This document shows positions 1-58,399 of a stretch of DNA of 58,399 bases, piece by piece. The notes below the pieces were generated by a model. It was not told where the DNA came from. It searched no databases and was given only the letters and a program-made list of their open reading frames with translations. Made by a program: the position numbers and the translations under genes. This DNA comes from Clostridia bacterium (GTDB lineage Bacteria > Bacillota > Clostridia > Christensenellales > Aristaeellaceae), in contig JAFRHH010000049.1 in the NCBI GenBank assembly GCA_017433405.1, forward strand, positions 1-58,399, given 5' to 3'. Position 1 is the first letter of the stretch; each line of letters starts with the position of its first letter.

Positions 1-2
1 CC

Positions 3-89
3 CCGCCGGGAGAGAACGGCGGCGGGCCGGGCGCCAGCGGAGAGGGAACGCCCCCGCCGCTGCCGGGAGAGAACGGCGGCGAGCCGGGG
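3..89 (+). repeat. In-frame 57-nt tandem repeat in the kinase N-region
   Basis: A segment encoding PGENGG followed by Gly/Glu-Pro-Gly occurs twice with a 57-nt (19-codon) offset, at about 8 and 65. It gives a Pro/Gly-rich stretch before the sensor domain. The array may extend upstream of the window. Confidence 0.55.
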
Positions 90-1184
90 CCGATGGAGCG
101 GGACCTGCACAGCCGGAATCTGATCAACGAAAGCGCCTGGTTTTCCCTGCTTCAGGGGAAGGACGGGACGCTGGAGCTGCTGGACCGGCGGCTTGTGACC
201 GAATCGGACGAGAGCGCCTTCCTTTCCCTCGGGGAGCAGGCGGCAAAGAGCGGGGCGGACGCGGGGTTTATCGGGGACTATGCCTGGACGAGGAAGGAGC
301 GGCCGGAGGGATCGAAGCTGATGGTCTTCCTGAACGGGGAGACCCGGATGACTGCGGTTCGCAGCCTGGCGGTGATCTCCGGCTTTGCCTGCGTCGGCGG
401 TATCCTGCTGGCCTTCGTGGTGACGGCGCTGGCCTCCCGGCGGGCGGTTCAGCCGACCCTCCGAAATATGGAGCAGCAGAAGCAGTTCATTACCAACGCC
501 AGCCACGAGCTGAAGACCCCCATCACCGTCATCGGAACCAACATGTCCCTTCTGCAGATGGAAATTCCCGACAACCAGTGGGTTCGGAGCACGCAGAAAC
601 AGACCGGAATTCTGAAAAAGCTGGTCGACGAGCTGGTGTATCTTTCCCGGATGGAGGAGGAGAATCCGCCGCTGACGATCGAAAAGCTCCCGCTGGCCGA
701 TATCGTCGAAGAGACCGCGGAGCCCTTTGTCGCCATGGCGGAATACGCGGGGCGGGAGATGCGCGTCGAGGCGGAGAAGAAGCTGAGTATTCAGGGGGAC
801 CGGGCTTCGATTCAACGGCTGATTTCCACCCTGTGCGACAACGCGGTCAAGTACGCCGCGGGGGACGGCGAAATTCTTGTTTCTGCCCGGGGCGAAGGGA
901 AAAATGCCGTGATTATGGTATCCAATCCGGTGACGGAGCCCCTGACGAGGGAGCAGTGCGATCAGCTGTTTAACCGCTTCTATCGGACGGATGAATCCCG
1001 GAACAAGGAGAAGAAGGGCGGCTTCGGGATCGGGCTGGCGATTGCCGCCGCGATCGCGGAGAACCACGGCGGCAGCATCCGGGCCGCCATGGAGGAAGGC
1101 GGCCGGCTGAGCATCGCCTGTACGCTGCCGAGGGGACAGCATGACAGACGTGAACTGACGTTCACAGAGGAGGAACATGGCTGA
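3..1184 (+). CDS. Sensor histidine kinase, 5' end outside the window
   Basis: Membrane two-component sensor kinase. The reading frame is open from base 3, so the true start lies upstream. Counting from the Met at 93, an extracytoplasmic segment is followed by one membrane helix (about residues 90-112), the H-box SHELKTP with His138, the N-box LCDNAVKYA (about 246-254) and the G-box GFGIGLAI (about 309-316). These are the HisKA and HATPase_c signatures of an active kinase. The partner response regulator is not in view and probably lies upstream. The last residues (from GQ to the stop at 1182-1184) are encoded by a family B repeat, so the natural C-terminus has probably been replaced. The stop overlaps the next start by 8 nt. 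The signal sensed cannot be told. Confidence 0.9.
   Translation, partial: PPGENGGGPGASGEGTPPPLPGENGGEPGPMERDLHSRNLINESAWFSLLQGKDGTLELLDRRLVTESDESAFLSLGEQAAKSGADAGFIGDYAWTRKERPEGSKLMVFLNGETRMTAVRSLAVISGFACVGGILLAFVVTALASRRAVQPTLRNMEQQKQFITNASHELKTPITVIGTNMSLLQMEIPDNQWVRSTQKQTGILKKLVDELVYLSRMEEENPPLTIEKLPLADIVEETAEPFVAMAEYAGREMRVEAEKKLSIQGDRASIQRLISTLCDNAVKYAAGDGEILVSARGEGKNAVIMVSNPVTEPLTREQCDQLFNRFYRTDESRNKEKKGGFGIGLAIAAAIAENHGGSIRAAMEEGGRLSIACTLPRGQHDRRELTFTEEEHG
1134..1173 (+). repeat. Family B repeat, right part, at a gene junction
   Basis: Matches the right half of the family B repeat: GGACAG, a linker, then the hairpin GTGAAC-TGAC-GTTCAC and AGAGGAGG. It encodes the end of the upstream kinase. 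The terminal AGGAGG is the SD of the flavoprotein starting at 1177. Confidence 0.8.
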
Positions 1185-2565
1185 GGTACTGGTGATCGGG
1201 GGCGGGGCCGCCGGGATGATGGCGGCCTGGGCTGCGGCCCGGGCGGGGGCTCGGGTCACCCTGATCGAGCATAACGAGAAGCTGGGGAAAAAGGTTTACA
1301 TCACCGGCAAGGGGCGGTGCAACCTGACCAATGACTGCGGGGTGGACGAGTTTCTCGCCCAGGTTCCGCGAAACCCGCGGTTTCTTTACAGCGCGCTGAA
1401 CCGCTTCGGCCCCAGGGACATGATGGCGCTCCTCGAGAGCGCCGGATGCCCGGTCACCGTTCAGCGGGGACGGCGGGTGTTTCCCGCCTCGGAGAAGGCC
1501 AGCGACGTCACGAAGGCGATGACGGCCCTGATGAAGGCGGAAGGGGTTCGGGTCCGGCTGAACACCGGGCTGGGGGCGCTCCGGTTTCAGGAGACGGAGG
1601 ACACTGACACTGAGGCGGCAGCGGAGCGAAATGCGAAAGCGCGTTTCAGCGGGGAGACAGATTTTGTCCGCGAACGCTCAAGCGAAGCGGTAACAAAACC
1701 GTCATCCGGACAGAATGGCAGACGTGAACAAAGGTTCACAGGGGAGCGGATCGTCACCGGGGCCCTGCTGACGGACGGGAGCTTTCTGCGGGCGGACGCG
1801 GTCGTACTGGCCATGGGGGGATGGAGCTATCCCGCCACCGGATCTACCGGGGACGGGTACCGGATCGCCCGGGAGGCGGGATACACGGTCACGCCGCCTT
1901 CGCCGGTGCTGGTCGGGATCGAGACCCGGGAGGCGTGGCCCAGGGGCCTTCAGGGGCTGAGCCTGAAGAACGTAAGGCTGAGCCTGAAAAACGGAAGGAA
2001 GACGGTCTGGACGGAGCTGGGGGAGATGCTGTTCACCCATTTCGGCGTTTCCGGGCCCCTGGTGCTGGAGGCCAGCTGCCATCTTCCGGAGGATCCGAAG
2101 AAGGCGGAGCTGGAGATCGATTTCAAGCCGGGGCTGAGCCCGGAGCAGCTGGACGCCCGGCTGCGGCGGGATTTCGCGGCGGACGGGCGAAAGCGGCTTT
2201 CCACGGTGCTGGGGGGACTTTTGCCGGGGCGGCTGGCGGAGGTTTTTCCCTCCCTCTGCGGCGTGGCGGGAGAGATTTGCTGCAGCCAGGTTTCCGGCGC
2301 CCAGCGGGAAAGCGTCGCCCGGGCCCTGAAAGGGCTGACGATCGGGATCCGGAACCCCCGACCTATCGAGGAGGCTGTCGTGACCCGGGGCGGCGTTTCC
2401 GTTCGGCAGGTGGATCCCGGCACGATGGCGGGGAAGCTGCACCGGAACCTTTATTTCGCCGGGGAGATGTTGGATGTGGACGCCCATACGGGGGGATACA
2501 ACCTGCAGATCGCCTGGTCGACCGGGTTTGTGGCCGGAGAGGCCGCGGCGAGGTTGATGATTTGA
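1177..2565 (+). CDS. NAD(P)/FAD-dependent oxidoreductase, HI0933/BaiN-like, with in-frame repeat insert
   Basis: Cytoplasmic flavoprotein of the HI0933/BaiN (aminoacetone oxidase-like) family; the substrate is unknown. The N-terminus carries the dinucleotide-binding motif GGGAAG (residues 8-13), then GKGRCNLTN, and later GGWSYPATGSTGDGY and the C-terminal GEMLDVDAHTGGYNLQ, all typical of the family. At 462 residues it is longer than the usual 400-420. The excess lies at about residues 143-190, between RLNTGLGALRF and RIVTGALLTDG, where homologues have a short turn. Most of that segment (159-190) is the translation of a complete family B repeat. The frame stays open across it, so the protein may still be made and fold. 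The SD comes from another family B copy ending at 1173. Confidence 0.88.
   Translation: MAEVLVIGGGAAGMMAAWAAARAGARVTLIEHNEKLGKKVYITGKGRCNLTNDCGVDEFLAQVPRNPRFLYSALNRFGPRDMMALLESAGCPVTVQRGRRVFPASEKASDVTKAMTALMKAEGVRVRLNTGLGALRFQETEDTDTEAAAERNAKARFSGETDFVRERSSEAVTKPSSGQNGRREQRFTGERIVTGALLTDGSFLRADAVVLAMGGWSYPATGSTGDGYRIAREAGYTVTPPSPVLVGIETREAWPRGLQGLSLKNVRLSLKNGRKTVWTELGEMLFTHFGVSGPLVLEASCHLPEDPKKAELEIDFKPGLSPEQLDARLRRDFAADGRKRLSTVLGGLLPGRLAEVFPSLCGVAGEICCSQVSGAQRESVARALKGLTIGIRNPRPIEEAVVTRGGVSVRQVDPGTMAGKLHRNLYFAGEMLDVDAHTGGYNLQIAWSTGFVAGEAAARLMI
1653..1746 (+). repeat. Family B repeat, full length, inside the flavoprotein gene
   Basis: Complete 94-nt copy: GGAGACAGATTTTGTCCGC, loop, GCGG-TA-ACAAAA (hairpin 1), linker, then GTGAAC-AAAG-GTTCAC (hairpin 2) and a mutated SD, AGGGGAG. 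It is read in frame, giving GETDFVRERSSEAVTK and so on. The near match to the copies at 28407-28590 and 53571-53666 argues for recent insertion. Confidence 0.9.
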
Positions 2566-2587
2566 ATGCGAGGGGAGAAGTGACGCG

Positions 2588-2645
2588 CAGACAGAGGGGA
2601 CAGTTCTTCTGTCCTGGCGGACAGCAAGAACCGTCCCCCTGTCTG
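2588..2645. repeat. Family A 58-nt palindromic repeat
   Basis: Starts CAGACAGAGGGGACAGTTCT and ends AGAACCGTCCCCCTGTCTG. The two arms of about 27 nt are near-perfect inverted repeats around a TGGC loop. It lies between the flavoprotein and exonuclease genes. There is no U-run, so it is not a standard terminator. Full-length sister copies are at 8708 and 25915. Confidence 0.9.
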
Positions 2646-2663
2646 CAGTCCCCATGTTCCGAG

Positions 2664-2705
2664 CGGACAGAAAGGCCGACGTGGAATGGCGTTCACAGAG
2701 GAGAA
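2664..2705 (+). repeat. Family B repeat, right part, upstream of the exonuclease
   Basis: CGGACAGAAAGGCCGACG followed by a decayed hairpin (GTGGAA-TGGC-GTTCAC) and CAGAGGAG. It lies directly upstream of the exonuclease and can serve as SD for a TTG at 2715, or more distantly for the ATG at 2730. Confidence 0.75.
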
Positions 2706-2729
2706 CTAATATCGTTGGAGAGTGAAGAG

Positions 2730-3728
2730 ATGACCTATATTATTCTTGACCTGGAATGGAACCAGCCGGTTTCCTATCAGAGCAGCGCATATCGGAAGGT
2801 GGGGGACCGGCTGATCTTCGAGATGATTCAGATCGGGGCGGTCAAGCTGGCGGAGGATCTTTCCGTCGCGGATCATATTTCGATTCCCATCGCCCCGACC
2901 CACTATCTTCGCATTCATCCGCGGATCCGAAGAATGACGGGGCTGGACGAGGAAAGCCTGGCGGGGGCTCCCACTTTCCGGGAGGCGTTGGAGCAGTTCC
3001 GGGAGTGGTGCGGGGAGGACTATGTGCTGCTGACCTGGGGATGCGACGACGTCAGCGTTTTGCAGCAGAACATCGACTTTTTCGAATTCGGGGATATTCC
3101 CCTGGCGCCCCTTTGCGATATTCAGAAGCTCTTCAGCCAGGAGCACAAGCTCAAGGACCGGTCCGGGCTCAAGGCGGCGATGGAGATGATGCACATCGAG
3201 CCGGATGAGAGCATGTCCTTCCACAACGCCCTCAACGACGCCTGGTATACGGCCCAGGTGTTCCGGACGCTGCCGGATCCGGCGGCGGTGCTGAACTATG
3301 TTCAGACCCCCAGGCCCCTGATTCACAACCGGCCGCTGAAGGAGAAGACAAAGGGGGAGGTCTTCGCCTCCATCCGGGAGGCCCTCGGGAGCGAGAGCGC
3401 CGTCCGACCGACCTGTCCCCGGTGCGGAAGGGTTATGACGCTGGACGGCGAATATATTAAACAGAGTGCTGACCGATATATCGCGGTGGCCAAGTGCAAA
3501 AACCACGGACGGATTCTGATCCGGCTCCGCTTCCGGATCGACGACGACGGGAAGCGGATCATGCAGCGGACCACCGCACCGGCGACCGCGGCCAACGTCG
3601 CCTATGTCCATACCAAGCAGCTTCAGATGAAGCAGCGGCAGGAAAAATACCTCGCGGAGCACGGGGCGCTTCCGGATCCGGAGGAGGAGCTGGAACACGC
3701 CGAATCGGCCAACATGCCTTTCGATTGA
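2730..3728 (+). CDS. 3'-5' exonuclease, DEDDh family, with C-terminal zinc ribbon
   Basis: Predicted cytoplasmic RNase T/ERI-1-like 3'-5' exonuclease. The DEDDh residues are visible: Asp7 and Glu9 in LDLEWN, an Asp in TWGCDDVSVL, and the His and Asp of HNALNDAW, in the usual order over about 180 residues. A C-terminal extension carries CPRCG and a later CKNHGR, a probable zinc ribbon that may bind nucleic acid. The ATG at 2730 is chosen because the protein then begins MTYIILDLEWN, as in relatives. A TTG at 2715, about 11 nt after the repeat-borne GAGGAG, is an alternative. The substrate (RNA or DNA) cannot be decided. Confidence 0.85.
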   Translation: MTYIILDLEWNQPVSYQSSAYRKVGDRLIFEMIQIGAVKLAEDLSVADHISIPIAPTHYLRIHPRIRRMTGLDEESLAGAPTFREALEQFREWCGEDYVLLTWGCDDVSVLQQNIDFFEFGDIPLAPLCDIQKLFSQEHKLKDRSGLKAAMEMMHIEPDESMSFHNALNDAWYTAQVFRTLPDPAAVLNYVQTPRPLIHNRPLKEKTKGEVFASIREALGSESAVRPTCPRCGRVMTLDGEYIKQSADRYIAVAKCKNHGRILIRLRFRIDDDGKRIMQRTTAPATAANVAYVHTKQLQMKQRQEKYLAEHGALPDPEEELEHAESANMPFD

Positions 3729-3748
3729 ACCAAGAAGGAGGGATCCCC

Positions 3749-5395
3749 ATGATCATCACAGCCATGGACAAATCAATGGAGTTTCCGGAGGGACGCACGG
3801 TCCGGGAATGCCTGAAGGCGCTGGACGCGTTTCCGCGTGGGACGCTAGCGGCTCAGAGCGGCGGCGTCGTCATGGAGCTGAACGACCCGCTGCGCCAGGA
3901 CTGCAGCCTCAAGCCCCTGACCCTGGAGCACGGGGAAGGCCGGCGCATCTATGAACGGTCGCTGCGCTTCGTCATGCTGCTGGCCCTGCGGCATCTCTAT
4001 CCCTATCAGCGGGTCCGGATCGAGTACTCCGTCGGATACGGCGTCTTCGTCCGGCTGCCGGGGAAGGAGCTGCACAGGAAGGATATCGTTCAGCTGGAAA
4101 ACGAGATGCGCCGGCTGGTGGATCTGGATCTGAAGTTCGAAAAGAAACAGTGGACGAAGGAGGACGCCATCGCCTACTTCGAGGAACAGGGCCAGATGGA
4201 CAAGGTCGAGCTTTTGCAGTACCGGCCCGTGCCCTATTTCAACATGTATTCCATCGACGGCATGTGGGAATATTTCTACGGCGCCATGACGGTTTCGACG
4301 GGATACCTCAAAGTTTTCACCCTCTTCGAGCTGCGGGGCGGTTTCGTTCTGCAGCTGCCGATGGGGGCGGACTTCGATCACGCGGCCCCCTACATCTACC
4401 GGCCGAAGCATCTTGAGGTCTTCGCCCAGAGCGCCCACTGGTGCGAGATTCTCGGCGTCACCAACGTTTCGGACGTATCCCGGCTGATCGGGGAAAACCG
4501 GCTGCGGGACTTCATCCGGGTCAACGAGGTGCTGCATGAATCGGCGATCAGCGATATCGCCCGGAAGATTCACGAGCAGGACAAGCATATCGTCCTGGTG
4601 GCCGGGCCTTCCAGCAGCGGAAAGACCACCTTCGCCGCGCGGCTGGCGATTCACCTTCAGATGTACGGGCATCATTCCCGCCGCATCTCCATGGACGATT
4701 TCTTTATCAACCGGGCGGACATGCCCCGGGACGCCTACGGCGAGACCAACTTCGAGACCGTCGACGCGCTGGACACGAAACTGCTGGCCGATTCCCTGAA
4801 CGGGCTTTTAAACGGCGAGGAAGTCTTCATGCCGAACTTCGACTTCTCCCTCGGGGAGAAGGATTACCTGACCCCGCCGATTACCCTGAAGCCGGGGGAG
4901 ATTCTCGTGGTCGAAGGGCTGCACGGGCTGAATCCCCGGATCAGCGACCTGCTGCCGGCCGACGAGATCTACCGGGTTTTCGTCAGCGCCCTGACCTGCC
5001 TGAACCTGGACGACCACAACCGGATCCGGACCACGGACGTCCGGCTGCTTCGCAGGATCGTCCGCGACAGCCAGTTCCGGGGCTATACCCCGGAGGAGAC
5101 CCTGGACCTGTGGCACAAGGTCCGCAAGGGGGAGGAGGAATACATCTTCGCCTATCAGGAGAACGCCGACAGCATGTTCAACACGGCGCTGCACTACGAG
5201 CTGCCGGTGCTGAAGCTTTACGCCTACGATATGCTCCTGGAGGTGCCTTCGTCGTCGCCGAACTATCTGCTGGCCCGGCGGCTGATCAAGACCCTGAACT
5301 ATCTGCCGGACGTGGATCCCGCCCAGCTGAACGAGATTCCGCCGCTGTCGCTCTTAAGGGAGTTCATCGGCGGCTGCACGCTGGAAGAGGAGTAA
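3749..5395 (+). CDS. Nucleoside (uridine-type) kinase with N-terminal TGS/tRNA-synthetase-like domain
   Basis: A 548-residue protein of the phosphoribulokinase/uridine kinase superfamily. The N-terminal 60 residues resemble a TGS domain. Residues 60-200 resemble the second additional domain of threonyl-tRNA synthetase (RIYERSLRFVMLLALRHLYP). The kinase half has a P-loop GPSSSGKTT (about 286-294), the substrate loop SMDDFF and VVEGLHGLNP. Such fusions are common in Clostridia, where they are annotated as nucleoside kinases that phosphorylate uridine or cytidine in salvage. The start is set by AAGGAGGGA (3735-3743) before the ATG, 20 nt after the exonuclease stop. An operon with the exonuclease is likely. 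Confidence 0.85.
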   Translation: MIITAMDKSMEFPEGRTVRECLKALDAFPRGTLAAQSGGVVMELNDPLRQDCSLKPLTLEHGEGRRIYERSLRFVMLLALRHLYPYQRVRIEYSVGYGVFVRLPGKELHRKDIVQLENEMRRLVDLDLKFEKKQWTKEDAIAYFEEQGQMDKVELLQYRPVPYFNMYSIDGMWEYFYGAMTVSTGYLKVFTLFELRGGFVLQLPMGADFDHAAPYIYRPKHLEVFAQSAHWCEILGVTNVSDVSRLIGENRLRDFIRVNEVLHESAISDIARKIHEQDKHIVLVAGPSSSGKTTFAARLAIHLQMYGHHSRRISMDDFFINRADMPRDAYGETNFETVDALDTKLLADSLNGLLNGEEVFMPNFDFSLGEKDYLTPPITLKPGEILVVEGLHGLNPRISDLLPADEIYRVFVSALTCLNLDDHNRIRTTDVRLLRRIVRDSQFRGYTPEETLDLWHKVRKGEEEYIFAYQENADSMFNTALHYELPVLKLYAYDMLLEVPSSSPNYLLARRLIKTLNYLPDVDPAQLNEIPPLSLLREFIGGCTLEEE

Positions 5396-5430
5396 CGGGG
5401 CTGAATTGACGAGAAGAAGGGTGAAAGAGA

Positions 5431-6417
5431 ATGGCGCGTCCGAAGCGAACGGTGCTGGAATACCGGAGCTACGAGCTGCCGAGCGATTTTCCCGTGATGG
5501 TGCTGACGGGGGACCGGTGGCATATCAGCCCCATCCCCGGGAAGCATCTTCATTTTCACAACTGTCTGGAGATCGGCCTGTGCCACTCGGACGGGGGAAC
5601 GATGATCTTTGACCGCCAGAAGGTTCATTTCACGGCGGGAGACGTAACCTGCATCGCGCGGAATGTCCCCCACACCACCTGGTCGGATCCGGGAACCGGG
5701 AGCCTCTGGAGCTACCTGTTCCTGGATCCGGTGGCCCTGCTGGGAAACGCGGCCCTCAGCCGGATTCCCGGGCTGCCGGATATCCGCCGCTTCCTGACGG
5801 ACTGCCACCTGTTATTAACCGGGGAGCAGAGCGCCTGGGCGGCGGAACTGATTCAGGCGGTCATCGACGAGATGACCCGGGGGAAGCCGGGGTATCAGAG
5901 CTGCGTCCGGGGCCTTTGTACGGCGCTTCTGACCCTCCTGCTGCGCCACTATGGCGCGGAGGGGGATCAGAGCAGCTGCGACCCCTACATCCAGGCGTTG
6001 GCGCCGGCCTTCAACTATATTCATGAACACTATATGCAGGAGTTTCCTCAGGAGACCCTGGCGGCGGCCTGCCATCTGAGCCCGACCCACTTCCGGCGGC
6101 TCTTCCGGGAGCAGACGGGAACCTCGCCGCTGGCCTTCCTGCATCAGACGCGGATCTTAAAGAGCTGCGCGCTTCTGCGCTCCTCCGAATACTCCGTTAC
6201 CACCATCGCCGGCATGGTCGGATACAACTCCATGACCAGCTATAACCGGCATTTCAGCAAGGCCATGGGCTGCACGCCCTCCGTATGGCGGAAAACCGCC
6301 GGAAACCAGCTCCGCCCCTCCCTGCTGACCTTTACCGGGTGGACGGAGGCGGAGGTCATCGAGGAAGGGGCGGAGGAACCCGGCGGAGGAAAGACGCCTA
6401 CCGCGTCTCAAACCTGA
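5431..6417 (+). CDS. AraC-family transcriptional regulator, cupin sensor
   Basis: A 328-residue regulator. Residues 1-110 look like an AraC-type cupin ligand-binding domain (HFHNCLEIGLC, then a later VPHTTW). Residues about 190-290 form the double helix-turn-helix AraC domain (TLAAACHLSPTHFRRLFREQ and TTIAGMVGYNSMTSYNRHF). The gene runs into the convergent GH112 phosphorylase gene and overlaps its 3' end by 20 nt. A regulator paired with a sugar phosphorylase suggests local control of galacto-N-biose or lacto-N-biose use, but this is inference from position only. Confidence 0.88.
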   Translation: MARPKRTVLEYRSYELPSDFPVMVLTGDRWHISPIPGKHLHFHNCLEIGLCHSDGGTMIFDRQKVHFTAGDVTCIARNVPHTTWSDPGTGSLWSYLFLDPVALLGNAALSRIPGLPDIRRFLTDCHLLLTGEQSAWAAELIQAVIDEMTRGKPGYQSCVRGLCTALLTLLLRHYGAEGDQSSCDPYIQALAPAFNYIHEHYMQEFPQETLAAACHLSPTHFRRLFREQTGTSPLAFLHQTRILKSCALLRSSEYSVTTIAGMVGYNSMTSYNRHFSKAMGCTPSVWRKTAGNQLRPSLLTFTGWTEAEVIEEGAEEPGGGKTPTASQT

Positions 6418-8548
6418 TTTCAAAGGGCTTCAGCTCCGTTTCCAGGGAGCCTTCGGGGAAGCGGACGGAGACCTTTCGGGCCTCCGGGCCGTTATTGAGG
6501 AGCACCAGGGTCTTCGAGGCGGGGAACCAGGCGGCTTCCGCCAGGGGATCGTCGCAGAGGCCGGCGGGGGCGCCGCATTGTCCCGTCAAAGACAACAGCA
6601 GATCCAGGAGCATCCGGGCCGCGGAAGGGCTGTAGACAAAACCGCCCAGGTACGCGGCCTTTCCTTTGCCGAAATCCCGGAGAGTCAGCAGGGGGGTGTT
6701 CCCTTCGGCGGCAAGAACCCGGGTATCGGGAGCGATCAGGCGGATGCCATCCGTGCCGCGGCCGAGGGCTGCCCGGTCCACCCGGAAGGGGGCGGGAGCG
6801 GCTTCAAAGGCCCAGGGGGCGTGGCAGGCGTATTCCCCGCGATCCTGATCCACGCCGAGGATCGGGGCCAGAGCGAAGCGGGTATCCCGGCCCGCCGCGG
6901 CGGAGGGCTCGCCGGCGCCGATCAGGCAGCCGCCCTCATAGACGAAGCGGGTGATTTCCGTCGTCAGGGCGGGATCCAGCCAGGCGTCGCCGCCGCTCCA
7001 GGCATCCCCGGCCTGTCCCGCGCAGAGGAGCACGTCCGTACCCGACAGGGCGCCGGCTTTCACATCCTCAAAGGAGATAAACCTGACCCGGACGGGAAGC
7101 CCCGACAGGGCCTCGTTCAGATGAATCAGCACATGGCCGTCGGTCTCATGGAAATGGCCGGAGAGGGTCCAGGAGCGCAGGGCGCCCCAGGTATGCAGCA
7201 CGCTGACGGACAGCGGAAGCTCCGCCGGGGCGCCTTCGGCGTGCAGCCCCCGGATTCGCCGGAAGGCGACCGCCATTTCCTCGATCGCGTCGTTGAAGGC
7301 TTCCTGGCCGATGGTCAGATGCAGATAGCCTCCCAGGCCGATCCGGTCCACGCACTGGCGGAGGAGGGCCCGGCGCACATGGAGCCAGTAATCCGTGGCA
7401 TCCTTTTCCGGATGTCCGCCATCCATAAAGGTCGGCAGGCCGCCCAGCCCCACCGGGAACAGATAGGGATGGAAACGCAGCTCATGCACCGGGACCTTCG
7501 CCCCGGCGCAGAGGCGGCATTCGAAGCCGGAGAAGACGCATTTGATCAGCCCGTCGAAGCCGACGGAGGGGAAGTAGGGCCCCCAGGGCTCCATGCCGAC
7601 CCAGCTGTCGTCATAGAAGACGTAGGCCTGTTTGCCGTAGGAATGAATGATTTCCACCAGGGTCCGGGCCCGGTCGGCGACGAAGCGCTGAATAAAATCC
7701 ATCCAGGCCCGCTTTTGCGGCGTCGGGGGCCGGTGGGTGGCCTGGAGCTTTCCCCGGCAGATAAAATCCTCCGCCGTCAGGGCGATGCCGCTCTCCGCCT
7801 CAAAGGCCCGGAGGGCGGCGGGGCTGACGGTGAAGTCATAGCTGGCCCAGTCGGTAAAGCGGGTCCGGCGCCGGGGATCGCTGCCGAAGATCCAGACGAA
7901 ATTATAGAACAGGGAGGTCAGGCGGATCACGTCCGTCTGCGGGTTATTTTCGCACCAGGTTTTCAGCCAGCGCTGAAGATAATCCCACGCCAGAGGATGG
8001 CGGGGATCCAGCTGGCGCAGGTGCTCCGTCTGCCAGTGGTTGGTGGTATGATTATACATATTGATTTCCTCCCAGATGCGCCAGCAGAGGAAGGAAACGG
8101 TATACCGGTGGTAGGGGACGCAGCCGGCGATCCGGACCCGGCCGCTTTCCCAGGACCATTTTTCCCGGGGCAGGAGCTGATCCGCCGTCCGGTCCCAGAC
8201 CTGCCAGAAGGGGAGGGCCTCCAGGGAATCGTTGATCTGGAACTGCTCCGTAAAGAAGCCGGCGAGGGGATCAATCTCCAGACGATCCGAGAGGGCCAGC
8301 ACGGGATCGGAGGAGAGGAAGGTCTGCTGCTGGGTTTCGGGATGCTTGAGGGCGAAGGCGTTATGCTCCCGGATGATGCAGATCGTCGAATAGATCCGGT
8401 AGCCCGCCTCGGTGATTTCCGGGGACAGCTTCGTTCCGTCGGAATCCCGGATTACGTCCGCACCCCATTTTTCCGCCATCCGCAGGGTGAGCTCCTCGTA
8501 GCCGGACTCGCCCGGCAGCGTAAATCCTCCATGATGCAGATCCGTCAT
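6398..8548 (-). CDS. lnpA: 1,3-beta-galactosyl-N-acetylhexosamine phosphorylase (GH112)
   Basis: Cytoplasmic GH112 enzyme. The family phosphorolyses lacto-N-biose and galacto-N-biose to galactose-1-phosphate and GlcNAc or GalNAc, the key step in using mucin cores and milk oligosaccharides. At 716 residues it has the expected length. The N-terminus contains GGFTLPGESGYEEL and WGADVIRDSDGT, which are characteristic of GH112. AYVFYDDSWVGMEPWGPYF probably contains the general-acid Asp of the (beta/alpha)8 barrel. There is no signal peptide, as expected for an intracellular phosphorylase. GGGAGG lies 8 nt before the ATG. No galactokinase-like or NahK gene is nearby. The distinction between GNB and LNB preference cannot be read from sequence here. 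Confidence 0.9.
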   Translation of the reverse strand: MTDLHHGGFTLPGESGYEELTLRMAEKWGADVIRDSDGTKLSPEITEAGYRIYSTICIIREHNAFALKHPETQQQTFLSSDPVLALSDRLEIDPLAGFFTEQFQINDSLEALPFWQVWDRTADQLLPREKWSWESGRVRIAGCVPYHRYTVSFLCWRIWEEINMYNHTTNHWQTEHLRQLDPRHPLAWDYLQRWLKTWCENNPQTDVIRLTSLFYNFVWIFGSDPRRRTRFTDWASYDFTVSPAALRAFEAESGIALTAEDFICRGKLQATHRPPTPQKRAWMDFIQRFVADRARTLVEIIHSYGKQAYVFYDDSWVGMEPWGPYFPSVGFDGLIKCVFSGFECRLCAGAKVPVHELRFHPYLFPVGLGGLPTFMDGGHPEKDATDYWLHVRRALLRQCVDRIGLGGYLHLTIGQEAFNDAIEEMAVAFRRIRGLHAEGAPAELPLSVSVLHTWGALRSWTLSGHFHETDGHVLIHLNEALSGLPVRVRFISFEDVKAGALSGTDVLLCAGQAGDAWSGGDAWLDPALTTEITRFVYEGGCLIGAGEPSAAAGRDTRFALAPILGVDQDRGEYACHAPWAFEAAPAPFRVDRAALGRGTDGIRLIAPDTRVLAAEGNTPLLTLRDFGKGKAAYLGGFVYSPSAARMLLDLLLSLTGQCGAPAGLCDDPLAEAAWFPASKTLVLLNNGPEARKVSVRFPEGSLETELKPFEIRFETR

Positions 8549-8707
8549 CGCTGTGCCTCCCGTTTCCCCGGCTATGCCGGAATATGGTTTTTTTCGGTAG
8601 AATCAGTGTAACAGAATTGGAGAGGCTTTTCCCCGCAATCCCTTGCGGGAGGTGTGCAGATTTGACCCTAAACCGGCGGTTACAGAGGGGCTGACGGTAA
8701 GAGACAG

Positions 8708-8803
8708 CAGACAGAGGGGACGGTTCTTCTGTCCTGACTGACAGAAAGAACCGTCCCCCTGTCTGCTTCCGCCCGATATTTGCCGTGACTGACAGAAAGA
8801 ACC
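8708..8803. repeat. Family A palindromic repeat plus a partial copy
   Basis: A complete 58-nt palindrome at 8708-8765 (starts CAGACAGAGGGGACGGTTCT, ends CCGTCCCCCTGTCTG), then a fragment TGACTGACAGAAAGAACC at 8786-8803. It lies between the promoter side of the phosphorylase gene and the 3' end of the next minus-strand gene. A fold-back there could affect 3' ends of transcripts from the right. Confidence 0.88.
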
Positions 8804-8816
8804 GGCGTTCGTTGAA

Positions 8817-11372
8817 TTAAAGAATCCCGTGGTCGGCGACGGAGAAGAGGGAGAAGATGAACTCCACCGGGCTCAGGGGATCGTGGATGCGGTTGAACCG
8901 GATATGGATCCGGAAGGTGTTTCCGTCCCGCCGGACGATGGTATAGACGCCGTTCAGAACGGAGGGATCGTCGTAGTTGGTCAGCACCTGGTCGATCAGC
9001 GGAGAATCCGTCTGGATCCGGTCGGAGGCCAGGTCCCCGGCGGCCAGCTCCCGGGCGAAGGCCTCCTCCGTTACCCCCAGATAATCCTTCAGGCCGTAGA
9101 CGGCGATCTGGCAGTCGATCCGGTTGCCGTGGCGGTTGCCGAAGATCATGCAGTCGGTGGAATAGGTCTTCAGCAGGTCCATGTTCTGCCGGAGCACCGC
9201 GACCTCCGTCATATCCCGGCAGGAGGCGTAGTAGAGGGCGTCGCCCTCCTCCGACTCCTGGAGGAAATAGACCCGGATATAAATCCAGAATACGGTCTGA
9301 TCCGGCAGATAGATCTTAAAATGGCCTTCCGCCCCGTTGATCCGGTCCGCCCGGGCCCGCTCCAGCATCCGCAGGAAGGGCTCCCGGTCCTCCGGATAGA
9401 AGAAATCCAGAATATCATGGCGGCGGCTTTCCAGGTCCTTCAGGGAAATCCCGATCATATGGAGAAACTGCTGGTTATAGCGGACGATATTCACGACGTC
9501 GCCCCGAAGGCTGTAGAAGGCGATGGGCCCCAGGATGTTGTTCAGCATGGCATCGGAATAGACGCTGCCGTCCAGGAACTCCCGGACCCGGAGGGGATCG
9601 TTGCCGTGGAAGACGATGCCGCCGTAGTCCACCCGGCCCTTTTCCGCCAGGAGCGCCTCAAACCGCGGGGCGGGCATGGGCCGGTAGAAGAAGAAGCCCT
9701 GCATATAACGGATATTCATATCCGAAAGGTAATTCACCAGGTCCGGGGATTCCACACCCTCCACGATCAGCGGCGTCGTCAGGGTTTTGGTCATGTTAAT
9801 CACGGATTCCAGGATGCTGATGCCCCGGAGCTCCTCCCCCTGATTAAAATGCAGGAACTGGGCGTCCAGCTTGATGATATCCATGTTCAGGCTGCGGAGC
9901 ATATTCAGGGAGGAATAGCCGCTGCCGAAATCGTCCATCAGGACGGCGAAGCCATGCTTCCGCAGCTCCGCCACCGCGGAATGAACCCGGTCGAAATCCG
10001 CCACGTAGGCGGACTCCGTGATTTCCACCTCCAGCAGCTTCACCGGCACGGAATACTTCCGGGTCAGCTCCAGCAGCACCTTCGGTACGTCCATGCCCAT
10101 AAGATCGATCCGGGAGACGTTGACGGAGACCGGCACCGGCCGGATGCCATCATCCAGCAGCTTTCGCAGCCACCGGCAGACAGCCTCCCAGACATACTGG
10201 TCCAGATTGCTGATAATCCCGTATTTTTCCAGGATCGGCACGAAGACCGTCGGCGGGACATAGACGCCGTCCGGCTGGCGCCACCGGGCCAGGGATTCGG
10301 CGCCGACGATGGCGCCGGAGGAAACGTCGACCTGGGGCTGGAGAAAGAAGGTAATCTCTCCGGATTTGAGGGCCTGGTTGAAGGCCGTCAGGATCCGGAA
10401 CTCCTCCACGTGGCGCTGATGGGCCTCCGGGTCGTAGATCCGGATATGGGACTGGAGATCGTCCTTGATTTCCTCCGCCGTCAGGGCGGCGCGGTTAAAG
10501 AGATCCAGGGCGTCGTGATCCGTTTCGTCGATCAGGCAGATGCCCAGCACCGGGAAGAAGCCCCGGGCGGAGGAAAGGGTATCGATGGCCCGGCAGAGAT
10601 CGCCGAAGAGCCGGTCGATCATCTGGACATCGTAGGGAAGGAGCAGGCCGAAGTCATCCTGGCCCCGGTAGCCGGCGAGGCCGCCCCGCTCCTGGGCGAG
10701 GAGCATCAGGATTTCCGCGAAGCGGATCAGCAGGGAATCCCCGTTTTCCTGGCCGTTCAGCTCCTTGAACAGCTTGAAGTGCTTAATATCCACGGCGATC
10801 ATGCACCAGGTTCCCACCAGGGAGGGCAGCCGTTCCTGGGCCAGGGCGAAAAACTGCTCCTCATTCAGGATATCATGCATGAGGAAGAGCAGGTGCTCCG
10901 TATCATCCCGGGAATCCCCGGCGCCGTTTAACCGGTGCTCCATTTCACGGATATCGAAAAGATAAAAATACACCTGGTTTTCCGGAAGGCCGAAGGCGGT
11001 TCCGGAAAGCAGCAGGTGCGCCATGGGCAGCCAGTTGCCGTCCATGGAAAGATAACGGATTTCGGCGGAGAGCATCCCGGCGGGGGAGGCGGTTTTCAGC
11101 CGGGCCCGGATCGTGCTCAGATCCAGAAAAGCGCGATAAAGCTCCCGGTCATCCGGATAGACCAGATGATCCACGCTGTAGCGGGTCAGCGCCTCGAAGG
11201 TTCCGTCCAGCACCGGGGAGAAAACCTTTCCGTCCCGATGAAAATGGGAGCGGTACTTCCCGGTGGACAGATCGATCACCGTCAGCTCGTCAAAGGGCGT
11301 ATGCATGAGACAGTTCACGAGCTCCGAAGGCGACGTCAGCCTGATGATGTCATCCAGAAAAGGAAGGCGCAT
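8817..11372 (-). CDS. Cyclic-di-GMP signalling protein: degenerate GGDEF, EAL and PAS domains
   Basis: An 851-residue soluble protein. An N-terminal PAS-like region is followed by a GGDEF domain whose active site reads RGQDDF, so cyclase activity is doubtful. An EAL domain follows (about 330-580) with GAESLARW, VNVSRIDL, EITES, DDFGSGYSS, IKLD, VEGVE and MQGFFFYRP. The EAL signature is ESL here, but the other metal and catalytic residues are present, so phosphodiesterase activity is plausible. A C-terminal PAS segment (about 600-720) contains GISLKDLESRRHDILDFF. No transmembrane helix is seen. Likely role: c-di-GMP breakdown under PAS control. It has its own promoter upstream. Confidence 0.87.
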   Translation of the reverse strand: MRLPFLDDIIRLTSPSELVNCLMHTPFDELTVIDLSTGKYRSHFHRDGKVFSPVLDGTFEALTRYSVDHLVYPDDRELYRAFLDLSTIRARLKTASPAGMLSAEIRYLSMDGNWLPMAHLLLSGTAFGLPENQVYFYLFDIREMEHRLNGAGDSRDDTEHLLFLMHDILNEEQFFALAQERLPSLVGTWCMIAVDIKHFKLFKELNGQENGDSLLIRFAEILMLLAQERGGLAGYRGQDDFGLLLPYDVQMIDRLFGDLCRAIDTLSSARGFFPVLGICLIDETDHDALDLFNRAALTAEEIKDDLQSHIRIYDPEAHQRHVEEFRILTAFNQALKSGEITFFLQPQVDVSSGAIVGAESLARWRQPDGVYVPPTVFVPILEKYGIISNLDQYVWEAVCRWLRKLLDDGIRPVPVSVNVSRIDLMGMDVPKVLLELTRKYSVPVKLLEVEITESAYVADFDRVHSAVAELRKHGFAVLMDDFGSGYSSLNMLRSLNMDIIKLDAQFLHFNQGEELRGISILESVINMTKTLTTPLIVEGVESPDLVNYLSDMNIRYMQGFFFYRPMPAPRFEALLAEKGRVDYGGIVFHGNDPLRVREFLDGSVYSDAMLNNILGPIAFYSLRGDVVNIVRYNQQFLHMIGISLKDLESRRHDILDFFYPEDREPFLRMLERARADRINGAEGHFKIYLPDQTVFWIYIRVYFLQESEEGDALYYASCRDMTEVAVLRQNMDLLKTYSTDCMIFGNRHGNRIDCQIAVYGLKDYLGVTEEAFARELAAGDLASDRIQTDSPLIDQVLTNYDDPSVLNGVYTIVRRDGNTFRIHIRFNRIHDPLSPVEFIFSLFSVADHGIL

Positions 11373-11398
11373 GTCAGTTCCTCCTCTCTCGCCCTTTT

Positions 11399-11427
11399 AT
11401 CTTATCAGAAATGTCAGTAAACGACAA
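11399..11427 (-). promoter_or_regulatory. Sigma-A-type promoter for the EAL protein
   Basis: On the minus strand TTGTCG (11427-11422), 17-nt spacer, TAAGAT (11404-11399), 27 nt before the start at 11372, with an SD GAGGAGGAAC between. Confidence 0.6.
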
Positions 11428-11479
11428 TATGCTGACCGGAAAAAACAGGTTTTATACGAGTAACCAGGCCGGCGGGGGC

Positions 11480-13999
11480 CTATTCATGGGTTCGGCGGAG
11501 GAAATGGAAGCCCAGCATCGTAATATCGTCGAACTGCTCCGCCGCGCCGACAAAGCGCCGGAGGTTTTCCAGGACCAGGGGCAGCAGGGTTTTCTGGGGC
11601 TGATCCCGATGGCGGTTCAGGGCGTCCAGCATCCGGTCGGTTCCGTACTGCTCCACCTGCTCGTTAATCGCCTCCGGCACGCCGTCGGTATAGACGAAGA
11701 GCCGGTCGCCGGGATTCAGCTGCAGGGTATATTCCTTCATCGGGAGGCCGTCCATGGCGGCCAGGGCCATGGAATGCTTATCCTTCAGGAGCTCGTAGGC
11801 CCCGCCGGCGCGGAGGATGGCCGGATATTCATGGCCCGCGTTGGCGCAGACCATTTCCCCCGTTTCCAGGTCAATCAGCCCGAGCCAGACGGTCACGAAC
11901 ATTTCCGCGTCGTTGCCTTCGCACAGGGTATGATTGGCCTCGGCCATGATTTCCGCCGGGGATTTCCCGCTTTCCGCCAGGTTTCGGATCGCCGTTTTGG
12001 ACCGCATCATAAACAGGGAGGCGGGGATTCCCTTGCCGGAAACGTCCGCGATCACCAGGGCGAGGCGGTTCGGGCCGACGAAGAAGAAATCATAGAAATC
12101 GCCGCCAACCTCCCTGGCCGGATCCATCAGGGCATAGAGCTCAAACTCCTCCCGGGGCAGATCGAAATTCCGGGGCAGGGCGGAGGCCTGGATGGTTCTG
12201 GCCATCAGCAGCTCCTGCTGCATGCGCTTTTCCGCCGCGCTGATATAGCCCTTCAGGGCGTCCACTGTCATATTGATATCCCGGGACAGGGTCGCGAACT
12301 CCGACGAGGTCTGGACGGAGACGGATTCCTCCAGATTTCCGTTAATAATCCGGTTCAGGGAGGCGTTCACAGCCCGCAGCGGATCCGCCAGCAGGGCCTC
12401 CATCAGCACGCTGACCATGATAAACAGCGTCGCGAAGACCAGCAGATCGGAGAAGGTGTTTTCATACATATGGGCATCCCGGCTGGCGAAGGCGGTTTCC
12501 GCGTTGTACAGCACCAGGGACCACAGTTCGTCGGCCACCGGAGAAACCCGGACCAGGGCGGGATAGATGAAGCTTTCCGAATAGAAAACCGACCCGTCCA
12601 GATGGCGATCAAGCTCCGCGAGCACCTCGGGAGGAACCGACCGGACCGGCTCTCCGCCGGCAAAGGGCCCCTTTCCCTCCCAGGTGGAGGAGGCGATCAC
12701 CATCCCGTTCAGCAGGCCATCATCGGAGTCGGGATTTTCCGAATAGTAAAACATCAGAAAATTCGCGCCGTCGGGCGCTTTATATTCCGTAAAGATCCCC
12801 TGCATGTCCGTAAACTGAAGGGCGTTCAGCGTGGCCACAAAATCGAACCGCGCCTGGATCATGCCCGCTTCGGTCCGGACGATTACCGTCAGCCGATCCG
12901 GCGCGCCCGGATCCAGGAAATTCGCTTCCTCCGTCTTTCCGGCGATTAAATCCTCATAAGCCGGGGGATGGGCGCCGCTCATACTCCTGCCGACCGGGGT
13001 CCAGGGTTCGCCGCTTTCCCGAAGGAGCGCCCCCCTTGCGTCCAGCACATACAGCCCCTTCGCGCCCAGGAGGGAACAGAAGGACTGAAGGGTTTCGTCC
13101 GGAACGCGCTGAGCGCCGCCGGCGGCCTCCAGGCTGAAGGAAACCATCTTCGTTTCATTCAGCAGATCATCCCGGATATACTGATCCAGTTCGTCGAAGC
13201 CCTCGCTGGCGGATTCGTAATTATTCCGAATATGCCTGGCCCAGTCGGACAGCCGGATCCGGGCTTCCTCAAAGGCGGACTGGGTTTCGAGGCTGTAGGA
13301 AACAAAGAAGTTCACGACGAAAACAATCGTAATGGCCACCAGCATCCAGAACTGGAACTGGCGGGAGACGCTTTTTTCCGAGGCCGGCGTCCGCAGGAAG
13401 AAGCCCCGCAGGCCGCCCTTCCGGTCGCTGAAGACAAAGGCGCAGAGGACCATGCCCAGCCCGGTAAAGAGAATCATCGGCACGGAACAGATCCGCACCA
13501 CCTCGTAGGCGTTCGAAACGTCGTTCCGATGGGTCAGGAAGACGGCATACATATGGAAGACTTCCGTCACCGCCCCGATAAAGAAGGCCAGGATCGCCCG
13601 GGGAGGCTCGCGCCGGAAAACCCGGCGATTCAGCAGGGCGGCGAGCAGGCCGGCCAGCAGGGTCGAGACGGAGCAGGCCACCGTCGTATAGGCGCCGATG
13701 TTCAGGAAACGGCCGGCGATATATCGCTCCACGCCGCCGACGACGCCGGCGACGATTCCCGAAACGGGATGAAAAAAAAGACCGGCGATCAGCGGACCGA
13801 GATCCCGGACGTTCAGTACCATATTGGAATAGGTTACGCCCAAATGGGTCGAAAGAACGGAACAGGTTCCAAAGACGAGGCCGATCAGCAGCCGGGTTCC
13901 GACGCCCAGGGGACGCCCGGCCACGATGCGCCGGACGACATAGGCCACCAGGACGTAGAAAAGGGTGGCCAGCGACATGCGCAGAAGCATCTCACCCAT
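11480..13999 (-). CDS. Membrane-bound SpoIIE-type PP2C phosphatase (RsbU-like)
   Basis: An 839-residue protein. The N-terminus is a multi-helix region of the LytS 5TM receptor type (VLNVRDLGPLIAGLFFHPVSG, ERYIAGRF), up to about residue 200. A further helix (about 215-235), an extracytoplasmic sensor segment (240-500), a helix near 510-530 and a HAMP-like linker follow. The C-terminal SpoIIE/PP2C domain has VGGDFYDFF (about 628), VIADVSGKGIPASLFM and FVYTDGVPEA, which include the metal-binding Asp residues. The family dephosphorylates anti-sigma-factor antagonists. It is translationally coupled (TGATG) to the upstream RsbW-like ATPase, so both probably act in one partner-switching pathway; the antagonist is not in view. 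Confidence 0.88.
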   Translation of the reverse strand: MGEMLLRMSLATLFYVLVAYVVRRIVAGRPLGVGTRLLIGLVFGTCSVLSTHLGVTYSNMVLNVRDLGPLIAGLFFHPVSGIVAGVVGGVERYIAGRFLNIGAYTTVACSVSTLLAGLLAALLNRRVFRREPPRAILAFFIGAVTEVFHMYAVFLTHRNDVSNAYEVVRICSVPMILFTGLGMVLCAFVFSDRKGGLRGFFLRTPASEKSVSRQFQFWMLVAITIVFVVNFFVSYSLETQSAFEEARIRLSDWARHIRNNYESASEGFDELDQYIRDDLLNETKMVSFSLEAAGGAQRVPDETLQSFCSLLGAKGLYVLDARGALLRESGEPWTPVGRSMSGAHPPAYEDLIAGKTEEANFLDPGAPDRLTVIVRTEAGMIQARFDFVATLNALQFTDMQGIFTEYKAPDGANFLMFYYSENPDSDDGLLNGMVIASSTWEGKGPFAGGEPVRSVPPEVLAELDRHLDGSVFYSESFIYPALVRVSPVADELWSLVLYNAETAFASRDAHMYENTFSDLLVFATLFIMVSVLMEALLADPLRAVNASLNRIINGNLEESVSVQTSSEFATLSRDINMTVDALKGYISAAEKRMQQELLMARTIQASALPRNFDLPREEFELYALMDPAREVGGDFYDFFFVGPNRLALVIADVSGKGIPASLFMMRSKTAIRNLAESGKSPAEIMAEANHTLCEGNDAEMFVTVWLGLIDLETGEMVCANAGHEYPAILRAGGAYELLKDKHSMALAAMDGLPMKEYTLQLNPGDRLFVYTDGVPEAINEQVEQYGTDRMLDALNRHRDQPQKTLLPLVLENLRRFVGAAEQFDDITMLGFHFLRRTHE

Positions 14000-14421
14000 C
14001 AGGCGAACTCCTTCCGGATGGTCAGGACATTCCGGCCGGCCTCATAGCGATAGGTCATTTCGTCCATGCTCTTCTTGACCATATAGATGCCCAGGCCGCC
14101 GATCTGCCGCTCCGAGGCGCTCAGCGTCACATCCGGATCCGGCTTCACGACCGGATTATAGGGCACGCCGCTGTCGATGAAGGTGATCGTGATCCCCTTC
14201 GGATCCTGATCCTCCCGGATCAGGATTTCCGCTTTTCCGACATTCGGGGCATAGGCATAGCTGGCGATGTTGACAAAGATCTCCTCCACCGCGATATCAA
14301 TCTGCATCCGCACGCGGGCGGGACAGCCCCGCCGCTCGAGGGATTCGTCAATATAGGCCAGAACCTCCGTAAGTTTTTCAATGCGCGCGTCCAGAACCAT
14401 GCTGCCATCCTCTTTTTTCAT
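13999..14421 (-). CDS. RsbW-like ATP-binding (anti-sigma factor/serine kinase) protein
   Basis: A 140-residue GHKL ATPase of the RsbW/SpoIIAB type. AVEEIFVNIASYAY is the N-box, FIDSGVPYNP the G1-like motif, and GGLGIYMVKKSMDEMTY the G2 region. Relatives either phosphorylate an anti-anti-sigma protein or act as a regulatory ATPase next to SpoIIE phosphatases. The stop overlaps the phosphatase start by one base (TGATG). The Met at 14400 (MVLDARI) is an alternative start. The cognate sigma factor is not in the window. Confidence 0.85.
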   Translation of the reverse strand: MKKEDGSMVLDARIEKLTEVLAYIDESLERRGCPARVRMQIDIAVEEIFVNIASYAYAPNVGKAEILIREDQDPKGITITFIDSGVPYNPVVKPDPDVTLSASERQIGGLGIYMVKKSMDEMTYRYEAGRNVLTIRKEFA

Positions 14422-14466
14422 TTGATCCGGGGAAGCCCGATTCGTCAGGCGGTTTAAACGTTTCCT

Positions 14467-14495
14467 ATTTTATCCCAATCTCCCGGGTTTTGCAA
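14467..14495 (-). promoter_or_regulatory. Sigma-A-type promoter for the RsbW-SpoIIE pair
   Basis: On the minus strand TTGCAA (14495-14490), 17-nt spacer, TAAAAT (14472-14467), about 45 nt before the start at 14421. It is part of the 453-bp divergent intergenic region 14422-14874. Confidence 0.6.
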
Positions 14496-14502
14496 GAGCA
14501 GG

Positions 14503-14595
14503 GGCAGACAGGGGGAGAGGGGCAGGGGCAGACAGAGGGGACAGGAAGAAGCCGTCCCCCTGTCTGCAAGAAAAACAGAGGAACCCTGTCTGCAA
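14503..14595. repeat. Decayed, rearranged family A repeat
   Basis: Contains CAGACAGAGGGGAC directly joined to AGGAAGAAGCCGTCCCCC and TGTCTG, so the left inner arm is deleted. Extra outer fragments flank it on both sides (GGCAGACAGGGGGAG before, CCCTGTCTGCAAG after). It looks like a deletion derivative. Confidence 0.7.
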
Positions 14596-14686
14596 GAAAA
14601 ACAGAAGAGCAGGGAAGGGATGGAAGCTTTGCAGAAAAAGCATGATTTTCAGCAGGATTTGCATGGGAATGGCGGTTTTCTGCGTA

Positions 14687-14838
14687 TATAATGCAAATAA
14701 AGGCAGCACAAATATCCCGGTTCGGGTAAAATAATTCCAGTTTTACCGGGATGCTGAGAGGAATCAGCGGGTTTCGGGTCGAAATATATAAGTCATGAAT
14801 GGTTTTGCCGAAAAACCCGTGGATTTGCCGAAAACCCC
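14687..14838 (+). promoter_or_regulatory. Candidate control region of the sugar ABC operon, with a direct-repeat operator
   Basis: A consensus -10, TATAAT, sits at 14687-14692 with no good -35, as in activator-dependent promoters. Further down, TTTGCCGAAAAACCC (14804-14818) and TTTGCCGAAAACCCC (14824-14838) form a direct repeat with a 20-nt period, about two helical turns, like AraC-type half-sites. An inverted repeat GGTAAAA/TTTTACC lies between. The AraC gene at 18720 is the obvious candidate partner. This is inference. Confidence 0.4.
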
Positions 14839-14874
14839 ATATGAAACAGCGCCAGACGGAAAGGAAGATGTGGA

Positions 14875-15825
14875 TTGAGTCAGGTTCAGCAGCCGGCCCT
14901 GAGCCGGGAATTCCGGGCGAAGAAGATGTCCTGGGGGACCTATATGCGGCGGTACGGGACGCTGTATCTGCTGCTGATCCTTCCGCTGGCCTTCTTTGTG
15001 ATTTTCCGGTATACCCCCATGAGCTATATTCTGCTCGCTTTTAAGAAGAACAATATTCTCGTGCCCCCGTGGCAGGTGCCCTGGGCGAAAAACAACGGGT
15101 TCGAGTGGTTCATCAAGGCCTTCCAGGATCAGAACTTCCTGGCGGCCCTGCGGAATACGATCTTCCTGAACCTGCTGGATCTGGTGATCGGGACGCCGAT
15201 GCCCATCATCATGGCCCTGCTGCTCAACGAGCTGGCCTTCCCGAAGTACAAGCGGGTGACCCAGACGGTGCTCTATCTGCCCCACTTCCTGAGCTGGGTT
15301 ATCATCTCCAGCATCTCCCTGCGGCTCTTTGCCACCAACGACGGCATGATCAACAAGCTGTTCGGGACCTCGATTCCCTTCCTGGGGACGGAAGGGAACT
15401 GGCGGGCGATGTACATCGTGCTGGGCATCTGGAAGGAATGCGGATGGAACACGATCATCTATCTGGCCGCCCTGACGGGGATCAGCCCCGAGCTCTACGA
15501 GGCGGCGGAGGTGGACGGCGCCAGCCGCCTGCGGAAGATCTGGCATATTACGCTGCCGGGGATCCGCTCCACGATTATCGTGCTGCTGATCATGAACCTG
15601 GGCCATATTCTCGGGTCCGAGTTCGACCGTCCCTTTACCCTGTCCAATCCGCTGGTGGTCGGCGCCAGCAAGACGATTTCCATCTTCGTCTACGAGCGGG
15701 GCATTCAGGGGAGCCAGTTCAGCCTGAGCACCGCGGTGGGTCTGTTCCAGAGCGTTGTCTGCGTAATCTTCCTGCTTCTGTCGAACTCCCTGGCCAAGAA
15801 GTTCGGCGAGCGCGGGATCTGGTAA
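14875..15825 (+). CDS. Carbohydrate ABC transporter permease, LplB type
   Basis: Inner-membrane permease of a CUT1-type importer, 316 residues. The first helix is LYLLLILPLAFFVIF (about 36-50) and about six helices are expected. The cytoplasmic EAA loop reads ALTGISPELYEAAEVDGASR, the site that contacts the ATPase. The start is taken as TTG 14875, preceded by AAGGAAG at 14861-14867; an ATG at 14923 is an alternative that would still keep the first helix. It is followed 13 nt later by the partner permease. No ATPase gene is present, as is usual for LplB/YtcP systems that share a distant MsmX-like ATPase. Confidence 0.88.
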   Translation: MSQVQQPALSREFRAKKMSWGTYMRRYGTLYLLLILPLAFFVIFRYTPMSYILLAFKKNNILVPPWQVPWAKNNGFEWFIKAFQDQNFLAALRNTIFLNLLDLVIGTPMPIIMALLLNELAFPKYKRVTQTVLYLPHFLSWVIISSISLRLFATNDGMINKLFGTSIPFLGTEGNWRAMYIVLGIWKECGWNTIIYLAALTGISPELYEAAEVDGASRLRKIWHITLPGIRSTIIVLLIMNLGHILGSEFDRPFTLSNPLVVGASKTISIFVYERGIQGSQFSLSTAVGLFQSVVCVIFLLLSNSLAKKFGERGIW

Positions 15826-15838
15826 GGAGGCGAAGAAG

Positions 15839-16774
15839 ATGACGACGAAGAATATCGCTTCCCCGATCCAGGGCAGGAAGCTTCACGACGGGATGATCAA
15901 ATCCCGGAAAACCCGGGCAGGGGATCTGGTGATCGCCCTTGTCTGCCTGATCGCCATGCTGATCTGCCTGCTGCCGATGGTGCATGTGCTGGCCTGCAGC
16001 CTCTCCTCGGCGGACGCGCTGGTCCGCAACGACGTGTTCCTCTGGCCCAAGGGGTGGAACCTGGAGGCCTATCATACGGTGCTGACCACGGAAAAGTACA
16101 CCCGCAGCCTGGGGTGGACGGCGATTCTGACGGTGGGCTGCACCCTTTTGTCCCTGTTCCTGACGATCTGCACCGCCTACCCGCTGATCTATCCGAACCT
16201 GCGGGGCGGCAAGGTAATCAACTTCATTATTCTGTTTACCATGTACTTCAGCGCCGGGACGATTCCGTCCTATATCCTGCTGAACAACCTGAAGATCCTG
16301 AACACCCCCTGGGCCCTGATCGTGCCGAACTGCATCAGCGTGTTCAACGTGATCATCATGCGGAGCTTCTTCTACGGGGTGCCCGACAGCCTGCGGGAGG
16401 CGGCGGAGATCGACGGGGCGGGCCCCATCCGGGTGCTGTTCAAGGTCTATCTGCCCCTGAGCCTGCCGGTGCTGGCGACCCTGGCGCTGTTCTATGCCGT
16501 CGGCCGGTGGAACGGGTTCTCTGACGCGCTGATGTATCTCAAAAAGAGCGAGAGCGAGAAGTACTGGCCCATCCAGCTGCTTCTGTACAACGTGATCAAG
16601 AATTCCACCCAGACCAGCGAGCAGGTGGCTCAGGAAGGTTTCTTCAACAACGGCGTTTCCAAGACGATTCAGATGGCGACGGTCATGTTCGCCACGGTGC
16701 CGATTCTGCTGGTTTACCCCTGGCTGCAGCGCTACTTCGTGACCGGCGTCACCATCGGCGCCGTCAAGGGATGA
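15839..16774 (+). CDS. Carbohydrate ABC transporter permease, YtcP/AraQ type
   Basis: Second permease of the importer, 311 residues. The first helix lies at about 24-45 (LVIALVCLIAMLICLLPMVH). The EAA loop is FYGVPDSLREAAEIDGAGP. The C-terminus TGVTIGAVKG is typical of this subfamily. TAAGGAGG overlaps the previous stop and sits 8 nt from the ATG, so the pair is tightly coupled. It forms a heterodimeric channel with the upstream protein. Confidence 0.88.
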   Translation: MTTKNIASPIQGRKLHDGMIKSRKTRAGDLVIALVCLIAMLICLLPMVHVLACSLSSADALVRNDVFLWPKGWNLEAYHTVLTTEKYTRSLGWTAILTVGCTLLSLFLTICTAYPLIYPNLRGGKVINFIILFTMYFSAGTIPSYILLNNLKILNTPWALIVPNCISVFNVIIMRSFFYGVPDSLREAAEIDGAGPIRVLFKVYLPLSLPVLATLALFYAVGRWNGFSDALMYLKKSESEKYWPIQLLLYNVIKNSTQTSEQVAQEGFFNNGVSKTIQMATVMFATVPILLVYPWLQRYFVTGVTIGAVKG

Positions 16775-16880
16775 AGCGGCGGCGGCCGTAACGCCGCGCC
16801 GATTGAGGCTGCGGGAGAAGGGTCTTTGACGTAATTTTAGAGGGGTAGGCCCTCTGAAATAAAAAGAAGGAGGAATGACT

Positions 16881-18503
16881 ATGAAACGGTTCCTGTCTCT
16901 GGTACTGGTACTGGCGCTGGCCCTCACGATGGGCATCTTCTCCGCCTCCGCGGAGAGCGTTGAGGATCCGGGCTTCGTGGACGGCAAGTTCACCGAAACC
17001 CGCCACATCAAGGTGGAAATCTTCAACCGCAACAACGACGGCGGAAGCGATCCCACCAATAACGTCTTTACGGACTACATCAAAGCGGGCATGCTTCAGA
17101 AGTACAACGTGGAAGTCGAGTTCGTCTCCGTCGGCCGCTGGACCGAAGTGGACGACATCAACAACCTGCTGGCCACCGGCGAGGCGCCCGACATCTGCGT
17201 GACCTATTCCTATCCGACGATTCAGACCTTCGCCGACATGGGCGGCATCGTGGATCTGAACCCCTATCTGACCGCCTATAAGGATCAGCTGGGCGACCTG
17301 TGGGCCCTGCTGGAGGACTACAACATCTATTACGATCAGAATCCGGAAACCAAGACCGTGTGGGCGCTGGAAGCCGTGCTGGCGGACCGGGCCCGTCTGA
17401 ACACCTTCATCCGGAAGGACTGGCTGGACAAGCTGGGCCTGGCCCTGCCCACCACCGAGGAAGAGTTCTACAACTGCCTGGTGGCCTTCCGCGACAACGC
17501 CGAGACCCTGCTGGGCGCGGACAAGGACAAGATGGTTCCGTACTCCACCTCCACCGATATCGGCTGGCGGAACGACCTGCTGAGCATCAGCAAGGTTCCG
17601 GAGAATGTGGACGACGCGACCCTGTACGTCTATGGCTATGACGATCGTCATCTGCTGTATCCGAACTACAAGGAAGGCATCCGCGTGCTGAACAAGTGGT
17701 ACAACGAAGGCCTGGTCTGGAAGGATTTCGGCCTCTATACCGACAGCACCGCCGAGGACGACATGATGAAGGCCGGCTATGTGGGCGCCTTCATCCATAA
17801 CTGGGACTATCCTTTCCGCAACAACGACGACTCCATCGAAGCGAACCTGGTTCGGAACGTGGGTCCCGACGCGGCCTTCGTGGCGGTGGACTGCTTCAAG
17901 AACGAGGCGGGCATCACCCGGAAGTTCCTGGCGGACCGGGTTGACCGGAAGGTGTTCTTCCCGGCCACCAACAAGGAACCCCTGGCCTCCCTGCTGTATG
18001 TCAACTTCATCTCCGATCCCGAGACCATCAAGTTCCTGCAGACCGGTAAGGAAGGCGTGAACCATGAGCTCACCGCGGACGGCGCCTACAAGACCCTGGC
18101 GGCCACCGGCGAGTATGTGATGAACTCCGGCATGAACATCGACTACACCATCACCGTCAACGGCCTGTACCTGGGCGAAGCCACCGACGCTTCCCGCGCG
18201 CTGAACTATTCCGCCGTTCCCGCGGAGATCGTGGTGGGCGCGCATGACGCCGCCATCGCCAACGGCCGGACCGCAAAGCACTACAACGTGGGCGACATCA
18301 CGGCTGAGACCGACGTCGGCACCAGCCTGACGGCGAAGAGAGACGCCATGCTGACCCAGGCGGTTTCCGCTTCCGTGGATCAGTTTGACGCGGTCTACGA
18401 CGCCGGCATGGCGGATTACCTGGCCTCCGGCGGACAGGCGATCATCGACGAGCGGGCTGAGAAGCTGCTGGCCGTTTACGGCGAAACGCCCGCCGCGAAG
18501 TAA
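16881..18503 (+). CDS. Extracellular sugar-binding protein of the ABC importer
   Basis: A 540-residue solute-binding protein of the LplA/YtcQ size class. A signal peptide covers residues 1-25 (Lys-Arg, then a hydrophobic LSLVLVLALALTMG, ending SASA). No lipobox Cys is seen, which is unusual for a Gram-positive binding protein unless another anchor exists. The ATG at 16881 is chosen over the ATG at 16875 because AAGGAGG ends at 16873, only 1 nt from the latter. The gene is third in the operon, preceded by a 106-nt spacer with a GC-rich hairpin (GCGGCG/CGCCGC) that might protect the permease mRNA, and followed by a strong terminator. The substrate is probably an oligosaccharide; a link to the GH112 phosphorylase 8 kb away is only a guess. 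Confidence 0.87.
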   Translation: MKRFLSLVLVLALALTMGIFSASAESVEDPGFVDGKFTETRHIKVEIFNRNNDGGSDPTNNVFTDYIKAGMLQKYNVEVEFVSVGRWTEVDDINNLLATGEAPDICVTYSYPTIQTFADMGGIVDLNPYLTAYKDQLGDLWALLEDYNIYYDQNPETKTVWALEAVLADRARLNTFIRKDWLDKLGLALPTTEEEFYNCLVAFRDNAETLLGADKDKMVPYSTSTDIGWRNDLLSISKVPENVDDATLYVYGYDDRHLLYPNYKEGIRVLNKWYNEGLVWKDFGLYTDSTAEDDMMKAGYVGAFIHNWDYPFRNNDDSIEANLVRNVGPDAAFVAVDCFKNEAGITRKFLADRVDRKVFFPATNKEPLASLLYVNFISDPETIKFLQTGKEGVNHELTADGAYKTLAATGEYVMNSGMNIDYTITVNGLYLGEATDASRALNYSAVPAEIVVGAHDAAIANGRTAKHYNVGDITAETDVGTSLTAKRDAMLTQAVSASVDQFDAVYDAGMADYLASGGQAIIDERAEKLLAVYGETPAAK

Positions 18504-18524
18504 TCGATCTGAACGAACCCTGAT

Positions 18525-18552
18525 GGGGGAGAGCCTTCGGCTCTCCCCTTTT
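18525..18552 (+). terminator. Rho-independent terminator of the sugar ABC operon
   Basis: GGGGAGAGCC-TTC-GGCTCTCCCC followed by TTTT, 21 nt after the binding-protein stop. Confidence 0.9.
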
Positions 18553-18566
18553 AAAAACACGTTCTG

Positions 18567-18671
18567 CCAGACAGAGGGGACAGAGGCAGACAGAGGGGAC
18601 ATTTCTTCTGTCCTGACGGACAGGAAGAAGCCGTCCCCCTGACGGACAGGAAGAAGCCGTCCCCCTGTCTG
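18567..18671. repeat. Expanded family A repeat with duplicated arms
   Basis: CAGACAGAGGGGACA occurs twice on the left (18568-18582 and about 18587-18601). GGACAGGAAGAAGCCGTCCC occurs twice on the right (starting 18618 and 18644). Both arms have therefore been extended, keeping an overall inverted-repeat shape. It lies between the sugar operon terminator and the AraC gene. Confidence 0.8.
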
Positions 18672-18719
18672 AGGAGGGCGTGCGGATGAAGCGGTCGCGA
18701 GGCGAGTGGGAGGACGGGA

Positions 18720-19685
18720 ATGATGGACGAGGACAGGACAGGGCTTTCGCAGGGAGAAGAGAACGGGCTGACCGCTCCTTTCGATACGATGGCGGAAAGG
18801 CAGCGGGGGTATGAGGCCCACTACGGGGTGACGGACCGGATGACCGTGACCCACTACCACTGCCACGATTACTATGAAATCTATATCCATCTTCGGGGCG
18901 GGGAGTTCATGGGCGTGGACGACCGGCTCTACCGGCTGATGCCCAATCATCTGTTCATCATTCCGCCCTTTACGATGCACGGGCTGAGCTGCACGGAGGA
19001 GATGCGGGGATACGAGCGGGCCTTCCTGAACATCTCCCCGGAGGTGCTGCAAACCCTGGGCTGCGGCCAGATTGAGCTGGACCGGTTCTTTCAGGCCCAG
19101 GCGGCCAAGGGGCTGAATACCTACCGGCTCAGCGGCGGGGACGCGGAGCAGCTGGTGGGGTGGATCCGGGAACTGAAGGAGCACGCGGGCCGGGAGGACA
19201 CCGAGATCGGCCGCTTTCTGGATTATGCCATGATGGTCAACGTGATGACGCTGGTCTGCCGGACGATGCGGAGCGTGGCGCCGGCGGAGGGGACGGAGGT
19301 CTCGAGCAACGTGGTGCAGCGGGTGCTGACCTATATTAACAGCCACTATACCCAGCCGATCCGGGTCAGCGATCTGGCCAGGCGCTTCAGCGTCAGCGAG
19401 TCCTATCTGAGCCACGAGTTTTCCCGCTTTACCCACCGGAGCATCTATGAATACGTCCTGTACCGCCGGGTGATGCTGGCCCGGAAGCTGATGCTGCAGC
19501 AAACCTCCCTGAACGCCATCGCCTTTCAGTGCGGCTTCAATGACTATTCCAACTTTCTCCGATCCTTCACCAGGATGATGGGGATTTCCCCGAGCCGCTA
19601 CCGGAAGCAGCTGCGGGTTTTCCGGAACGTGGAAGAGCCGCAGCTGGGCGGAAAGGACTGGCCTGCCGTTCACGGAGAAGAATAG
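18720..19685 (+). CDS. AraC-family transcriptional regulator
   Basis: A 321-residue regulator. The N-terminal cupin has THYHCHDYYEIYIHLRGGE and IPPFTMHGL. The C-terminal AraC domain (about 200-300) has RVSDLARRFSVSESYLSHEF and NAIAFQCGFNDYSNFLRSF, ending MMGISPSRYRKQ. GGGAGGA precedes the ATG. It lies just downstream of the sugar importer, in the same direction, so it is the likely regulator of that operon; the direct repeats at 14804-14838 are candidate binding sites. Confidence 0.87.
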   Translation: MMDEDRTGLSQGEENGLTAPFDTMAERQRGYEAHYGVTDRMTVTHYHCHDYYEIYIHLRGGEFMGVDDRLYRLMPNHLFIIPPFTMHGLSCTEEMRGYERAFLNISPEVLQTLGCGQIELDRFFQAQAAKGLNTYRLSGGDAEQLVGWIRELKEHAGREDTEIGRFLDYAMMVNVMTLVCRTMRSVAPAEGTEVSSNVVQRVLTYINSHYTQPIRVSDLARRFSVSESYLSHEFSRFTHRSIYEYVLYRRVMLARKLMLQQTSLNAIAFQCGFNDYSNFLRSFTRMMGISPSRYRKQLRVFRNVEEPQLGGKDWPAVHGEE

Positions 19686-19778
19686 GCCCCGCCGCCGGGG
19701 CGGGCGCCGGCTGCCGGGACGGAAAAAAGAAATTTCGGCGACCGGAGGGGACCGGGCGCCGCCGGAGCGGAAAAGAGC

Positions 19779-19807
19779 TTGCCAGAAGCGGAAGGACGGG
19801 GTATCAT
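19779..19807 (+). promoter_or_regulatory. Sigma-A-type promoter for the secreted-protein pair
   Basis: TTGCCA (19779-19784), 17-nt spacer, TATCAT (19802-19807), about 44 nt upstream of the start at 19851. Confidence 0.6.
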
Positions 19808-19819
19808 TATTAAATGGGC

Positions 19820-19845
19820 GTGAACTGATGTTCAGCGAGGAGAGG
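19820..19845 (+). repeat. Minimal family B end: hairpin 2 plus SD
   Basis: GTGAAC-TGAT-GTTCAG followed by CGAGGAGAGG. The same hairpin-plus-SD arrangement as family B, without the left half, placed at the very 5' end of this transcript and ending about 6 nt before the ATG at 19851. Confidence 0.55.
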
Positions 19846-19850
19846 ATGGC

Positions 19851-20720
19851 ATGAGAGGAATCAGACGGATGATGCTGCTGGTCATGGCGGCGGCGCTGCT
19901 CGCGGCGGGCGCCGGGGCGGAAGGCAACCTGCCCGGAACGGCGGGCGCGCTGCGGGGCTATGACGAGGAGGCGGGATACGTCTATGTGACGCTGGGGCAG
20001 TATCCCCAGACGAAAGAGGGCGGCCTTTTGCCCATCCTCTGGCGGGTGCTGGAGGTGGACGGGGAGAAGGCCTATCTGCTGAGCGAATACATTCTCTTCG
20101 CCCGGTGTATGAACGCCAGCCTGAAGGATTACCGGGACGAGCTGAAGGGGGATTTCGGGAAGACGGAGATGTGTCAGTATCTGAATACCACCTTCGCGCA
20201 GACGGCCTTCACGGAGCAGGAGATGAACATGCTGACGCCGCTGGAGGGGGTGGGAAAGGTTTTTCTTCCCAGCGCCGATGATCTGAAGAAGAAGGAATGG
20301 GGCCTGGGCACCACCCTGGTGGGCTCGGGCAACCTGGAGAAGATCATGGCCAATCCCGGGCTCCGGGCCTGGGGAACGGAGTGGGCTATCGAGAACAACG
20401 GCTTTGATCCGGCGGAATATCCGGACGTTAAGGTCAAATACGAGGGTTCCTCCCGCAAGCCGATGCCCCTCAAGGAGCTGCGGCTGTTTGTATACAGCAA
20501 CGGGAAGGGCGCTCACAGCCCCTACTGGACCCGGGACAGCTCCACGGCGGACGCCCGGCATGCCCGGTGCATCAAGGCGGACGGCAGCATCGGCCATATC
20601 GAGGTCGGAAGGGATAACGAGGGCGCCCGGCCGGGGATCTATCTGCGAAGCGGCGCTTATCAGATTCTCGGCGGCAACGGCACGAAGGAGGATCCCTATC
20701 GGATCGGGGCCGCGCAGTAA
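19851..20720 (+). CDS. Secreted DUF6273-like protein
   Basis: A 289-residue protein with a signal peptide (residues 1-23, cleavage near GAGA-EG). The mature part contains VTLGQYPQTKEGG, PILWRVLEV and LLSEYILFAR, which match the DUF6273 domain found in secreted and cell-surface proteins of gut Firmicutes. The C-terminal segment (RDSSTADARHARCIKADGSI, GIYLRSGAYQI) completes the domain. The function is unknown. It is followed 21 nt later by another secreted protein, probably in the same operon. Confidence 0.75.
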   Translation: MRGIRRMMLLVMAAALLAAGAGAEGNLPGTAGALRGYDEEAGYVYVTLGQYPQTKEGGLLPILWRVLEVDGEKAYLLSEYILFARCMNASLKDYRDELKGDFGKTEMCQYLNTTFAQTAFTEQEMNMLTPLEGVGKVFLPSADDLKKKEWGLGTTLVGSGNLEKIMANPGLRAWGTEWAIENNGFDPAEYPDVKVKYEGSSRKPMPLKELRLFVYSNGKGAHSPYWTRDSSTADARHARCIKADGSIGHIEVGRDNEGARPGIYLRSGAYQILGGNGTKEDPYRIGAAQ

Positions 20721-20741
20721 CAGCGAAAGGAGCGGCGGAGG

Positions 20742-21389
20742 ATGAAGGAATGGCTGCGGAGAATGCGGCGGGCGGCGGGATTCATATCGGCTGCTCTGAT
20801 CATGGCCCTTTCAGTGCTTCCGGCGGGAGAATCCCGGGCGGAGCAGGCTTTCCCGCCTTCGGGAACGGCTGGGGCGGAGCAGGCGGCCGCGGGGACGGCG
20901 TCTGCGAATCCGTCCGGCTCGCTTTCGGGGACGGCCCCGGCGAATCCGTCCGGTTCGCTTTCGGGGACGGTGCCGGCGAATCAGCCGGTTCAGCTGCCGG
21001 GATCGCCCTGGGCGATTTCCCTGCCCGGTGAAATGAAATACAGCGGGCCCCGGGACGGGGACGGAACCTGCGTCTTCGCCTACTGGCTGCAGGGGGAAGC
21101 GGCGGGAAGCGTCCGGATGGAGATCGACTTTTTCATCTATGCCTCGGAGGGCATGAATCTGGCGGCGGCCGCGGAGGCGATGGCGACGGCCGGGATGGAC
21201 GTCGAGCTGCGGGACGTAAACGGGATTGAGATGATCTGCGGCGTCAGCGCGGATCCGGCGGACGGGGCGCCCTGCGTCAGCTACGGGATGCTCAGCGGCG
21301 AGAACATCGTGGAGGTCGTCTTCTGGTGTGCGGATCAGGAGGCGGCGGATCTGAGCAAGATCATCATGGAAACGATTCGCCGGATTTGA
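20742..21389 (+). CDS. Secreted protein of unknown function with a Pro/Ser-rich repeat linker
   Basis: A 215-residue protein. A signal sequence (about 1-32) is followed by a low-complexity linker with two near-identical 12-residue units (NPSGSLSGTAPA, then NPSGSLSGTVPA). A compact domain of about 130 residues begins SPWAISLPGEMKYSG. I recognise no family. The layout suggests a domain displayed on a flexible linker. AAAGGAGCGGCGGAGG precedes the ATG. Confidence 0.65.
   Translation: MKEWLRRMRRAAGFISAALIMALSVLPAGESRAEQAFPPSGTAGAEQAAAGTASANPSGSLSGTAPANPSGSLSGTVPANQPVQLPGSPWAISLPGEMKYSGPRDGDGTCVFAYWLQGEAAGSVRMEIDFFIYASEGMNLAAAAEAMATAGMDVELRDVNGIEMICGVSADPADGAPCVSYGMLSGENIVEVVFWCADQEAADLSKIIMETIRRI
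20904..20987 (+). repeat. 36-nt in-frame tandem repeat
   Basis: Two units of 36 nt, each starting GCGAATCCGTCCGG, and a partial third. They encode the Pro/Ser linker of the secreted protein. Confidence 0.8.
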
Positions 21390-21462
21390 GACAGGCGGAT
21401 CGGGAAGGTCTGCAGCGCGGCGGGGGACGGAACGCAGGAGGAAAGGAAGGATCTGAAGGTTC

Positions 21463-24400
21463 ATGAGCTTTACCCACCTTCATTTACATACGGAATACAG
21501 CCTGCTGGACGGGGCCTGCAGGATTACCTCGCTGGTGCCGCGGCTGAAGGCGCTGGGGATGGACGCCTGCGCGGTAACGGACCACGGGGTGCTCTACGGC
21601 GCCATCGATTTTTATACCGCGATGACGGAGGCGGGGATCAAGCCCATCATCGGGTGCGAGGCCTATGTCTGCCGGAACCGGCTGGACAAGAGCCTGAGCG
21701 GGCGGGAGAACAGCCATCTGATCCTTCTGTGCGAAAACAACACCGGATACCAGAACCTGATGTATCTGATCAGCGAAGGCTTCCTGACGGGCTACTACTA
21801 CAAGCCCCGGATCGACTATGACCTGATCCGGGCGCATCACGAGGGCCTGATCTGCCTGAGCGCCTGCCTGAGCGGGGATCTGCCGAAGCTGCTGCTGAAC
21901 GGCCAGGAGGAGAGCGCCCGGAACTACGTCCGGGAGATGCGGGAGATCTTCGGGGAGGATCATTTTTACATCGAGCTGATGGATCACAACCTGCGGGACG
22001 AGAAGACGGTGCTGCCCCGGCTGATCCGGCTGGCCCGGGAGATGGACGTGCCCCTCGTGGCAACCAACGACTGCCACTATCTCGAGAAGAAGGACGCGGC
22101 GGCCCAGGAAGTGCTCATGTGCATTCAGACCGGCAAGACCCTGGCGGACGACCAGCGGATGCGGATGGATACCGGCGAGCTGTATGTCAAGAGCGAGGAG
22201 GAGATGCGGGCCCTGTTCCGCCAGGTGCCGGACGCCATCGAGAACACGACGAAGATCGCGGAGCGCTGCAATGTGACCTTCGAGTTCGGCGTGACAAGAC
22301 TGCCCCGGTATCCGGTGCCGGAGGGGGAGACGTCCGACAGCATGCTCCGGCGGCTCTGCGCCGAGGGGATGAGGCGGCTGTATCCGGAGGCGGGGCCGGC
22401 GGACGAGCCCTATACCCGCCTCGAATACGAGCTGAGCACCATCGAGCGGATGGGCTACGTGGACTACTTCCTGATCGTCTGGGATTTCATTCATTACGCC
22501 AAATCCCAGGGGATCATGGTCGGGCCGGGGCGCGGCAGCGGCGCCGGGTCGATCGTGGCCTACAGCCTGGGCATTACGATGCTGGATCCGCTGAAATACC
22601 AGCTGCTCTTCGAGCGCTTCCTGAACCCGGAGCGGGTCACCATGCCGGATATCGACGTGGACTTCTGCTACGAGCGGCGGCAGGAGGTCATCGACTATGT
22701 GGCCCGGAAGTACGGGGCGGACCACGTCAGCCAGATCATTACCTTCGGCACCATGGCGGCCCGGGGCGTCATCCGGGACGTGGGGCGGGTGCTGGGCATG
22801 AGCTATCAGGAGACGGACGCGGTGGCCAAGGCGGTGCCGATGGATCTGGGGATGACGCTGGAGAAGGCGCTGAGCCTGAGCCCGATGCTCAAGGAGATGG
22901 TTCAGGAGCAGCCCCGGGTCAGGGAGCTGATCGAGACGGCCATGACCCTCGAAGGGATGCCGCGGCACGCCTCGACCCATGCCGCCGGGGTGCTGATCAC
23001 CGGGAAGCCGGTCATCGAGTATGTCCCGCTGCAGCGGAACGACGAGGTCATTACCACCCAGTATCCCATGGGAACCATCGAGCGCCTGGGACTTCTGAAA
23101 ATGGACTTCCTGGGGCTGCGGACGCTGACGGTGATCCGGGATACCCTCGACATGATGCGGGAAATCGGGGTCGAAATGACGCCGGAGGCCATCCCCCTGG
23201 ACGATCCCAGCGTATACGAGATGATCAGCCGGGGGGATACGGAGGGCGTCTTTCAGATGGAAGGCGCGGGGATGACCGGATTCCTGACGAATATGAAGCC
23301 CGCCTGCTTCGAGGATATTATCGCCGCCATCAGCCTGTACCGGCCGGGCCCGATGGAATCCATTCCCCGCTACATCGCCGGGAAGACGGATCCCTCCAGC
23401 GTCAAATACCGGACGGAGAAGCTTCGGCCGATCCTGGACGTGACCTACGGATGCATGGTATACCAGGAGCAGGTCATGCAGATCGTTCGGGATCTGGCGG
23501 GATACAGCTATGGCCGGAGCGACCTGGTGCGCCGGGCCATGGCGAAGAAAAAGAAGAAGGTCATGGACGAGGAGCGGGAGATCTTTGTCCACGGCATGAC
23601 GGACGCGGAGGGGAAGGTCACGGTGCCCGGCTGCGTTCGCAACGGCGTACCGGAAAAGGTGGCCAACGAGATCTACGACGAGATGATCTCCTTCGCCAGC
23701 TACGCCTTCAATAAATCCCACGCCGCGGCCTACGGGGTGGTCGCCATGCAGACCGCCTGGCTCAAGCGGTACTACCCGGTTCAGTTCATGGCGGCCATGC
23801 TCAACAGCGTCTATGGAAATACCGGCAAGATCGCCGGCTACATTCAGTACTGCCGGAGCCGGGGGATTCCCGTGCTGCCGCCGGACGTGAACCGGAGCCG
23901 ATGGAAGTTTACCGTCAGCAGGGACGGGGAGGGGCGGGACGCCATCCTCTTCGGCCTGGGGGCCATCAAGAGCGTCGGGGAGAACGCCGTCGCCGCCATC
24001 CTGCGGGAGCGGGAGGGGGGCGGCCCCTACCGGGATCTCTTCGACTTCTGCCGGCGGATCGATCCGGCGGAATGCAATAAGCGGGTCACGGAGAGCCTGA
24101 TCCGGGCGGGGGCTTTCGATTCCCTCGGGGCCAACCGGCCCCAGATGCTTGCGGTTTACGAGGCCGCCATGGACGCGAACCAGCAGAGCCGCCGGAAGAA
24201 CGTTGCGGGCCAGGTCAGCCTCTTCGATCTCTTCGACGGGGCGGACGGGGATCCGATGCTGGAAACGCGGCAGACGATGCCGGATATTCCGGACTGCCCG
24301 GTCCGGGTCAAGCTGCAGATGGAAAAGGAGGCCTCCGGGGTCTATATGAGCGGCCATCCCCTGGATGAATACCGGCCGGTGCTGGAAAAGCTGAAGATGA

Positions 24401-25038
24401 ACAGCGCGGACCTGCTCGAGGAGGATGAGCTCGGCGGCGGGGGCCGGGATCTGGACGGCCAGACGGCGGAGCTGGGGGGCATCCTGACGGAAATCAAGGG
24501 GAAGGCAACCCGCAAGGGGGAATACATGGCCTTCGTGACCCTGGAGGATCTTCAGGGCCAGGTCGAATGCCTGGTGTTTCCCCGGATCTTTGAGCGGTAC
24601 CAGTCCCTGCTGACGGAGGACGCGGCGGTCGTGATCAGCGGGCGGATCAGCGTCCGGGAGGAGGAACCCCCGAAGCTGCTGGCGGAAAAGATTACCCGCA
24701 TGGAGGACTGGGAAAAGGAACGGCAGAATGCCCGGACCAGGCCGGCGGCGCCCCGGGCGCGGGAGGCCGGACAGGCGGAGGCGGACGCGAAGGAGGCCCA
24801 GGCCGCCGGGAAAAAGCTGTTTCTCCGGCTGGAGCGGAAGGAGATGGACCGGATCAGCGCCCTGATGGCGTTGGAGGCGGGGCCGGTGCCGGTGTATCTG
24901 CACATTCCCGAGGAGAAGACGACGCTGCTGGCGCCCCGGGAGAACTGGGTCAGCGGCGGCGAAAGCTGCCTGAGCCGGCTGCGGGAGGCCCTGGGAGCGG
25001 AGAATGTCGTTTTGAAGGATAATACGAAGCCGGCCTGA
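21463..25038 (+). CDS. dnaE: DNA polymerase III subunit alpha (DnaE)
   Basis: A 1191-residue replicative polymerase of the DnaE type. The N-terminal PHP domain begins FTHLHLHTEYSLLDGA. The polymerase core has MVGPGRGSGAGSIVAY and the catalytic Asp pair in PDIDVDF (near residue 400), with KMDFLGLRTL further on. A helix-hairpin-helix region follows. A C-terminal OB fold reads LGGILTEIKGKATRKGEY. No 3'-5' exonuclease insert is seen, so it is not PolC. In Firmicutes DnaE normally works beside PolC in primer extension. The length is usual for the family. The frame is intact throughout and no family A or B repeat is inside it. Confidence 0.97.
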   Translation: MSFTHLHLHTEYSLLDGACRITSLVPRLKALGMDACAVTDHGVLYGAIDFYTAMTEAGIKPIIGCEAYVCRNRLDKSLSGRENSHLILLCENNTGYQNLMYLISEGFLTGYYYKPRIDYDLIRAHHEGLICLSACLSGDLPKLLLNGQEESARNYVREMREIFGEDHFYIELMDHNLRDEKTVLPRLIRLAREMDVPLVATNDCHYLEKKDAAAQEVLMCIQTGKTLADDQRMRMDTGELYVKSEEEMRALFRQVPDAIENTTKIAERCNVTFEFGVTRLPRYPVPEGETSDSMLRRLCAEGMRRLYPEAGPADEPYTRLEYELSTIERMGYVDYFLIVWDFIHYAKSQGIMVGPGRGSGAGSIVAYSLGITMLDPLKYQLLFERFLNPERVTMPDIDVDFCYERRQEVIDYVARKYGADHVSQIITFGTMAARGVIRDVGRVLGMSYQETDAVAKAVPMDLGMTLEKALSLSPMLKEMVQEQPRVRELIETAMTLEGMPRHASTHAAGVLITGKPVIEYVPLQRNDEVITTQYPMGTIERLGLLKMDFLGLRTLTVIRDTLDMMREIGVEMTPEAIPLDDPSVYEMISRGDTEGVFQMEGAGMTGFLTNMKPACFEDIIAAISLYRPGPMESIPRYIAGKTDPSSVKYRTEKLRPILDVTYGCMVYQEQVMQIVRDLAGYSYGRSDLVRRAMAKKKKKVMDEEREIFVHGMTDAEGKVTVPGCVRNGVPEKVANEIYDEMISFASYAFNKSHAAAYGVVAMQTAWLKRYYPVQFMAAMLNSVYGNTGKIAGYIQYCRSRGIPVLPPDVNRSRWKFTVSRDGEGRDAILFGLGAIKSVGENAVAAILREREGGGPYRDLFDFCRRIDPAECNKRVTESLIRAGAFDSLGANRPQMLAVYEAAMDANQQSRRKNVAGQVSLFDLFDGADGDPMLETRQTMPDIPDCPVRVKLQMEKEASGVYMSGHPLDEYRPVLEKLKMNSADLLEEDELGGGGRDLDGQTAELGGILTEIKGKATRKGEYMAFVTLEDLQGQVECLVFPRIFERYQSLLTEDAAVVISGRISVREEEPPKLLAEKITRMEDWEKERQNARTRPAAPRAREAGQAEADAKEAQAAGKKLFLRLERKEMDRISALMALEAGPVPVYLHIPEEKTTLLAPRENWVSGGESCLSRLREALGAENVVLKDNTKPA

Positions 25039-25053
25039 GGGGGCGGCAGCCCC

Positions 25054-25113
25054 GGAGACAGGTCCTGTATTCCGGACAGAATGACAGACGTGAACTTACG
25101 TTCACAGAGGAGA
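25054..25113 (+). repeat. Family B repeat with hairpin 1 deleted
   Basis: GGAGACAGGTCCTGT joins directly to TTCCGGACAGAATGACAGA, then GTGAAC-TTAC-GTTCAC and AGAGGAG. Hairpin 1 of the full element is missing, as expected from a fold-back deletion. The copy lies between dnaE and the ABC ATPase gene. Confidence 0.8.
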
Positions 25114-25135
25114 AGCCGGGAGGGGAGGGAAGAGC

Positions 25136-26197
25136 GTGATCATCCTGGAGAAGGTCAGCAAGCGATACGGCGCCGTCGAGGCGCTGAAGGAGGTTTCCCT
25201 CGAAATCCCCCGGGAGGGCGTAACGGGGCTGCTGGGAAGAAACGGCGCGGGAAAGACCACGATGCTGAACCTGATCACGGGCTTTCTTTCGCCGACGGCG
25301 GGGAGCATCCGGATCGGCGGGAAAAACCTGGACCGGGAGGGACGGGCGTGCCGGCGGATGATCGGGTTCCTGCCGGAAAAGCCGCCCCTCTACGACGAGA
25401 TGACGACGGAGGATTATCTTTCCTTCGTCTGCGAGCTGCGGGAGGTCCGGGCCGGGAGCATCCCGCCCCACGTCACGGAAATCCTCGCCCTTTGCGGCCT
25501 TACGGAGGTCCGGGAAAGGGTGCTGGGGCATCTCAGCCGGGGATACCGGCAGCGGGCGGGCATCGCCCAGGCCCTGTGCGGAAATCCGGAGGTGGTGATT
25601 CTCGACGAGCCGACGGCGGGCCTGGATCCGAAGCAGACGGTGGAGATCCGGGAGCTGATCCGGCGGCTGGGTCAGGAGCGGACCGTTCTGTTTTCCAGCC
25701 ATATTCTCGGCGAGGTTCAGCAGATTTGCGACCGGGCCGTGATCCTGAAGGAGGGCCGGGTGATCCGGGTGATGGAGCTGAAGGCGCCGGAGGGGGACAC
25801 GATCCGGCTTCGGCTTCGGACCGGGGGCGACCGGGAACGGGTGGCCGCCGCGCTGGGGGAGCTGAAGGTGGTTCTTCGGGTAGAGACGGATTTTGGAAGA
25901 GCTGTGGGGGAAGGCAGACAGAGGGGACAGTTCTTCTGTCCTGGCGGACAGGAAGAACCGTCCCCCTGTCTGCCAGAACCGTCCCCCGGTCGGCCGGACG
26001 GACGGGAAGAACGGTCCATGGCTATGCCGGAGCTGCTTGTGACCTGCCGGCGGCAGGATGAGCGCGGGGCCGCGGAGGATCAGATCTTTCGGGTCTGCGC
26101 CGGGATGGGGGCGCCGATCCGACGGATGAGCGAGGAGACGGAAACCCTGGAGACGGTCTTCCTGCGGGAAACGGAGACAGATTTTGTTCATGATTGA
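25136..26197 (+). CDS. ABC transporter ATP-binding protein (ABC-2/GldA-like) with in-frame palindrome insert
   Basis: A 353-residue ATPase of an ABC-2 exporter. Walker A is GRNGAGKTT (residues 34-42), the signature is LSRGYRQR, Walker B is VVILDEPTAGLDP, and the H-loop is SSHI. The C-terminal regulatory segment is split. After VLRVETDFG, residues about 260-297 are the translation of a family A palindrome (RQRGQFFCPGGQEEP) plus its partial copy, and the normal sequence resumes at PELLVTCRR. The last six residues come from a family B fragment. The ATPase core is untouched, so activity may be kept. The start is GTG 25136, with GGGAGGGGAGGG before it. It is the first gene of a three-gene operon with the permease and DUF4340 protein. 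Confidence 0.88.
   Translation: MIILEKVSKRYGAVEALKEVSLEIPREGVTGLLGRNGAGKTTMLNLITGFLSPTAGSIRIGGKNLDREGRACRRMIGFLPEKPPLYDEMTTEDYLSFVCELREVRAGSIPPHVTEILALCGLTEVRERVLGHLSRGYRQRAGIAQALCGNPEVVILDEPTAGLDPKQTVEIRELIRRLGQERTVLFSSHILGEVQQICDRAVILKEGRVIRVMELKAPEGDTIRLRLRTGGDRERVAAALGELKVVLRVETDFGRAVGEGRQRGQFFCPGGQEEPSPCLPEPSPGRPDGREERSMAMPELLVTCRRQDERGAAEDQIFRVCAGMGAPIRRMSEETETLETVFLRETETDFVHD
25915..25987. repeat. Family A palindrome inside the ABC ATPase gene
   Basis: A full 58-nt copy (25915-25972) followed by the fragment CCAGAACCGTCCCCC. It is read in frame without a stop. Copies at 2588 and 8708 are near-identical. Confidence 0.92.
26173..26187 (+). repeat. Family B left-end fragment at the ATPase 3' end
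   Basis: GGAGACAGATTTTGT matches the first 15 nt of family B and encodes ETDFV, followed by His-Asp-stop. It appears to have supplied a new stop for the ATPase gene. Confidence 0.6.
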
Positions 26198-26302
26198 TGG
26201 GGCCGGAAGGGACGAGGTCAGAGGGATGGATACGCAGCACAAAAGGACCGTTCCTCTGTGTTCTTCAGCTCGAATGCCCTGAGGGAAAGGAGGGGAAGCG
26301 CC

Positions 26303-28486
26303 ATGAAAGCCATCTGGAAGCGGGAGCTCCAGGGTTATTTCTATACCCCGGTGGGATACGTGTTCATGGGGGTTTTTCTGACGGTTTCCTCCGTGCTCTT
26401 TTTCATGGAGATCCTGCGGCAGCGCAGCGGCGATCTGCCGGCCTTCATCGGCGAGATGAGCTATCTCTGGATGCTGCTCAGTCCGATTCTGACCATGCGG
26501 CTGATCGCGGAGGAGCGGCAGAAGGGGACGGATCAGCTGCTTCTGACCAGCCCCGTCAGCACCGGGGGCATCGTCGGCGGAAAGGCGCTGGCGGCCGGGA
26601 CGGTCCTGATGGCGACCACGGCGCTGACGGGGCTGTTCGTCCTCGTGGTGGCGCTGTACGGCCGGGTGTATCCGGCGGAGCTGGCGGTCAACTATCTGGG
26701 CTTCATCCTCCAGGGCTGCGCCTTTATGGCGATGGATCTGTTCCTGAGCGCCTGCGCGCCGACGCCGGCCATTGCCGCCGCCCTCGCCTTCGGGGCGAAT
26801 TTCCTGATCTGGATTCTGGACCTGGTGGAGAATGCCGTAATGGTCGAGTGGATCGCGGCGGCGCTGCGGTTTATGAGCCTGTATACCCGGAACGAGCCCT
26901 TCCTGATGGGCCAGCTGAGCCCCGCGGGGATCATCTTCGATCTGAGCTTTGCCGCGGCTTTTCTGCTTCTGACGAAGGCGCGGCTGGAGGAGGGCAGGAC
27001 GCGGCGGGCTGGCGGGGCCCGGCTGACGGCCCTGATGGCGATCCTCCTGATGATCGGGATCTGCGTCGGGGCGGAGACCCTGGAGAAACGGCAGGGCTGG
27101 CGGCGGGACTTTTCCTTTAACGCCATCGCCACCCACAGCCGGCAGACGGAGAGCGTTCTTGGGAGCCTAGACCGGGAGGTGACGATCTACGCGCTGTTCC
27201 GGAAGGGGGACGAGGACGCGCCCCTGATGGAGCTGCTGGACCGGTACCGGGCGGCGAGCCCCATGATCCGCTGGGAGCAGAAGGATCCGGCGCTGAATCC
27301 TGCGCTGATCGCCCGGTATACAACGGAGAGCCGGACCCCCACGGCGGACTGCCTGATCGTCGCCTGCGAGGAGACGGGGCGGTTCCGGATCCTGGGGCCG
27401 GAGGATTACGTCAGCCTGAGCATGGATCCGGAGACCGGGGAATACAGCTATGCGGGATGGACCTATGAGCGGAGCCTGACGGGGGCGATCCGGGCCGTCA
27501 CCATGGATCGGGTGCCCCGGGTCGTCCTCATGCAGGGCCACGGCGAGCTGGATGGGGAGGCGACGAAGGCCTTCGTGTCGCTGCTGACCGCCAACCAGTA
27601 CGAGGTCAGCTGGGCCGACGGCTCCGGGGACGGGCTGGAGGAAGGGGATCTGGCGGTCTTCTTCAGCCCCCTGCGGGATCTGACGGAGGAGGAGCTGGCA
27701 CGGATGAAGGCGTTCGCCGGAAAGGGCGGCAGCTTCCTGTTCACCTGCGACTATACGGATCCGGTAGCCGATATGCCGAACTACGCGTCGCTGCTTCGCA
27801 GTTACGGCTTCGTGCCCCGGGAGGGGCTGACGGTCGGGGATCCTTCGGAGGCGGGCACCTGCTACAACGGGATAAGCATCTATCTGATGCCCACGATGCT
27901 GTCGACGGATATCACCATCGATCTGACGGCCTCCGGGGCGGACACCCTGCTGCTGCCCGGGGCCCGGGCCTTCGAGGAGCCGGAGGAGGGGGACCGGAAC
28001 CTGACGGTCATGAAAGTGCTGGAGAGCGGAAAGGGCGCCTATCTGAAAACCATGACGGCTCAGTCCGCCAGCCTGGACCGGGCGGAGGGGGATCCAACCG
28101 GTCCCTTCCCCCTGGCGCTGGAGGCCCGGCGGGTGACGGCGGAGGGCTATGTCTCCCGGGCCTTTATCCTCGGCTGCTCCGCGGTGCTGACGGAGCAGCA
28201 GATCTGGGCGATGACCGACGCCCAGCAGTTCCTGATCCGGGTGACGGAATTTCTCCAGGATCTGAAAGCCAGCGATCTGAATATTCTGGCCCGGGACGCG
28301 ATGCGGCCCGGACTGACGCCGGGGAGCACCACGCTGGGCTCCGTGATCCTGGTGCTGCTGCCCGCCTCGGTGCTGCTGGCGGCGCTGCTGGTGCTGATCC
28401 CCCGAAGGAGACAGGTTTTGTCCGCGAACGCGTTAGCGAAGCGGTCACAAAATCGTCATCCGGACAGAAAGGCAGACGTGAACTGA
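26303..28486 (+). CDS. ABC-2 permease fused to a GldG-like substrate-interaction domain
   Basis: A 727-residue membrane protein. Residues 1-270 form an ABC-2 permease of about six helices (KRELQGYFYTPVGYVFMG, FGANFLIWILDLVENAV). A further helix (about 238-256) leads into an extracytoplasmic GldG/ABC_transp_aux region (about 270-690; RQTESVLGSLDREVTIYALF, VVLMQGHGELDG, FLFTCDYTDPV). A final helix lies near 690-712. In Bacteroidetes GldF and GldG are separate proteins; here they are fused. The 23-residue tail after PRR is the translation of a family B repeat. AAAGGAGGGG precedes the ATG at 26303. It should form a complex with the ATPase upstream; the cargo is unknown. Confidence 0.85.
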   Translation: MKAIWKRELQGYFYTPVGYVFMGVFLTVSSVLFFMEILRQRSGDLPAFIGEMSYLWMLLSPILTMRLIAEERQKGTDQLLLTSPVSTGGIVGGKALAAGTVLMATTALTGLFVLVVALYGRVYPAELAVNYLGFILQGCAFMAMDLFLSACAPTPAIAAALAFGANFLIWILDLVENAVMVEWIAAALRFMSLYTRNEPFLMGQLSPAGIIFDLSFAAAFLLLTKARLEEGRTRRAGGARLTALMAILLMIGICVGAETLEKRQGWRRDFSFNAIATHSRQTESVLGSLDREVTIYALFRKGDEDAPLMELLDRYRAASPMIRWEQKDPALNPALIARYTTESRTPTADCLIVACEETGRFRILGPEDYVSLSMDPETGEYSYAGWTYERSLTGAIRAVTMDRVPRVVLMQGHGELDGEATKAFVSLLTANQYEVSWADGSGDGLEEGDLAVFFSPLRDLTEEELARMKAFAGKGGSFLFTCDYTDPVADMPNYASLLRSYGFVPREGLTVGDPSEAGTCYNGISIYLMPTMLSTDITIDLTASGADTLLLPGARAFEEPEEGDRNLTVMKVLESGKGAYLKTMTAQSASLDRAEGDPTGPFPLALEARRVTAEGYVSRAFILGCSAVLTEQQIWAMTDAQQFLIRVTEFLQDLKASDLNILARDAMRPGLTPGSTTLGSVILVLLPASVLLAALLVLIPRRRQVLSANALAKRSQNRHPDRKADVN

Positions 28487-28590
28487 CGTTCACGGAGGAG
28501 ACAGATTTTGTCCGCGAACGCGTTAGCGAAGCGGTTACAAAATCGTCATCCGGACAGAAAGGCAGACGTGTACTGACGTTCACGGAGGAG
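28407..28590 (+). repeat. Two tandem full-length family B repeats
   Basis: Two copies with a 90-nt period (28407-28500 and 28497-28590, sharing GGAG) differ at only a few bases. Hairpin 2 reads GTGAAC-TGAC-GTTCAC in the first and GTGTAC-TGAC-GTTCAC in the second. The first copy codes the permease tail and contains its stop. The second ends in the SD (GGAGGAG) of the DUF4340 gene, 10 nt before its ATG. Confidence 0.93.
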
Positions 28591-28600
28591 ACGGTAAGCC

Positions 28601-30049
28601 ATGCAGAAAATCGAGAAAAAACGGCAGCGGAAAGGCCTTCCGCCCTGGGCGGTGATCCTGATCCTGCTATTCGCCCTCCTGATCCTGGGGGGCGTTCTCT
28701 GGCGGCTCGAGACGCGGGAGCAGGAGGAGGCGGCGGGCGGCCCCGTCCCCCGGGAGGCGCGGGGCGGAACCCTGACGCAGCGGGACGCCTCCGAGATTGA
28801 CCGGATTGAGATCACCCGCCGGGGCGGGGAGCAATGGAGCGTCGAGCGGGAGGAGGGAACGCTCTTCCCTTCCGGCACCCGGACCTGGGCCGTCGATCCC
28901 TCCATCGGGGATCCGCTGCAGGACGCTCTCTGCCACCTGGAATACGAGGAGATCCTGGCGGAAGACCCGGCCGGGTGGCGGGATCAGGCGGCGCTCCTGG
29001 GCCTGGCGGAGCCCCGGGTGCGGGCGGTCTGCCGGTGGAAAACCGGCGAACCCCTCGAGGTTCGGATCGGCGATCGGGTCGCCGGCACGGAGGACAGCCT
29101 GTATTATATGACGGTGGCCGGGGACGGCCGCCTGTTTGCCGCCTCCGAGGGAACGATCCGGGATCTGGATATTGAGGAGGCGCTTTTGCATCCGGTGACC
29201 CAGCCGGGGATCATCGGGGCGCTGCTGGACCGGATCACCGTGGCGGACGGGGAGGGAAAGCCCGTCACCGAATGGGCCCTGGCGGGCCGGATCACGGATT
29301 CCGACGCGGGGGAAAGCTGGCAGGTTACCGTTCCCTTCCTGTATCCGGCGGACGGGGAAGCCATCGCCGGGCTGAAAAAAAGCGCGGAAAACCTGCGGAT
29401 GGGGGCCTATGACGGGGAGGCCACGGCGGAGAACCTGGCCCGGACCGGGCTGACCCATCCGACGCGGATTCTGCGGTTCCACATGGCGGCGGGATCCACG
29501 GGCACCGTATCGGACAGCGGCGTATACGACGTCGTGGACCGGGAGGCGCGGGAGGTCGTGATTTACCTCGGGGCGGACCGGGACGAAAACGTTTCCTGGA
29601 TGCGGCTGGGGGAGGAGATCTACGCTGTCAACCGGGCCGCCTTCAGCGCCTTTACGGAGACGGATCCCCTGGAGACCGCGGCCCGGTATCCGGTGGCGGT
29701 GCCCTTTGGCTCCCTGAGCAGCCTGACGGCCGAGGAAAGGGGCGGGAGCGTGACCTATACCCTGGAGCGGGATGGGGAGGGGGCCCTGAAGGTTCGCCGG
29801 AACGGGGAGGAGACCGACGCGGCCGCCTTTGAGGCGGCCTACGAGCGGCTGATGACGGTGACGGTCACCGGACGGCTTCCCGCGGGCGTCCGGCGGGGAG
29901 AAGCGACCAAAAAATATACGTTCCGCACGGTGAGCGGCGGAACGCATACGCTTGAATTCTGGCCCTTCGACGGCATGCACGACGGGCTGACCCAGGACGG
30001 GTGCACGATGTTTTACCTGATCCGGGAGGGGATGCCCCCCCTGCCCTAG
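28601..30049 (+). CDS. DUF4340 domain-containing membrane-anchored protein
   Basis: A 482-residue protein with an N-terminal cytoplasmic Lys/Arg-rich stretch and a single anchor helix (about 13-36, WAVILILLFALLILGGVLW). A large extracytoplasmic part of the DUF4340 type follows (IDRIEITRRGGEQWSVER, LGLAEPRVRAV). DUF4340 genes are regular third partners of the ABC-2/GldG module. The role is unknown, probably envelope-related. Translation begins from the SD of the tandem family B repeat. The 3' end overlaps the convergent gene by 4 nt. Confidence 0.82.
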   Translation: MQKIEKKRQRKGLPPWAVILILLFALLILGGVLWRLETREQEEAAGGPVPREARGGTLTQRDASEIDRIEITRRGGEQWSVEREEGTLFPSGTRTWAVDPSIGDPLQDALCHLEYEEILAEDPAGWRDQAALLGLAEPRVRAVCRWKTGEPLEVRIGDRVAGTEDSLYYMTVAGDGRLFAASEGTIRDLDIEEALLHPVTQPGIIGALLDRITVADGEGKPVTEWALAGRITDSDAGESWQVTVPFLYPADGEAIAGLKKSAENLRMGAYDGEATAENLARTGLTHPTRILRFHMAAGSTGTVSDSGVYDVVDREAREVVIYLGADRDENVSWMRLGEEIYAVNRAAFSAFTETDPLETAARYPVAVPFGSLSSLTAEERGGSVTYTLERDGEGALKVRRNGEETDAAAFEAAYERLMTVTVTGRLPAGVRRGEATKKYTFRTVSGGTHTLEFWPFDGMHDGLTQDGCTMFYLIREGMPPLP

Positions 30050-30525
30050 GCGCCGGCAGGCTGCCAGCCGATAATCGTTTTTCCGGTATAGCGCAGGAGA
30101 TAATCCCGGCCCGGCTCGAAGGCGGGCAGCTCCTTTTCCCGGTCCCAGTAATAGAGCTGATCCCGGGAGCCGTGTTTATCCGGCTCCCCGAGGAAGATCA
30201 GGCTGCGGAACACCACGCCGTCCACGACGGACGGCTCCCCCTCCGCATGGTCGAAGGTCACCTGAACCTCATGGTGCCGCCCGTGAAGGGCGGAGAGCAG
30301 CAGCTTCCGGTAGTTATAGAGGGGCCGGTACAGCATCTCCAGACCGAAGATCAGCAGGGCGCCCACCAGCACGGTCAGCCCGACTGTCAGGGGCTCGATT
30401 CGCGCGTTCAGGGACCAGAAGGCCAGGGCGGTCAGCACCAGCGCTCCGCCGCAGATGCCCCAGAGGCGGCGGTTCATCTGCCGGTTCAGCGCCGACAGAT
30501 CCGAGGCGGAATACAGCTCCCGCAT
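30046..30525 (-). CDS. Small membrane protein of unknown function
   Basis: A 159-residue protein with two adjacent helices (about 24-40 and 47-65: LWGICGGALVLTALAFW, TVGLTVLVGALLIFGLEML). A soluble C-terminal part of about 90 residues contains HHEVQVTFDH and FLGEPDKHGSRD. I do not recognise the family; the shape resembles small YcxB-like proteins. AAGGAGG precedes the ATG at 30525. It follows rplQ, separated from it by a terminator. Confidence 0.7.
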   Translation of the reverse strand: MRELYSASDLSALNRQMNRRLWGICGGALVLTALAFWSLNARIEPLTVGLTVLVGALLIFGLEMLYRPLYNYRKLLLSALHGRHHEVQVTFDHAEGEPSVVDGVVFRSLIFLGEPDKHGSRDQLYYWDREKELPAFEPGRDYLLRYTGKTIIGWQPAGA

Positions 30526-30540
30526 GAAAAAGCCTCCTTC

Positions 30541-30577
30541 GAAAAGAAGCATCCCTCCTGTGCGGGGAAGGATGCTT
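30541..30577 (-). terminator. Terminator after rplQ
   Basis: On the minus strand AAGCATCCTTCC, loop CCGCACA, GGAGGGATGCTT, then CTTTTC. It sits just before the SD of the next gene (30046-30525), so partial read-through may express that gene. Confidence 0.8.
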
Positions 30578-30608
30578 ACGCTTGCTTGATGTGTAAAACT
30601 TCAAAAAA

Positions 30609-31121
30609 TCAGACCAGCTCGAGAATCACCATCTCGGCGGCGTCGCCGCGACGGGGTCCCAGCTTATAGATACGGGTATAACCGCCGGAGCAGTTCTTTT
30701 CGGCGTTGCGGGCCTTGTACTTCGGGCCCAGCTCCCGGAAGAGCTTCTCCACGACGGGATGCTTGTTGTCCTTGGTGCGCTCCCGGTATTCGGCCTTGTT
30801 CTCGTCGCCCTTCTTGGCTTCCTTCAGATCGTAGAGATAGGCCATCATGATCCGGCGGGCATGCAGCCTGGAGGGGGCGTCGTTGACGACGTCCAGGGTG
30901 ACCAGCTGCCCCTTGTCGTTATGGGTTTCCTTCGTGGCGGAAACCGTATTGTCGCATTCGCGCACGGCCAGGGTGATCATTTTGTCAGCGACGCGGCGGA
31001 CTTCCTTCGCCTTGGCGAGGGTTGTCTCAATCCGGCCATACCAGATCAAATTGGTCACCTGATTGCGGAGCAGCGCCTTGCGCTGATCCGCCGTGCGGCC
31101 CAGCTTGCGTTGGTTAGCCAT
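30609..31121 (-). CDS. rplQ: 50S ribosomal protein L17
   Basis: 170 residues; begins [20 protein letters not shown] and contains [19 protein letters not shown], both diagnostic for L17. A central Lys/Glu-rich insertion (about 103-130, [20 protein letters not shown]) makes it longer than the roughly 115-130 residues common in other bacteria, as in many Clostridia. It is the last gene of the rpsM-rpsK-rpsD-rpoA-rplQ operon and binds the large subunit near the exit tunnel. Confidence 0.97.
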
Positions 31122-31141
31122 GGGATGTTCCTCCTACTTCC

Positions 31142-32089
31142 TTAGTCTTCATTGGGCCTGAGCCCCAGCCCAAGTCCGTTCAGCTTCTGCTCAACTTCCT
31201 CGAGGCTCTTCCGGCCGAGGTTGCGAACCTTCATCATGTCATCCTGATTCTTCTGCACCAGCTCAGCCACGCTGTTGATGCCGGCGCGCTTCAGGCAGTT
31301 ATAGGCGCGGACGGAAAGATCCAGCTCCTCGATGGTCATTTCCAGCACCTTGTCCTTCAGATCGTCCTCAGGCTGCACCAGGCTGACCGGCATGACCTGA
31401 TCCGTCAGTCTGATAAAGAGGTTCAGATGCTCCGTCAGGATTTTCGCCGCGCTGGAGATGGCCTCCTCGGGCTTCAGCGTTCCGTTGGTCCAGATTTCCA
31501 GCGTCAGCCTGTCGTAGTCCGTGATCTGGCCTACGCGGGTATCCTCCACCGTGTAGTTCACCTTCTTCACCGGGGTGAAGATGGAGTCGATCGGGATCAC
31601 GCCGATGGGCATGCTGGGGGTCTTGTTCCGGTCGGCGCTGACATAGCCGCGGCCCCGGTCCAGCGTCATCTGCATCTGCAGATGAGCGTCCTCGTTCAGG
31701 GTGGCGATATGCAGATCCTTATTGACAATATCCACCTGGTCGTCGGTCCGGATGTCGCCGGCCTTCAGCTCGCAGGGCCCCTTCACATCGATGGTAATCT
31801 GCTTGCTGTCCTCGCCGTGCATGACGATGGCCAGGGATTTCAGGTTCAGGATAATCTCCGTCACATCCTCCTTGATACCCGGCAGGGTTGAGAACTCATG
31901 CTGCACACCGTCGATGTGCACAGAGGAAACCGCAACGCCGGGGAGGGAGGAAAGAAGCACGCGACGCAGGGAGTTGCCCAGCGTATGGCCGAAACCGCGC
32001 TCGAGGGGCTCGACCACAAACCTGCCGTAGCAGCCGTTCGGGCTGGCTTCCGTGCATTCGATGCGGGCTTTTTCGATTTCGACGATCAT
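31142..32089 (-). CDS. rpoA: DNA-directed RNA polymerase subunit alpha
   Basis: 315 residues. The N-terminal assembly domain includes [20 protein letters not shown]. After a linker near residue 235, the C-terminal domain ([36 protein letters not shown]) carries the residues that touch UP elements and activators. The gene lies 20 nt upstream of rplQ. Confidence 0.98.
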
Positions 32090-32175
32090 TTCGTTTTACC
32101 CTCCATACCGCGGCCGCTTTCCGGAAAGGCCGGAAAAGGACGCGGTTCCTAGTCAGTTCGGTGATGTACGGATGA

Positions 32176-32772
32176 TTAACGGGAGTAATACTCGACGATC
32201 ATGTTCTCCTGCACCTGCAGGTCGATATCCTCACGGGTGGGCAGGGCGGTCACGGCGCCGGCCAGGTTCTGGGCGTCAAAGCTCAGCCACTTGGGGGTCG
32301 TGGTTCCGGTTCCTTCGCGCAGGCCCTTGAACAGCTCGCTCTCCTCGCTGCGCTTGCGCAGGGTAATCTTGTCGCCGACCTTGACCTGGTAGGACGGGAT
32401 ATCCACCTTCATGTCGTTGACCCGGATATGACCGTGAGTCACGATCTGGCGGGCGGCGCGGCGGGTCTTGGCCAGGCCGAGACGGAACACCACGTTGTCC
32501 AGGCGCAGCTCAAGCAGGCGCATGAGGTTGTCGCCGGTGATGCCCTTCATGTTGGCGGCCTTCAGATAGTATTTATGGAACTGCTTTTCCAGTACGCCGT
32601 AGACGAACTTGACCTTCTGCTTTTCCTGCAGCTGGGCGCCGTACTCGGAAACCTTCCGCCGGCGGTTTCCGCCGGGGTTGCGGTTGGACTTTTTATTGCC
32701 ATATCCCATGACCGCCGGGCTGATGTCGTAGCTCCGGCACTTCTTGGCGATCGGCTGTTTACTTACTGCCAT
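32176..32772 (-). CDS. rpsD: 30S ribosomal protein S4
   Basis: 198 residues with an S4 RNA-binding domain (LDNVVFRLGLAKTRRAARQI, HIRVNDMKVDIPSYQV). S4 is a primary 16S rRNA binder and, in several bacteria, the translational repressor of this operon. The N-terminal Cys zinc knuckle seen in some S4 proteins is missing: the stretch begins MAVSKQPIAKKCRSYDISPA, with a single Cys, so this is the zinc-free form. Confidence 0.97.
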   Translation of the reverse strand: MAVSKQPIAKKCRSYDISPAVMGYGNKKSNRNPGGNRRRKVSEYGAQLQEKQKVKFVYGVLEKQFHKYYLKAANMKGITGDNLMRLLELRLDNVVFRLGLAKTRRAARQIVTHGHIRVNDMKVDIPSYQVKVGDKITLRKRSEESELFKGLREGTGTTTPKWLSFDAQNLAGAVTALPTREDIDLQVQENMIVEYYSR

Positions 32773-32791
32773 GTCTTATGTCCTCCTTTAA

Positions 32792-33193
32792 TTACACGCG
32801 GCGGCGCTTGGGCGGACGACAACCGTTATGGGGAATGGGCGTCACGTCCTTGATCATGTTTACATCCAGACCGGCGGCCTGCAGGGAGCGGATCGCGGCT
32901 TCACGGCCGGAACCGGGGCCCTTGACATAAACTTCCACCGTGCGCAGGCCGTATTCCATCGCGGCCTTGGCAGCCGTTTCCGCGGCCATCTGGGCGGCAA
33001 AGGGGGTGGACTTTTTGCTTCCGCGGAAGCCCAGACCGCCGGCGCTGGCCCAGCTCAGAGCGTTGCCCTGAATATCGGTGATGGTCACAATCGTATTATT
33101 GAAGGAAGAACGGATATGGGCGGCGCCGCGTTCAACAACCTTGCGTTCACGGCGCTTGCGCGTAGCCTTCTTCAGCTTTTGCTTAGGTGCCAT
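32792..33193 (-). CDS. rpsK: 30S ribosomal protein S11
   Basis: 133 residues, with [20 protein letters not shown] and the C-terminal [18 protein letters not shown], both signatures of S11. S11 lies on the platform of the small subunit. It sits in the usual place between rpsM and rpsD. Confidence 0.98.
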
Positions 33194-33225
33194 TGATTAT
33201 TCCCTCCGTAAATTCAGTCAAAGGA

Positions 33226-33603
33226 TTACTTGGTGGCCTTCTTCTTGCCGGCGATGGTCTTCTTCGGACCCTTCCGGGTGCGGGCGTTCTGCTTGGTATT
33301 CTGACCGCGCACGGGAAGACCGTGACGATGACGGACGCCGCGATAGCAGCCGATTTCGATCAGGCGCTTGATATTGAGGGACACCTCACGGCGAAGGTCG
33401 CCTTCCACCTTCAGGTGATGCTCAATATATTCACGCAGCTTGCTGATTTCGGTCTCGGAGAGATCCTTCACCCGCGTATCGGGATTCACGCCGACTTCCG
33501 CGAGCATCTTCTGCGAAGTGGTCAGGCCGATGCCGTAGATATAGGTCAGGCCAACCTCAACGCGCTTTTCTCTGGGCAGGTCAACACCTGCAATGCGTGC
33601 CAT
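33226..33603 (-). CDS. rpsM: 30S ribosomal protein S13
   Basis: 125 residues, beginning [20 protein letters not shown] and ending in a Lys-rich tail, with [14 protein letters not shown] near the C-terminus. It is the first gene of the operon. In most Firmicutes infA and rpmJ directly precede rpsM; here neither is present, and instead a promoter and a leader of about 255 nt lie upstream. GGAGG is 11 nt before the ATG. Confidence 0.98.
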
Positions 33604-33864
33604 TTACGTAATACACCTCCGTATATTGTTCGGCCCCTGGCCGGGAAACAGGGCGCTCCGGACGGACGAGGCAACCCAACCAAATCCGCGGAACACAGCT
33701 CCTTTGCGCGCGCCCGGTGAAAGCAGGCGCACACGAACACCGGCCAGCCGCTGTGGAAGGCGCGGCAGGTCAGCGCCAAATGAGACGGGCATGGCTCGCC
33801 GCCGGAACACGCGCCCGTACAAGCGCATGCAGCCGCCCGGAGGCAAACCAGGGCTAACTGCTAT
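33604..33864 (-). promoter_or_regulatory. Long 5' leader of the rpsM operon
   Basis: About 255 nt of GC-rich sequence between the promoter and the rpsM SD. It lacks infA and rpmJ. An 80-codon reading frame fills it but resembles no protein. A long leader fits S4-type autogenous control or another structured RNA regulator; I cannot fold it reliably by eye. Confidence 0.45.
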
Positions 33865-33893
33865 AGTTTATCACAGCGAAAACCAAATGGCAA
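33865..33893 (-). promoter_or_regulatory. Sigma-A-type promoter of the rpsM-rplQ operon
   Basis: On the minus strand TTGCCA (33893-33888), 17-nt spacer, TAAACT (33870-33865). Upstream, towards the cca stop, the sequence is AT-rich (AAAAATTTAAGATC, then AAAAAAGAA), as in an UP element. Confidence 0.7.
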
Positions 33894-33933
33894 TTCTTTT
33901 TTGGAGCAGGATCTTAAATTTTTATGAAATAAG

Positions 33934-35286
33934 TTACAAATTTATTAAATCGCTTTTAACGAAGGCCAGAAGCGCTTCCCGTTCATTGGGCAGACGGCCT
34001 TCCATGACCTCCGAGAGCAGCCGGGCGAGGCCTTCGCCGACGGCGGGCCCCCGGAGCCCCAGGGCCGTCAGATCCGATCCGTTCACCGCCATCTCCTTCA
34101 GGGTAAAGCAGGGCTTTTCCCGGAGCAGGGCGTCCAGGGCCTCCATCCGCTGGCGGAGGCGGGCGTCCTCCCGCTCCGGCGGGGTGGAGCCCGTCGCGAT
34201 CCGATCCGCCCGGTGAATGAGAAAGAGGGCCCGAAGATCCGCCTCCCCGAACTGGTTCAGCCGGCGAAGCAGAAAGCGGCGGTCCACCGCGGGGGCGCCG
34301 TCCGCCGTCCGCAGGGGAATATCGTGATACAGCACCAGCCGGGTCACCCGATCCTGCATGGCCCGGCTGCAGCGGAGGGCCTCCGTGACCCGGGCGGCGA
34401 TGTCGGCGGAAATCCGGGGATGACCCCGGTAATGGGCCTCGCCGGCATCGTCCAGGGTACAGGCGGCGGGCTTTCCCGTATCGTGGAGCAGCATGGTCAG
34501 CCGGAGATCCTCCTCCGGGGGCACGTTTTCCACCGCCCGGACCGTATGCTCCCAGAGGTCGTAGCGGTGATGATGGTTCCGCTGGTCATAGCCCACCATG
34601 GGAGAAAGGTCCGGAATGATCCGGGAAAAGACCTCCGGGAAGGCCCGGAGCATCCGGCCGGCGGCGGGGCCGCAGAGCAGCTTCAGCAGCTCCTCCCGAA
34701 GCCGCTCCGGGGCCACCCGGTCCAGGGTCGGAAAGAGGGCGCGGACCGCGGCGGCGGTTTCGTCCTCCAGGGAAAAATCATAGACCGCCGCGAAGCGCAG
34801 GGCCCGCAGAATCCGGAGGGCGTCCTCTCCGAAGCGTTCCCCGGGATCGCCGACGCAGCGGATCACCCGGCGGGCCAGGTCTTCCTGCCCGCCGAAGAGA
34901 TCCAGGACGCCCTCCTCCGGGGCGTAGGCCATGGCGTTGACGGTAAAGTCCCGCCGGGCCAGATCCGCGCGGACGTCCGGAACGAAGGAGACGGAATCCG
35001 GATGCCGGTGGTCGGTATAGGGGCCCTCGGTCCGGAAGGTCGTGATCTCGTAGGGCACATGATCCCGGATCACCGTCAGCGTTCCGTGCTTCAGGCCGGT
35101 CTCCGCCAGCTGTTCCCCGGCGAAAACCCGCTTCATCTCCTCCGGGGAGGCGGCGGTGCACAGATCCCAGTCGTGGGGCGGGAGGCCGAGGAGAGAATCG
35201 CGCACGCAGCCGCCGACGGCGTAGGCCGGGAAGCCGGCGGCGCGGAGGCGGGAGATCAGATCGGAGACGGGGGCGGGAAGATGCAT
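33934..35286 (-). CDS. cca: CCA-adding tRNA nucleotidyltransferase
   Basis: A 450-residue class II nucleotidyltransferase that repairs or adds the tRNA 3' CCA end. The head domain carries YAVGGCVRDSLLGLPPHDWDLCT, with the GG and the DxD-type motif, and RRDFTVNAMAY. RFGEDALRILRALRFAA follows. An HD-like region (HRYDLWEHTVRAVENV, LLHDTGKPAA) matches the bacterial Cca type. GGAGG precedes the ATG at 35286. Its 3' end lies about 40 nt from the rpsM promoter and no terminator is visible between them, so some read-through into the ribosomal genes is possible. Confidence 0.93.
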   Translation of the reverse strand: MHLPAPVSDLISRLRAAGFPAYAVGGCVRDSLLGLPPHDWDLCTAASPEEMKRVFAGEQLAETGLKHGTLTVIRDHVPYEITTFRTEGPYTDHRHPDSVSFVPDVRADLARRDFTVNAMAYAPEEGVLDLFGGQEDLARRVIRCVGDPGERFGEDALRILRALRFAAVYDFSLEDETAAAVRALFPTLDRVAPERLREELLKLLCGPAAGRMLRAFPEVFSRIIPDLSPMVGYDQRNHHHRYDLWEHTVRAVENVPPEEDLRLTMLLHDTGKPAACTLDDAGEAHYRGHPRISADIAARVTEALRCSRAMQDRVTRLVLYHDIPLRTADGAPAVDRRFLLRRLNQFGEADLRALFLIHRADRIATGSTPPEREDARLRQRMEALDALLREKPCFTLKEMAVNGSDLTALGLRGPAVGEGLARLLSEVMEGRLPNEREALLAFVKSDLINL

Positions 35287-35325
35287 GGGGAACCTCCTGC
35301 ATTTTTTGTTCGTGAGTACGAAAGT

Positions 35326-35354
35326 ATTATATATGAAGGGGGATTGAATAGCAA
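35326..35354 (-). promoter_or_regulatory. Sigma-A-type promoter for cca
   Basis: On the minus strand TTGCTA (35354-35349), 17-nt spacer, consensus TATAAT (35331-35326), 40 nt before the start. Confidence 0.75.
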
Positions 35355-35394
35355 TGACGGCTATTCGCTGCTGTCAGGATGACTTCCCTGTGGG

Positions 35395-35575
35395 GGTCTA
35401 GCGCCGCCTGCAGCGGTGATTGCCGGCGCGGACGCTCTCGCCTCCGTTCGAACGCAGCGGTACAAAGGCTCCGGCTTCGCTGCGCTCGCCACAGCCTAAG
35501 TACCGGCGTTCTCAAGGCCCGCGCCGTGCAAACCACCGCACGGCGGCCTGCGCGGGCTGAAGCCGACAGTGATCG
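35395..35575. other. GC-rich structured intergenic patch, unassigned
   Basis: No convincing gene in 35355-35585. It holds several fold-backs. The strongest is GCCCGCGCCGTGC, loop AAACCACC, GCACGGCGGCCTGCGCGGGC (about 35518-35556), a long stem with one bulge and no U-run on either strand. It may be a non-coding RNA, a decayed element or a recombination scar. Confidence 0.35.
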
Positions 35576-35582
35576 ATTTGAA

Positions 35583-35679
35583 GAGTTGACGGAGCCAGGG
35601 GGGATTGATATGGATAGTTGACGGAGTCAGGGGGGGATTGATATGGATAGTTGACGGAGCCAGGGGGGATTGATATGAT
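35583..35679 (+). repeat. Tandem repeat, three units of 32-33 nt
   Basis: Three near-identical units (AGTTGACGGAGCCAGGGGGG and so on), differing by a G-run length and one base (GCC or GTC). The array carries the three promoters above. Confidence 0.9.
35586..35679 (+). promoter_or_regulatory. Three tandem sigma-A-like promoters before fumC
   Basis: TTGACG-17-TATGGA (35586-35614), TTGACG-18-TATGGA (35618-35647) and TTGACG-17-TATGAT (35651-35679). The third has the best -10 and would start transcription near 35686. This argues against translation starts upstream of that point. Confidence 0.6.
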
Positions 35680-35731
35680 AGCCGAGGGTAAACAGATTTA
35701 TGGGTTACTGCGGCAGAGAGAAAAACGGGGG

Positions 35732-37159
35732 ATGACATACAGGATGACGAGTGAAGAACAGGATTTCAGAAACCCGGAGAACGGGGAAGCCCGGGAAGAG
35801 CGGGATTCCATGGGGACGGTGGAGGTGCCGGCGGACCGGTACTGGGGGGCCCAGACGGAGCGCAGCCGGCGGAACTTTCCCATCGGCGTCGGGCGGGAGC
35901 CCATGCCGGCGGAAATCATCCGGGCCTTCGCCATCCTGAAAAAGGCGGCGGCGGAGGCCAACCGGCGGCTGCGGCCGGAGCGGATGACGGCGGAGAAGTG
36001 CGAGGCGATCCGGCGGGCGGCGGACGAGGTGCTGAGCGGGGCGCTGGCGGGGCATTTTCCGCTGGTGGTCTGGCAGACCGGATCCGGAACCCAGAGCAAT
36101 ATGAACATGAACGAGGTGCTGGCGAACCGGGGGAATGAGGCGGCCGGGAGGAAGCTTCTGCATCCCAACGACGACGTCAACATGAGCCAGTCCTCCAACG
36201 ATACCTTTCCCACCGCCATGCACATCGCCGCGGCGGAGGCCCTGGAAAAGCGGGTGCTGCCGGCGGCGGGACGGCTGGCGGAGGCCTTCCGGAAGCTGGA
36301 GGAGGCATATCCGGAGGTGCTCAAGTGCGGGCGGACCCATCTGCAGGACGCGACGCCGATCCTTTTCAGCCAGGAGGTTTCCGGGTGGCGGAGCAGTCTG
36401 GAGCGGGATATGGAGATGATCCGGGGGGCGATGGGGCCCCTGACGGCCCTCGCGCTGGGGGGAACCGCGGTGGGCACCGGACTCAACGCCCCGGAGGGCT
36501 TCGACCGGCTCTGCGCGGAGATCGTGGCGACGGAAACCGGGCTTCCCTTTCGGACGGCGGAGAACAAGTTTCACGCCCTGACCTCCCGGGACGAAATGGT
36601 CTTCGCCCACGGGGCCCTGAAGGCCCTGGCCGCCGATCTGATGAAGATCGCCAACGATATCCGGTGGCTGGCCAGCGGTCCCCGGCTGGGGCTGGGGGAG
36701 ATCAGCATTCCGGAGAACGAGCCCGGCTCCTCCATTATGCCGGGGAAGGTCAATCCGACCCAGTGCGAACAGGTCACCATGGTGGCGGCCCAGGTGCTGG
36801 GCAACGACGTGACGGTCGGGATCGCGGCCAGCCAGGGGAACTTCGAGCTGAACGTATTCATGCCGGTGCTGGCGTATAACTTTCTCCAGAGCGCCCGGCT
36901 GCTGGCGGAATCCATGGACGCTTTCCGGGAGCGGTGCGTTCTGGGCATTCGGCCCAACCGGGAAAAAATGCGGGAGAACGTGGACAGGTCCCTGATGCTG
37001 GTGACGGCCCTGTCGCCCCGGATCGGCTACGAGCATGCCGCCCGGACGGCCCAGGAGGCCTTCCGGACCGGGTGCTCCCTGAAGGAGGCGTGCCTTCGGC
37101 TGGGGTTCCTGACGGAGGCGGAATTCGACGAGAGCTTTCATCCGGAGAGGATGGTCTAG
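35732..37159 (+). CDS. fumC: Class II fumarate hydratase
   Basis: A homotetrameric fumarase C converting fumarate and malate. It contains DSMGTVEVPADRYWGAQTER near the N-terminus, TGSGTQSNMNMNEV, NMSQSSNDTFPTAMH and the signature loop GSSIMPGKVNPTQCE with the catalytic Ser region. The start is uncertain: ATG 35732 gives 475 residues and ATG 35744 gives 471. Both are downstream of the predicted transcription start, whereas 35675 is inside the -10. It is followed 13 nt later by a PHP phosphoesterase. Confidence 0.93.
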   Translation: MTYRMTSEEQDFRNPENGEAREERDSMGTVEVPADRYWGAQTERSRRNFPIGVGREPMPAEIIRAFAILKKAAAEANRRLRPERMTAEKCEAIRRAADEVLSGALAGHFPLVVWQTGSGTQSNMNMNEVLANRGNEAAGRKLLHPNDDVNMSQSSNDTFPTAMHIAAAEALEKRVLPAAGRLAEAFRKLEEAYPEVLKCGRTHLQDATPILFSQEVSGWRSSLERDMEMIRGAMGPLTALALGGTAVGTGLNAPEGFDRLCAEIVATETGLPFRTAENKFHALTSRDEMVFAHGALKALAADLMKIANDIRWLASGPRLGLGEISIPENEPGSSIMPGKVNPTQCEQVTMVAAQVLGNDVTVGIAASQGNFELNVFMPVLAYNFLQSARLLAESMDAFRERCVLGIRPNREKMRENVDRSLMLVTALSPRIGYEHAARTAQEAFRTGCSLKEACLRLGFLTEAEFDESFHPERMV

Positions 37160-37172
37160 GAGGGAGGCCACG

Positions 37173-37970
37173 ATGCCCTATTTATATGAAACCCATATGC
37201 ATACCTGCCAGGCCAGCGCCTGCGGGGTGAGCCGGGGAAGCGAACACATCCGGTACTATAAGGAGCTCGGGTATACCGGGATCATCATCACGGATCATTT
37301 CTTCGGGGGAAATACCCGGATCGACAGGACGCTCCCCTGGGAGGAGCGGATCCGCCGGTTTCTCAGCGGCTATGAGGACGCGAAGCGGGAAGGGGACCGG
37401 CTGGGGCTGGACGTCTTCTTCGGCCTGGAGCAGAATTTCGAGGGGGATGAATACCTGGTTTACGGGCTGAGCCGGGAATTCCTGATGGCTCATCCCGAAA
37501 TGGAACGCTGGACGAGAAGACAGCAGCTGGAGCAGGTTCACCGGGCCGGCGGCTGCGTCATTCAGGCCCACCCCTTCCGGATACGGGGCTATATGGACAT
37601 CATCCGCCTGGCGCCGCAGTTCTGCGACGGCATCGAGGCCGCCAACGCGGGAAACGAGGCGCTGGACGATGCCCGGGCGCTGCGCTACGGCCGGGAAAAG
37701 GGGATGGTGATGACCGCGGGAAGCGATAACCATCATTCCCCCGCCAGCGCCGTATACGGGGTCTGGCTGGAAAAAAGGTTGACAGATATTCAGGATTATG
37801 TCAGAATAATCCTGAATCGGGAGCCTGTAAAGCTGCAGGTTCCGGAAGAGCGTTTTGTGCTGCCCCCGGAGGTGAAGCTGGACGAGCGGCATCTTGCCTG
37901 GATCCTGAACGATCGGGAACAGGCCTGTCCCGCCCCGAAACAGTGGACCGAGCCGGCCATCATGCCCTGA
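37173..37970 (+). CDS. PHP domain metal-dependent phosphoesterase
   Basis: A 265-residue protein with the four PHP metal-binding motifs: THMHT, ITDHF, QAHPFR and GSDNHH. It resembles histidinol-phosphatase and nucleoside-phosphate esterases of the PHP family. No his gene is nearby, so a histidine role is not supported. GGAGG before the ATG and a 13-nt gap from fumC suggest cotranscription. Confidence 0.85.
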   Translation: MPYLYETHMHTCQASACGVSRGSEHIRYYKELGYTGIIITDHFFGGNTRIDRTLPWEERIRRFLSGYEDAKREGDRLGLDVFFGLEQNFEGDEYLVYGLSREFLMAHPEMERWTRRQQLEQVHRAGGCVIQAHPFRIRGYMDIIRLAPQFCDGIEAANAGNEALDDARALRYGREKGMVMTAGSDNHHSPASAVYGVWLEKRLTDIQDYVRIILNREPVKLQVPEERFVLPPEVKLDERHLAWILNDREQACPAPKQWTEPAIMP

Positions 37971-37984
37971 GAGGATGAAACTGA

Positions 37985-40804
37985 TTGTATCCGATCCTGA
38001 TTCTGCGGGAAGAGCTGGTGTGTCTTGTCATCCTCCTCTATCTGACAGTTGTTTCCCGGATGTTCAAAATGGGGAAGGACAGCAGGGCTTTTAACCGCCT
38101 GCTGGGCTTTGCCTTGCTCCATGTTGTGCTGGACGGGGTGACGGTCTGGACCGTGAACCACAGGGACGCGATTCCCGGATGGGTGAACGACGGCGCCCAT
38201 ATGCTCTTCTTCCTGTCGGCCCTCCTGTTCGCCAACACCTTCTTCCTGTATACGATGGATCTGTTCTACCGGGGGCGGCTGCGAAAGTGGTACAAATGGT
38301 CCTTCCTGCCGATCCTGATCTACGCGGCGCTCCTGGTGACCGTGCTGAAAACCGAATACGCGGACTTCCGGGGGACCAGCGCCAGCGTCGGATCGGGGCC
38401 GATGGCGGGGTATGGGTTGGCCTTCGTTTATTTTATCGCTTCGATCGGGGTGCTTCTCCGGAACCGGATGAAGCTGAGCCGGTATTTTAAGGCTTCCCTG
38501 ATGCCCATGCTGATCATCCTGATCGCGGCGGAGATCGCCCAGATCTTCGTTCCGGAGCTGCTGATCACCGGCGGGGCGGTGACCGTGATTACGGTGGCCT
38601 TCTTCTTCTGCCTGGAGAACCCGTCGGCCGTCCTTGAGCGCAAGGCGATCACCGACGCGCTGAGCGGCCTGAGCGCCCGCAGCAGCTATGAGCATGATAT
38701 CGTCGCCTATGACAATGAGTTCGCCCGGGACAAGACGATTCAGTTTATTTTCCTCTTCGTCGATATCAACAATCTCCGCTCCGTCAACGGCCTCTACGGC
38801 CACCAGGCGGGGGATGAATACATCAGCCATATCGCCCTGATGCTGACGAACCATCTGAAGGGCGCGGAGCACATCTACCGCATGGGCGGGGATGATTTCC
38901 TGGCCATCTACCGGAATCAGGAGGAGGCCGTCGTCATCCGGGATGTCCGAGAGCTGCGGAAGGCCTGCGCCGAGGACAAAAAGGTCGAGGGCTTCACGCC
39001 GGAGCTGGCGATGGGCTACGCCGTGAGCAATTCCCAGTACAACAACCTGCGGGACGTCATGCGGGTCGCCGACTATATGATGTTCCGGAACAAGGCCGAG
39101 CTCAAGCGGGAGATGACGATCAGCCTGACGCACGCCACCGGAACCCAGCTGAACCTGATGGGGCTGACGGACCGGGTGTTCGACGCCATGTGCATCAGCG
39201 GGGAGGATTATTATCCCTTCCTGTTGAACATGGAGACGAACGTTACCCGGATTCCTCCGGCGATGTGCGAGTTCTTCGGATTTGAGGATGAGTTTATCGC
39301 CGATTTCACGGAGGTCTGGCGCGCGCTGATTCATCCGGATGACGAAAAGGAGTTCATGGACGACCTGACGGCGGTGCTGACGGAGCGGAAGCAGTATCAT
39401 TACTGCCGCTACCGGGTACGGGGAAAGAACGGCGAATATGTCGAGGTCAGCTGCCGCGGCGGTATCTATCACGGGCGGGACGGGGAGCCGGATGTCTTCG
39501 CCGGCTATATGGTCAACCACGGGACGCCGCCCGTCCGGGATCCGGCGACCGGGCTGCGCAACTTCTATCAGATGTACGACCGGCTGAACGAACTGATTCG
39601 GGAAAAGACGCCCTGCACCGTGGTACGGCTGGAAATCAAGAATATCAACCGGATCCGGATGCTGTACGGCTCCAACGTCGGCAAGCAGCTGATCCGCCTG
39701 CTGGGCGAAACCTTCCAGAAGACGCTGGGACGCCGCGGCGAAGCCTACAGCAACCACGGGGAAAGCTTCATGATGATCCTGAATATGACGGATGAGGAGA
39801 CGATCCGGGATCTGTACCGGGCTATTCAGGACCGCTGCGTCGCGGGAATCGATACCGGGGATTACAATATTCCCGTCGGCCTGGCGGCCGGCGCCGTCCG
39901 GCTGCCGGCGGAGGGGCTGAACAGCCGGGAAGACGTCCGAAGCGCGGCGATGTACACGGCGGAGGAATCCTATTACAGCCGGCATGACGCGATCCGCTTC
40001 TTCAAGGCGGACGCCAGCGAGGACAGCCGGAAGGAAATGGGCCTCCTTAGGACCATTCATCGGGACTGCGTCGGAAAACGGGAGCATTTCTATCTTCGCT
40101 ATCAGCCGATTATCGATCTGCAGTCCGGCCGCCTGACCGGGGCGGAGGCGCTCCTCCGGTGGCGCGACCGGGAGCAGGGGGAGGTTTCCCCTGGTCGGTT
40201 TATCAGCTTCCTGGAGAACGACCCCGGCTACAATGCCCTGGGCGCGGACGTGCTGCGGCGGGCGATCCGCCAGGCCCGGACCATCCGGGAGAACCTGCCG
40301 GACTTCAGCATCAACGTGAATATTACCGCGCTGCAGCTCTACGCGGAGGACTTTATCCCGATGGTGCTGCGGATGCTGAAGGAGGAGGATTTCCCGGCGA
40401 AGCACCTGATCCTGGAGCTGACGGAGCGGTGCAAGGAAATGGACTTTGAGGATCTGCTCGGCCGGGTGAAGGAGCTTCGAAGCCATGGCGTCCGGGTGGC
40501 GCTGGACGATATGGGAACCGGCTTCTCCACGATCGATCTGCTGCTGCATCTGCCGGTGGACGAGATCAAGCTGGATCATGCCTTTACCCGGGAGCTGCGG
40601 GACATGAGCACCAACGAGCTCTACGCCCGGGTGCTCTGCCAGGCGGCCCAGGAGCGGGGCATGATGATCTGCTTCGAGGGTGTTGAAACCGAAGAGATGC
40701 AGGAATATCTGAAGCAGTTCGGTCATCTGGCGGTCCAGGGCTACTATTATGACAAGCCGCTCCTGCCGGAGGAATTCGAGCGCAAATACTGCGGCGGGGA
40801 ATAA
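37985..40804 (+). CDS. Membrane GGDEF-EAL protein with PAS (c-di-GMP turnover)
   Basis: A 939-residue protein. Residues 1-215 hold about seven helices (REELVCLVILLYLTVV, VNDGAHMLFFLSALLFANTF). A first GGDEF domain (about 220-370) has MGGDDFLAIYR, close to the consensus. A PAS-like region (about 410-510; GFEDEFIADFTEVWRALIHP) precedes a second, degenerate GGDEF (NHGESFMMIL). A complete EAL domain follows (GAEALLRWRDRE near 719, VNITALQL, ELTERCKE, DDMGTGFSTIDLL, DEIKLDHAF, FEGVE, VQGYYYDKPL). Either or both activities may be live. The start is TTG 37985, 14 nt after the PHP stop. It is the second c-di-GMP gene in the window. Confidence 0.87.
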   Translation: MYPILILREELVCLVILLYLTVVSRMFKMGKDSRAFNRLLGFALLHVVLDGVTVWTVNHRDAIPGWVNDGAHMLFFLSALLFANTFFLYTMDLFYRGRLRKWYKWSFLPILIYAALLVTVLKTEYADFRGTSASVGSGPMAGYGLAFVYFIASIGVLLRNRMKLSRYFKASLMPMLIILIAAEIAQIFVPELLITGGAVTVITVAFFFCLENPSAVLERKAITDALSGLSARSSYEHDIVAYDNEFARDKTIQFIFLFVDINNLRSVNGLYGHQAGDEYISHIALMLTNHLKGAEHIYRMGGDDFLAIYRNQEEAVVIRDVRELRKACAEDKKVEGFTPELAMGYAVSNSQYNNLRDVMRVADYMMFRNKAELKREMTISLTHATGTQLNLMGLTDRVFDAMCISGEDYYPFLLNMETNVTRIPPAMCEFFGFEDEFIADFTEVWRALIHPDDEKEFMDDLTAVLTERKQYHYCRYRVRGKNGEYVEVSCRGGIYHGRDGEPDVFAGYMVNHGTPPVRDPATGLRNFYQMYDRLNELIREKTPCTVVRLEIKNINRIRMLYGSNVGKQLIRLLGETFQKTLGRRGEAYSNHGESFMMILNMTDEETIRDLYRAIQDRCVAGIDTGDYNIPVGLAAGAVRLPAEGLNSREDVRSAAMYTAEESYYSRHDAIRFFKADASEDSRKEMGLLRTIHRDCVGKREHFYLRYQPIIDLQSGRLTGAEALLRWRDREQGEVSPGRFISFLENDPGYNALGADVLRRAIRQARTIRENLPDFSINVNITALQLYAEDFIPMVLRMLKEEDFPAKHLILELTERCKEMDFEDLLGRVKELRSHGVRVALDDMGTGFSTIDLLLHLPVDEIKLDHAFTRELRDMSTNELYARVLCQAAQERGMMICFEGVETEEMQEYLKQFGHLAVQGYYYDKPLLPEEFERKYCGGE

Positions 40805-41026
40805 ATCTGTTCCGCGTCATTCCCGCGCGTGACAGCGCTCCCTGTCCTGATACATCTCCGCGCCGGCGTGATGGAGCACCTCGGAGAAGGGCTCCCCGTT
40901 GGCGGGGTTACATACATATACTGGCCGCGAAACGGACAGCGGAGACCGTATGAATTAGAAAAACAACCGGCTGCTACCCGGGATCAGGGGCGCCGGAATC
41001 GTTTTTGCGCAGGGAGGCGAGGCGTG

Positions 41027-42877
41027 ATGCCGGGTCCGGGAGGCCGCATGGGCCGGGGACGATATCTGACCGAGGAGGAAAAGGCGCAGGCCCCGAAGGT
41101 CACCAGGGAACTGCTGAACCGGATTTTTTCTTATCTGAAGCCCTACAGCGCCCAGCTGGGGCTGGTGCTGCTCTGCATCGCCGTGGCCTCCGTCTGCAGC
41201 CTGTTTCCGTCCATCCTGACGGGAAATATTGTGGACGTGCTGACGGGAAAGGAGCTCGGCGGCTGGTTCGGGGCGGGCGTTTCCGCGCTGGTCCGGCTGA
41301 TCCTTTTGTCCCTGGGCCTGCATTTCTTTTCCAACCTGATCGGCGTGGGGCAGAGCTACCTGAACACCTGGATCGCTCAGCATATCTCCTTCGACATGCG
41401 GAACCAGATGTACCGCCATCTGCAGAAGATGTCCCAGCGCTTCTTTACGACCGCCAGCCAGGGGGATATCATCACCCGGATGACCAGCGACATCTCCGGG
41501 GTCGAAAGCGTGATCTCAGGCTCCTTTACGTCGATCCTGTCCAATATCATCACGCTGATTGTCGCGGTGATCGCCATGTTCCAGAAGAGCTGGGTGCTGG
41601 CCCTGGTGGGGCTGGTGGCGGTGCCGCTGTTTGTGCTGCCGACCCGGATGGCCGGGAAGCAGAGATGGAAGCTGGCCGGGGAGGCCCAGGCCTGCAACGA
41701 CGAGATCAACGGCATCCTGAACGAAACCCTTTCGGTCAGCGGCCAGCTGCTGGTCAAGCTCTTCGGCCGGGAGGAAAAGGAATACCGGCGATACGAGGAG
41801 ACGAACGGCCGGATGATCCGGCTCAACATCCGGGAGCAGATGGCGGGCCGGTGGTTCTTCATGCTGCTGAGCACGCTGACGACGGTTGGCCCCATGCTGC
41901 TGTACCTGGTGGGCGGTATCCTGATCATGCGGTATGACAGCACGCTGACCGTGGGTGACATCACGGTGCTGGTGGCGCTGCTGGGGCGGCTGTACGGCCC
42001 GGTCAACAGCCTGCTGAATACCCAGGTGGACTGGATGCGGTCCATGGCCATGTTCAGCCGGATTTTCGAATACTTTGATATGAAGCCGGAAATCGAGGAC
42101 AGGCCCGGGGCTTTGACGCTGACCGGGGCCCGGGGCGAGGTCCGGTTTGAGCATGTCAGCTTCAGCTATGACGGGGAACGTCAGATCCTGAAGGATATCT
42201 CCTTTGAGCTCAAAAGCGGGGACTGCATCGCCATCGTGGGCCCCAGCGGCAGCGGGAAGAGCACGATCGTGAATCTGATTCCCCGGCTCTGGGAGGCGTC
42301 CGGGGGCCGGGTGACCTTCGACGGCCGGGACGTGCGGGACTGGACGCTGCATTCCCTGCGGGAGGAGATCGGCGTCGTGACCCAGGAAACCTATCTCTTC
42401 AACGGGACGATCCGGGACAATCTGCTCTACGCGAAGCCGGAGGCCACGGAGGAGGAGATGATCGAGGCCTGCCGGAAGGCGAATATCTATGATTTCATCG
42501 AGCGGCAGCCGGCGGGGCTGGATACGATGGTGGGCAACCGGGGCCTGAAGCTCTCCGGCGGGGAGAAGCAGCGGATTTCCATCGCCCGGGTGCTGCTCAA
42601 GGATCCCGCCCTGCTGATCTTCGACGAGGCGACCTCCGCGCTGGACTCGATTTCCGAAGCCGCCATCCAGGCCGCGATCAACCCGCTGATCGAGGAGCGG
42701 ACATCGATCCTGATCGCCCACCGGCTGTCCACGATCCTGGCGGCGGACGAGATCCTCGTCGTCCGGGACGGGGCGATCGTGGAGCGCGGGACCCATCAGC
42801 AGCTGGTTCACGCCGGCGGCACCTATCAGGAGCTCTACGAAACCCAGTTTCAGAAAGGGCTGCCCGAGAAGGCGTGA
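41027..42877 (+). CDS. ABC exporter: fused membrane and ATPase domains (multidrug or lipid type)
   Basis: A 616-residue half-transporter that should dimerise. Six helices (about 35-330) include SAQLGLVLLCIAVASVCSLF and GDIITRMTSDISGVESVI. The ATPase has Walker A GPSGSGKST, the Q-loop VVTQETYLFNGT, the signature LSGGEKQR, Walker B LLIFDEATSALD and the H-loop IAHR. The substrate is unknown (MsbA/YheI-like). Start ATG 41027, or the preceding in-frame GTG 41024; AGGGAGG at 41011-41017 serves either. The 222-bp gap upstream holds no gene and no clear promoter. Confidence 0.87.
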   Translation: MPGPGGRMGRGRYLTEEEKAQAPKVTRELLNRIFSYLKPYSAQLGLVLLCIAVASVCSLFPSILTGNIVDVLTGKELGGWFGAGVSALVRLILLSLGLHFFSNLIGVGQSYLNTWIAQHISFDMRNQMYRHLQKMSQRFFTTASQGDIITRMTSDISGVESVISGSFTSILSNIITLIVAVIAMFQKSWVLALVGLVAVPLFVLPTRMAGKQRWKLAGEAQACNDEINGILNETLSVSGQLLVKLFGREEKEYRRYEETNGRMIRLNIREQMAGRWFFMLLSTLTTVGPMLLYLVGGILIMRYDSTLTVGDITVLVALLGRLYGPVNSLLNTQVDWMRSMAMFSRIFEYFDMKPEIEDRPGALTLTGARGEVRFEHVSFSYDGERQILKDISFELKSGDCIAIVGPSGSGKSTIVNLIPRLWEASGGRVTFDGRDVRDWTLHSLREEIGVVTQETYLFNGTIRDNLLYAKPEATEEEMIEACRKANIYDFIERQPAGLDTMVGNRGLKLSGGEKQRISIARVLLKDPALLIFDEATSALDSISEAAIQAAINPLIEERTSILIAHRLSTILAADEILVVRDGAIVERGTHQQLVHAGGTYQELYETQFQKGLPEKA

Positions 42878-42897
42878 GGACGCGCATGAAAATGGCC

Positions 42898-42952
42898 GAA
42901 AACCGTTCACCGTCGCGGAAGGACAGACGTGAACGGACGTTCACAGAGGAGA
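42898..42952 (+). repeat. Family B repeat, right half, giving the nudC SD
   Basis: AAAACCGTTCACCGTCGCGG, then GGACAGAC, hairpin GTGAAC-GGAC-GTTCAC and AGAGGAG. This SD is 8 nt before the nudC ATG. The loop GGAC differs from other copies while the stem is kept. Confidence 0.78.
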
Positions 42953-42959
42953 CAGCTTT

Positions 42960-43781
42960 ATGATTCAGGATATTTTCCCGGAGCGGCTGGACAACGCCTA
43001 CCGGGATCTGATCCCCCGGGAGGAGGATCCGGTTCTCTGCTTCGAGCGGGACCGCGTGATTGCGGCGCTTTCGGAAGGCCGTCTGGCCTTCCCGCACGCA
43101 GGGGAGATGGGCGTCGGCCGCGGGACGGTCTACGCCTTCAGCGCGGCGGGAAGAAACTATTTCCTGCGGCCCGGAGGCGGAACAGTTCCGGAAGGGTACG
43201 AAAGCTTTTCGCTCCGGCAGCTGCGGGATCTGAATCTGACCGGCAACCTGGATCTCTTTATCGTTTATACGGGGTTCCATCTCTGGAAATGGTACGGAAG
43301 CAGCCGCTTTTGCGGCGCCTGCGGAGCGGAAACCAGTCCCGCCCATGACGAGCGGGCGCTGGTCTGCCCCTCCTGCGGAAACCGGATCTATCCCCGGATC
43401 AACCCGGCGGTCATCGTTGGCGTCAAGAACGGGGAAAAGCTGCTGATCACCCGGTATAAGAGCGGCTTTCGCCATAACGCGCTGATCGCCGGCTTTACGG
43501 AGATCGGCGAGACGGTGGAGGAGACCGTCCGGCGGGAGGTCAGGGAGGAGGCCGGCCTTCAGGTCAAAAATATCCGCTATTTTCAGTCCCAGCCCTGGGG
43601 AATCGCCTCGGATCTGCTGATGGGCTTCTACTGCGAGGTGGACGGCAGCACGGAGATCCACCGGGACGACCGGGAGCTGGGATACGCGGAATGGGTGGAA
43701 CGGAAGGAGATCATCCTGCAGCCCTCCGATTACAGCCTGACCAACGAGATGATGAAACGGTTCCGGGACGGGCTGGACTGA
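42960..43781 (+). CDS. nudC: NAD(+) diphosphatase (NudC)
   Basis: A 273-residue Nudix hydrolase cleaving NADH and able in other species to remove NAD caps from RNA. The zinc ribbon is CGAC then CPSC (about residues 119-140). The Nudix box is GFTEIGETVEETVRREVREE (about 179-198). The NudC-specific SQPWG follows. The SD belongs to a family B repeat. A strong terminator lies after the gene. Confidence 0.93.
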   Translation: MIQDIFPERLDNAYRDLIPREEDPVLCFERDRVIAALSEGRLAFPHAGEMGVGRGTVYAFSAAGRNYFLRPGGGTVPEGYESFSLRQLRDLNLTGNLDLFIVYTGFHLWKWYGSSRFCGACGAETSPAHDERALVCPSCGNRIYPRINPAVIVGVKNGEKLLITRYKSGFRHNALIAGFTEIGETVEETVRREVREEAGLQVKNIRYFQSQPWGIASDLLMGFYCEVDGSTEIHRDDRELGYAEWVERKEIILQPSDYSLTNEMMKRFRDGLD

Positions 43782-43782
43782 A

Positions 43783-43820
43783 AGCTGCCCCGCCGAAGTC
43801 CGGCGGGGCAGCTCCATTTT
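43783..43820 (+). terminator. Terminator after nudC
   Basis: AGCTGCCCCGCCG, loop AAGTC, CGGCGGGGCAGCT, then CCATTTT. A 13-bp stem. Confidence 0.85.
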
Positions 43821-43867
43821 GGGGGGCCTGATGCATCAGTGAACATCATTTTTTCTCAGCGAGCCGC

Positions 43868-43907
43868 TGTTCACGTCTGGCAGGCTTTGTCGGATGACGA
43901 CGCTGGC
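43868..43907 (-). repeat. Diverged family B copy in reverse orientation
   Basis: Reading the minus strand gives GTCGTCATCCGACAAAG then CCTGCCAGACGTGAAC, matching the middle of the element. It lies just downstream of amt. The right arm is decayed. Confidence 0.5.
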
Positions 43908-43912
43908 GCCGC

Positions 43913-45640
43913 CTATTCCTCCGACTGCAGGGCATCGTAGCCCTCCTCGCCGGTCCGGACCCGGATCACGTTCTCCACATCCTGGACAAAGATCTTGCCG
44001 TCGCCGATATGGCCGGTGTAGAGAACGCCGCGGGCTGTTTCGACCACTTCGCTGACGGGCACCCTGCTGACCACGATATCCACCTGAACCTTGGGCAGCA
44101 GGGTTACCTCCACCGGCGTGCCGCGGTAATACTCGGGCTTGCCCTTCTGAGCGCCGTAGCCCATGACGTTGGTTACCGTCATGCCGGTGATCCCGATGGC
44201 GTTCATCGCCTTCTTCAGGTTTTCGAGGCTGGCGGGGCGGCAGATGATCTGGACCCGGGTATAAACCGGCGCGCCTGGCGCCTTCTCCGCCTTCTTTGCC
44301 GCGCCGGGCGTTCCCTCCGCCGGTACGGCGGCCGGCGCGGGAACGATGCCCGGAACGGGCTGCGCGGCCGGCGCGTCAATGCCCTCCTCCGGAAGGATCG
44401 AGAATCCAGAATAGGCTGTCAGCAGGCCGTGCTCGCTGCGGTCAAGGCCGGAGATTTCATCCGCCGCGTCCGCCCGCAGGCCTATCGTCTTTTTGATCGC
44501 CCAGAAAACCAGGGTAATCATCACCGCTGTCCAGGCGATCGTGCTGACAACGCCCAGGGCCTGGACGCCCAGGAAGTGGAATCCGCCGCCGTAGAAAACG
44601 CCCTTTTCGGTGGAGACGCCCGTTGCGAAAAGGCCCGTCAGCAGGGTGCCGGCGGCGCCGCACACCCCATGGACGGAGATCGCGCCGACGGGATCATCGA
44701 TCTTCAGGATCCTGTCGAAAGCCTCGACCGACAGCACCACCAGTATTCCGCAGCACAGCCCGATGACGGCCGCGCCGAAGGGATTCACGGCGTCGCAGCC
44801 CGCCGTAATGCCGACCAGCCCGGCCAGCGCCGCGTTAAAGGTCATGGAAACATCCGGCTTGCCATATTTTATCCAGGTAAAAATCATCGTCGCCAGCGTC
44901 GCCACGGCAGCCGCCAGGTTGGTGTTAAAGAACACGAGGCCGGCGGAGGTGATCAGGCTGTCGCTGTCCATGCCGACGGTGGAAGCACCGTTGAAGCCGA
45001 ACCAGCAGAACCAGAGGATGAAAACCCCCAGGGCCGCGATGGAAAGGTTATGCCCCAGGATGGCCCGCGGCTTTCCGTCCTTTCCGTATTTGCCGACCCG
45101 GGGTCCCAGGATCTTCGCGCCGATCAGCGCGCAGACGCCGCCGACCATATGGACCGCCGTCGAGCCGGCGAAATCGTGGAAGCCCATCCGGGCCAGCCAG
45201 CCGCCGCCCCAGATCCAGTGGCCGCTGACGGGATAGATCAGCAGGGAAATCGCCGCGGAATAGACGCAGTAGGCGGAAAACCGGGTCCGCTCCGCCATGG
45301 CGCCGGAAACGATCGTCGCGGAGGTGGCGCAGAAGACGGTCTGGAAGATCGCGTAGGCCCACAGGGGAACGCCCGCCGGAAGAATGAAGCCGTAATCCTT
45401 CATGATAAAGGGATCAATCCAGCCGAAGAGCGAGGTTCCCGCGCCGAACATGATGCCGAATCCAAACAGCCAGTAGAGCGGCGTACCGATGCAGAAGTCC
45501 ATCAGATTCTTCATCAGGATATTGCCGGTATTCTTCGCCCGGGTAAACCCGGCTTCGCACATGGCAAAGCCGGCCTGCATAAAGAAGACGAGGGCTGCGC
45601 CGAGCAGAACCCAGATGGTGTTTGCGGGGGAATACGTCAT
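43913..45640 (-). CDS. amt: Ammonium transporter fused to a PII (GlnB) domain
   Basis: 575 residues. The Amt part (about 1-405) has QAGFAMCEAGF, SGHWIWGGGW with the first pore His, STAVHMVGG and ISVHGVCGAAGT with the second His. A Pro/Ala/Lys-rich linker (about 415-460) joins a full PII domain (about 465-570): RVQIICRPASLENLKKAM, the T-loop YGAQKGKPEYYRG with its Tyr, and TGHIGDGKIFV with the ATP-binding B-loop. PII normally blocks Amt when nitrogen is plentiful, so here the regulator is tethered. The ATG at 45640 has GGGAGTG 8 nt upstream, unlike the earlier ATG at 45655. Confidence 0.92.
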   Translation of the reverse strand: MTYSPANTIWVLLGAALVFFMQAGFAMCEAGFTRAKNTGNILMKNLMDFCIGTPLYWLFGFGIMFGAGTSLFGWIDPFIMKDYGFILPAGVPLWAYAIFQTVFCATSATIVSGAMAERTRFSAYCVYSAAISLLIYPVSGHWIWGGGWLARMGFHDFAGSTAVHMVGGVCALIGAKILGPRVGKYGKDGKPRAILGHNLSIAALGVFILWFCWFGFNGASTVGMDSDSLITSAGLVFFNTNLAAAVATLATMIFTWIKYGKPDVSMTFNAALAGLVGITAGCDAVNPFGAAVIGLCCGILVVLSVEAFDRILKIDDPVGAISVHGVCGAAGTLLTGLFATGVSTEKGVFYGGGFHFLGVQALGVVSTIAWTAVMITLVFWAIKKTIGLRADAADEISGLDRSEHGLLTAYSGFSILPEEGIDAPAAQPVPGIVPAPAAVPAEGTPGAAKKAEKAPGAPVYTRVQIICRPASLENLKKAMNAIGITGMTVTNVMGYGAQKGKPEYYRGTPVEVTLLPKVQVDIVVSRVPVSEVVETARGVLYTGHIGDGKIFVQDVENVIRVRTGEEGYDALQSEE

Positions 45641-45668
45641 GCTGATCACTCCCATTTCAGTAAATTTA

Positions 45669-45717
45669 CCAGCAAAAAAAGGCGCCGGGTGCTCTGCACA
45701 CCCTTGCGCCTTGCTGG
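45669..45717 (-). terminator. Intrinsic terminator in the amt leader (attenuator candidate)
   Basis: On the minus strand GGCGC-AA-GGGTG, loop, CACCC-G-GCGCC followed by seven U. The outer bases CCAGCAA and TTGCTGG also pair, covering the U-run. It lies between the amt promoter (about 10 nt downstream of the -10) and the amt start. Confidence 0.75.
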
Positions 45718-45726
45718 AATGAGGAG

Positions 45727-45755
45727 ATTCTATTCCGGGTTCAACCGCTTGTCAA
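45727..45755 (-). promoter_or_regulatory. Sigma-A promoter of amt
   Basis: On the minus strand TTGACA (45755-45750), 17-nt spacer, TAGAAT (45732-45727). A near-consensus promoter. Confidence 0.85.
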
Positions 45756-45814
45756 GCGGAAAACAGGCAAAATACAATGCGATGTATTTCTCTTGTTTCC
45801 CTTTTCCGGAATGG

Positions 45815-45844
45815 TTGACAGAGAACGCGCGGGCCTGCTAAGAT
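45815..45844 (+). promoter_or_regulatory. Sigma-A promoter of the trp operon
   Basis: TTGACA (45815-45820), 18-nt spacer, TAAGAT (45839-45844), diverging from the amt promoter. Confidence 0.8.
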
Positions 45845-45865
45845 ACCTGTAATTTCATAAGGAAA

Positions 45866-46125
45866 CCGTTGAAGCGGAGATCAAAGCGGCGATGCCCTCA
45901 CAGAGAGTCCGGGAAGCTGAGAGCCGGGCAGGAAACAAACCGCCAAATGGACCGCGGAGGGCGCAGTCAAAGGCTGAAGGGCCGAGTATGCTGCGACGTG
46001 GGGGCATACGTCAGTTGCCGGGGATATGAACGTATCCCGCCGAGGGCACGGGGAACCGTGAAGCAGGGTGGCACCGCGAATGATATTCGTCCCTGACAGA
46101 GAGGATCTGTCGGGGATTTTCCTTT
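45866..46125 (+). promoter_or_regulatory. T-box leader, tRNA-Trp specific
   Basis: A transcription-attenuation leader that reads tRNA charging. Stem I (from about 45866) contains AGAGAGTCCGGG and the specifier codon TGG (45948-45950) in AAATGGACC, matching tRNA-Trp. The conserved T-box AGGGTGGCACCGCG is at 46065-46078. Its UGGC bulge would pair with the GCCA end of uncharged tRNA-Trp, consistent with G73 of bacterial tRNA-Trp. The terminator follows at 46091. Uncharged tRNA-Trp should therefore switch on the genes from trpD. Confidence 0.95.
46091..46125 (+). terminator. T-box terminator
   Basis: CCCTGACAGA, loop GAGGA, TCTGTCGGGG, then ATTTTCCTTTT. It competes with the antiterminator that uses the T-box sequence. 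Confidence 0.9.
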
Positions 46126-46174
46126 TCCCGGGAGGAATGGAAAGCATTTCCAGATTGGAAACATCAGGAAACCC

Positions 46175-46206
46175 GGCGGACGCAAACCGGCGCTCACAGA
46201 GGTGAA
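46175..46206 (+). repeat. Decayed family B end upstream of trpD
   Basis: GGCGGACGCAAACCGGCGCTC then ACAGAGG. It aligns to GGCAGACGTGAAC-loop-GTTCACAGAGG with a few substitutions. It is 64 nt before trpD, so it does not supply that SD. Confidence 0.45.
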
Positions 46207-46269
46207 GCCGGAGGGAATACCGGAAGGAAGCTGAAAAAACCTGAGGATGAAGAAGGGGAGGAAAGAGCC

Positions 46270-47286
46270 ATGATCAAGGAAGCCATCGTCAAGATTGTCA
46301 GCAAGGAAGACCTGACCTACGAGGAAGCCTATACCGTGATGACGGAAATCATGAGCGGGGAAACGACCCCCACCCAGAACGCCGCCTTCCTGGCGGCGCT
46401 GTCGACCAAGAGCGCCCGGGCGGAGACCGCGGACGAGATCGCCGGCTGCGCCACGGCCATGCGGGAGAAGGCCACCCGGGTTGAGGCGGGGGAGGATCTT
46501 TTCGAGATCGTCGGAACAGGCGGGGACAACGCCCAGAGCTTCAATATCTCCACCACCTCGGCGCTGGTCGCCGCCGCGGGCGGCATGCGGGTCGCCAAGC
46601 ACGGCAACCGGGCGGCCTCCAGCAGGAGCGGAACGGCGGACTGCCTCGAGGCGCTGGGGGTGAAGATCGAGCAGAGCCCGGAGCTTTGCCGGAAGCTGCT
46701 GGACGAGGTCGGGATGTGCTTCTTCTTCGCCCAGAAGTATCACACCTCCATGAAGTACGTCGGAGCCATCCGCCGGGAGCTGGGCTTCCGGACGGTGTTC
46801 AACATCCTCGGGCCCCTGACCAATCCGGGGCATCCGACGATGCAGCTGCTGGGGGTCTATGACGACTATCTGGTGCAGCCCCTGGCCCAGGTGCTGATGA
46901 ACCTGGGGGTAAAGCGCGGCATGGTGGTCTACGGCCAGGACAGGCTGGACGAGATCTCCCTGAGCGCGCCGACCACGGTCTGCCAGTTCCGGGACGGCTG
47001 GATGAAGAACTATGTGATCACGCCGGAACAGTTTGGCCTGAAGCGGTGCGAAAAGAAGGACCTGATGGGCGGTACCCCCGCGGAGAACGCGGAGATCACC
47101 AGAAGCATCCTCGCGGGAGAGAAGGGGCCGAAGCGGGACGCGGTGCTGATGAACGCCGGCGCGGCCCTGTATATCGGCGGAAAGGCAGGAAGCCTGGCGG
47201 AAGGGATTTATCTGGCGGCGGAGCTGATCGACAGCGGAAAGGCGACGGCGACGCTGAAGAAGCTGATCGAGGTGTCAAACGCATGA
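46270..47286 (+). CDS. trpD: Anthranilate phosphoribosyltransferase
   Basis: 338 residues; transfers phosphoribose from PRPP to anthranilate in tryptophan synthesis. It shows [20 protein letters not shown] and [15 protein letters not shown], the PRPP and anthranilate sites, and [17 protein letters not shown]. It is the stand-alone form without a fused TrpG. It is the first gene after the T-box, which is unusual because trpE normally leads. It overlaps trpC by ATGA. Confidence 0.96.
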
Positions 47287-48074
47287 ATATCCTGGAAAAG
47301 CTGGCGGCCCTTTCCCGAAAGCGCATGGCGGCGGATCAGGCGGAGATCCCGGCGGAGGAGATGCGGGACAGGGCCCTGGCCCTTGGGAAAGGGGACGGGG
47401 AGGCTTTTCTGGCGGCGCTTCAAAGGCCGGGCGTCTCCCTGATCGCCGAGATCAAGAAGGCCTCCCCCTCGAAGGGGCTGATCTCCCCGGATTTTCCCTA
47501 TCTGCATCTCGCGGAGGCCTATGAGCGGGGCGGGGCGGACTGCGTGTCCTGCCTGACGGAGCCGGCATACTTCCTCGGATCGGACGGGATCTTCCGGGAG
47601 GTTCGGGAACGGATCAGGCTTCCGATGCTGCGCAAGGATTTCACTGTCGACGCCTACCAGCTGGACCAGGCGCGGGTCATGGGGGCCGGCGCGGCGCTTC
47701 TGATCGTCTCCCTGATGGACGGGAAGACGCTGGAGGCGATGCTGGCGCGGTGCGGGGAGCTGGGGATCGCGGCGCTGACGGAGACCCACGACGAGGCGGA
47801 GATCCGGACGGCGGTGGCCGCGGGGGCCCGGATCATCGGGGTCAACAACCGGAACCTGAAGGATTTCACGGTGGATCTGACGAACGCCGGACGGCTGCGG
47901 GAGCGGATTCCCGCGGACCGCGTCTATGTGGCGGAGAGCGGCGTCCGGGGCCCGGCGGATGTGGCGCGAATGCGCGCGATCGGGGCGGACGCCGTGCTGG
48001 TCGGGGAGACGCTGATGCGCTCGGAAAACCCGGAGCAGGCCGTCCGGGACATGAAGGAAGCGGGAGGGGCGTGA
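47283..48074 (+). CDS. trpC: Indole-3-glycerol-phosphate synthase
   Basis: 263 residues. (Beta/alpha)8 barrel with [15 protein letters not shown] (catalytic Lys), [26 protein letters not shown] and VAESGV. The start ATG overlaps the trpD stop (ATGA). A 57-nt gap leads to trpF. Confidence 0.96.
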
Positions 48075-48131
48075 GGGCCCGGAGGGCCGGAGCGCGGACG
48101 AAAAGACGCTGAAGAAAGCGGAAAAGGCGGG

Positions 48132-48755
48132 GTGATCGCAACGGGAACCCGAATCAAGATGTGCGGGCTGCGGCGGGCGGAGGACATCCGGGCCGCGAAC
48201 GCGATTTTGCCGGAATATATCGGCTTCGTGTTCTTCCGGGGCAGCCGGCGATACCTGTCCCCGGAGGAGGCGGCGGCGCTGAGAGGCGGCGTCGCGCCGG
48301 AGATTCGGGTCGTCGGGGTTTTTGTTGACGAGGAACCGGAGCAGGTGGCGGCGCTCATGGCGGGCGGGATCATCGACATCGCGCAGCTCCACGGACAGGA
48401 GGACGAGGCCTGGCTCCGGCGGTTCCGGGCCCTCGGCGGCGGGCCGGCGATCCGGGCCTTCCGGGTTCGGCGCGGGGAGGATATCCGGCGGGCGGAGGCT
48501 TTTCCCTCGGACATGATCCTGCTGGACGCCGGCGCCGGGGACGGGAAGACCTTCGACTGGCGGCTGCTTCAGGGAGTGATGAGGCCTTACTTCCTTGCCG
48601 GGGGGCTGAACCCGGAGAACGCGGGCAGGGCGGTTCGGGAACTGACCCCCTTCGCGGTCGACGTTTCCTCGGGGATTGAGACGGCGGGCTTCAAGGATCC
48701 GGAGAAAATGCGCGCCTTTGCGCGGGCGGTAAGAATGGAGGGGGAAAAGACATGA
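48132..48755 (+). CDS. trpF: Phosphoribosylanthranilate isomerase
   Basis: 207 residues. [13 protein letters not shown] holds the catalytic Cys. [15 protein letters not shown] and [12 protein letters not shown] carry the catalytic Asp and phosphate site. The start is GTG 48132; an ATG at 48159 would cut into the first strand. ATGA overlap with trpB. Confidence 0.93.
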
Positions 48756-49942
48756 GCAATCCAAGGGGGCGCTTTGGCGTCCATGGGGGGCAGTATATCC
48801 CGGAAACGCTGATGAACGCGGTCATCGAGCTGGAGGAGGCCTATGACCGGTACCGGGAGGATCCGGCATTCAACCGGGAGCTGACCGCGCTTCTGAACGA
48901 CTACGCCGGACGGCCCTCCCGGCTGTATTTCGCCGAAAAGATGACCCGGGAGCTGGGGGGCGCGAAGATCTATCTGAAGCGGGAGGATCTGAACCACACC
49001 GGCGCCCATAAGATCAACAATGTCCTGGGGCAGGCGCTGCTGGCGAAGAAGATGGGGAAGACCCGGCTGATCGCCGAGACCGGCGCCGGGCAGCACGGGG
49101 TGGCCACGGCGACGGCGGCCGCCCTCATGGGCATGGAATGCGTCGTGTTCATGGGAGAGGAGGATACCGTCCGCCAGGCGCTGAACGTCTATCGGATGCG
49201 GCTGCTGGGCGCGGAGGTGATCCCCGTCAAAACCGGTACGGCGACCCTGAAGGACGCCGTCAGCGAGGCGATGCGGGAATGGACGAGGCGGATCCATGAC
49301 ACGCATTACTGCCTGGGCTCCGTCATGGGGCCGCACCCCTTTCCGACCATCGTCCGGGACTTTCAGGCCGTGATCTCCCGGGAGATCAAAGAACAGCTCA
49401 GGGAGAAGGAAGGGCGGCTGCCGGACGCGGTGATCGCCTGCGTCGGGGGCGGAAGCAACGCCATCGGCAGCTTCTATCATTTTATCGGGGATCCGGGGGT
49501 CCGGCTCATCGGCTGCGAGGCGGCGGGCCGGGGCATCGATACCTTTGAGACCGCGGCCACGGTCAACACCGGGCGGCTCGGGATCTTTCACGGCATGAAG
49601 AGCTACTTCTGCCAGGACGAATACGGCCAGATCGCGCCGGTTTATTCGATTTCCGCGGGGCTGGACTACCCCGGCATCGGGCCGGAGCACGCCTGGCTGC
49701 ACGATACCGGCAGGGCGGAATACGTCCCTGTGACCGATGAGGAGGCGGTCCAGGCCTTCGAATATCTGGCCCGGACGGAGGGCATCATCCCGGCGATCGA
49801 ATCCGCCCACGCGGTGGCTTATGCCCGGAAGATCGCGCCGGACATGAAGCCGGATCAGATCATCGTCATCACCATTTCCGGGCGGGGGGACAAGGACTGC
49901 GCCGCCATCGCCCGCTACAGAGGGGAGGATCTCCATGAATAG
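48752..49942 (+). CDS. trpB: Tryptophan synthase beta chain
   Basis: 396 residues. The PLP Lys is in [36 protein letters not shown] and the phosphate loop [10 protein letters not shown] are complete. It is the TrpB1 type that pairs with TrpA. It overlaps trpA by 8 nt. Confidence 0.97.
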
Positions 49943-50714
49943 AATCGCTTCCGCCTTTGAAAAGGGCAAGGCCTTTATCGCCTTTATCACCTGCGGGGAT
50001 CCGGATGCCGAAACCACGGTTCGGGCGGTCCGCTCGGCCGTAAAAAACGGGGCGGATCTGATCGAGCTGGGGATTCCCTTCTCCGATCCGACGGCGGAGG
50101 GCCCTGTGATCCAGGAGGCCAGCCTGCGGGCGCTTCAGGGCGGCATGACCACTGACGGCGCCTTCGCGGTGGTCCGGGAGCTGCGGCGGGACGTGACGGT
50201 TCCGATGGTTTTCATGACCTACGCGAACGTGATCTTTTCCTACGGCGCGGAGCGCTTCATCGCCCGATGCGCCGAGGAAGGGATCGACGGGCTGATTCTG
50301 CCGGACCTGCCCTATGAGGAAAAGGAGGAGTTCGGGCCCCTTTGCCGCAGGCACGGCGTAACGCTGATTTCCATGATCGCCCCGACCTCCGAAAACCGGA
50401 CGGCGATGATCGCCCGGGAGGCGGAAGGCTTCCTCTATCTGGTGTCCAGCCTCGGGGTGACCGGCACCCGGAGCGAGATTACCACCGACCTTCGGCCCAT
50501 CCTCCGGGTGATCCGCCAGAGCACGAAGGTTCCGGTGGCGGTCGGCTTCGGGATATCCACGCCGGAGCAGGCCAGGGCCATGGCGGCGATTTCCGACGGG
50601 GCCATCGTCGGATCCGCCATCGAGAAGATCCTGGCCCGGCGGGGCAGGGAAGCGCCGGAGGAGATCGGCGCCTATGTGCGCGCCATGAAGGAGGGGGTCC
50701 GGGCGGCGGAGTAG
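49935..50714 (+). CDS. trpA: Tryptophan synthase alpha chain
   Basis: 259 residues; makes indole from indole-3-glycerol phosphate for TrpB. The catalytic Glu is in [10 protein letters not shown]. The second acidic residue, Asp60 in the Escherichia coli enzyme (ADGP), is Glu here ([10 protein letters not shown]), a change I believe also occurs in other gut Firmicutes. [11 protein letters not shown] and [11 protein letters not shown] are present. Confidence 0.96.
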
Positions 50715-50734
50715 TTGTTCTCCGTATGTTTTTT
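50707..50734 (+). terminator. Weak terminator after trpA
   Basis: CGGAG, loop TAGTTGTT, CTCCG, then TATG and six T. A 5-bp stem, so only partial termination is expected. Confidence 0.45.
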
Positions 50735-50748
50735 CCCGCTCCGGCGAC

Positions 50749-50778
50749 TTGACAGCGAATCCTTCCGGTCTCTAGAAT
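50749..50778 (+). promoter_or_regulatory. Internal promoter before trpXYZ
   Basis: TTGACA (50749-50754), 18-nt spacer, TAGAAT (50773-50778), 62 nt before the trpX start. It could give the transporter T-box-independent expression. Confidence 0.7.
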
Positions 50779-50839
50779 ATGGTGATTTTCCCGTGAAGGG
50801 AAAGCGAAATCGAAATCAAATCAGAGGAGGTTTTTACCC

Positions 50840-51790
50840 ATGAAAAAGCTCTTTTCCGTCCTGATGGCCCTGTCCCTTCTGCTGGGCGTTTTCGCCTGCG
50901 CGACCGCCGAGGACAAAACCTACCGGGTCGGCATTCTGCAGCTGATTCAGCATCCCGCGCTGGATCAGGCGACCCAGGGCTTCAAGGATGCCCTGACGGC
51001 CAAACTGGGCGACAGGGTCAGTTTTGACGAGGGGAACGCCTCCGGCGATTCCAACAACTGCGCCCAGATCGCCAGCCGCCTGGTGTCGGCCCAGGTGGAT
51101 CTGATCATGGCCAACGCGACGCCGGCCATGCTGGCCTGCGCCACGGCCACAGCGGACATTCCGGTGCTGGCCACCTCCATTACCAACTATGAATCCGCCA
51201 TGGAAATCGAACTGACGCCGGAGGGCGCCACGGGCATCAACGTGTCCGGTACCAGCGACCTGGCGCCCCTGGACGGCCAGGCGGCGATGATCAAAGAGCT
51301 GTTCCCGGAGGCGAAGACCGTCGGGCTGATCTACTGCAACGCCGAGCCGAATTCCATCTTCCAGATCAAGACCATCGAGGGCTATCTGACGGAGCTGTGA
51401 TACGAGTGCAAACGCTTCGGCTTCAACGATTCCAACGATCTGGCCTCCGTCGTCCAGGCGGCGACCGAGTGCAACGTGCTGTATATCCCCACGGACAACA
51501 CCGCCGCCGGGAACACGGAAGCCATCGCGAACATCGTGCTGCCCGCCAAGGTTCCGGTCGTCGTCGGGGAGGAGGGCATCTGCGCCGGCTGCGGCGTGGC
51601 CACGCTGACTATCAGCTATTACGACATCGGATATAAGACCGGCGAGATGGCCTACGAGATTCTCGCGGAGGGCGCGGACATCACGAAGATGCCCATTGCC
51701 TACGCGCCGCAGTTCACCAAGAAGTACAACGCGGCCAACGCGGCGGAGCTGGGGATCACCATTCCCGCGGATTATCAGCCCATCGAATAA
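50840..51790 (+). pseudogene. trpX: Tryptophan ABC transporter binding protein TrpX, interrupted by an in-frame TGA
   Basis: A periplasmic-binding-fold protein of the ABC_sub_bind type with a signal peptide (residues 1-21, MKKLFSVLMALSLLLGVFAC). Reading on through codon 187 gives a normal 316-residue protein. That codon is TGA (51398-51400), in ...LTEL-stop-YECKRF. Relatives commonly have Gly-Tyr there, so a single G to T change of GGA is the simplest cause. The second half (SNDLASVVQAATECNVLYIP, PVVVGEEGICAGC) is intact and in frame, with no further damage, so the mutation is young or is a sequencing or assembly error. The lost part is the second lobe. The gene leads trpXYZ and has its own promoter. 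Confidence 0.85.
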
Positions 51791-51803
51791 TGGAGGAAGA
51801 CCT

Positions 51804-52748
51804 TTGAATATCGCGCAGCTGCTCAACCAAATGCCCGGCGCCGTGGCCCAGGGACTGATCTGGGGGATCATGGCGATCGGCGTCTACATCACCTTCCGCA
51901 TTCTTGACATCGCGGATCTGACGGTGGACGGTTCCTTTGCCACCGGCGGCGCCGTGGCGGCGATTCTGATTACGAACGGCGTCCATCCCTGGGTGGCCGT
52001 GCTGGCCGCGGTGGCGGCCGGCATGGCGGCCGGCGCCGTAACCGGCGTGTTTCATACTGCGATGGGGATTCCCGCGATTCTCGCGGGAATCCTCACCCAG
52101 CTCGCCCTGTATTCCGTGAACCTTCGGATTCAGGGTATCGGGACCGACCTGGGCTCCCGGGCCAACGTGCCCATGAGCATCAACAAGTATAAGAATATGC
52201 TGGTTTCGCTGCGAAACGTGGGCCAGTTCACCCTGGAGAATCCCATCTGGCTGATGCTGCTGATGACGGCGATCCTGATCGGGGCGATGTACTGGTTCTT
52301 CGGAACGGAGTACGGATGCGGCCTGCGGGCGGTCGGCGCCAATCCCCAGATGGCCCGGGCCCAGGGCATCAATACCGGGACCGGCAAGGTCGCGGGGCTG
52401 ATGATCTCCAACGGGCTGGTCGCCTTCTCCGGCGCGCTGATGGCGCAGTATCAGGGCTTTTCGGACGTTTCCATGGGCCGCGGCGCGATCGTGATCGGGC
52501 TGGCCGCCGTGATCATCGGTGAGGTGATCTTCGGAAAGCTGTTCCGGAACTTCGCCCTCCGGCTGCTGGCAGTGTCCATCGGCGCGATCATCTACTATCT
52601 GGTGATCCAGGTGGTGCTCTGGCTCGGGCTGAGCACCGACGACCTGAAGCTCCTGACGGCGCTGGTGGTGGCGGTCTTCCTGGCCATGCCTCACTGGAAG
52701 AGCAGGATCATCCCCCGAAAGCGGAAGGAGGCAGGTCAGCATGCGTGA
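51804..52748 (+). CDS. trpY: Tryptophan ABC transporter permease TrpY
   Basis: A 314-residue inner-membrane permease of the branched-chain-permease-like family used by TrpXYZ systems. About eight helices; motifs include ITFRILDIADLTVDGSF and GANPQMARAQGINTG. The start is TTG 51804, with GGAGGAAG 4 nt upstream; there is no nearby ATG. It overlaps trpZ by 8 nt. The assignment to tryptophan rests on the trp context and the XYZ gene set. Confidence 0.88.
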   Translation: MNIAQLLNQMPGAVAQGLIWGIMAIGVYITFRILDIADLTVDGSFATGGAVAAILITNGVHPWVAVLAAVAAGMAAGAVTGVFHTAMGIPAILAGILTQLALYSVNLRIQGIGTDLGSRANVPMSINKYKNMLVSLRNVGQFTLENPIWLMLLMTAILIGAMYWFFGTEYGCGLRAVGANPQMARAQGINTGTGKVAGLMISNGLVAFSGALMAQYQGFSDVSMGRGAIVIGLAAVIIGEVIFGKLFRNFALRLLAVSIGAIIYYLVIQVVLWLGLSTDDLKLLTALVVAVFLAMPHWKSRIIPRKRKEAGQHA

Positions 52749-53553
52749 AGAGCCGATGCTGGTTCTCCGGGATATCCGGAAAACCTTTCATCCCGGCACG
52801 GTGATGCAGACGGTTGCCCTGGCCGGGGCCAGCCTGACCCTGAACCGGGGCGATTTTGTCACCGTGATCGGCGGCAACGGGGCCGGAAAGAGCACGATGC
52901 TCAACGCCGTGGCCGGTACGTTTCCCGTCGACAGCGGGAGCATTTCCATCGCGGGGCGGGAGGTGACCCATCTGCCGGAGCACCGGCGGGCCGTCCTGCT
53001 GGGGCGGGTCTTTCAGGATCCCATGACCGGGACGGCCGCTACGATGAACATCGAGGAAAACCTGGCGCTGGCCGCCCGAAGGGGCGAAAAGCGCCACCTC
53101 CGATGGGGGATTACCCAGAAGGAGCGGGCGCTGTACCGGGAAAAGCTCGCCTCGCTGGATCTGGGGCTGGAGACCCGCCTGGGCAGCAAGGTGGGGCTGC
53201 TTTCCGGCGGCCAGCGGCAGGCACTGACGCTGCTGATGGCGACGCTGAAGCGGCCGGAGCTTCTGCTGCTGGACGAGCATACCGCCGCCCTGGATCCGAA
53301 GACGGCGGAGAAGGTGCTCACGCTCACGGATCAGCTGATTCGCGAAAATGAGCTGACCGCCCTGATGGTGACCCACAACATGAAGGACGCGCTGGCGCTG
53401 GGAAACCGGACGATCATGATGCATGAGGGCCGGATCATTCTGGATCTCAAAGAGGAAGAAAAGCGAAGCATGACCGTCGGGGATCTGCTGGAGCAGTTCG
53501 AGAAAACCAGCGGAAGGAAGCTGGACAACGACCGGATGCTTCTGGCGACGTAA
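52741..53553 (+). CDS. trpZ: Tryptophan ABC transporter ATPase TrpZ
   Basis: A 270-residue ATPase. Walker A GGNGAGKST, signature LSGGQRQ, Walker B LLLLDEHTAALDP (with His instead of the usual Pro after DE) and H-loop VTHNM. It powers TrpXY. No terminator is seen before trpE. Confidence 0.9.
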   Translation: MREEPMLVLRDIRKTFHPGTVMQTVALAGASLTLNRGDFVTVIGGNGAGKSTMLNAVAGTFPVDSGSISIAGREVTHLPEHRRAVLLGRVFQDPMTGTAATMNIEENLALAARRGEKRHLRWGITQKERALYREKLASLDLGLETRLGSKVGLLSGGQRQALTLLMATLKRPELLLLDEHTAALDPKTAEKVLTLTDQLIRENELTALMVTHNMKDALALGNRTIMMHEGRIILDLKEEEKRSMTVGDLLEQFEKTSGRKLDNDRMLLAT

Positions 53554-53570
53554 AGACAGAGACGGAAATG

Positions 53571-53666
53571 GGAGACAGATTTTGTCTGCGAACGCTCCAG
53601 CGAAGCGGTTACAAAATCGTCATCCGTCGCAGAATGGCAGACGTGAACCAACGTTCACAGAGGAGG
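53571..53666 (+). repeat. Family B repeat, full length, giving the trpE SD
   Basis: GGAGACAGATTTTGTCTGCG, then GCGGTTACAAAATCGTCATC, then hairpin GTGAAC-CAAC-GTTCAC and AGAGGAGG. The SD is 7 nt before the trpE ATG. It occupies most of the trpZ-trpE gap. Confidence 0.92.
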
Positions 53667-53673
53667 AAGGCGC

Positions 53674-55140
53674 ATGAAAACCTATCCGGGCCCGGCGGAG
53701 CTGGAACAATACAGACAATCGGGGAAATACCGGGTAGCCCCGGTAAGCTGCGAGCTGCTCTCGGACAGCTGTACGCCGATCCAGGCGGTCCGGAAACTGA
53801 AAAACGTGTCCTCCCACTGCTTCCTGCTGGAGTCCGCCGAGCCTCAGGAGAACTGGGGGCGCTATACCTTTCTCGGCTTTGACCCGAAGCTGAGCGTCAC
53901 CTGCGCGGATGGCGAGATGCGGGTCGGGGAGCTGAAGCTGAAAACCGATCACCCCTCCGCGATTCTGCGCCAGATCCTGGCGGAATACAGAAGCCCGCGG
54001 ATTCCCGGCCTGCCCCCCTTCACCGGCGGGCTGACGGGATACTTCTCCTTCGATTATCTGAGCTATGCCGAGCCGCGGGCGAAGACCTCGGCGGAGGATA
54101 CGGAGCATTTTCAGGACGTGGATCTGATGCTCTTTGACATGGTGATCGCCTTCGACCACTTCCGCCAGAAGATCATTCTGATCGTCAACGTGAAGCTGGA
54201 AGAGGGAGAGGCCGGCTATCACCGGGCGGTGATGGAGCTGGAAAACCTGAAACGGCTGATCACGGAGGGGGAGGAAGCCCGGGACGAGCCGGGGCGGATG
54301 ACCGGGGAGATCACCCCGCTGTTTGACCGGGATGCCTTCTGCGCCATGGTGGAGAAGGCGAAGCACTATATCCGGGAAGGGGATATCTTTCAGATCGTCC
54401 TGTCGAACCGGCTGAGCGCGCCCTGGGAGGGATCGCTGCTCAACGCCTACCGGGTGCTTCGCACGGTAAATCCATCCCCCTATATGTTCTATTTTTCTGG
54501 GACGGACGTGGAGGTGGCCGGCGCCAGCCCGGAAACCCTGGTGAAGCTGGAAAACGGCGTGCTGCATACCTTTCCGCTGGCGGGAACCCGGCCCCGGGGC
54601 CGGACGCCGGAGGAGGACCGGCAGCTGGAGAGGGAGCTGCTGGCGGACGAAAAGGAGCTGGCGGAGCATAACATGCTGGTGGACCTGGGGCGGAACGACC
54701 TGGGGAAGATTTCCGCCTTCGGCACCGTGGCGGTCGAAAAATTTCATGAAATTCTCCGCTTCTCCCACGTCATGCACATCGGATCCACCGTCCGCGGAGA
54801 GATCCGGAAGGATCGGGACGCGCTGGACGCCATCGAGGCGGTCCTGCCCGCCGGGACCCTCTCCGGGGCGCCGAAGATCCGGGCCTGCCAGCTGATCGGA
54901 GAGCTGGAGAACAATAAGCGGGGCATCTACGGCGGGGCGATCGGGTATATCGACTTTGCCGGAAACATGGATACCTGCATCGCGATCCGAATCGCCTACC
55001 GGAAAAACGGACGGGTTTTCGTCCGCTCCGGGGCGGGAATCGTCTACGATTCCGTGCCGGAAAAGGAATACGAGGAGAGCCTGAACAAGGCCCGGGCCGT
55101 GCTGAATTCCCTGAAACAGGCGGAGGAGGTGGATCCATGA
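53674..55140 (+). CDS. trpE: Anthranilate synthase component I
   Basis: 488 residues. It makes anthranilate from chorismate with ammonia from TrpG. The feedback motif LLESAE (near residues 51-56) is present, so tryptophan inhibition is expected. The active-site region has VDLGRNDLGKIS and GTLSGAPKIRACQLI. It begins right after a family B repeat and overlaps trpG by ATGA. Standing downstream of trpXYZ rather than first in the operon is unusual. Confidence 0.96.
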   Translation: MKTYPGPAELEQYRQSGKYRVAPVSCELLSDSCTPIQAVRKLKNVSSHCFLLESAEPQENWGRYTFLGFDPKLSVTCADGEMRVGELKLKTDHPSAILRQILAEYRSPRIPGLPPFTGGLTGYFSFDYLSYAEPRAKTSAEDTEHFQDVDLMLFDMVIAFDHFRQKIILIVNVKLEEGEAGYHRAVMELENLKRLITEGEEARDEPGRMTGEITPLFDRDAFCAMVEKAKHYIREGDIFQIVLSNRLSAPWEGSLLNAYRVLRTVNPSPYMFYFSGTDVEVAGASPETLVKLENGVLHTFPLAGTRPRGRTPEEDRQLERELLADEKELAEHNMLVDLGRNDLGKISAFGTVAVEKFHEILRFSHVMHIGSTVRGEIRKDRDALDAIEAVLPAGTLSGAPKIRACQLIGELENNKRGIYGGAIGYIDFAGNMDTCIAIRIAYRKNGRVFVRSGAGIVYDSVPEKEYEESLNKARAVLNSLKQAEEVDP

Positions 55141-55715
55141 CCCTGCTGATCGACAATTATGACAGCTTCTCCTTCAACCTCTATCAGCTGATCGGTGCGC
55201 TGAACCCGGACATCCGGGTCATCCGGAATGACGAGATGACCCTTCCGGAGATCCGGGCGCTGCATCCGGACCGGATCATCCTTTCCCCGGGGCCGGGCCG
55301 GCCGGAGGACGCGGGGATCACGATGCGGGCGGCGGAGCTGGGCCGGGAGATTCCGCTGCTGGGGGTCTGCCTGGGCCACCAGGCGATCTGCGCCGCCTTC
55401 GGAGCGACGGTGACCTACGCGAAGGCGCTGATGCACGGAAAGCAGTCCATCGTCCGTCAGGAGGGAAACTGCCCCCTGTTCGCGGACTGCCCCGAAACCT
55501 TTCCGGTGGCCCGGTATCATTCTCTGGCCGCGGCGGCGGACACCCTGCCGGACTGCCTGACGGTCACCGCCCGAACGGAGGACGGAGAGGTTATGGCGGT
55601 GCAGCACCGGGAATTCCCGATCTTCGGCGTGCAGTTTCATCCGGAAAGCATCCTGACCCCGGACGGGAAAACCATGCTCCGGAATTTTATGAAAAGAAAG
55701 GCGGAAAGCCCATGA
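55137..55715 (+). CDS. trpG: Anthranilate synthase component II (glutamine amidotransferase)
   Basis: 192 residues. Class I amidotransferase with NYDSFSFNLYQLIG, LSPGPGRPEDAG, the nucleophile Cys in GVCLGHQAI, and the His-Glu pair in QFHPES. ATGA overlaps on both sides. Confidence 0.96.
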   Translation: MTLLIDNYDSFSFNLYQLIGALNPDIRVIRNDEMTLPEIRALHPDRIILSPGPGRPEDAGITMRAAELGREIPLLGVCLGHQAICAAFGATVTYAKALMHGKQSIVRQEGNCPLFADCPETFPVARYHSLAAAADTLPDCLTVTARTEDGEVMAVQHREFPIFGVQFHPESILTPDGKTMLRNFMKRKAESP

Positions 55716-56128
55716 TTCGCCAGCTGTCCATTTTCGCGGAGAACAAAAAAGGCGCCATGGGAAGGATCACCCAGATCCTCTATGACGCGGGAATCAATAT
55801 GAACACCCTGATCACCAACGACAGCGCGGAATTCGGCATCATCCGCATGCTGGTTTCCGACGCGGAGGCGGCGTCGAAGGCGCTGCAGGCGGCGGGCTAT
55901 ATGTGCCATACGGACTACGTCGCGGCCGTCGAGATCGGGGACGAATGCGGAAGCCTGAACAAAATGCTGGCGGAGATCAACGCCGGCAATATCAATCTCG
56001 ACTATCTCTATGTCACCTACAGCACCTTCAGCCGGCTTCCGACGGCGATCCTGCGCTGTACCGACCTGATGGAGGTGGAGGAATTCCTCCGGACCCGGGG
56101 GTACCGGATGCTGGACGGGATCTGCTGA
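55712..56128 (+). CDS. ACT domain protein, probably an amino-acid sensor
   Basis: A 138-residue protein that looks like two ACT domains (residues 1-68 and 70-138): LSIFAENKKGAMGRITQIL and, less clearly, the second with INAGNINLDYLYVT. It has no enzyme part. It is coupled to trpG by ATGA, so it is probably made with the pathway and may bind tryptophan or another aromatic amino acid. The convergent DAHP synthase gene ends 5 nt away. Confidence 0.8.
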   Translation: MIRQLSIFAENKKGAMGRITQILYDAGINMNTLITNDSAEFGIIRMLVSDAEAASKALQAAGYMCHTDYVAAVEIGDECGSLNKMLAEINAGNINLDYLYVTYSTFSRLPTAILRCTDLMEVEEFLRTRGYRMLDGIC

Positions 56129-56133
56129 AAGGA

Positions 56134-57168
56134 TTATACCAGATCCGCCAGGCGGAGCACCAGCTGCTCCGTCTTTTCCCATCCGAGGCAGGGGTCGGTA
56201 ATCGACTGACCGTAGACCCCGCCGCCCACCTTCTGGGCGCCGTCCACCAGATAGCTTTCGACCATCAGCCCCCTGACCAGGGCGGCGATCTCCGGATTCA
56301 GCTCCCGGCTGTGCATCACGTCCCGGCAGATCCGGATCTGCTCGAGATAATCCTTGCCGGAATTGGAATGATTGGTATCCACGATGGCCGCCGGGTTGGA
56401 AAGGCCGCTTTCCTGATAAAGCCTGAGCAGCTCCCGCAGGTTTTCATAATGATAATTGGGATGGGAGCGGCCGAAAACGTCCACATAGCCCCGGAGGATC
56501 GCGTGGGCCAGGGGATTGCCGGCGGTTCGGACCTCCCAGGTCCGGAAGATAAACTCCTGCGGGCTCTGGGCCGCGGCGATGGAATTCATCATGACGGAGA
56601 TATCCCCCGCAGTCGGGTTCTTCATGCCCACGGCGATGCCCAGGCCGCTGGCGACCAGCCGGTGCTCCTGGTTCTCCACGGAGCGGGCGCCGACCGCCAC
56701 ATAGCCCAGCAGATCCGAAAGATAGCTGTAATTTCCCGGATAGAGCATTTCCTCGGCACAGATGAACCCGGTTTCCCGGATGACCCGCATATGCAGCTTG
56801 CGGATCGCGATGATCCCGGCCAGCAGGTCTTCTTTTTTTTCGGGATCCGGCTGATGCAGCATGCCCTTGTATCCGACGCCGCGGGTCCGGGGCTTGTTGG
56901 TATAGACCCGGGGGACGATCATCAGCCGCTCCCGGACCTGCCCGTTCAGCTCCGCCAGGCGGCCCATGTATTCCAGCACGGCATCCTCCCGGTCGGCGGA
57001 GCAGGGCCCGATGATCAGGAGCAGGCGGGCATCTTTTCCCGTCAGCACGTCGGCGATCTCCTTTTCCCGAGCCTCCCGGAGGGCCTGAATCGCCCTGTCG
57101 ACGGGATAATCCCGCTTGATCTCCTGGGGAAGGGGCATCTTCCGGACAAATTCCATCGAACCATTCAT
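56134..57168 (-). CDS. aroF: 3-deoxy-7-phosphoheptulonate synthase (DAHP synthase, AroF/AroG class I)
   Basis: 344 residues; first step of the shikimate pathway from PEP and erythrose-4-phosphate. LLIIGPCSADREDAVLEYM, PRTRGVGYKGMLHQPDP, RSVENQEHRLVASG and DTNHSNSGKDYLEQ with the metal-binding residues identify the class I alpha type. The start ATG at 57168 is preferred, having GGGAG upstream; 57186 is possible. It has its own promoter and so is separate from the T-box operon. I cannot read which amino acid inhibits it. Confidence 0.94.
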   Translation of the reverse strand: MNGSMEFVRKMPLPQEIKRDYPVDRAIQALREAREKEIADVLTGKDARLLLIIGPCSADREDAVLEYMGRLAELNGQVRERLMIVPRVYTNKPRTRGVGYKGMLHQPDPEKKEDLLAGIIAIRKLHMRVIRETGFICAEEMLYPGNYSYLSDLLGYVAVGARSVENQEHRLVASGLGIAVGMKNPTAGDISVMMNSIAAAQSPQEFIFRTWEVRTAGNPLAHAILRGYVDVFGRSHPNYHYENLRELLRLYQESGLSNPAAIVDTNHSNSGKDYLEQIRICRDVMHSRELNPEIAALVRGLMVESYLVDGAQKVGGGVYGQSITDPCLGWEKTEQLVLRLADLV

Positions 57169-57228
57169 CGCGCTTCTCGCTCCCATCCTGAAACCGGCCG
57201 CGGTATTCCCGCGCCCCTCTGCTCCGTC

Positions 57229-57257
57229 AGGATAAAGGCAGGATTTCTCCCTGTCAA
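57229..57257 (-). promoter_or_regulatory. Sigma-A promoter of the DAHP synthase gene
   Basis: On the minus strand TTGACA (57257-57252), 17-nt spacer, TATCCT (57234-57229), about 60 nt before the start. Confidence 0.8.
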
Positions 57258-57334
57258 GAGCGGCCCGGCCGAAAAACAGAAAACGTACGAACGATCAGCC
57301 CGGGGGCGGTCCGCTTCGATGCCTGGCGGCGGCC

Positions 57335-58399
57335 TCATTCCCCGCTGGCGCCATAATTGGAAAGCACCCTTGCGGAGGGATCATCCACGTCGCAGCCGGG
57401 CCAGTCGCGGTTCGGCATCCAGTATCCGGGGATCAGGCGGGCCTGGCCGGGATAGGACGCTTCGAACAGCTCCCGATAGAGGAGGCTCTCCTTCGTAAAG
57501 GGAGGACAGTAATCATACCCCGCGGCCTTTTCCCGGAATTCCGCGTCGGTATAGACGCGCTCCGCGTAAGCTTTCAGATCGTCGACCATGCTGTGGCCCA
57601 CGGCGTCGGAGAAGGCCGCCTTCTGGCGCCAGAGGATCTGATCCGGCAGGATATGATCCTCCGCGAAGGCCTTCCGGAGCAGATATTTGCCCATGTTGTG
57701 CCGGTTCATCTTCAGCTCGGGATCGATGCTCATGGCATAGCGGACGAACTTCAGATCGCCGAAGGGTACCCGGGCCTCAAGGGAGTTGACGGAAATGCAC
57801 CGGTCCGCCCGGAGCACGTCATAGACATGCAGCTCCCGGATCCGCTTCTCCGCCTCCTCCTGGAAGGCGGCGGCGGAGGGGGCGAAGTCCGTGTATTTAT
57901 ATCCGAAGAGCTCGTCGGAGATCTCCCCGGTCAGAAGCACCCGGATATCCGTGTGCTCATGGATCCACTTGCAGACCAGATACATGCCGATGGAGGCGCG
58001 GACGGTGGTGATATCCCAGGTGCCCAGCAGCGCCACCACCGTGGGCAGGGCCTCCAGCACATCCTTTTCGGAAATGATGACCTCCGTATGCTCGCTGCCG
58101 ATGTAATCGGCGACCATCCGGGCGTACCTGAGATCGATGGCATCCACATCCATGCCGATGGCGAAGGTGCGGATCGGGTGATCCAGCATCCGCTGGGCGA
58201 TGGCGCAGACCAGGGAGGAATCCAGGCCGCCGGAGAGCAGGAAGCCCAGGGGCGCGTCCGCGTCCAGCCGCTTTTCGACCCCGTCCATGAGAAGGCGCCG
58301 CAGCTTCGCGCAGACCTCCTCCTCCGTCTTCATCGTAAAATAGCCCACGTAAGCCGGATCCGCGTACTGAACGAATTCCCCGTCCATCCAGTAGTGGCC
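57335..58399 (-). CDS. asnB: Asparagine synthetase B (glutamine-hydrolysing), 3' part only
   Basis: The frame is open to the window edge (GHYWMDGEF at the start), so the N-terminal glutaminase domain is outside. The visible 354 residues are the synthetase domain: FLLSGGLDSSLVCAIAQ (PP-loop), EHTEVIISEKDVLEALPTVV, LTGEISDELFGYKYT and SLEARVPFGDLKFV. The expected full length is about 525 residues. It makes asparagine from aspartate, ATP and glutamine. It is followed by the DAHP synthase gene, which has its own promoter. Confidence 0.94.
   Translation of the reverse strand, partial: GHYWMDGEFVQYADPAYVGYFTMKTEEEVCAKLRRLLMDGVEKRLDADAPLGFLLSGGLDSSLVCAIAQRMLDHPIRTFAIGMDVDAIDLRYARMVADYIGSEHTEVIISEKDVLEALPTVVALLGTWDITTVRASIGMYLVCKWIHEHTDIRVLLTGEISDELFGYKYTDFAPSAAAFQEEAEKRIRELHVYDVLRADRCISVNSLEARVPFGDLKFVRYAMSIDPELKMNRHNMGKYLLRKAFAEDHILPDQILWRQKAAFSDAVGHSMVDDLKAYAERVYTDAEFREKAAGYDYCPPFTKESLLYRELFEASYPGQARLIPGYWMPNRDWPGCDVDDPSARVLSNYGASGE

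Follow-up and report, generated by a model that had tools for sequence, protein, structure and literature searches.

IS200/IS605 elements, for which IS608 is the model, carry hairpins near both ends, show neither inverted repeats nor target duplication, and insert 3' of a fixed short motif. To our knowledge, Rickettsia palindromic elements (RPEs) are not known for SD placement. Di Nocera 2013 (PMC3733652) describes RPEs as in-frame, peptide-tolerated insertions within genes; that paper and Quentin 2018 (PMC6006769) describe REPs as high-copy, hairpin-forming, noncoding sequences of 20-100 nt that occur as singlets or doublets, carry a 5'-foot tetranucleotide and occasionally lie in frame inside genes. 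According to PMC3049150, pneumococcal BOX, RUP and SPRITE are small dispersed Gram-positive repeats able to modify genes and over-represented between convergent genes. Guide sequences of IS200/IS605 elements are treated in PMC8266576.

We analyzed a window of 58,399 nt (the whole stretch, contig JAFRHH010000049.1 of assembly GCA_017433405.1, a Clostridia bacterium of the Aristaeellaceae) that contains a dispersed repeat, family B. Family B resembles the REP/BIME/REPIN repeats with TnpAREP (RAYT), as far as the cited texts describe them, in high copy number, hairpins, a foot tetranucleotide and in-frame genic copies, and it is a small palindrome in high copy (at least 206). However, its foot is GGAG (68 of 122 non-tandem full copies; NGAG in 90) rather than the GT[AG]G (or CGTC) of REPs, its two hairpins are unlike each other whereas REP-type doublets are inverted copies, and it lies upstream of genes at the SD, in the sense orientation, whereas those texts place REPs mainly downstream of coding regions. 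Like IS200/IS605 elements, family B has hairpins near both ends, no terminal inverted repeats, no duplication and a motif 5' of its left end. Unlike them, it has no internal transposase, and its right end is a repeat of the target motif, here the SD; with such an end, the ribosome-binding site could repair itself and copies could insert in tandem. The likeness to RPEs lies in in-frame genic insertion and is one of description, not of sequence, and for BOX, RUP and SPRITE the text consulted describes no terminal SD. No description of an SD-targeting repeat was found in the openly (CC) licensed PMC literature, which does not prove its absence.

Architecture and copies of family B

We searched the genome with covariance models of the full unit (R1) and of its right half (R2). 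Together they find at least 206 copies, a lower bound with 150 scored candidates taken per model search, at a density of about one copy per 12 kb. Of these, 150 are full and 56 are short, the latter picked up only by the 39-nt single-hairpin model. The full unit is a two-hairpin structure of about 94 nt, just as the original prediction had it, and its consensus fold has 24 pairs in the two hairpins; the 39-nt short form consists of hairpin 2 and AGAGGAG. A search of the genome for the pattern GTGAAC-N4-GTTCAC-N0-8-AGAGGAGG gives 39 matches, against none for its reversed control; together with the model copies, this excludes a chance origin. The ends, GGAGACAG and AGAGGAG, do not form an inverted pair. 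A classical MITE was considered and rejected, as neither terminal inverted repeats nor target duplication was seen in the copies. A known RNA family was also rejected: Rfam 15 gave no match at the gathering score in the window and none at E up to 1 on a tandem pair. The window contains no tRNA or tmRNA.

All eight clear copies first proposed for the window are real, each with an R2 E of about 5e-12 or better and each on the + strand, and R2 places their right ends at the last coordinates of the first eight rows of Table 1. R1 confirms complete units at 1653-1746, 28407-28500 and 53571-53665 in the window; the unit at 28497-28590 is missing from the R1 window list and was recovered in the genome-wide search. 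Three decayed copies had also been proposed, of which those at 19820 and 43868 are marginal and that at 46175 is matched by neither model. As anticipated, an SD lies 3-10 nt before the ATG in four genes, at 4 nt for the flavoprotein, 8 for NudC, 8 for TrpE and 10 for DUF4340. The copies starting at 28407, 1653, 2664 and 25054 are not the SD of any gene start.

Table 1. Family B copies and possible relics in the window
Feature	Coordinates	Strand	Score and context
Short copy (hairpin 2 + AGAGGAG)	1134..1172	+	R2 64 bits, E 5e-18; right end is predicted SD of HI0933-like flavoprotein gene (ATG 1177, 4 nt away)
Full copy inside flavoprotein gene, in frame (GETDFVRERSSEAVTKPSSGQNGRREQRFTGE)	1653..1746	+	R1 109 bits
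Short copy	2665..2703	+	R2 44.5 bits; 26 nt before ATG (2730) of RNase_T/DEDDh exonuclease (Pfam); adjoins a GGGGAC-type inverted repeat
Copy without most of hairpin 1	25054..25112	+	R2 66 bits, R1 48 bits; right end 23 nt upstream of ABC ATPase GTG (25136)
Tandem pair, first copy (90-nt period)	28407..28500	+	R1 116.5 bits
Tandem pair, second copy	28497..28590	+	Right end is predicted SD of DUF4340 gene (ATG 28601)
Short copy, predicted SD of nudC	42913..42951	+	R2 49.6 bits; ATG 42960, 8 nt; Pfam NUDIX + Zn_ribbon_NUD
Full copy, predicted SD of trpE	53571..53665	+	R1 107 bits; ATG 53674, 8 nt; Pfam Anth_synt_I_N + Chorismate_bind
Possible relic of hairpin 2 + SD before an ATG	19819..19842	+	R2 15 bits, E 0.006, marginal
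Possible relic	43852..43916	-	R1 20 bits, E 0.006, marginal

Gene starts, empty sites and in-frame copies

Right ends lie 3-25 nt before an ATG that opens at least 60 codons in 119 of 206 copies, with a mode of 7-11 nt. By the same measure, the figure is 15 of 206 for left ends, 13.4% for random positions and 18% for 4892 sites of bare GGAG (counted in the first 100 stretches plus the window, sites inside copies included). Among the 67 copies fetched later, 37 right ends precede a qualifying ATG, and for 87 of all 206 copies no such ATG lies within 25 nt. The expected bias to start codons on the sense strand is therefore present and orientation-specific; position and orientation are not random. 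Given its complementarity to the anti-SD at the right spacing before the start, the right end of family B is predicted to serve as the SD. At 13 sites, the start codons downstream of copies align with those of relatives.

We used flank queries to find the corresponding loci in sister genomes. Both flanks of 17 copies align to sister-species loci (47 site-relative pairs), and none of these loci is filled. The matched pieces are about 66-92% identical, so exact break points can be read at only a few clean sites, and these show GGAG at the junction. For example, the DUF4340 site reads ccccgaaGGAG|GCGATAAGCCATG in the empty locus of genome G009 and gaaGGAG|[180 nt]|ACGGTAAGCCATG in the genome studied here. 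In 35 of 37 empty loci of relatives at 13 sites, the SD duplex energy is already -6 kcal/mol or better, so the gene gains no start signal from the insertion. Mean energies are -10.8 for filled sites versus -9.3 for relatives, with the filled site stronger at 9 of 13 (P = 0.04), a weak trend towards strengthening. These alignments indicate that family B inserts at a pre-existing SD, whose role its right end is predicted to take over.

When the two junctions are compared in the 122 non-tandem full copies, the first base is variable at the left junction, which reads NGAG in 90 copies (first base G 90, A 15, T 12, C 5), and near-fixed at the right end (G 116, A 5, T 1), where GGAG is near-invariant (all four positions scored in 88 copies). 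This contrast argues against a symmetric target duplication and would fit a duplication-free insertion on the 3' side of a GAG-type target. The left-hand GAG may itself be partly element sequence.

In-frame copies of the 90-nt unit are also found within genes, including those for the flavoprotein and FtsK. Four copies lie inside Pfam-supported genes, all read in one frame (..TD.VR.......SSGQ.G.RE....); read-through was assessed for the first 139 copies. The insert in the flavoprotein is missing from six relatives.

Convincing copies occur in 2 of 44 other genus genomes, G009 and G042 (3 of 45 with the own genome), suggesting that family B has spread recently. With a 98-nt query, a match was obtained in 1 of 40 relatives. 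R2 at E up to 0.1, run on other genomes with stricter filters that lose weak matches, gave matches in 26 of 45 genomes, one of them the own genome, with 43 matches spread over the other 25. We judged 28 loci of other genomes plus nine (two in common), of which those in G009 and G042 alone were accepted; further copies may be concealed in incomplete drafts or among weak matches outside this set. Across 84,980 species, with one genome per species, an exact pattern with 19 fixed bases had one match in Streptomyces and one in a short viral contig, both of which we assume to be chance; the genome studied here, or a very close one, may be absent from this search.

Proposed mechanism, candidate mobilizing enzyme and alternative explanations

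From these sequence patterns, family B is probably a mobile element of the REP/MITE-like, non-autonomous kind that lacks terminal inverted repeats and inserts 3' of a GAG-type SD core. We propose that insertion occurs just 3' of a GAG-type motif, with a preference for GGAG, which is also the SD core. The element's own right end is (AGAG)GAG. Upon landing in a ribosome-binding site, it would leave the host SD upstream of the insert, and its GAGGAG would substitute at a near-equal distance from the start codon, as an SD of equal or slightly greater strength. By the same GAG rule, a new copy could insert downstream of an existing one and so build up tandem arrays with a 90-nt period, and a gene could take up the 90-nt (30-codon) unit in frame behind a GAG codon. 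Both hairpins would most likely be recognition structures for the mobilizing enzyme, for which a single-strand (HUH/Y1) transposase working in trans is plausible. We favor, by a modest measure, a class of single-strand-type mobile repeats that target the ribosome-binding site, in which the end is a spare SD, so that each insertion replaces the signal it breaks, and the stop-free 30-codon frame is equally harmless in genes.

A candidate enzyme was sought in the Y1 (PF01797) family. The genome, an 89% complete draft, has a single match, the Y1 transposase P0001 (G000:C5:805-1548, minus strand). P0001, which is RAYT-like, may specifically mobilize family B as its REP-type partner, a pairing that we put forward tentatively and rate somewhat below even chances. 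P0001 has a complete family B copy about 150 bp upstream on the same strand and none in the 350 nt viewed downstream, the contig is rich in copies, and hairpin ends without inverted repeats or duplication fit single-strand transposition. However, the gene is not bracketed by family B ends, the adjacency could be chance at the density of copies in this genome, and the best homologues in G009 and G042, which carry family B, are at most 41-42% identical. Moreover, GGGACGG(TTC) inverted repeats flank the homologues of 52-58% identity found in six genus genomes, and P0001 itself has a degenerate GGACGTATC repeat of the GGGACGG type upstream; these repeats weaken the case for a RAYT as the proven mobilizer. 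P0001 has NHVH and a C-terminal extension that by eye looks helix-turn-helix-like, features shared with TIRYT / TnpAY1 subclass 2.1 (GGGGWSAS repeats), and its relatives are flanked by GGGGACGG. Family B differs from the repeat of that subclass, and the GGGGAC repeats of the own genome are a family separate from it. A sequence search found no solved-structure relatives of P0001.

Target choice and survival may each account for part of the start bias. It is doubtful that survival does so by itself, with a mobile element of no target preference whose SD insertions are tolerated through the carried SD while most others are purged. A self-carried SD would leave copies at starts almost neutral, the tail is kept there, and copies in Pfam-supported genes are in frame. 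Yet copies away from starts carry the same left motif (NGAG in 30 of 38 versus 1.5% background), and GGAG stands at the junction of clean empty sites, a motif that preference-free insertion would miss unless GAG belongs to the element.

It is improbable that family B is a selected RNA control module, a two-hairpin leader (standby, thermosensor-like or ligand-bound) that regulates translation and has spread by its benefit to genes. Besides the sense-strand placement at starts, double stem changes that preserve pairing number 10 in 194 hairpins versus 3.2 from shuffles that ignore descent, hairpin 2 has 41 kinds of tetraloop in those 194, divergence is lower in the stems than in most of the unit, and relics in G042 retain hairpin and SD (for example, GTGAGC/GCTCAC). 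However, 82 of 141 changed hairpin-2 stem pairs are broken, so the anticipated compensatory changes amount to weak covariation, which would equally follow from a transposase recognizing the stem. When 73 copies at gene starts were compared with 63 elsewhere, no selection on the hairpins at starts was found: hairpin 2 is intact in 32 versus 30 (P = 0.73), with 41 of the 73 start-site stems changed, and hairpin 1 in 13 versus 14 (P = 0.53). In contrast, the AGAGGAG tail is intact in 54 versus 30 (P = 0.002); in the later-fetched set alone (43 scored full copies), the figures are 15 of 21 versus 10 of 22, which is not significant (P = 0.12). The hairpins thus appear to serve mobility and not to act as a translation switch, and tail conservation indicates that the SD tail is the part selected by the host once a copy is at a gene start. 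The genes served in the window are unrelated (flavoprotein, DUF4340, nudC and trpE), relatives' loci do without the element, and Rfam has no match. The original prediction of a mobile or selected RNA module that sets translation is therefore borne out for the dispersed mobile element with its right end as SD and not for a translation-setting hairpin, given the SDs of relatives and hairpins no better kept at starts. Segmental duplication of gene starts, with the repeat as an accidental by-product, would explain why copies precede genes and can practically be set aside, since the downstream genes in the window are unrelated, copy boundaries recur and flanks match relatives' empty sites.

Significance

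Small bacterial repeats are mostly held to survive between or behind genes. Family B would instead go to the sensitive ribosome-binding site, where it is tolerated because the replacement is brought along, an unusually well-tolerated route by which selfish DNA can spread through a compact genome. If this is true, the SD of more than 100 gene starts in this genome has already been replaced, and family B may uncouple operon neighbors. The 119 gene starts would then be a natural, replicated test of leader structure and operon spacing at constant SD. Our reading also suggests that single-strand transposition can evolve to choose targets that repair themselves. It further cautions that a 'leader hairpin plus SD' motif recurring in genomes may be mobile DNA, not a riboregulator.

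Family B copies in the window and across the genome

We searched the window with R2, a covariance model of the 39-nt right half of family B made from 23 sequences. All eight clear copies of the original prediction were matched, on the plus strand in every case and with E values of about 5e-12 or better. The decayed copies proposed alongside them fared less well: those at 19820 and 43868 were marginal (E 0.006), the latter lying on the minus strand, and no family B copy was found at 46175 in searches of the window with R2 or with R1, the model of the full 94-nt unit made from 32 sequences. As proposed, the right end of a copy serves as the Shine-Dalgarno (SD) sequence of the flavoprotein, DUF4340, nudC and trpE genes, whose identities were upheld by Pfam (HI0933-like flavoprotein, DUF4340, NudC and TrpE).

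The draft genome (G000; 2.53 Mb in 92 contigs, 89% complete), of which the window is contig C24, holds at least 206 copies in the union of both models, 150 full and 56 short-only; this count is a lower bound, scoring having been capped at 150 candidates for each of R1 and R2. All were read with their flanks, 139 first and 67 later. The later set was not used for choosing the test, and some of its copies had gone into model building. Using an ORF criterion that is crude at the 62% G+C of the window, we found that 119 of 206 copies (82/139 first and 37/67 later) have, 3-25 nt beyond their right end, an ATG that starts an open frame of 60 codons or more; the modal spacing is 7-11 nt. The same held for 13.4% of 20,000 random positions, for 15 of the 206 left ends when these were read outwards and for 18% of 4892 bare GGAG sites (first 100 stretches plus the window, sites within copies included). 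Placement therefore exceeds the bare-GGAG expectation, and the predicted enrichment near start codons on the sense side is borne out. Seven right ends lie within tandem arrays, which have a period of about 90 nt.

Some copies lie inside genes. The 90-nt unit corresponds to 30 codons, and its GAG ACA GAT frame is stop-free in 49 of 93 full copies. In the first set, an ORF is open for at least 60 codons before and at least 30 after 15 of the 139 copies, in various frames; several of these cases are probably due to chance. Four of the same 139 copies fall in Pfam-supported genes, all in the GAG ACA GAT frame. The two in the FtsK/SpoIIIE gene are 345 nt apart and in frame, adding about 60 residues before the alpha domain. 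Window 26198-28486 holds a long ORF, ahead of the tandem pair at DUF4340, that runs into the first copy and ends at the TGA of its hairpin 2 tetraloop (TGAC), so that the product gains about 25 codons at its C-terminus; the homologue in the relative G009 terminates LVPRRRR at the SD.

Individual family B copies and the Y1 transposase gene
Feature	Location	Context
Copy	Window 1653	Within flavoprotein gene
Copy	Window 2664	Right end 26 nt upstream of a start
Copy	Window 25054	Right end 23 nt upstream of a start
Intragenic copy		Flavoprotein gene (the copy at window 1653); extra segment absent from six relatives
Two intragenic copies	L070, G000:C3:2371-5209	FtsK/SpoIIIE gene, before alpha domain
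Intragenic copy, first of a tandem		Tail of CNNM/CBS/CorC_HlyC protein
Intragenic copy		136-codon ORF without a Pfam family
P0001	G000:C5:805-1548, minus strand	Y1 transposase

Empty sites and the probable target motif

The flanks of 24 copies served as queries against five sister species, and one 20-kb region of the window was searched across the genus; 20 further stretches were added. The flanks of 133 copies, tandem-internal ones excluded, were compared with the relatives' loci. Both flanks aligned for 17 of the 133. These make up 47 site-relative pairs (48 rows, as one place appears twice); family B was absent from all 47. When relatives were searched with window 300-3900, the copies at 1653 and 2664 were missing from G009, G065, G005 and G012. 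The cleanest empty site is that of the tandem pair before DUF4340, which reads ccccgaaGGAG/GCGATAAGCCATG in G009 (slash, junction) and ccccgaaGGAG/ACAG...(180 nt)...GGAGGAG/ACGGTAAGCCATG when filled. Other empty counterparts are gaataaGGAG/GCCGGAAATATG in G065 (C27:15212), TGAGGAG/AGCGCCATG in G005 (C26:8511) and gtaagGAGAAGATTGACTCATG in G009 (short copy C8:5226). At many other sites the intergenic DNA is too diverged for the junction to be placed. One of the 47, the G019 site orthologous to G000:C6:1741 (L208, G019:C33), carries tgaactgacttttacaaggagg, which resembles the element's right end and is possibly an old relic of family B.

The start codon could be aligned at 13 sites, covering 37 relative loci, and SD duplex energy was -6 kcal/mol or better in 35 of the 37. 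Mean energy was -10.8 at filled sites vs -9.3 at empty ones (nine sites stronger, four weaker, P = 0.04). These data indicate that the element mostly enters pre-existing SDs and takes their place.

Among 122 non-tandem full copies, the left junction reads GGAG in 68 and NGAG in 90. Its first base is G in 90, A in 15, T in 12 and C in 5, and the corresponding right-end base is G in 116, A in 5 and T in 1. Because a duplication would vary jointly at both sides, the left motif is most readily taken as the target and the right one as the element's own, though some of the inner GAG on the left may belong to the element. Left NGAG occurs in 30 of 38 copies away from gene starts and 34 of 46 at starts. 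Short copies have a more heterogeneous left end, some starting ACAG behind a G/A-rich triplet and others having a CCGTCATCCGTCGC lead or being preceded by ATCC.

Conservation of the SD tail and the hairpins

Conservation was analysed on 136 full copies, 14 of the 150 having been set aside because of their length or because they aligned poorly. The stems diverge from the consensus by 6.6% (hairpin 1) and 8.3% (hairpin 2), and AGAGGAG by 7.7%; the figures are 13-15% for inner hairpin 1 and the middle and 28.7% for the hairpin 2 tetraloop, which was scored against TGAC although TGCC is commoner. An intact tail was seen in 54 of the 73 gene-start copies vs 30 of 63 elsewhere (P = 0.0025), or 26 of 58 elsewhere once tandem-internal copies were removed (P = 0.001); the later set by itself gave 15/21 vs 10/22 (P = 0.12). 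These results indicate that the host maintains the SD tail.

The hairpins were no better kept at gene starts, either hairpin 2 (intact in 32/73 vs 30/63, P = 0.73) or hairpin 1 (13/73 vs 14/63, P = 0.53). The stems have diverged less than most of the unit, with no added conservation at gene starts; this pattern favours a role in mobility over one in translation control, and the proposal of a hairpin module setting translation is not upheld. The predicted compensatory changes were found in part: of 141 changed stem pairs in 194 alignable hairpins, 59 still pair and 82 are broken. Ten of the 59 are double changes, vs 3.2 in shuffles (0/1000 reach 10), a comparison in which descent is not controlled.

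Relatives, candidate mobiliser and affinities

A 98-nt query matched one of 40 relatives, G009, at one tandem locus. This pair (L033, G009:C45:39331-39452), no other family B locus having been seen in that genome, is nearly identical to G000:C54:10426 at the same gene, reflecting either shared ancestry or recent transfer. R2 was applied to 45 genomes of the genus, this one among them, and in the part of the loci that was read, convincing copies elsewhere occurred only in G009 and G042. The latter has about five diverged members, three with the right end close before an ATG (by eye) and one with a compensated stem, GTGAGC/GCTCAC. An exact-pattern search of 84,980 species, each represented by one genome, gave a single candidate match. 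Family B seems old enough to be common to related species and to have expanded in one lineage.

The sole Y1 transposase found, the RAYT-like P0001 (247 aa), scores above the cut-off for Pfam Y1_Tnp and below that for the NCBIfam REP-associated transposase. It carries NHVH, and YIVQNQ at the catalytic tyrosine motif vs Y...NP in 28 of 29 aligned homologues; its activity may be altered. Its C-terminal extension recalls the published subclass 2.1/TIRYT. Some 150 bp upstream of the gene there is a complete copy of family B. GGGACGG inverted repeats, however, flank the six closest homologues, and P0001 likewise has a degenerate GGACGTATC repeat of this type upstream. P0001 is a possible, rather doubtful, mobiliser of family B. 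Imperfect ACTTCCTTAACGAACTGAA direct repeats also run directly upstream of P0001 (at about 1550-1640 on the minus strand of L032, the stretch that holds the gene). A second repeat family (GGGGACAGTTCTTCTGTCC..., GGGGACGTATC...), of the kind flanking Y1 transposase genes in sister species, occurs at window 2591-2655 and on G000:C27, C5 and C7.

By appearance, family B most resembles REP elements and IS200/IS605-type non-autonomous elements. Unlike REPs, it has neither the GT[AG]G tag nor gene-end placement, and no autonomous relative was found in the 89% complete draft; we therefore file it as neither. Of the predicted "mobile or selected RNA module", the mobile repeat stands and an RNA regulator was not demonstrated. 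Family B is a real, abundant and recently expanded mobile repeat whose relation to the ribosome-binding site is both unusual and well supported.
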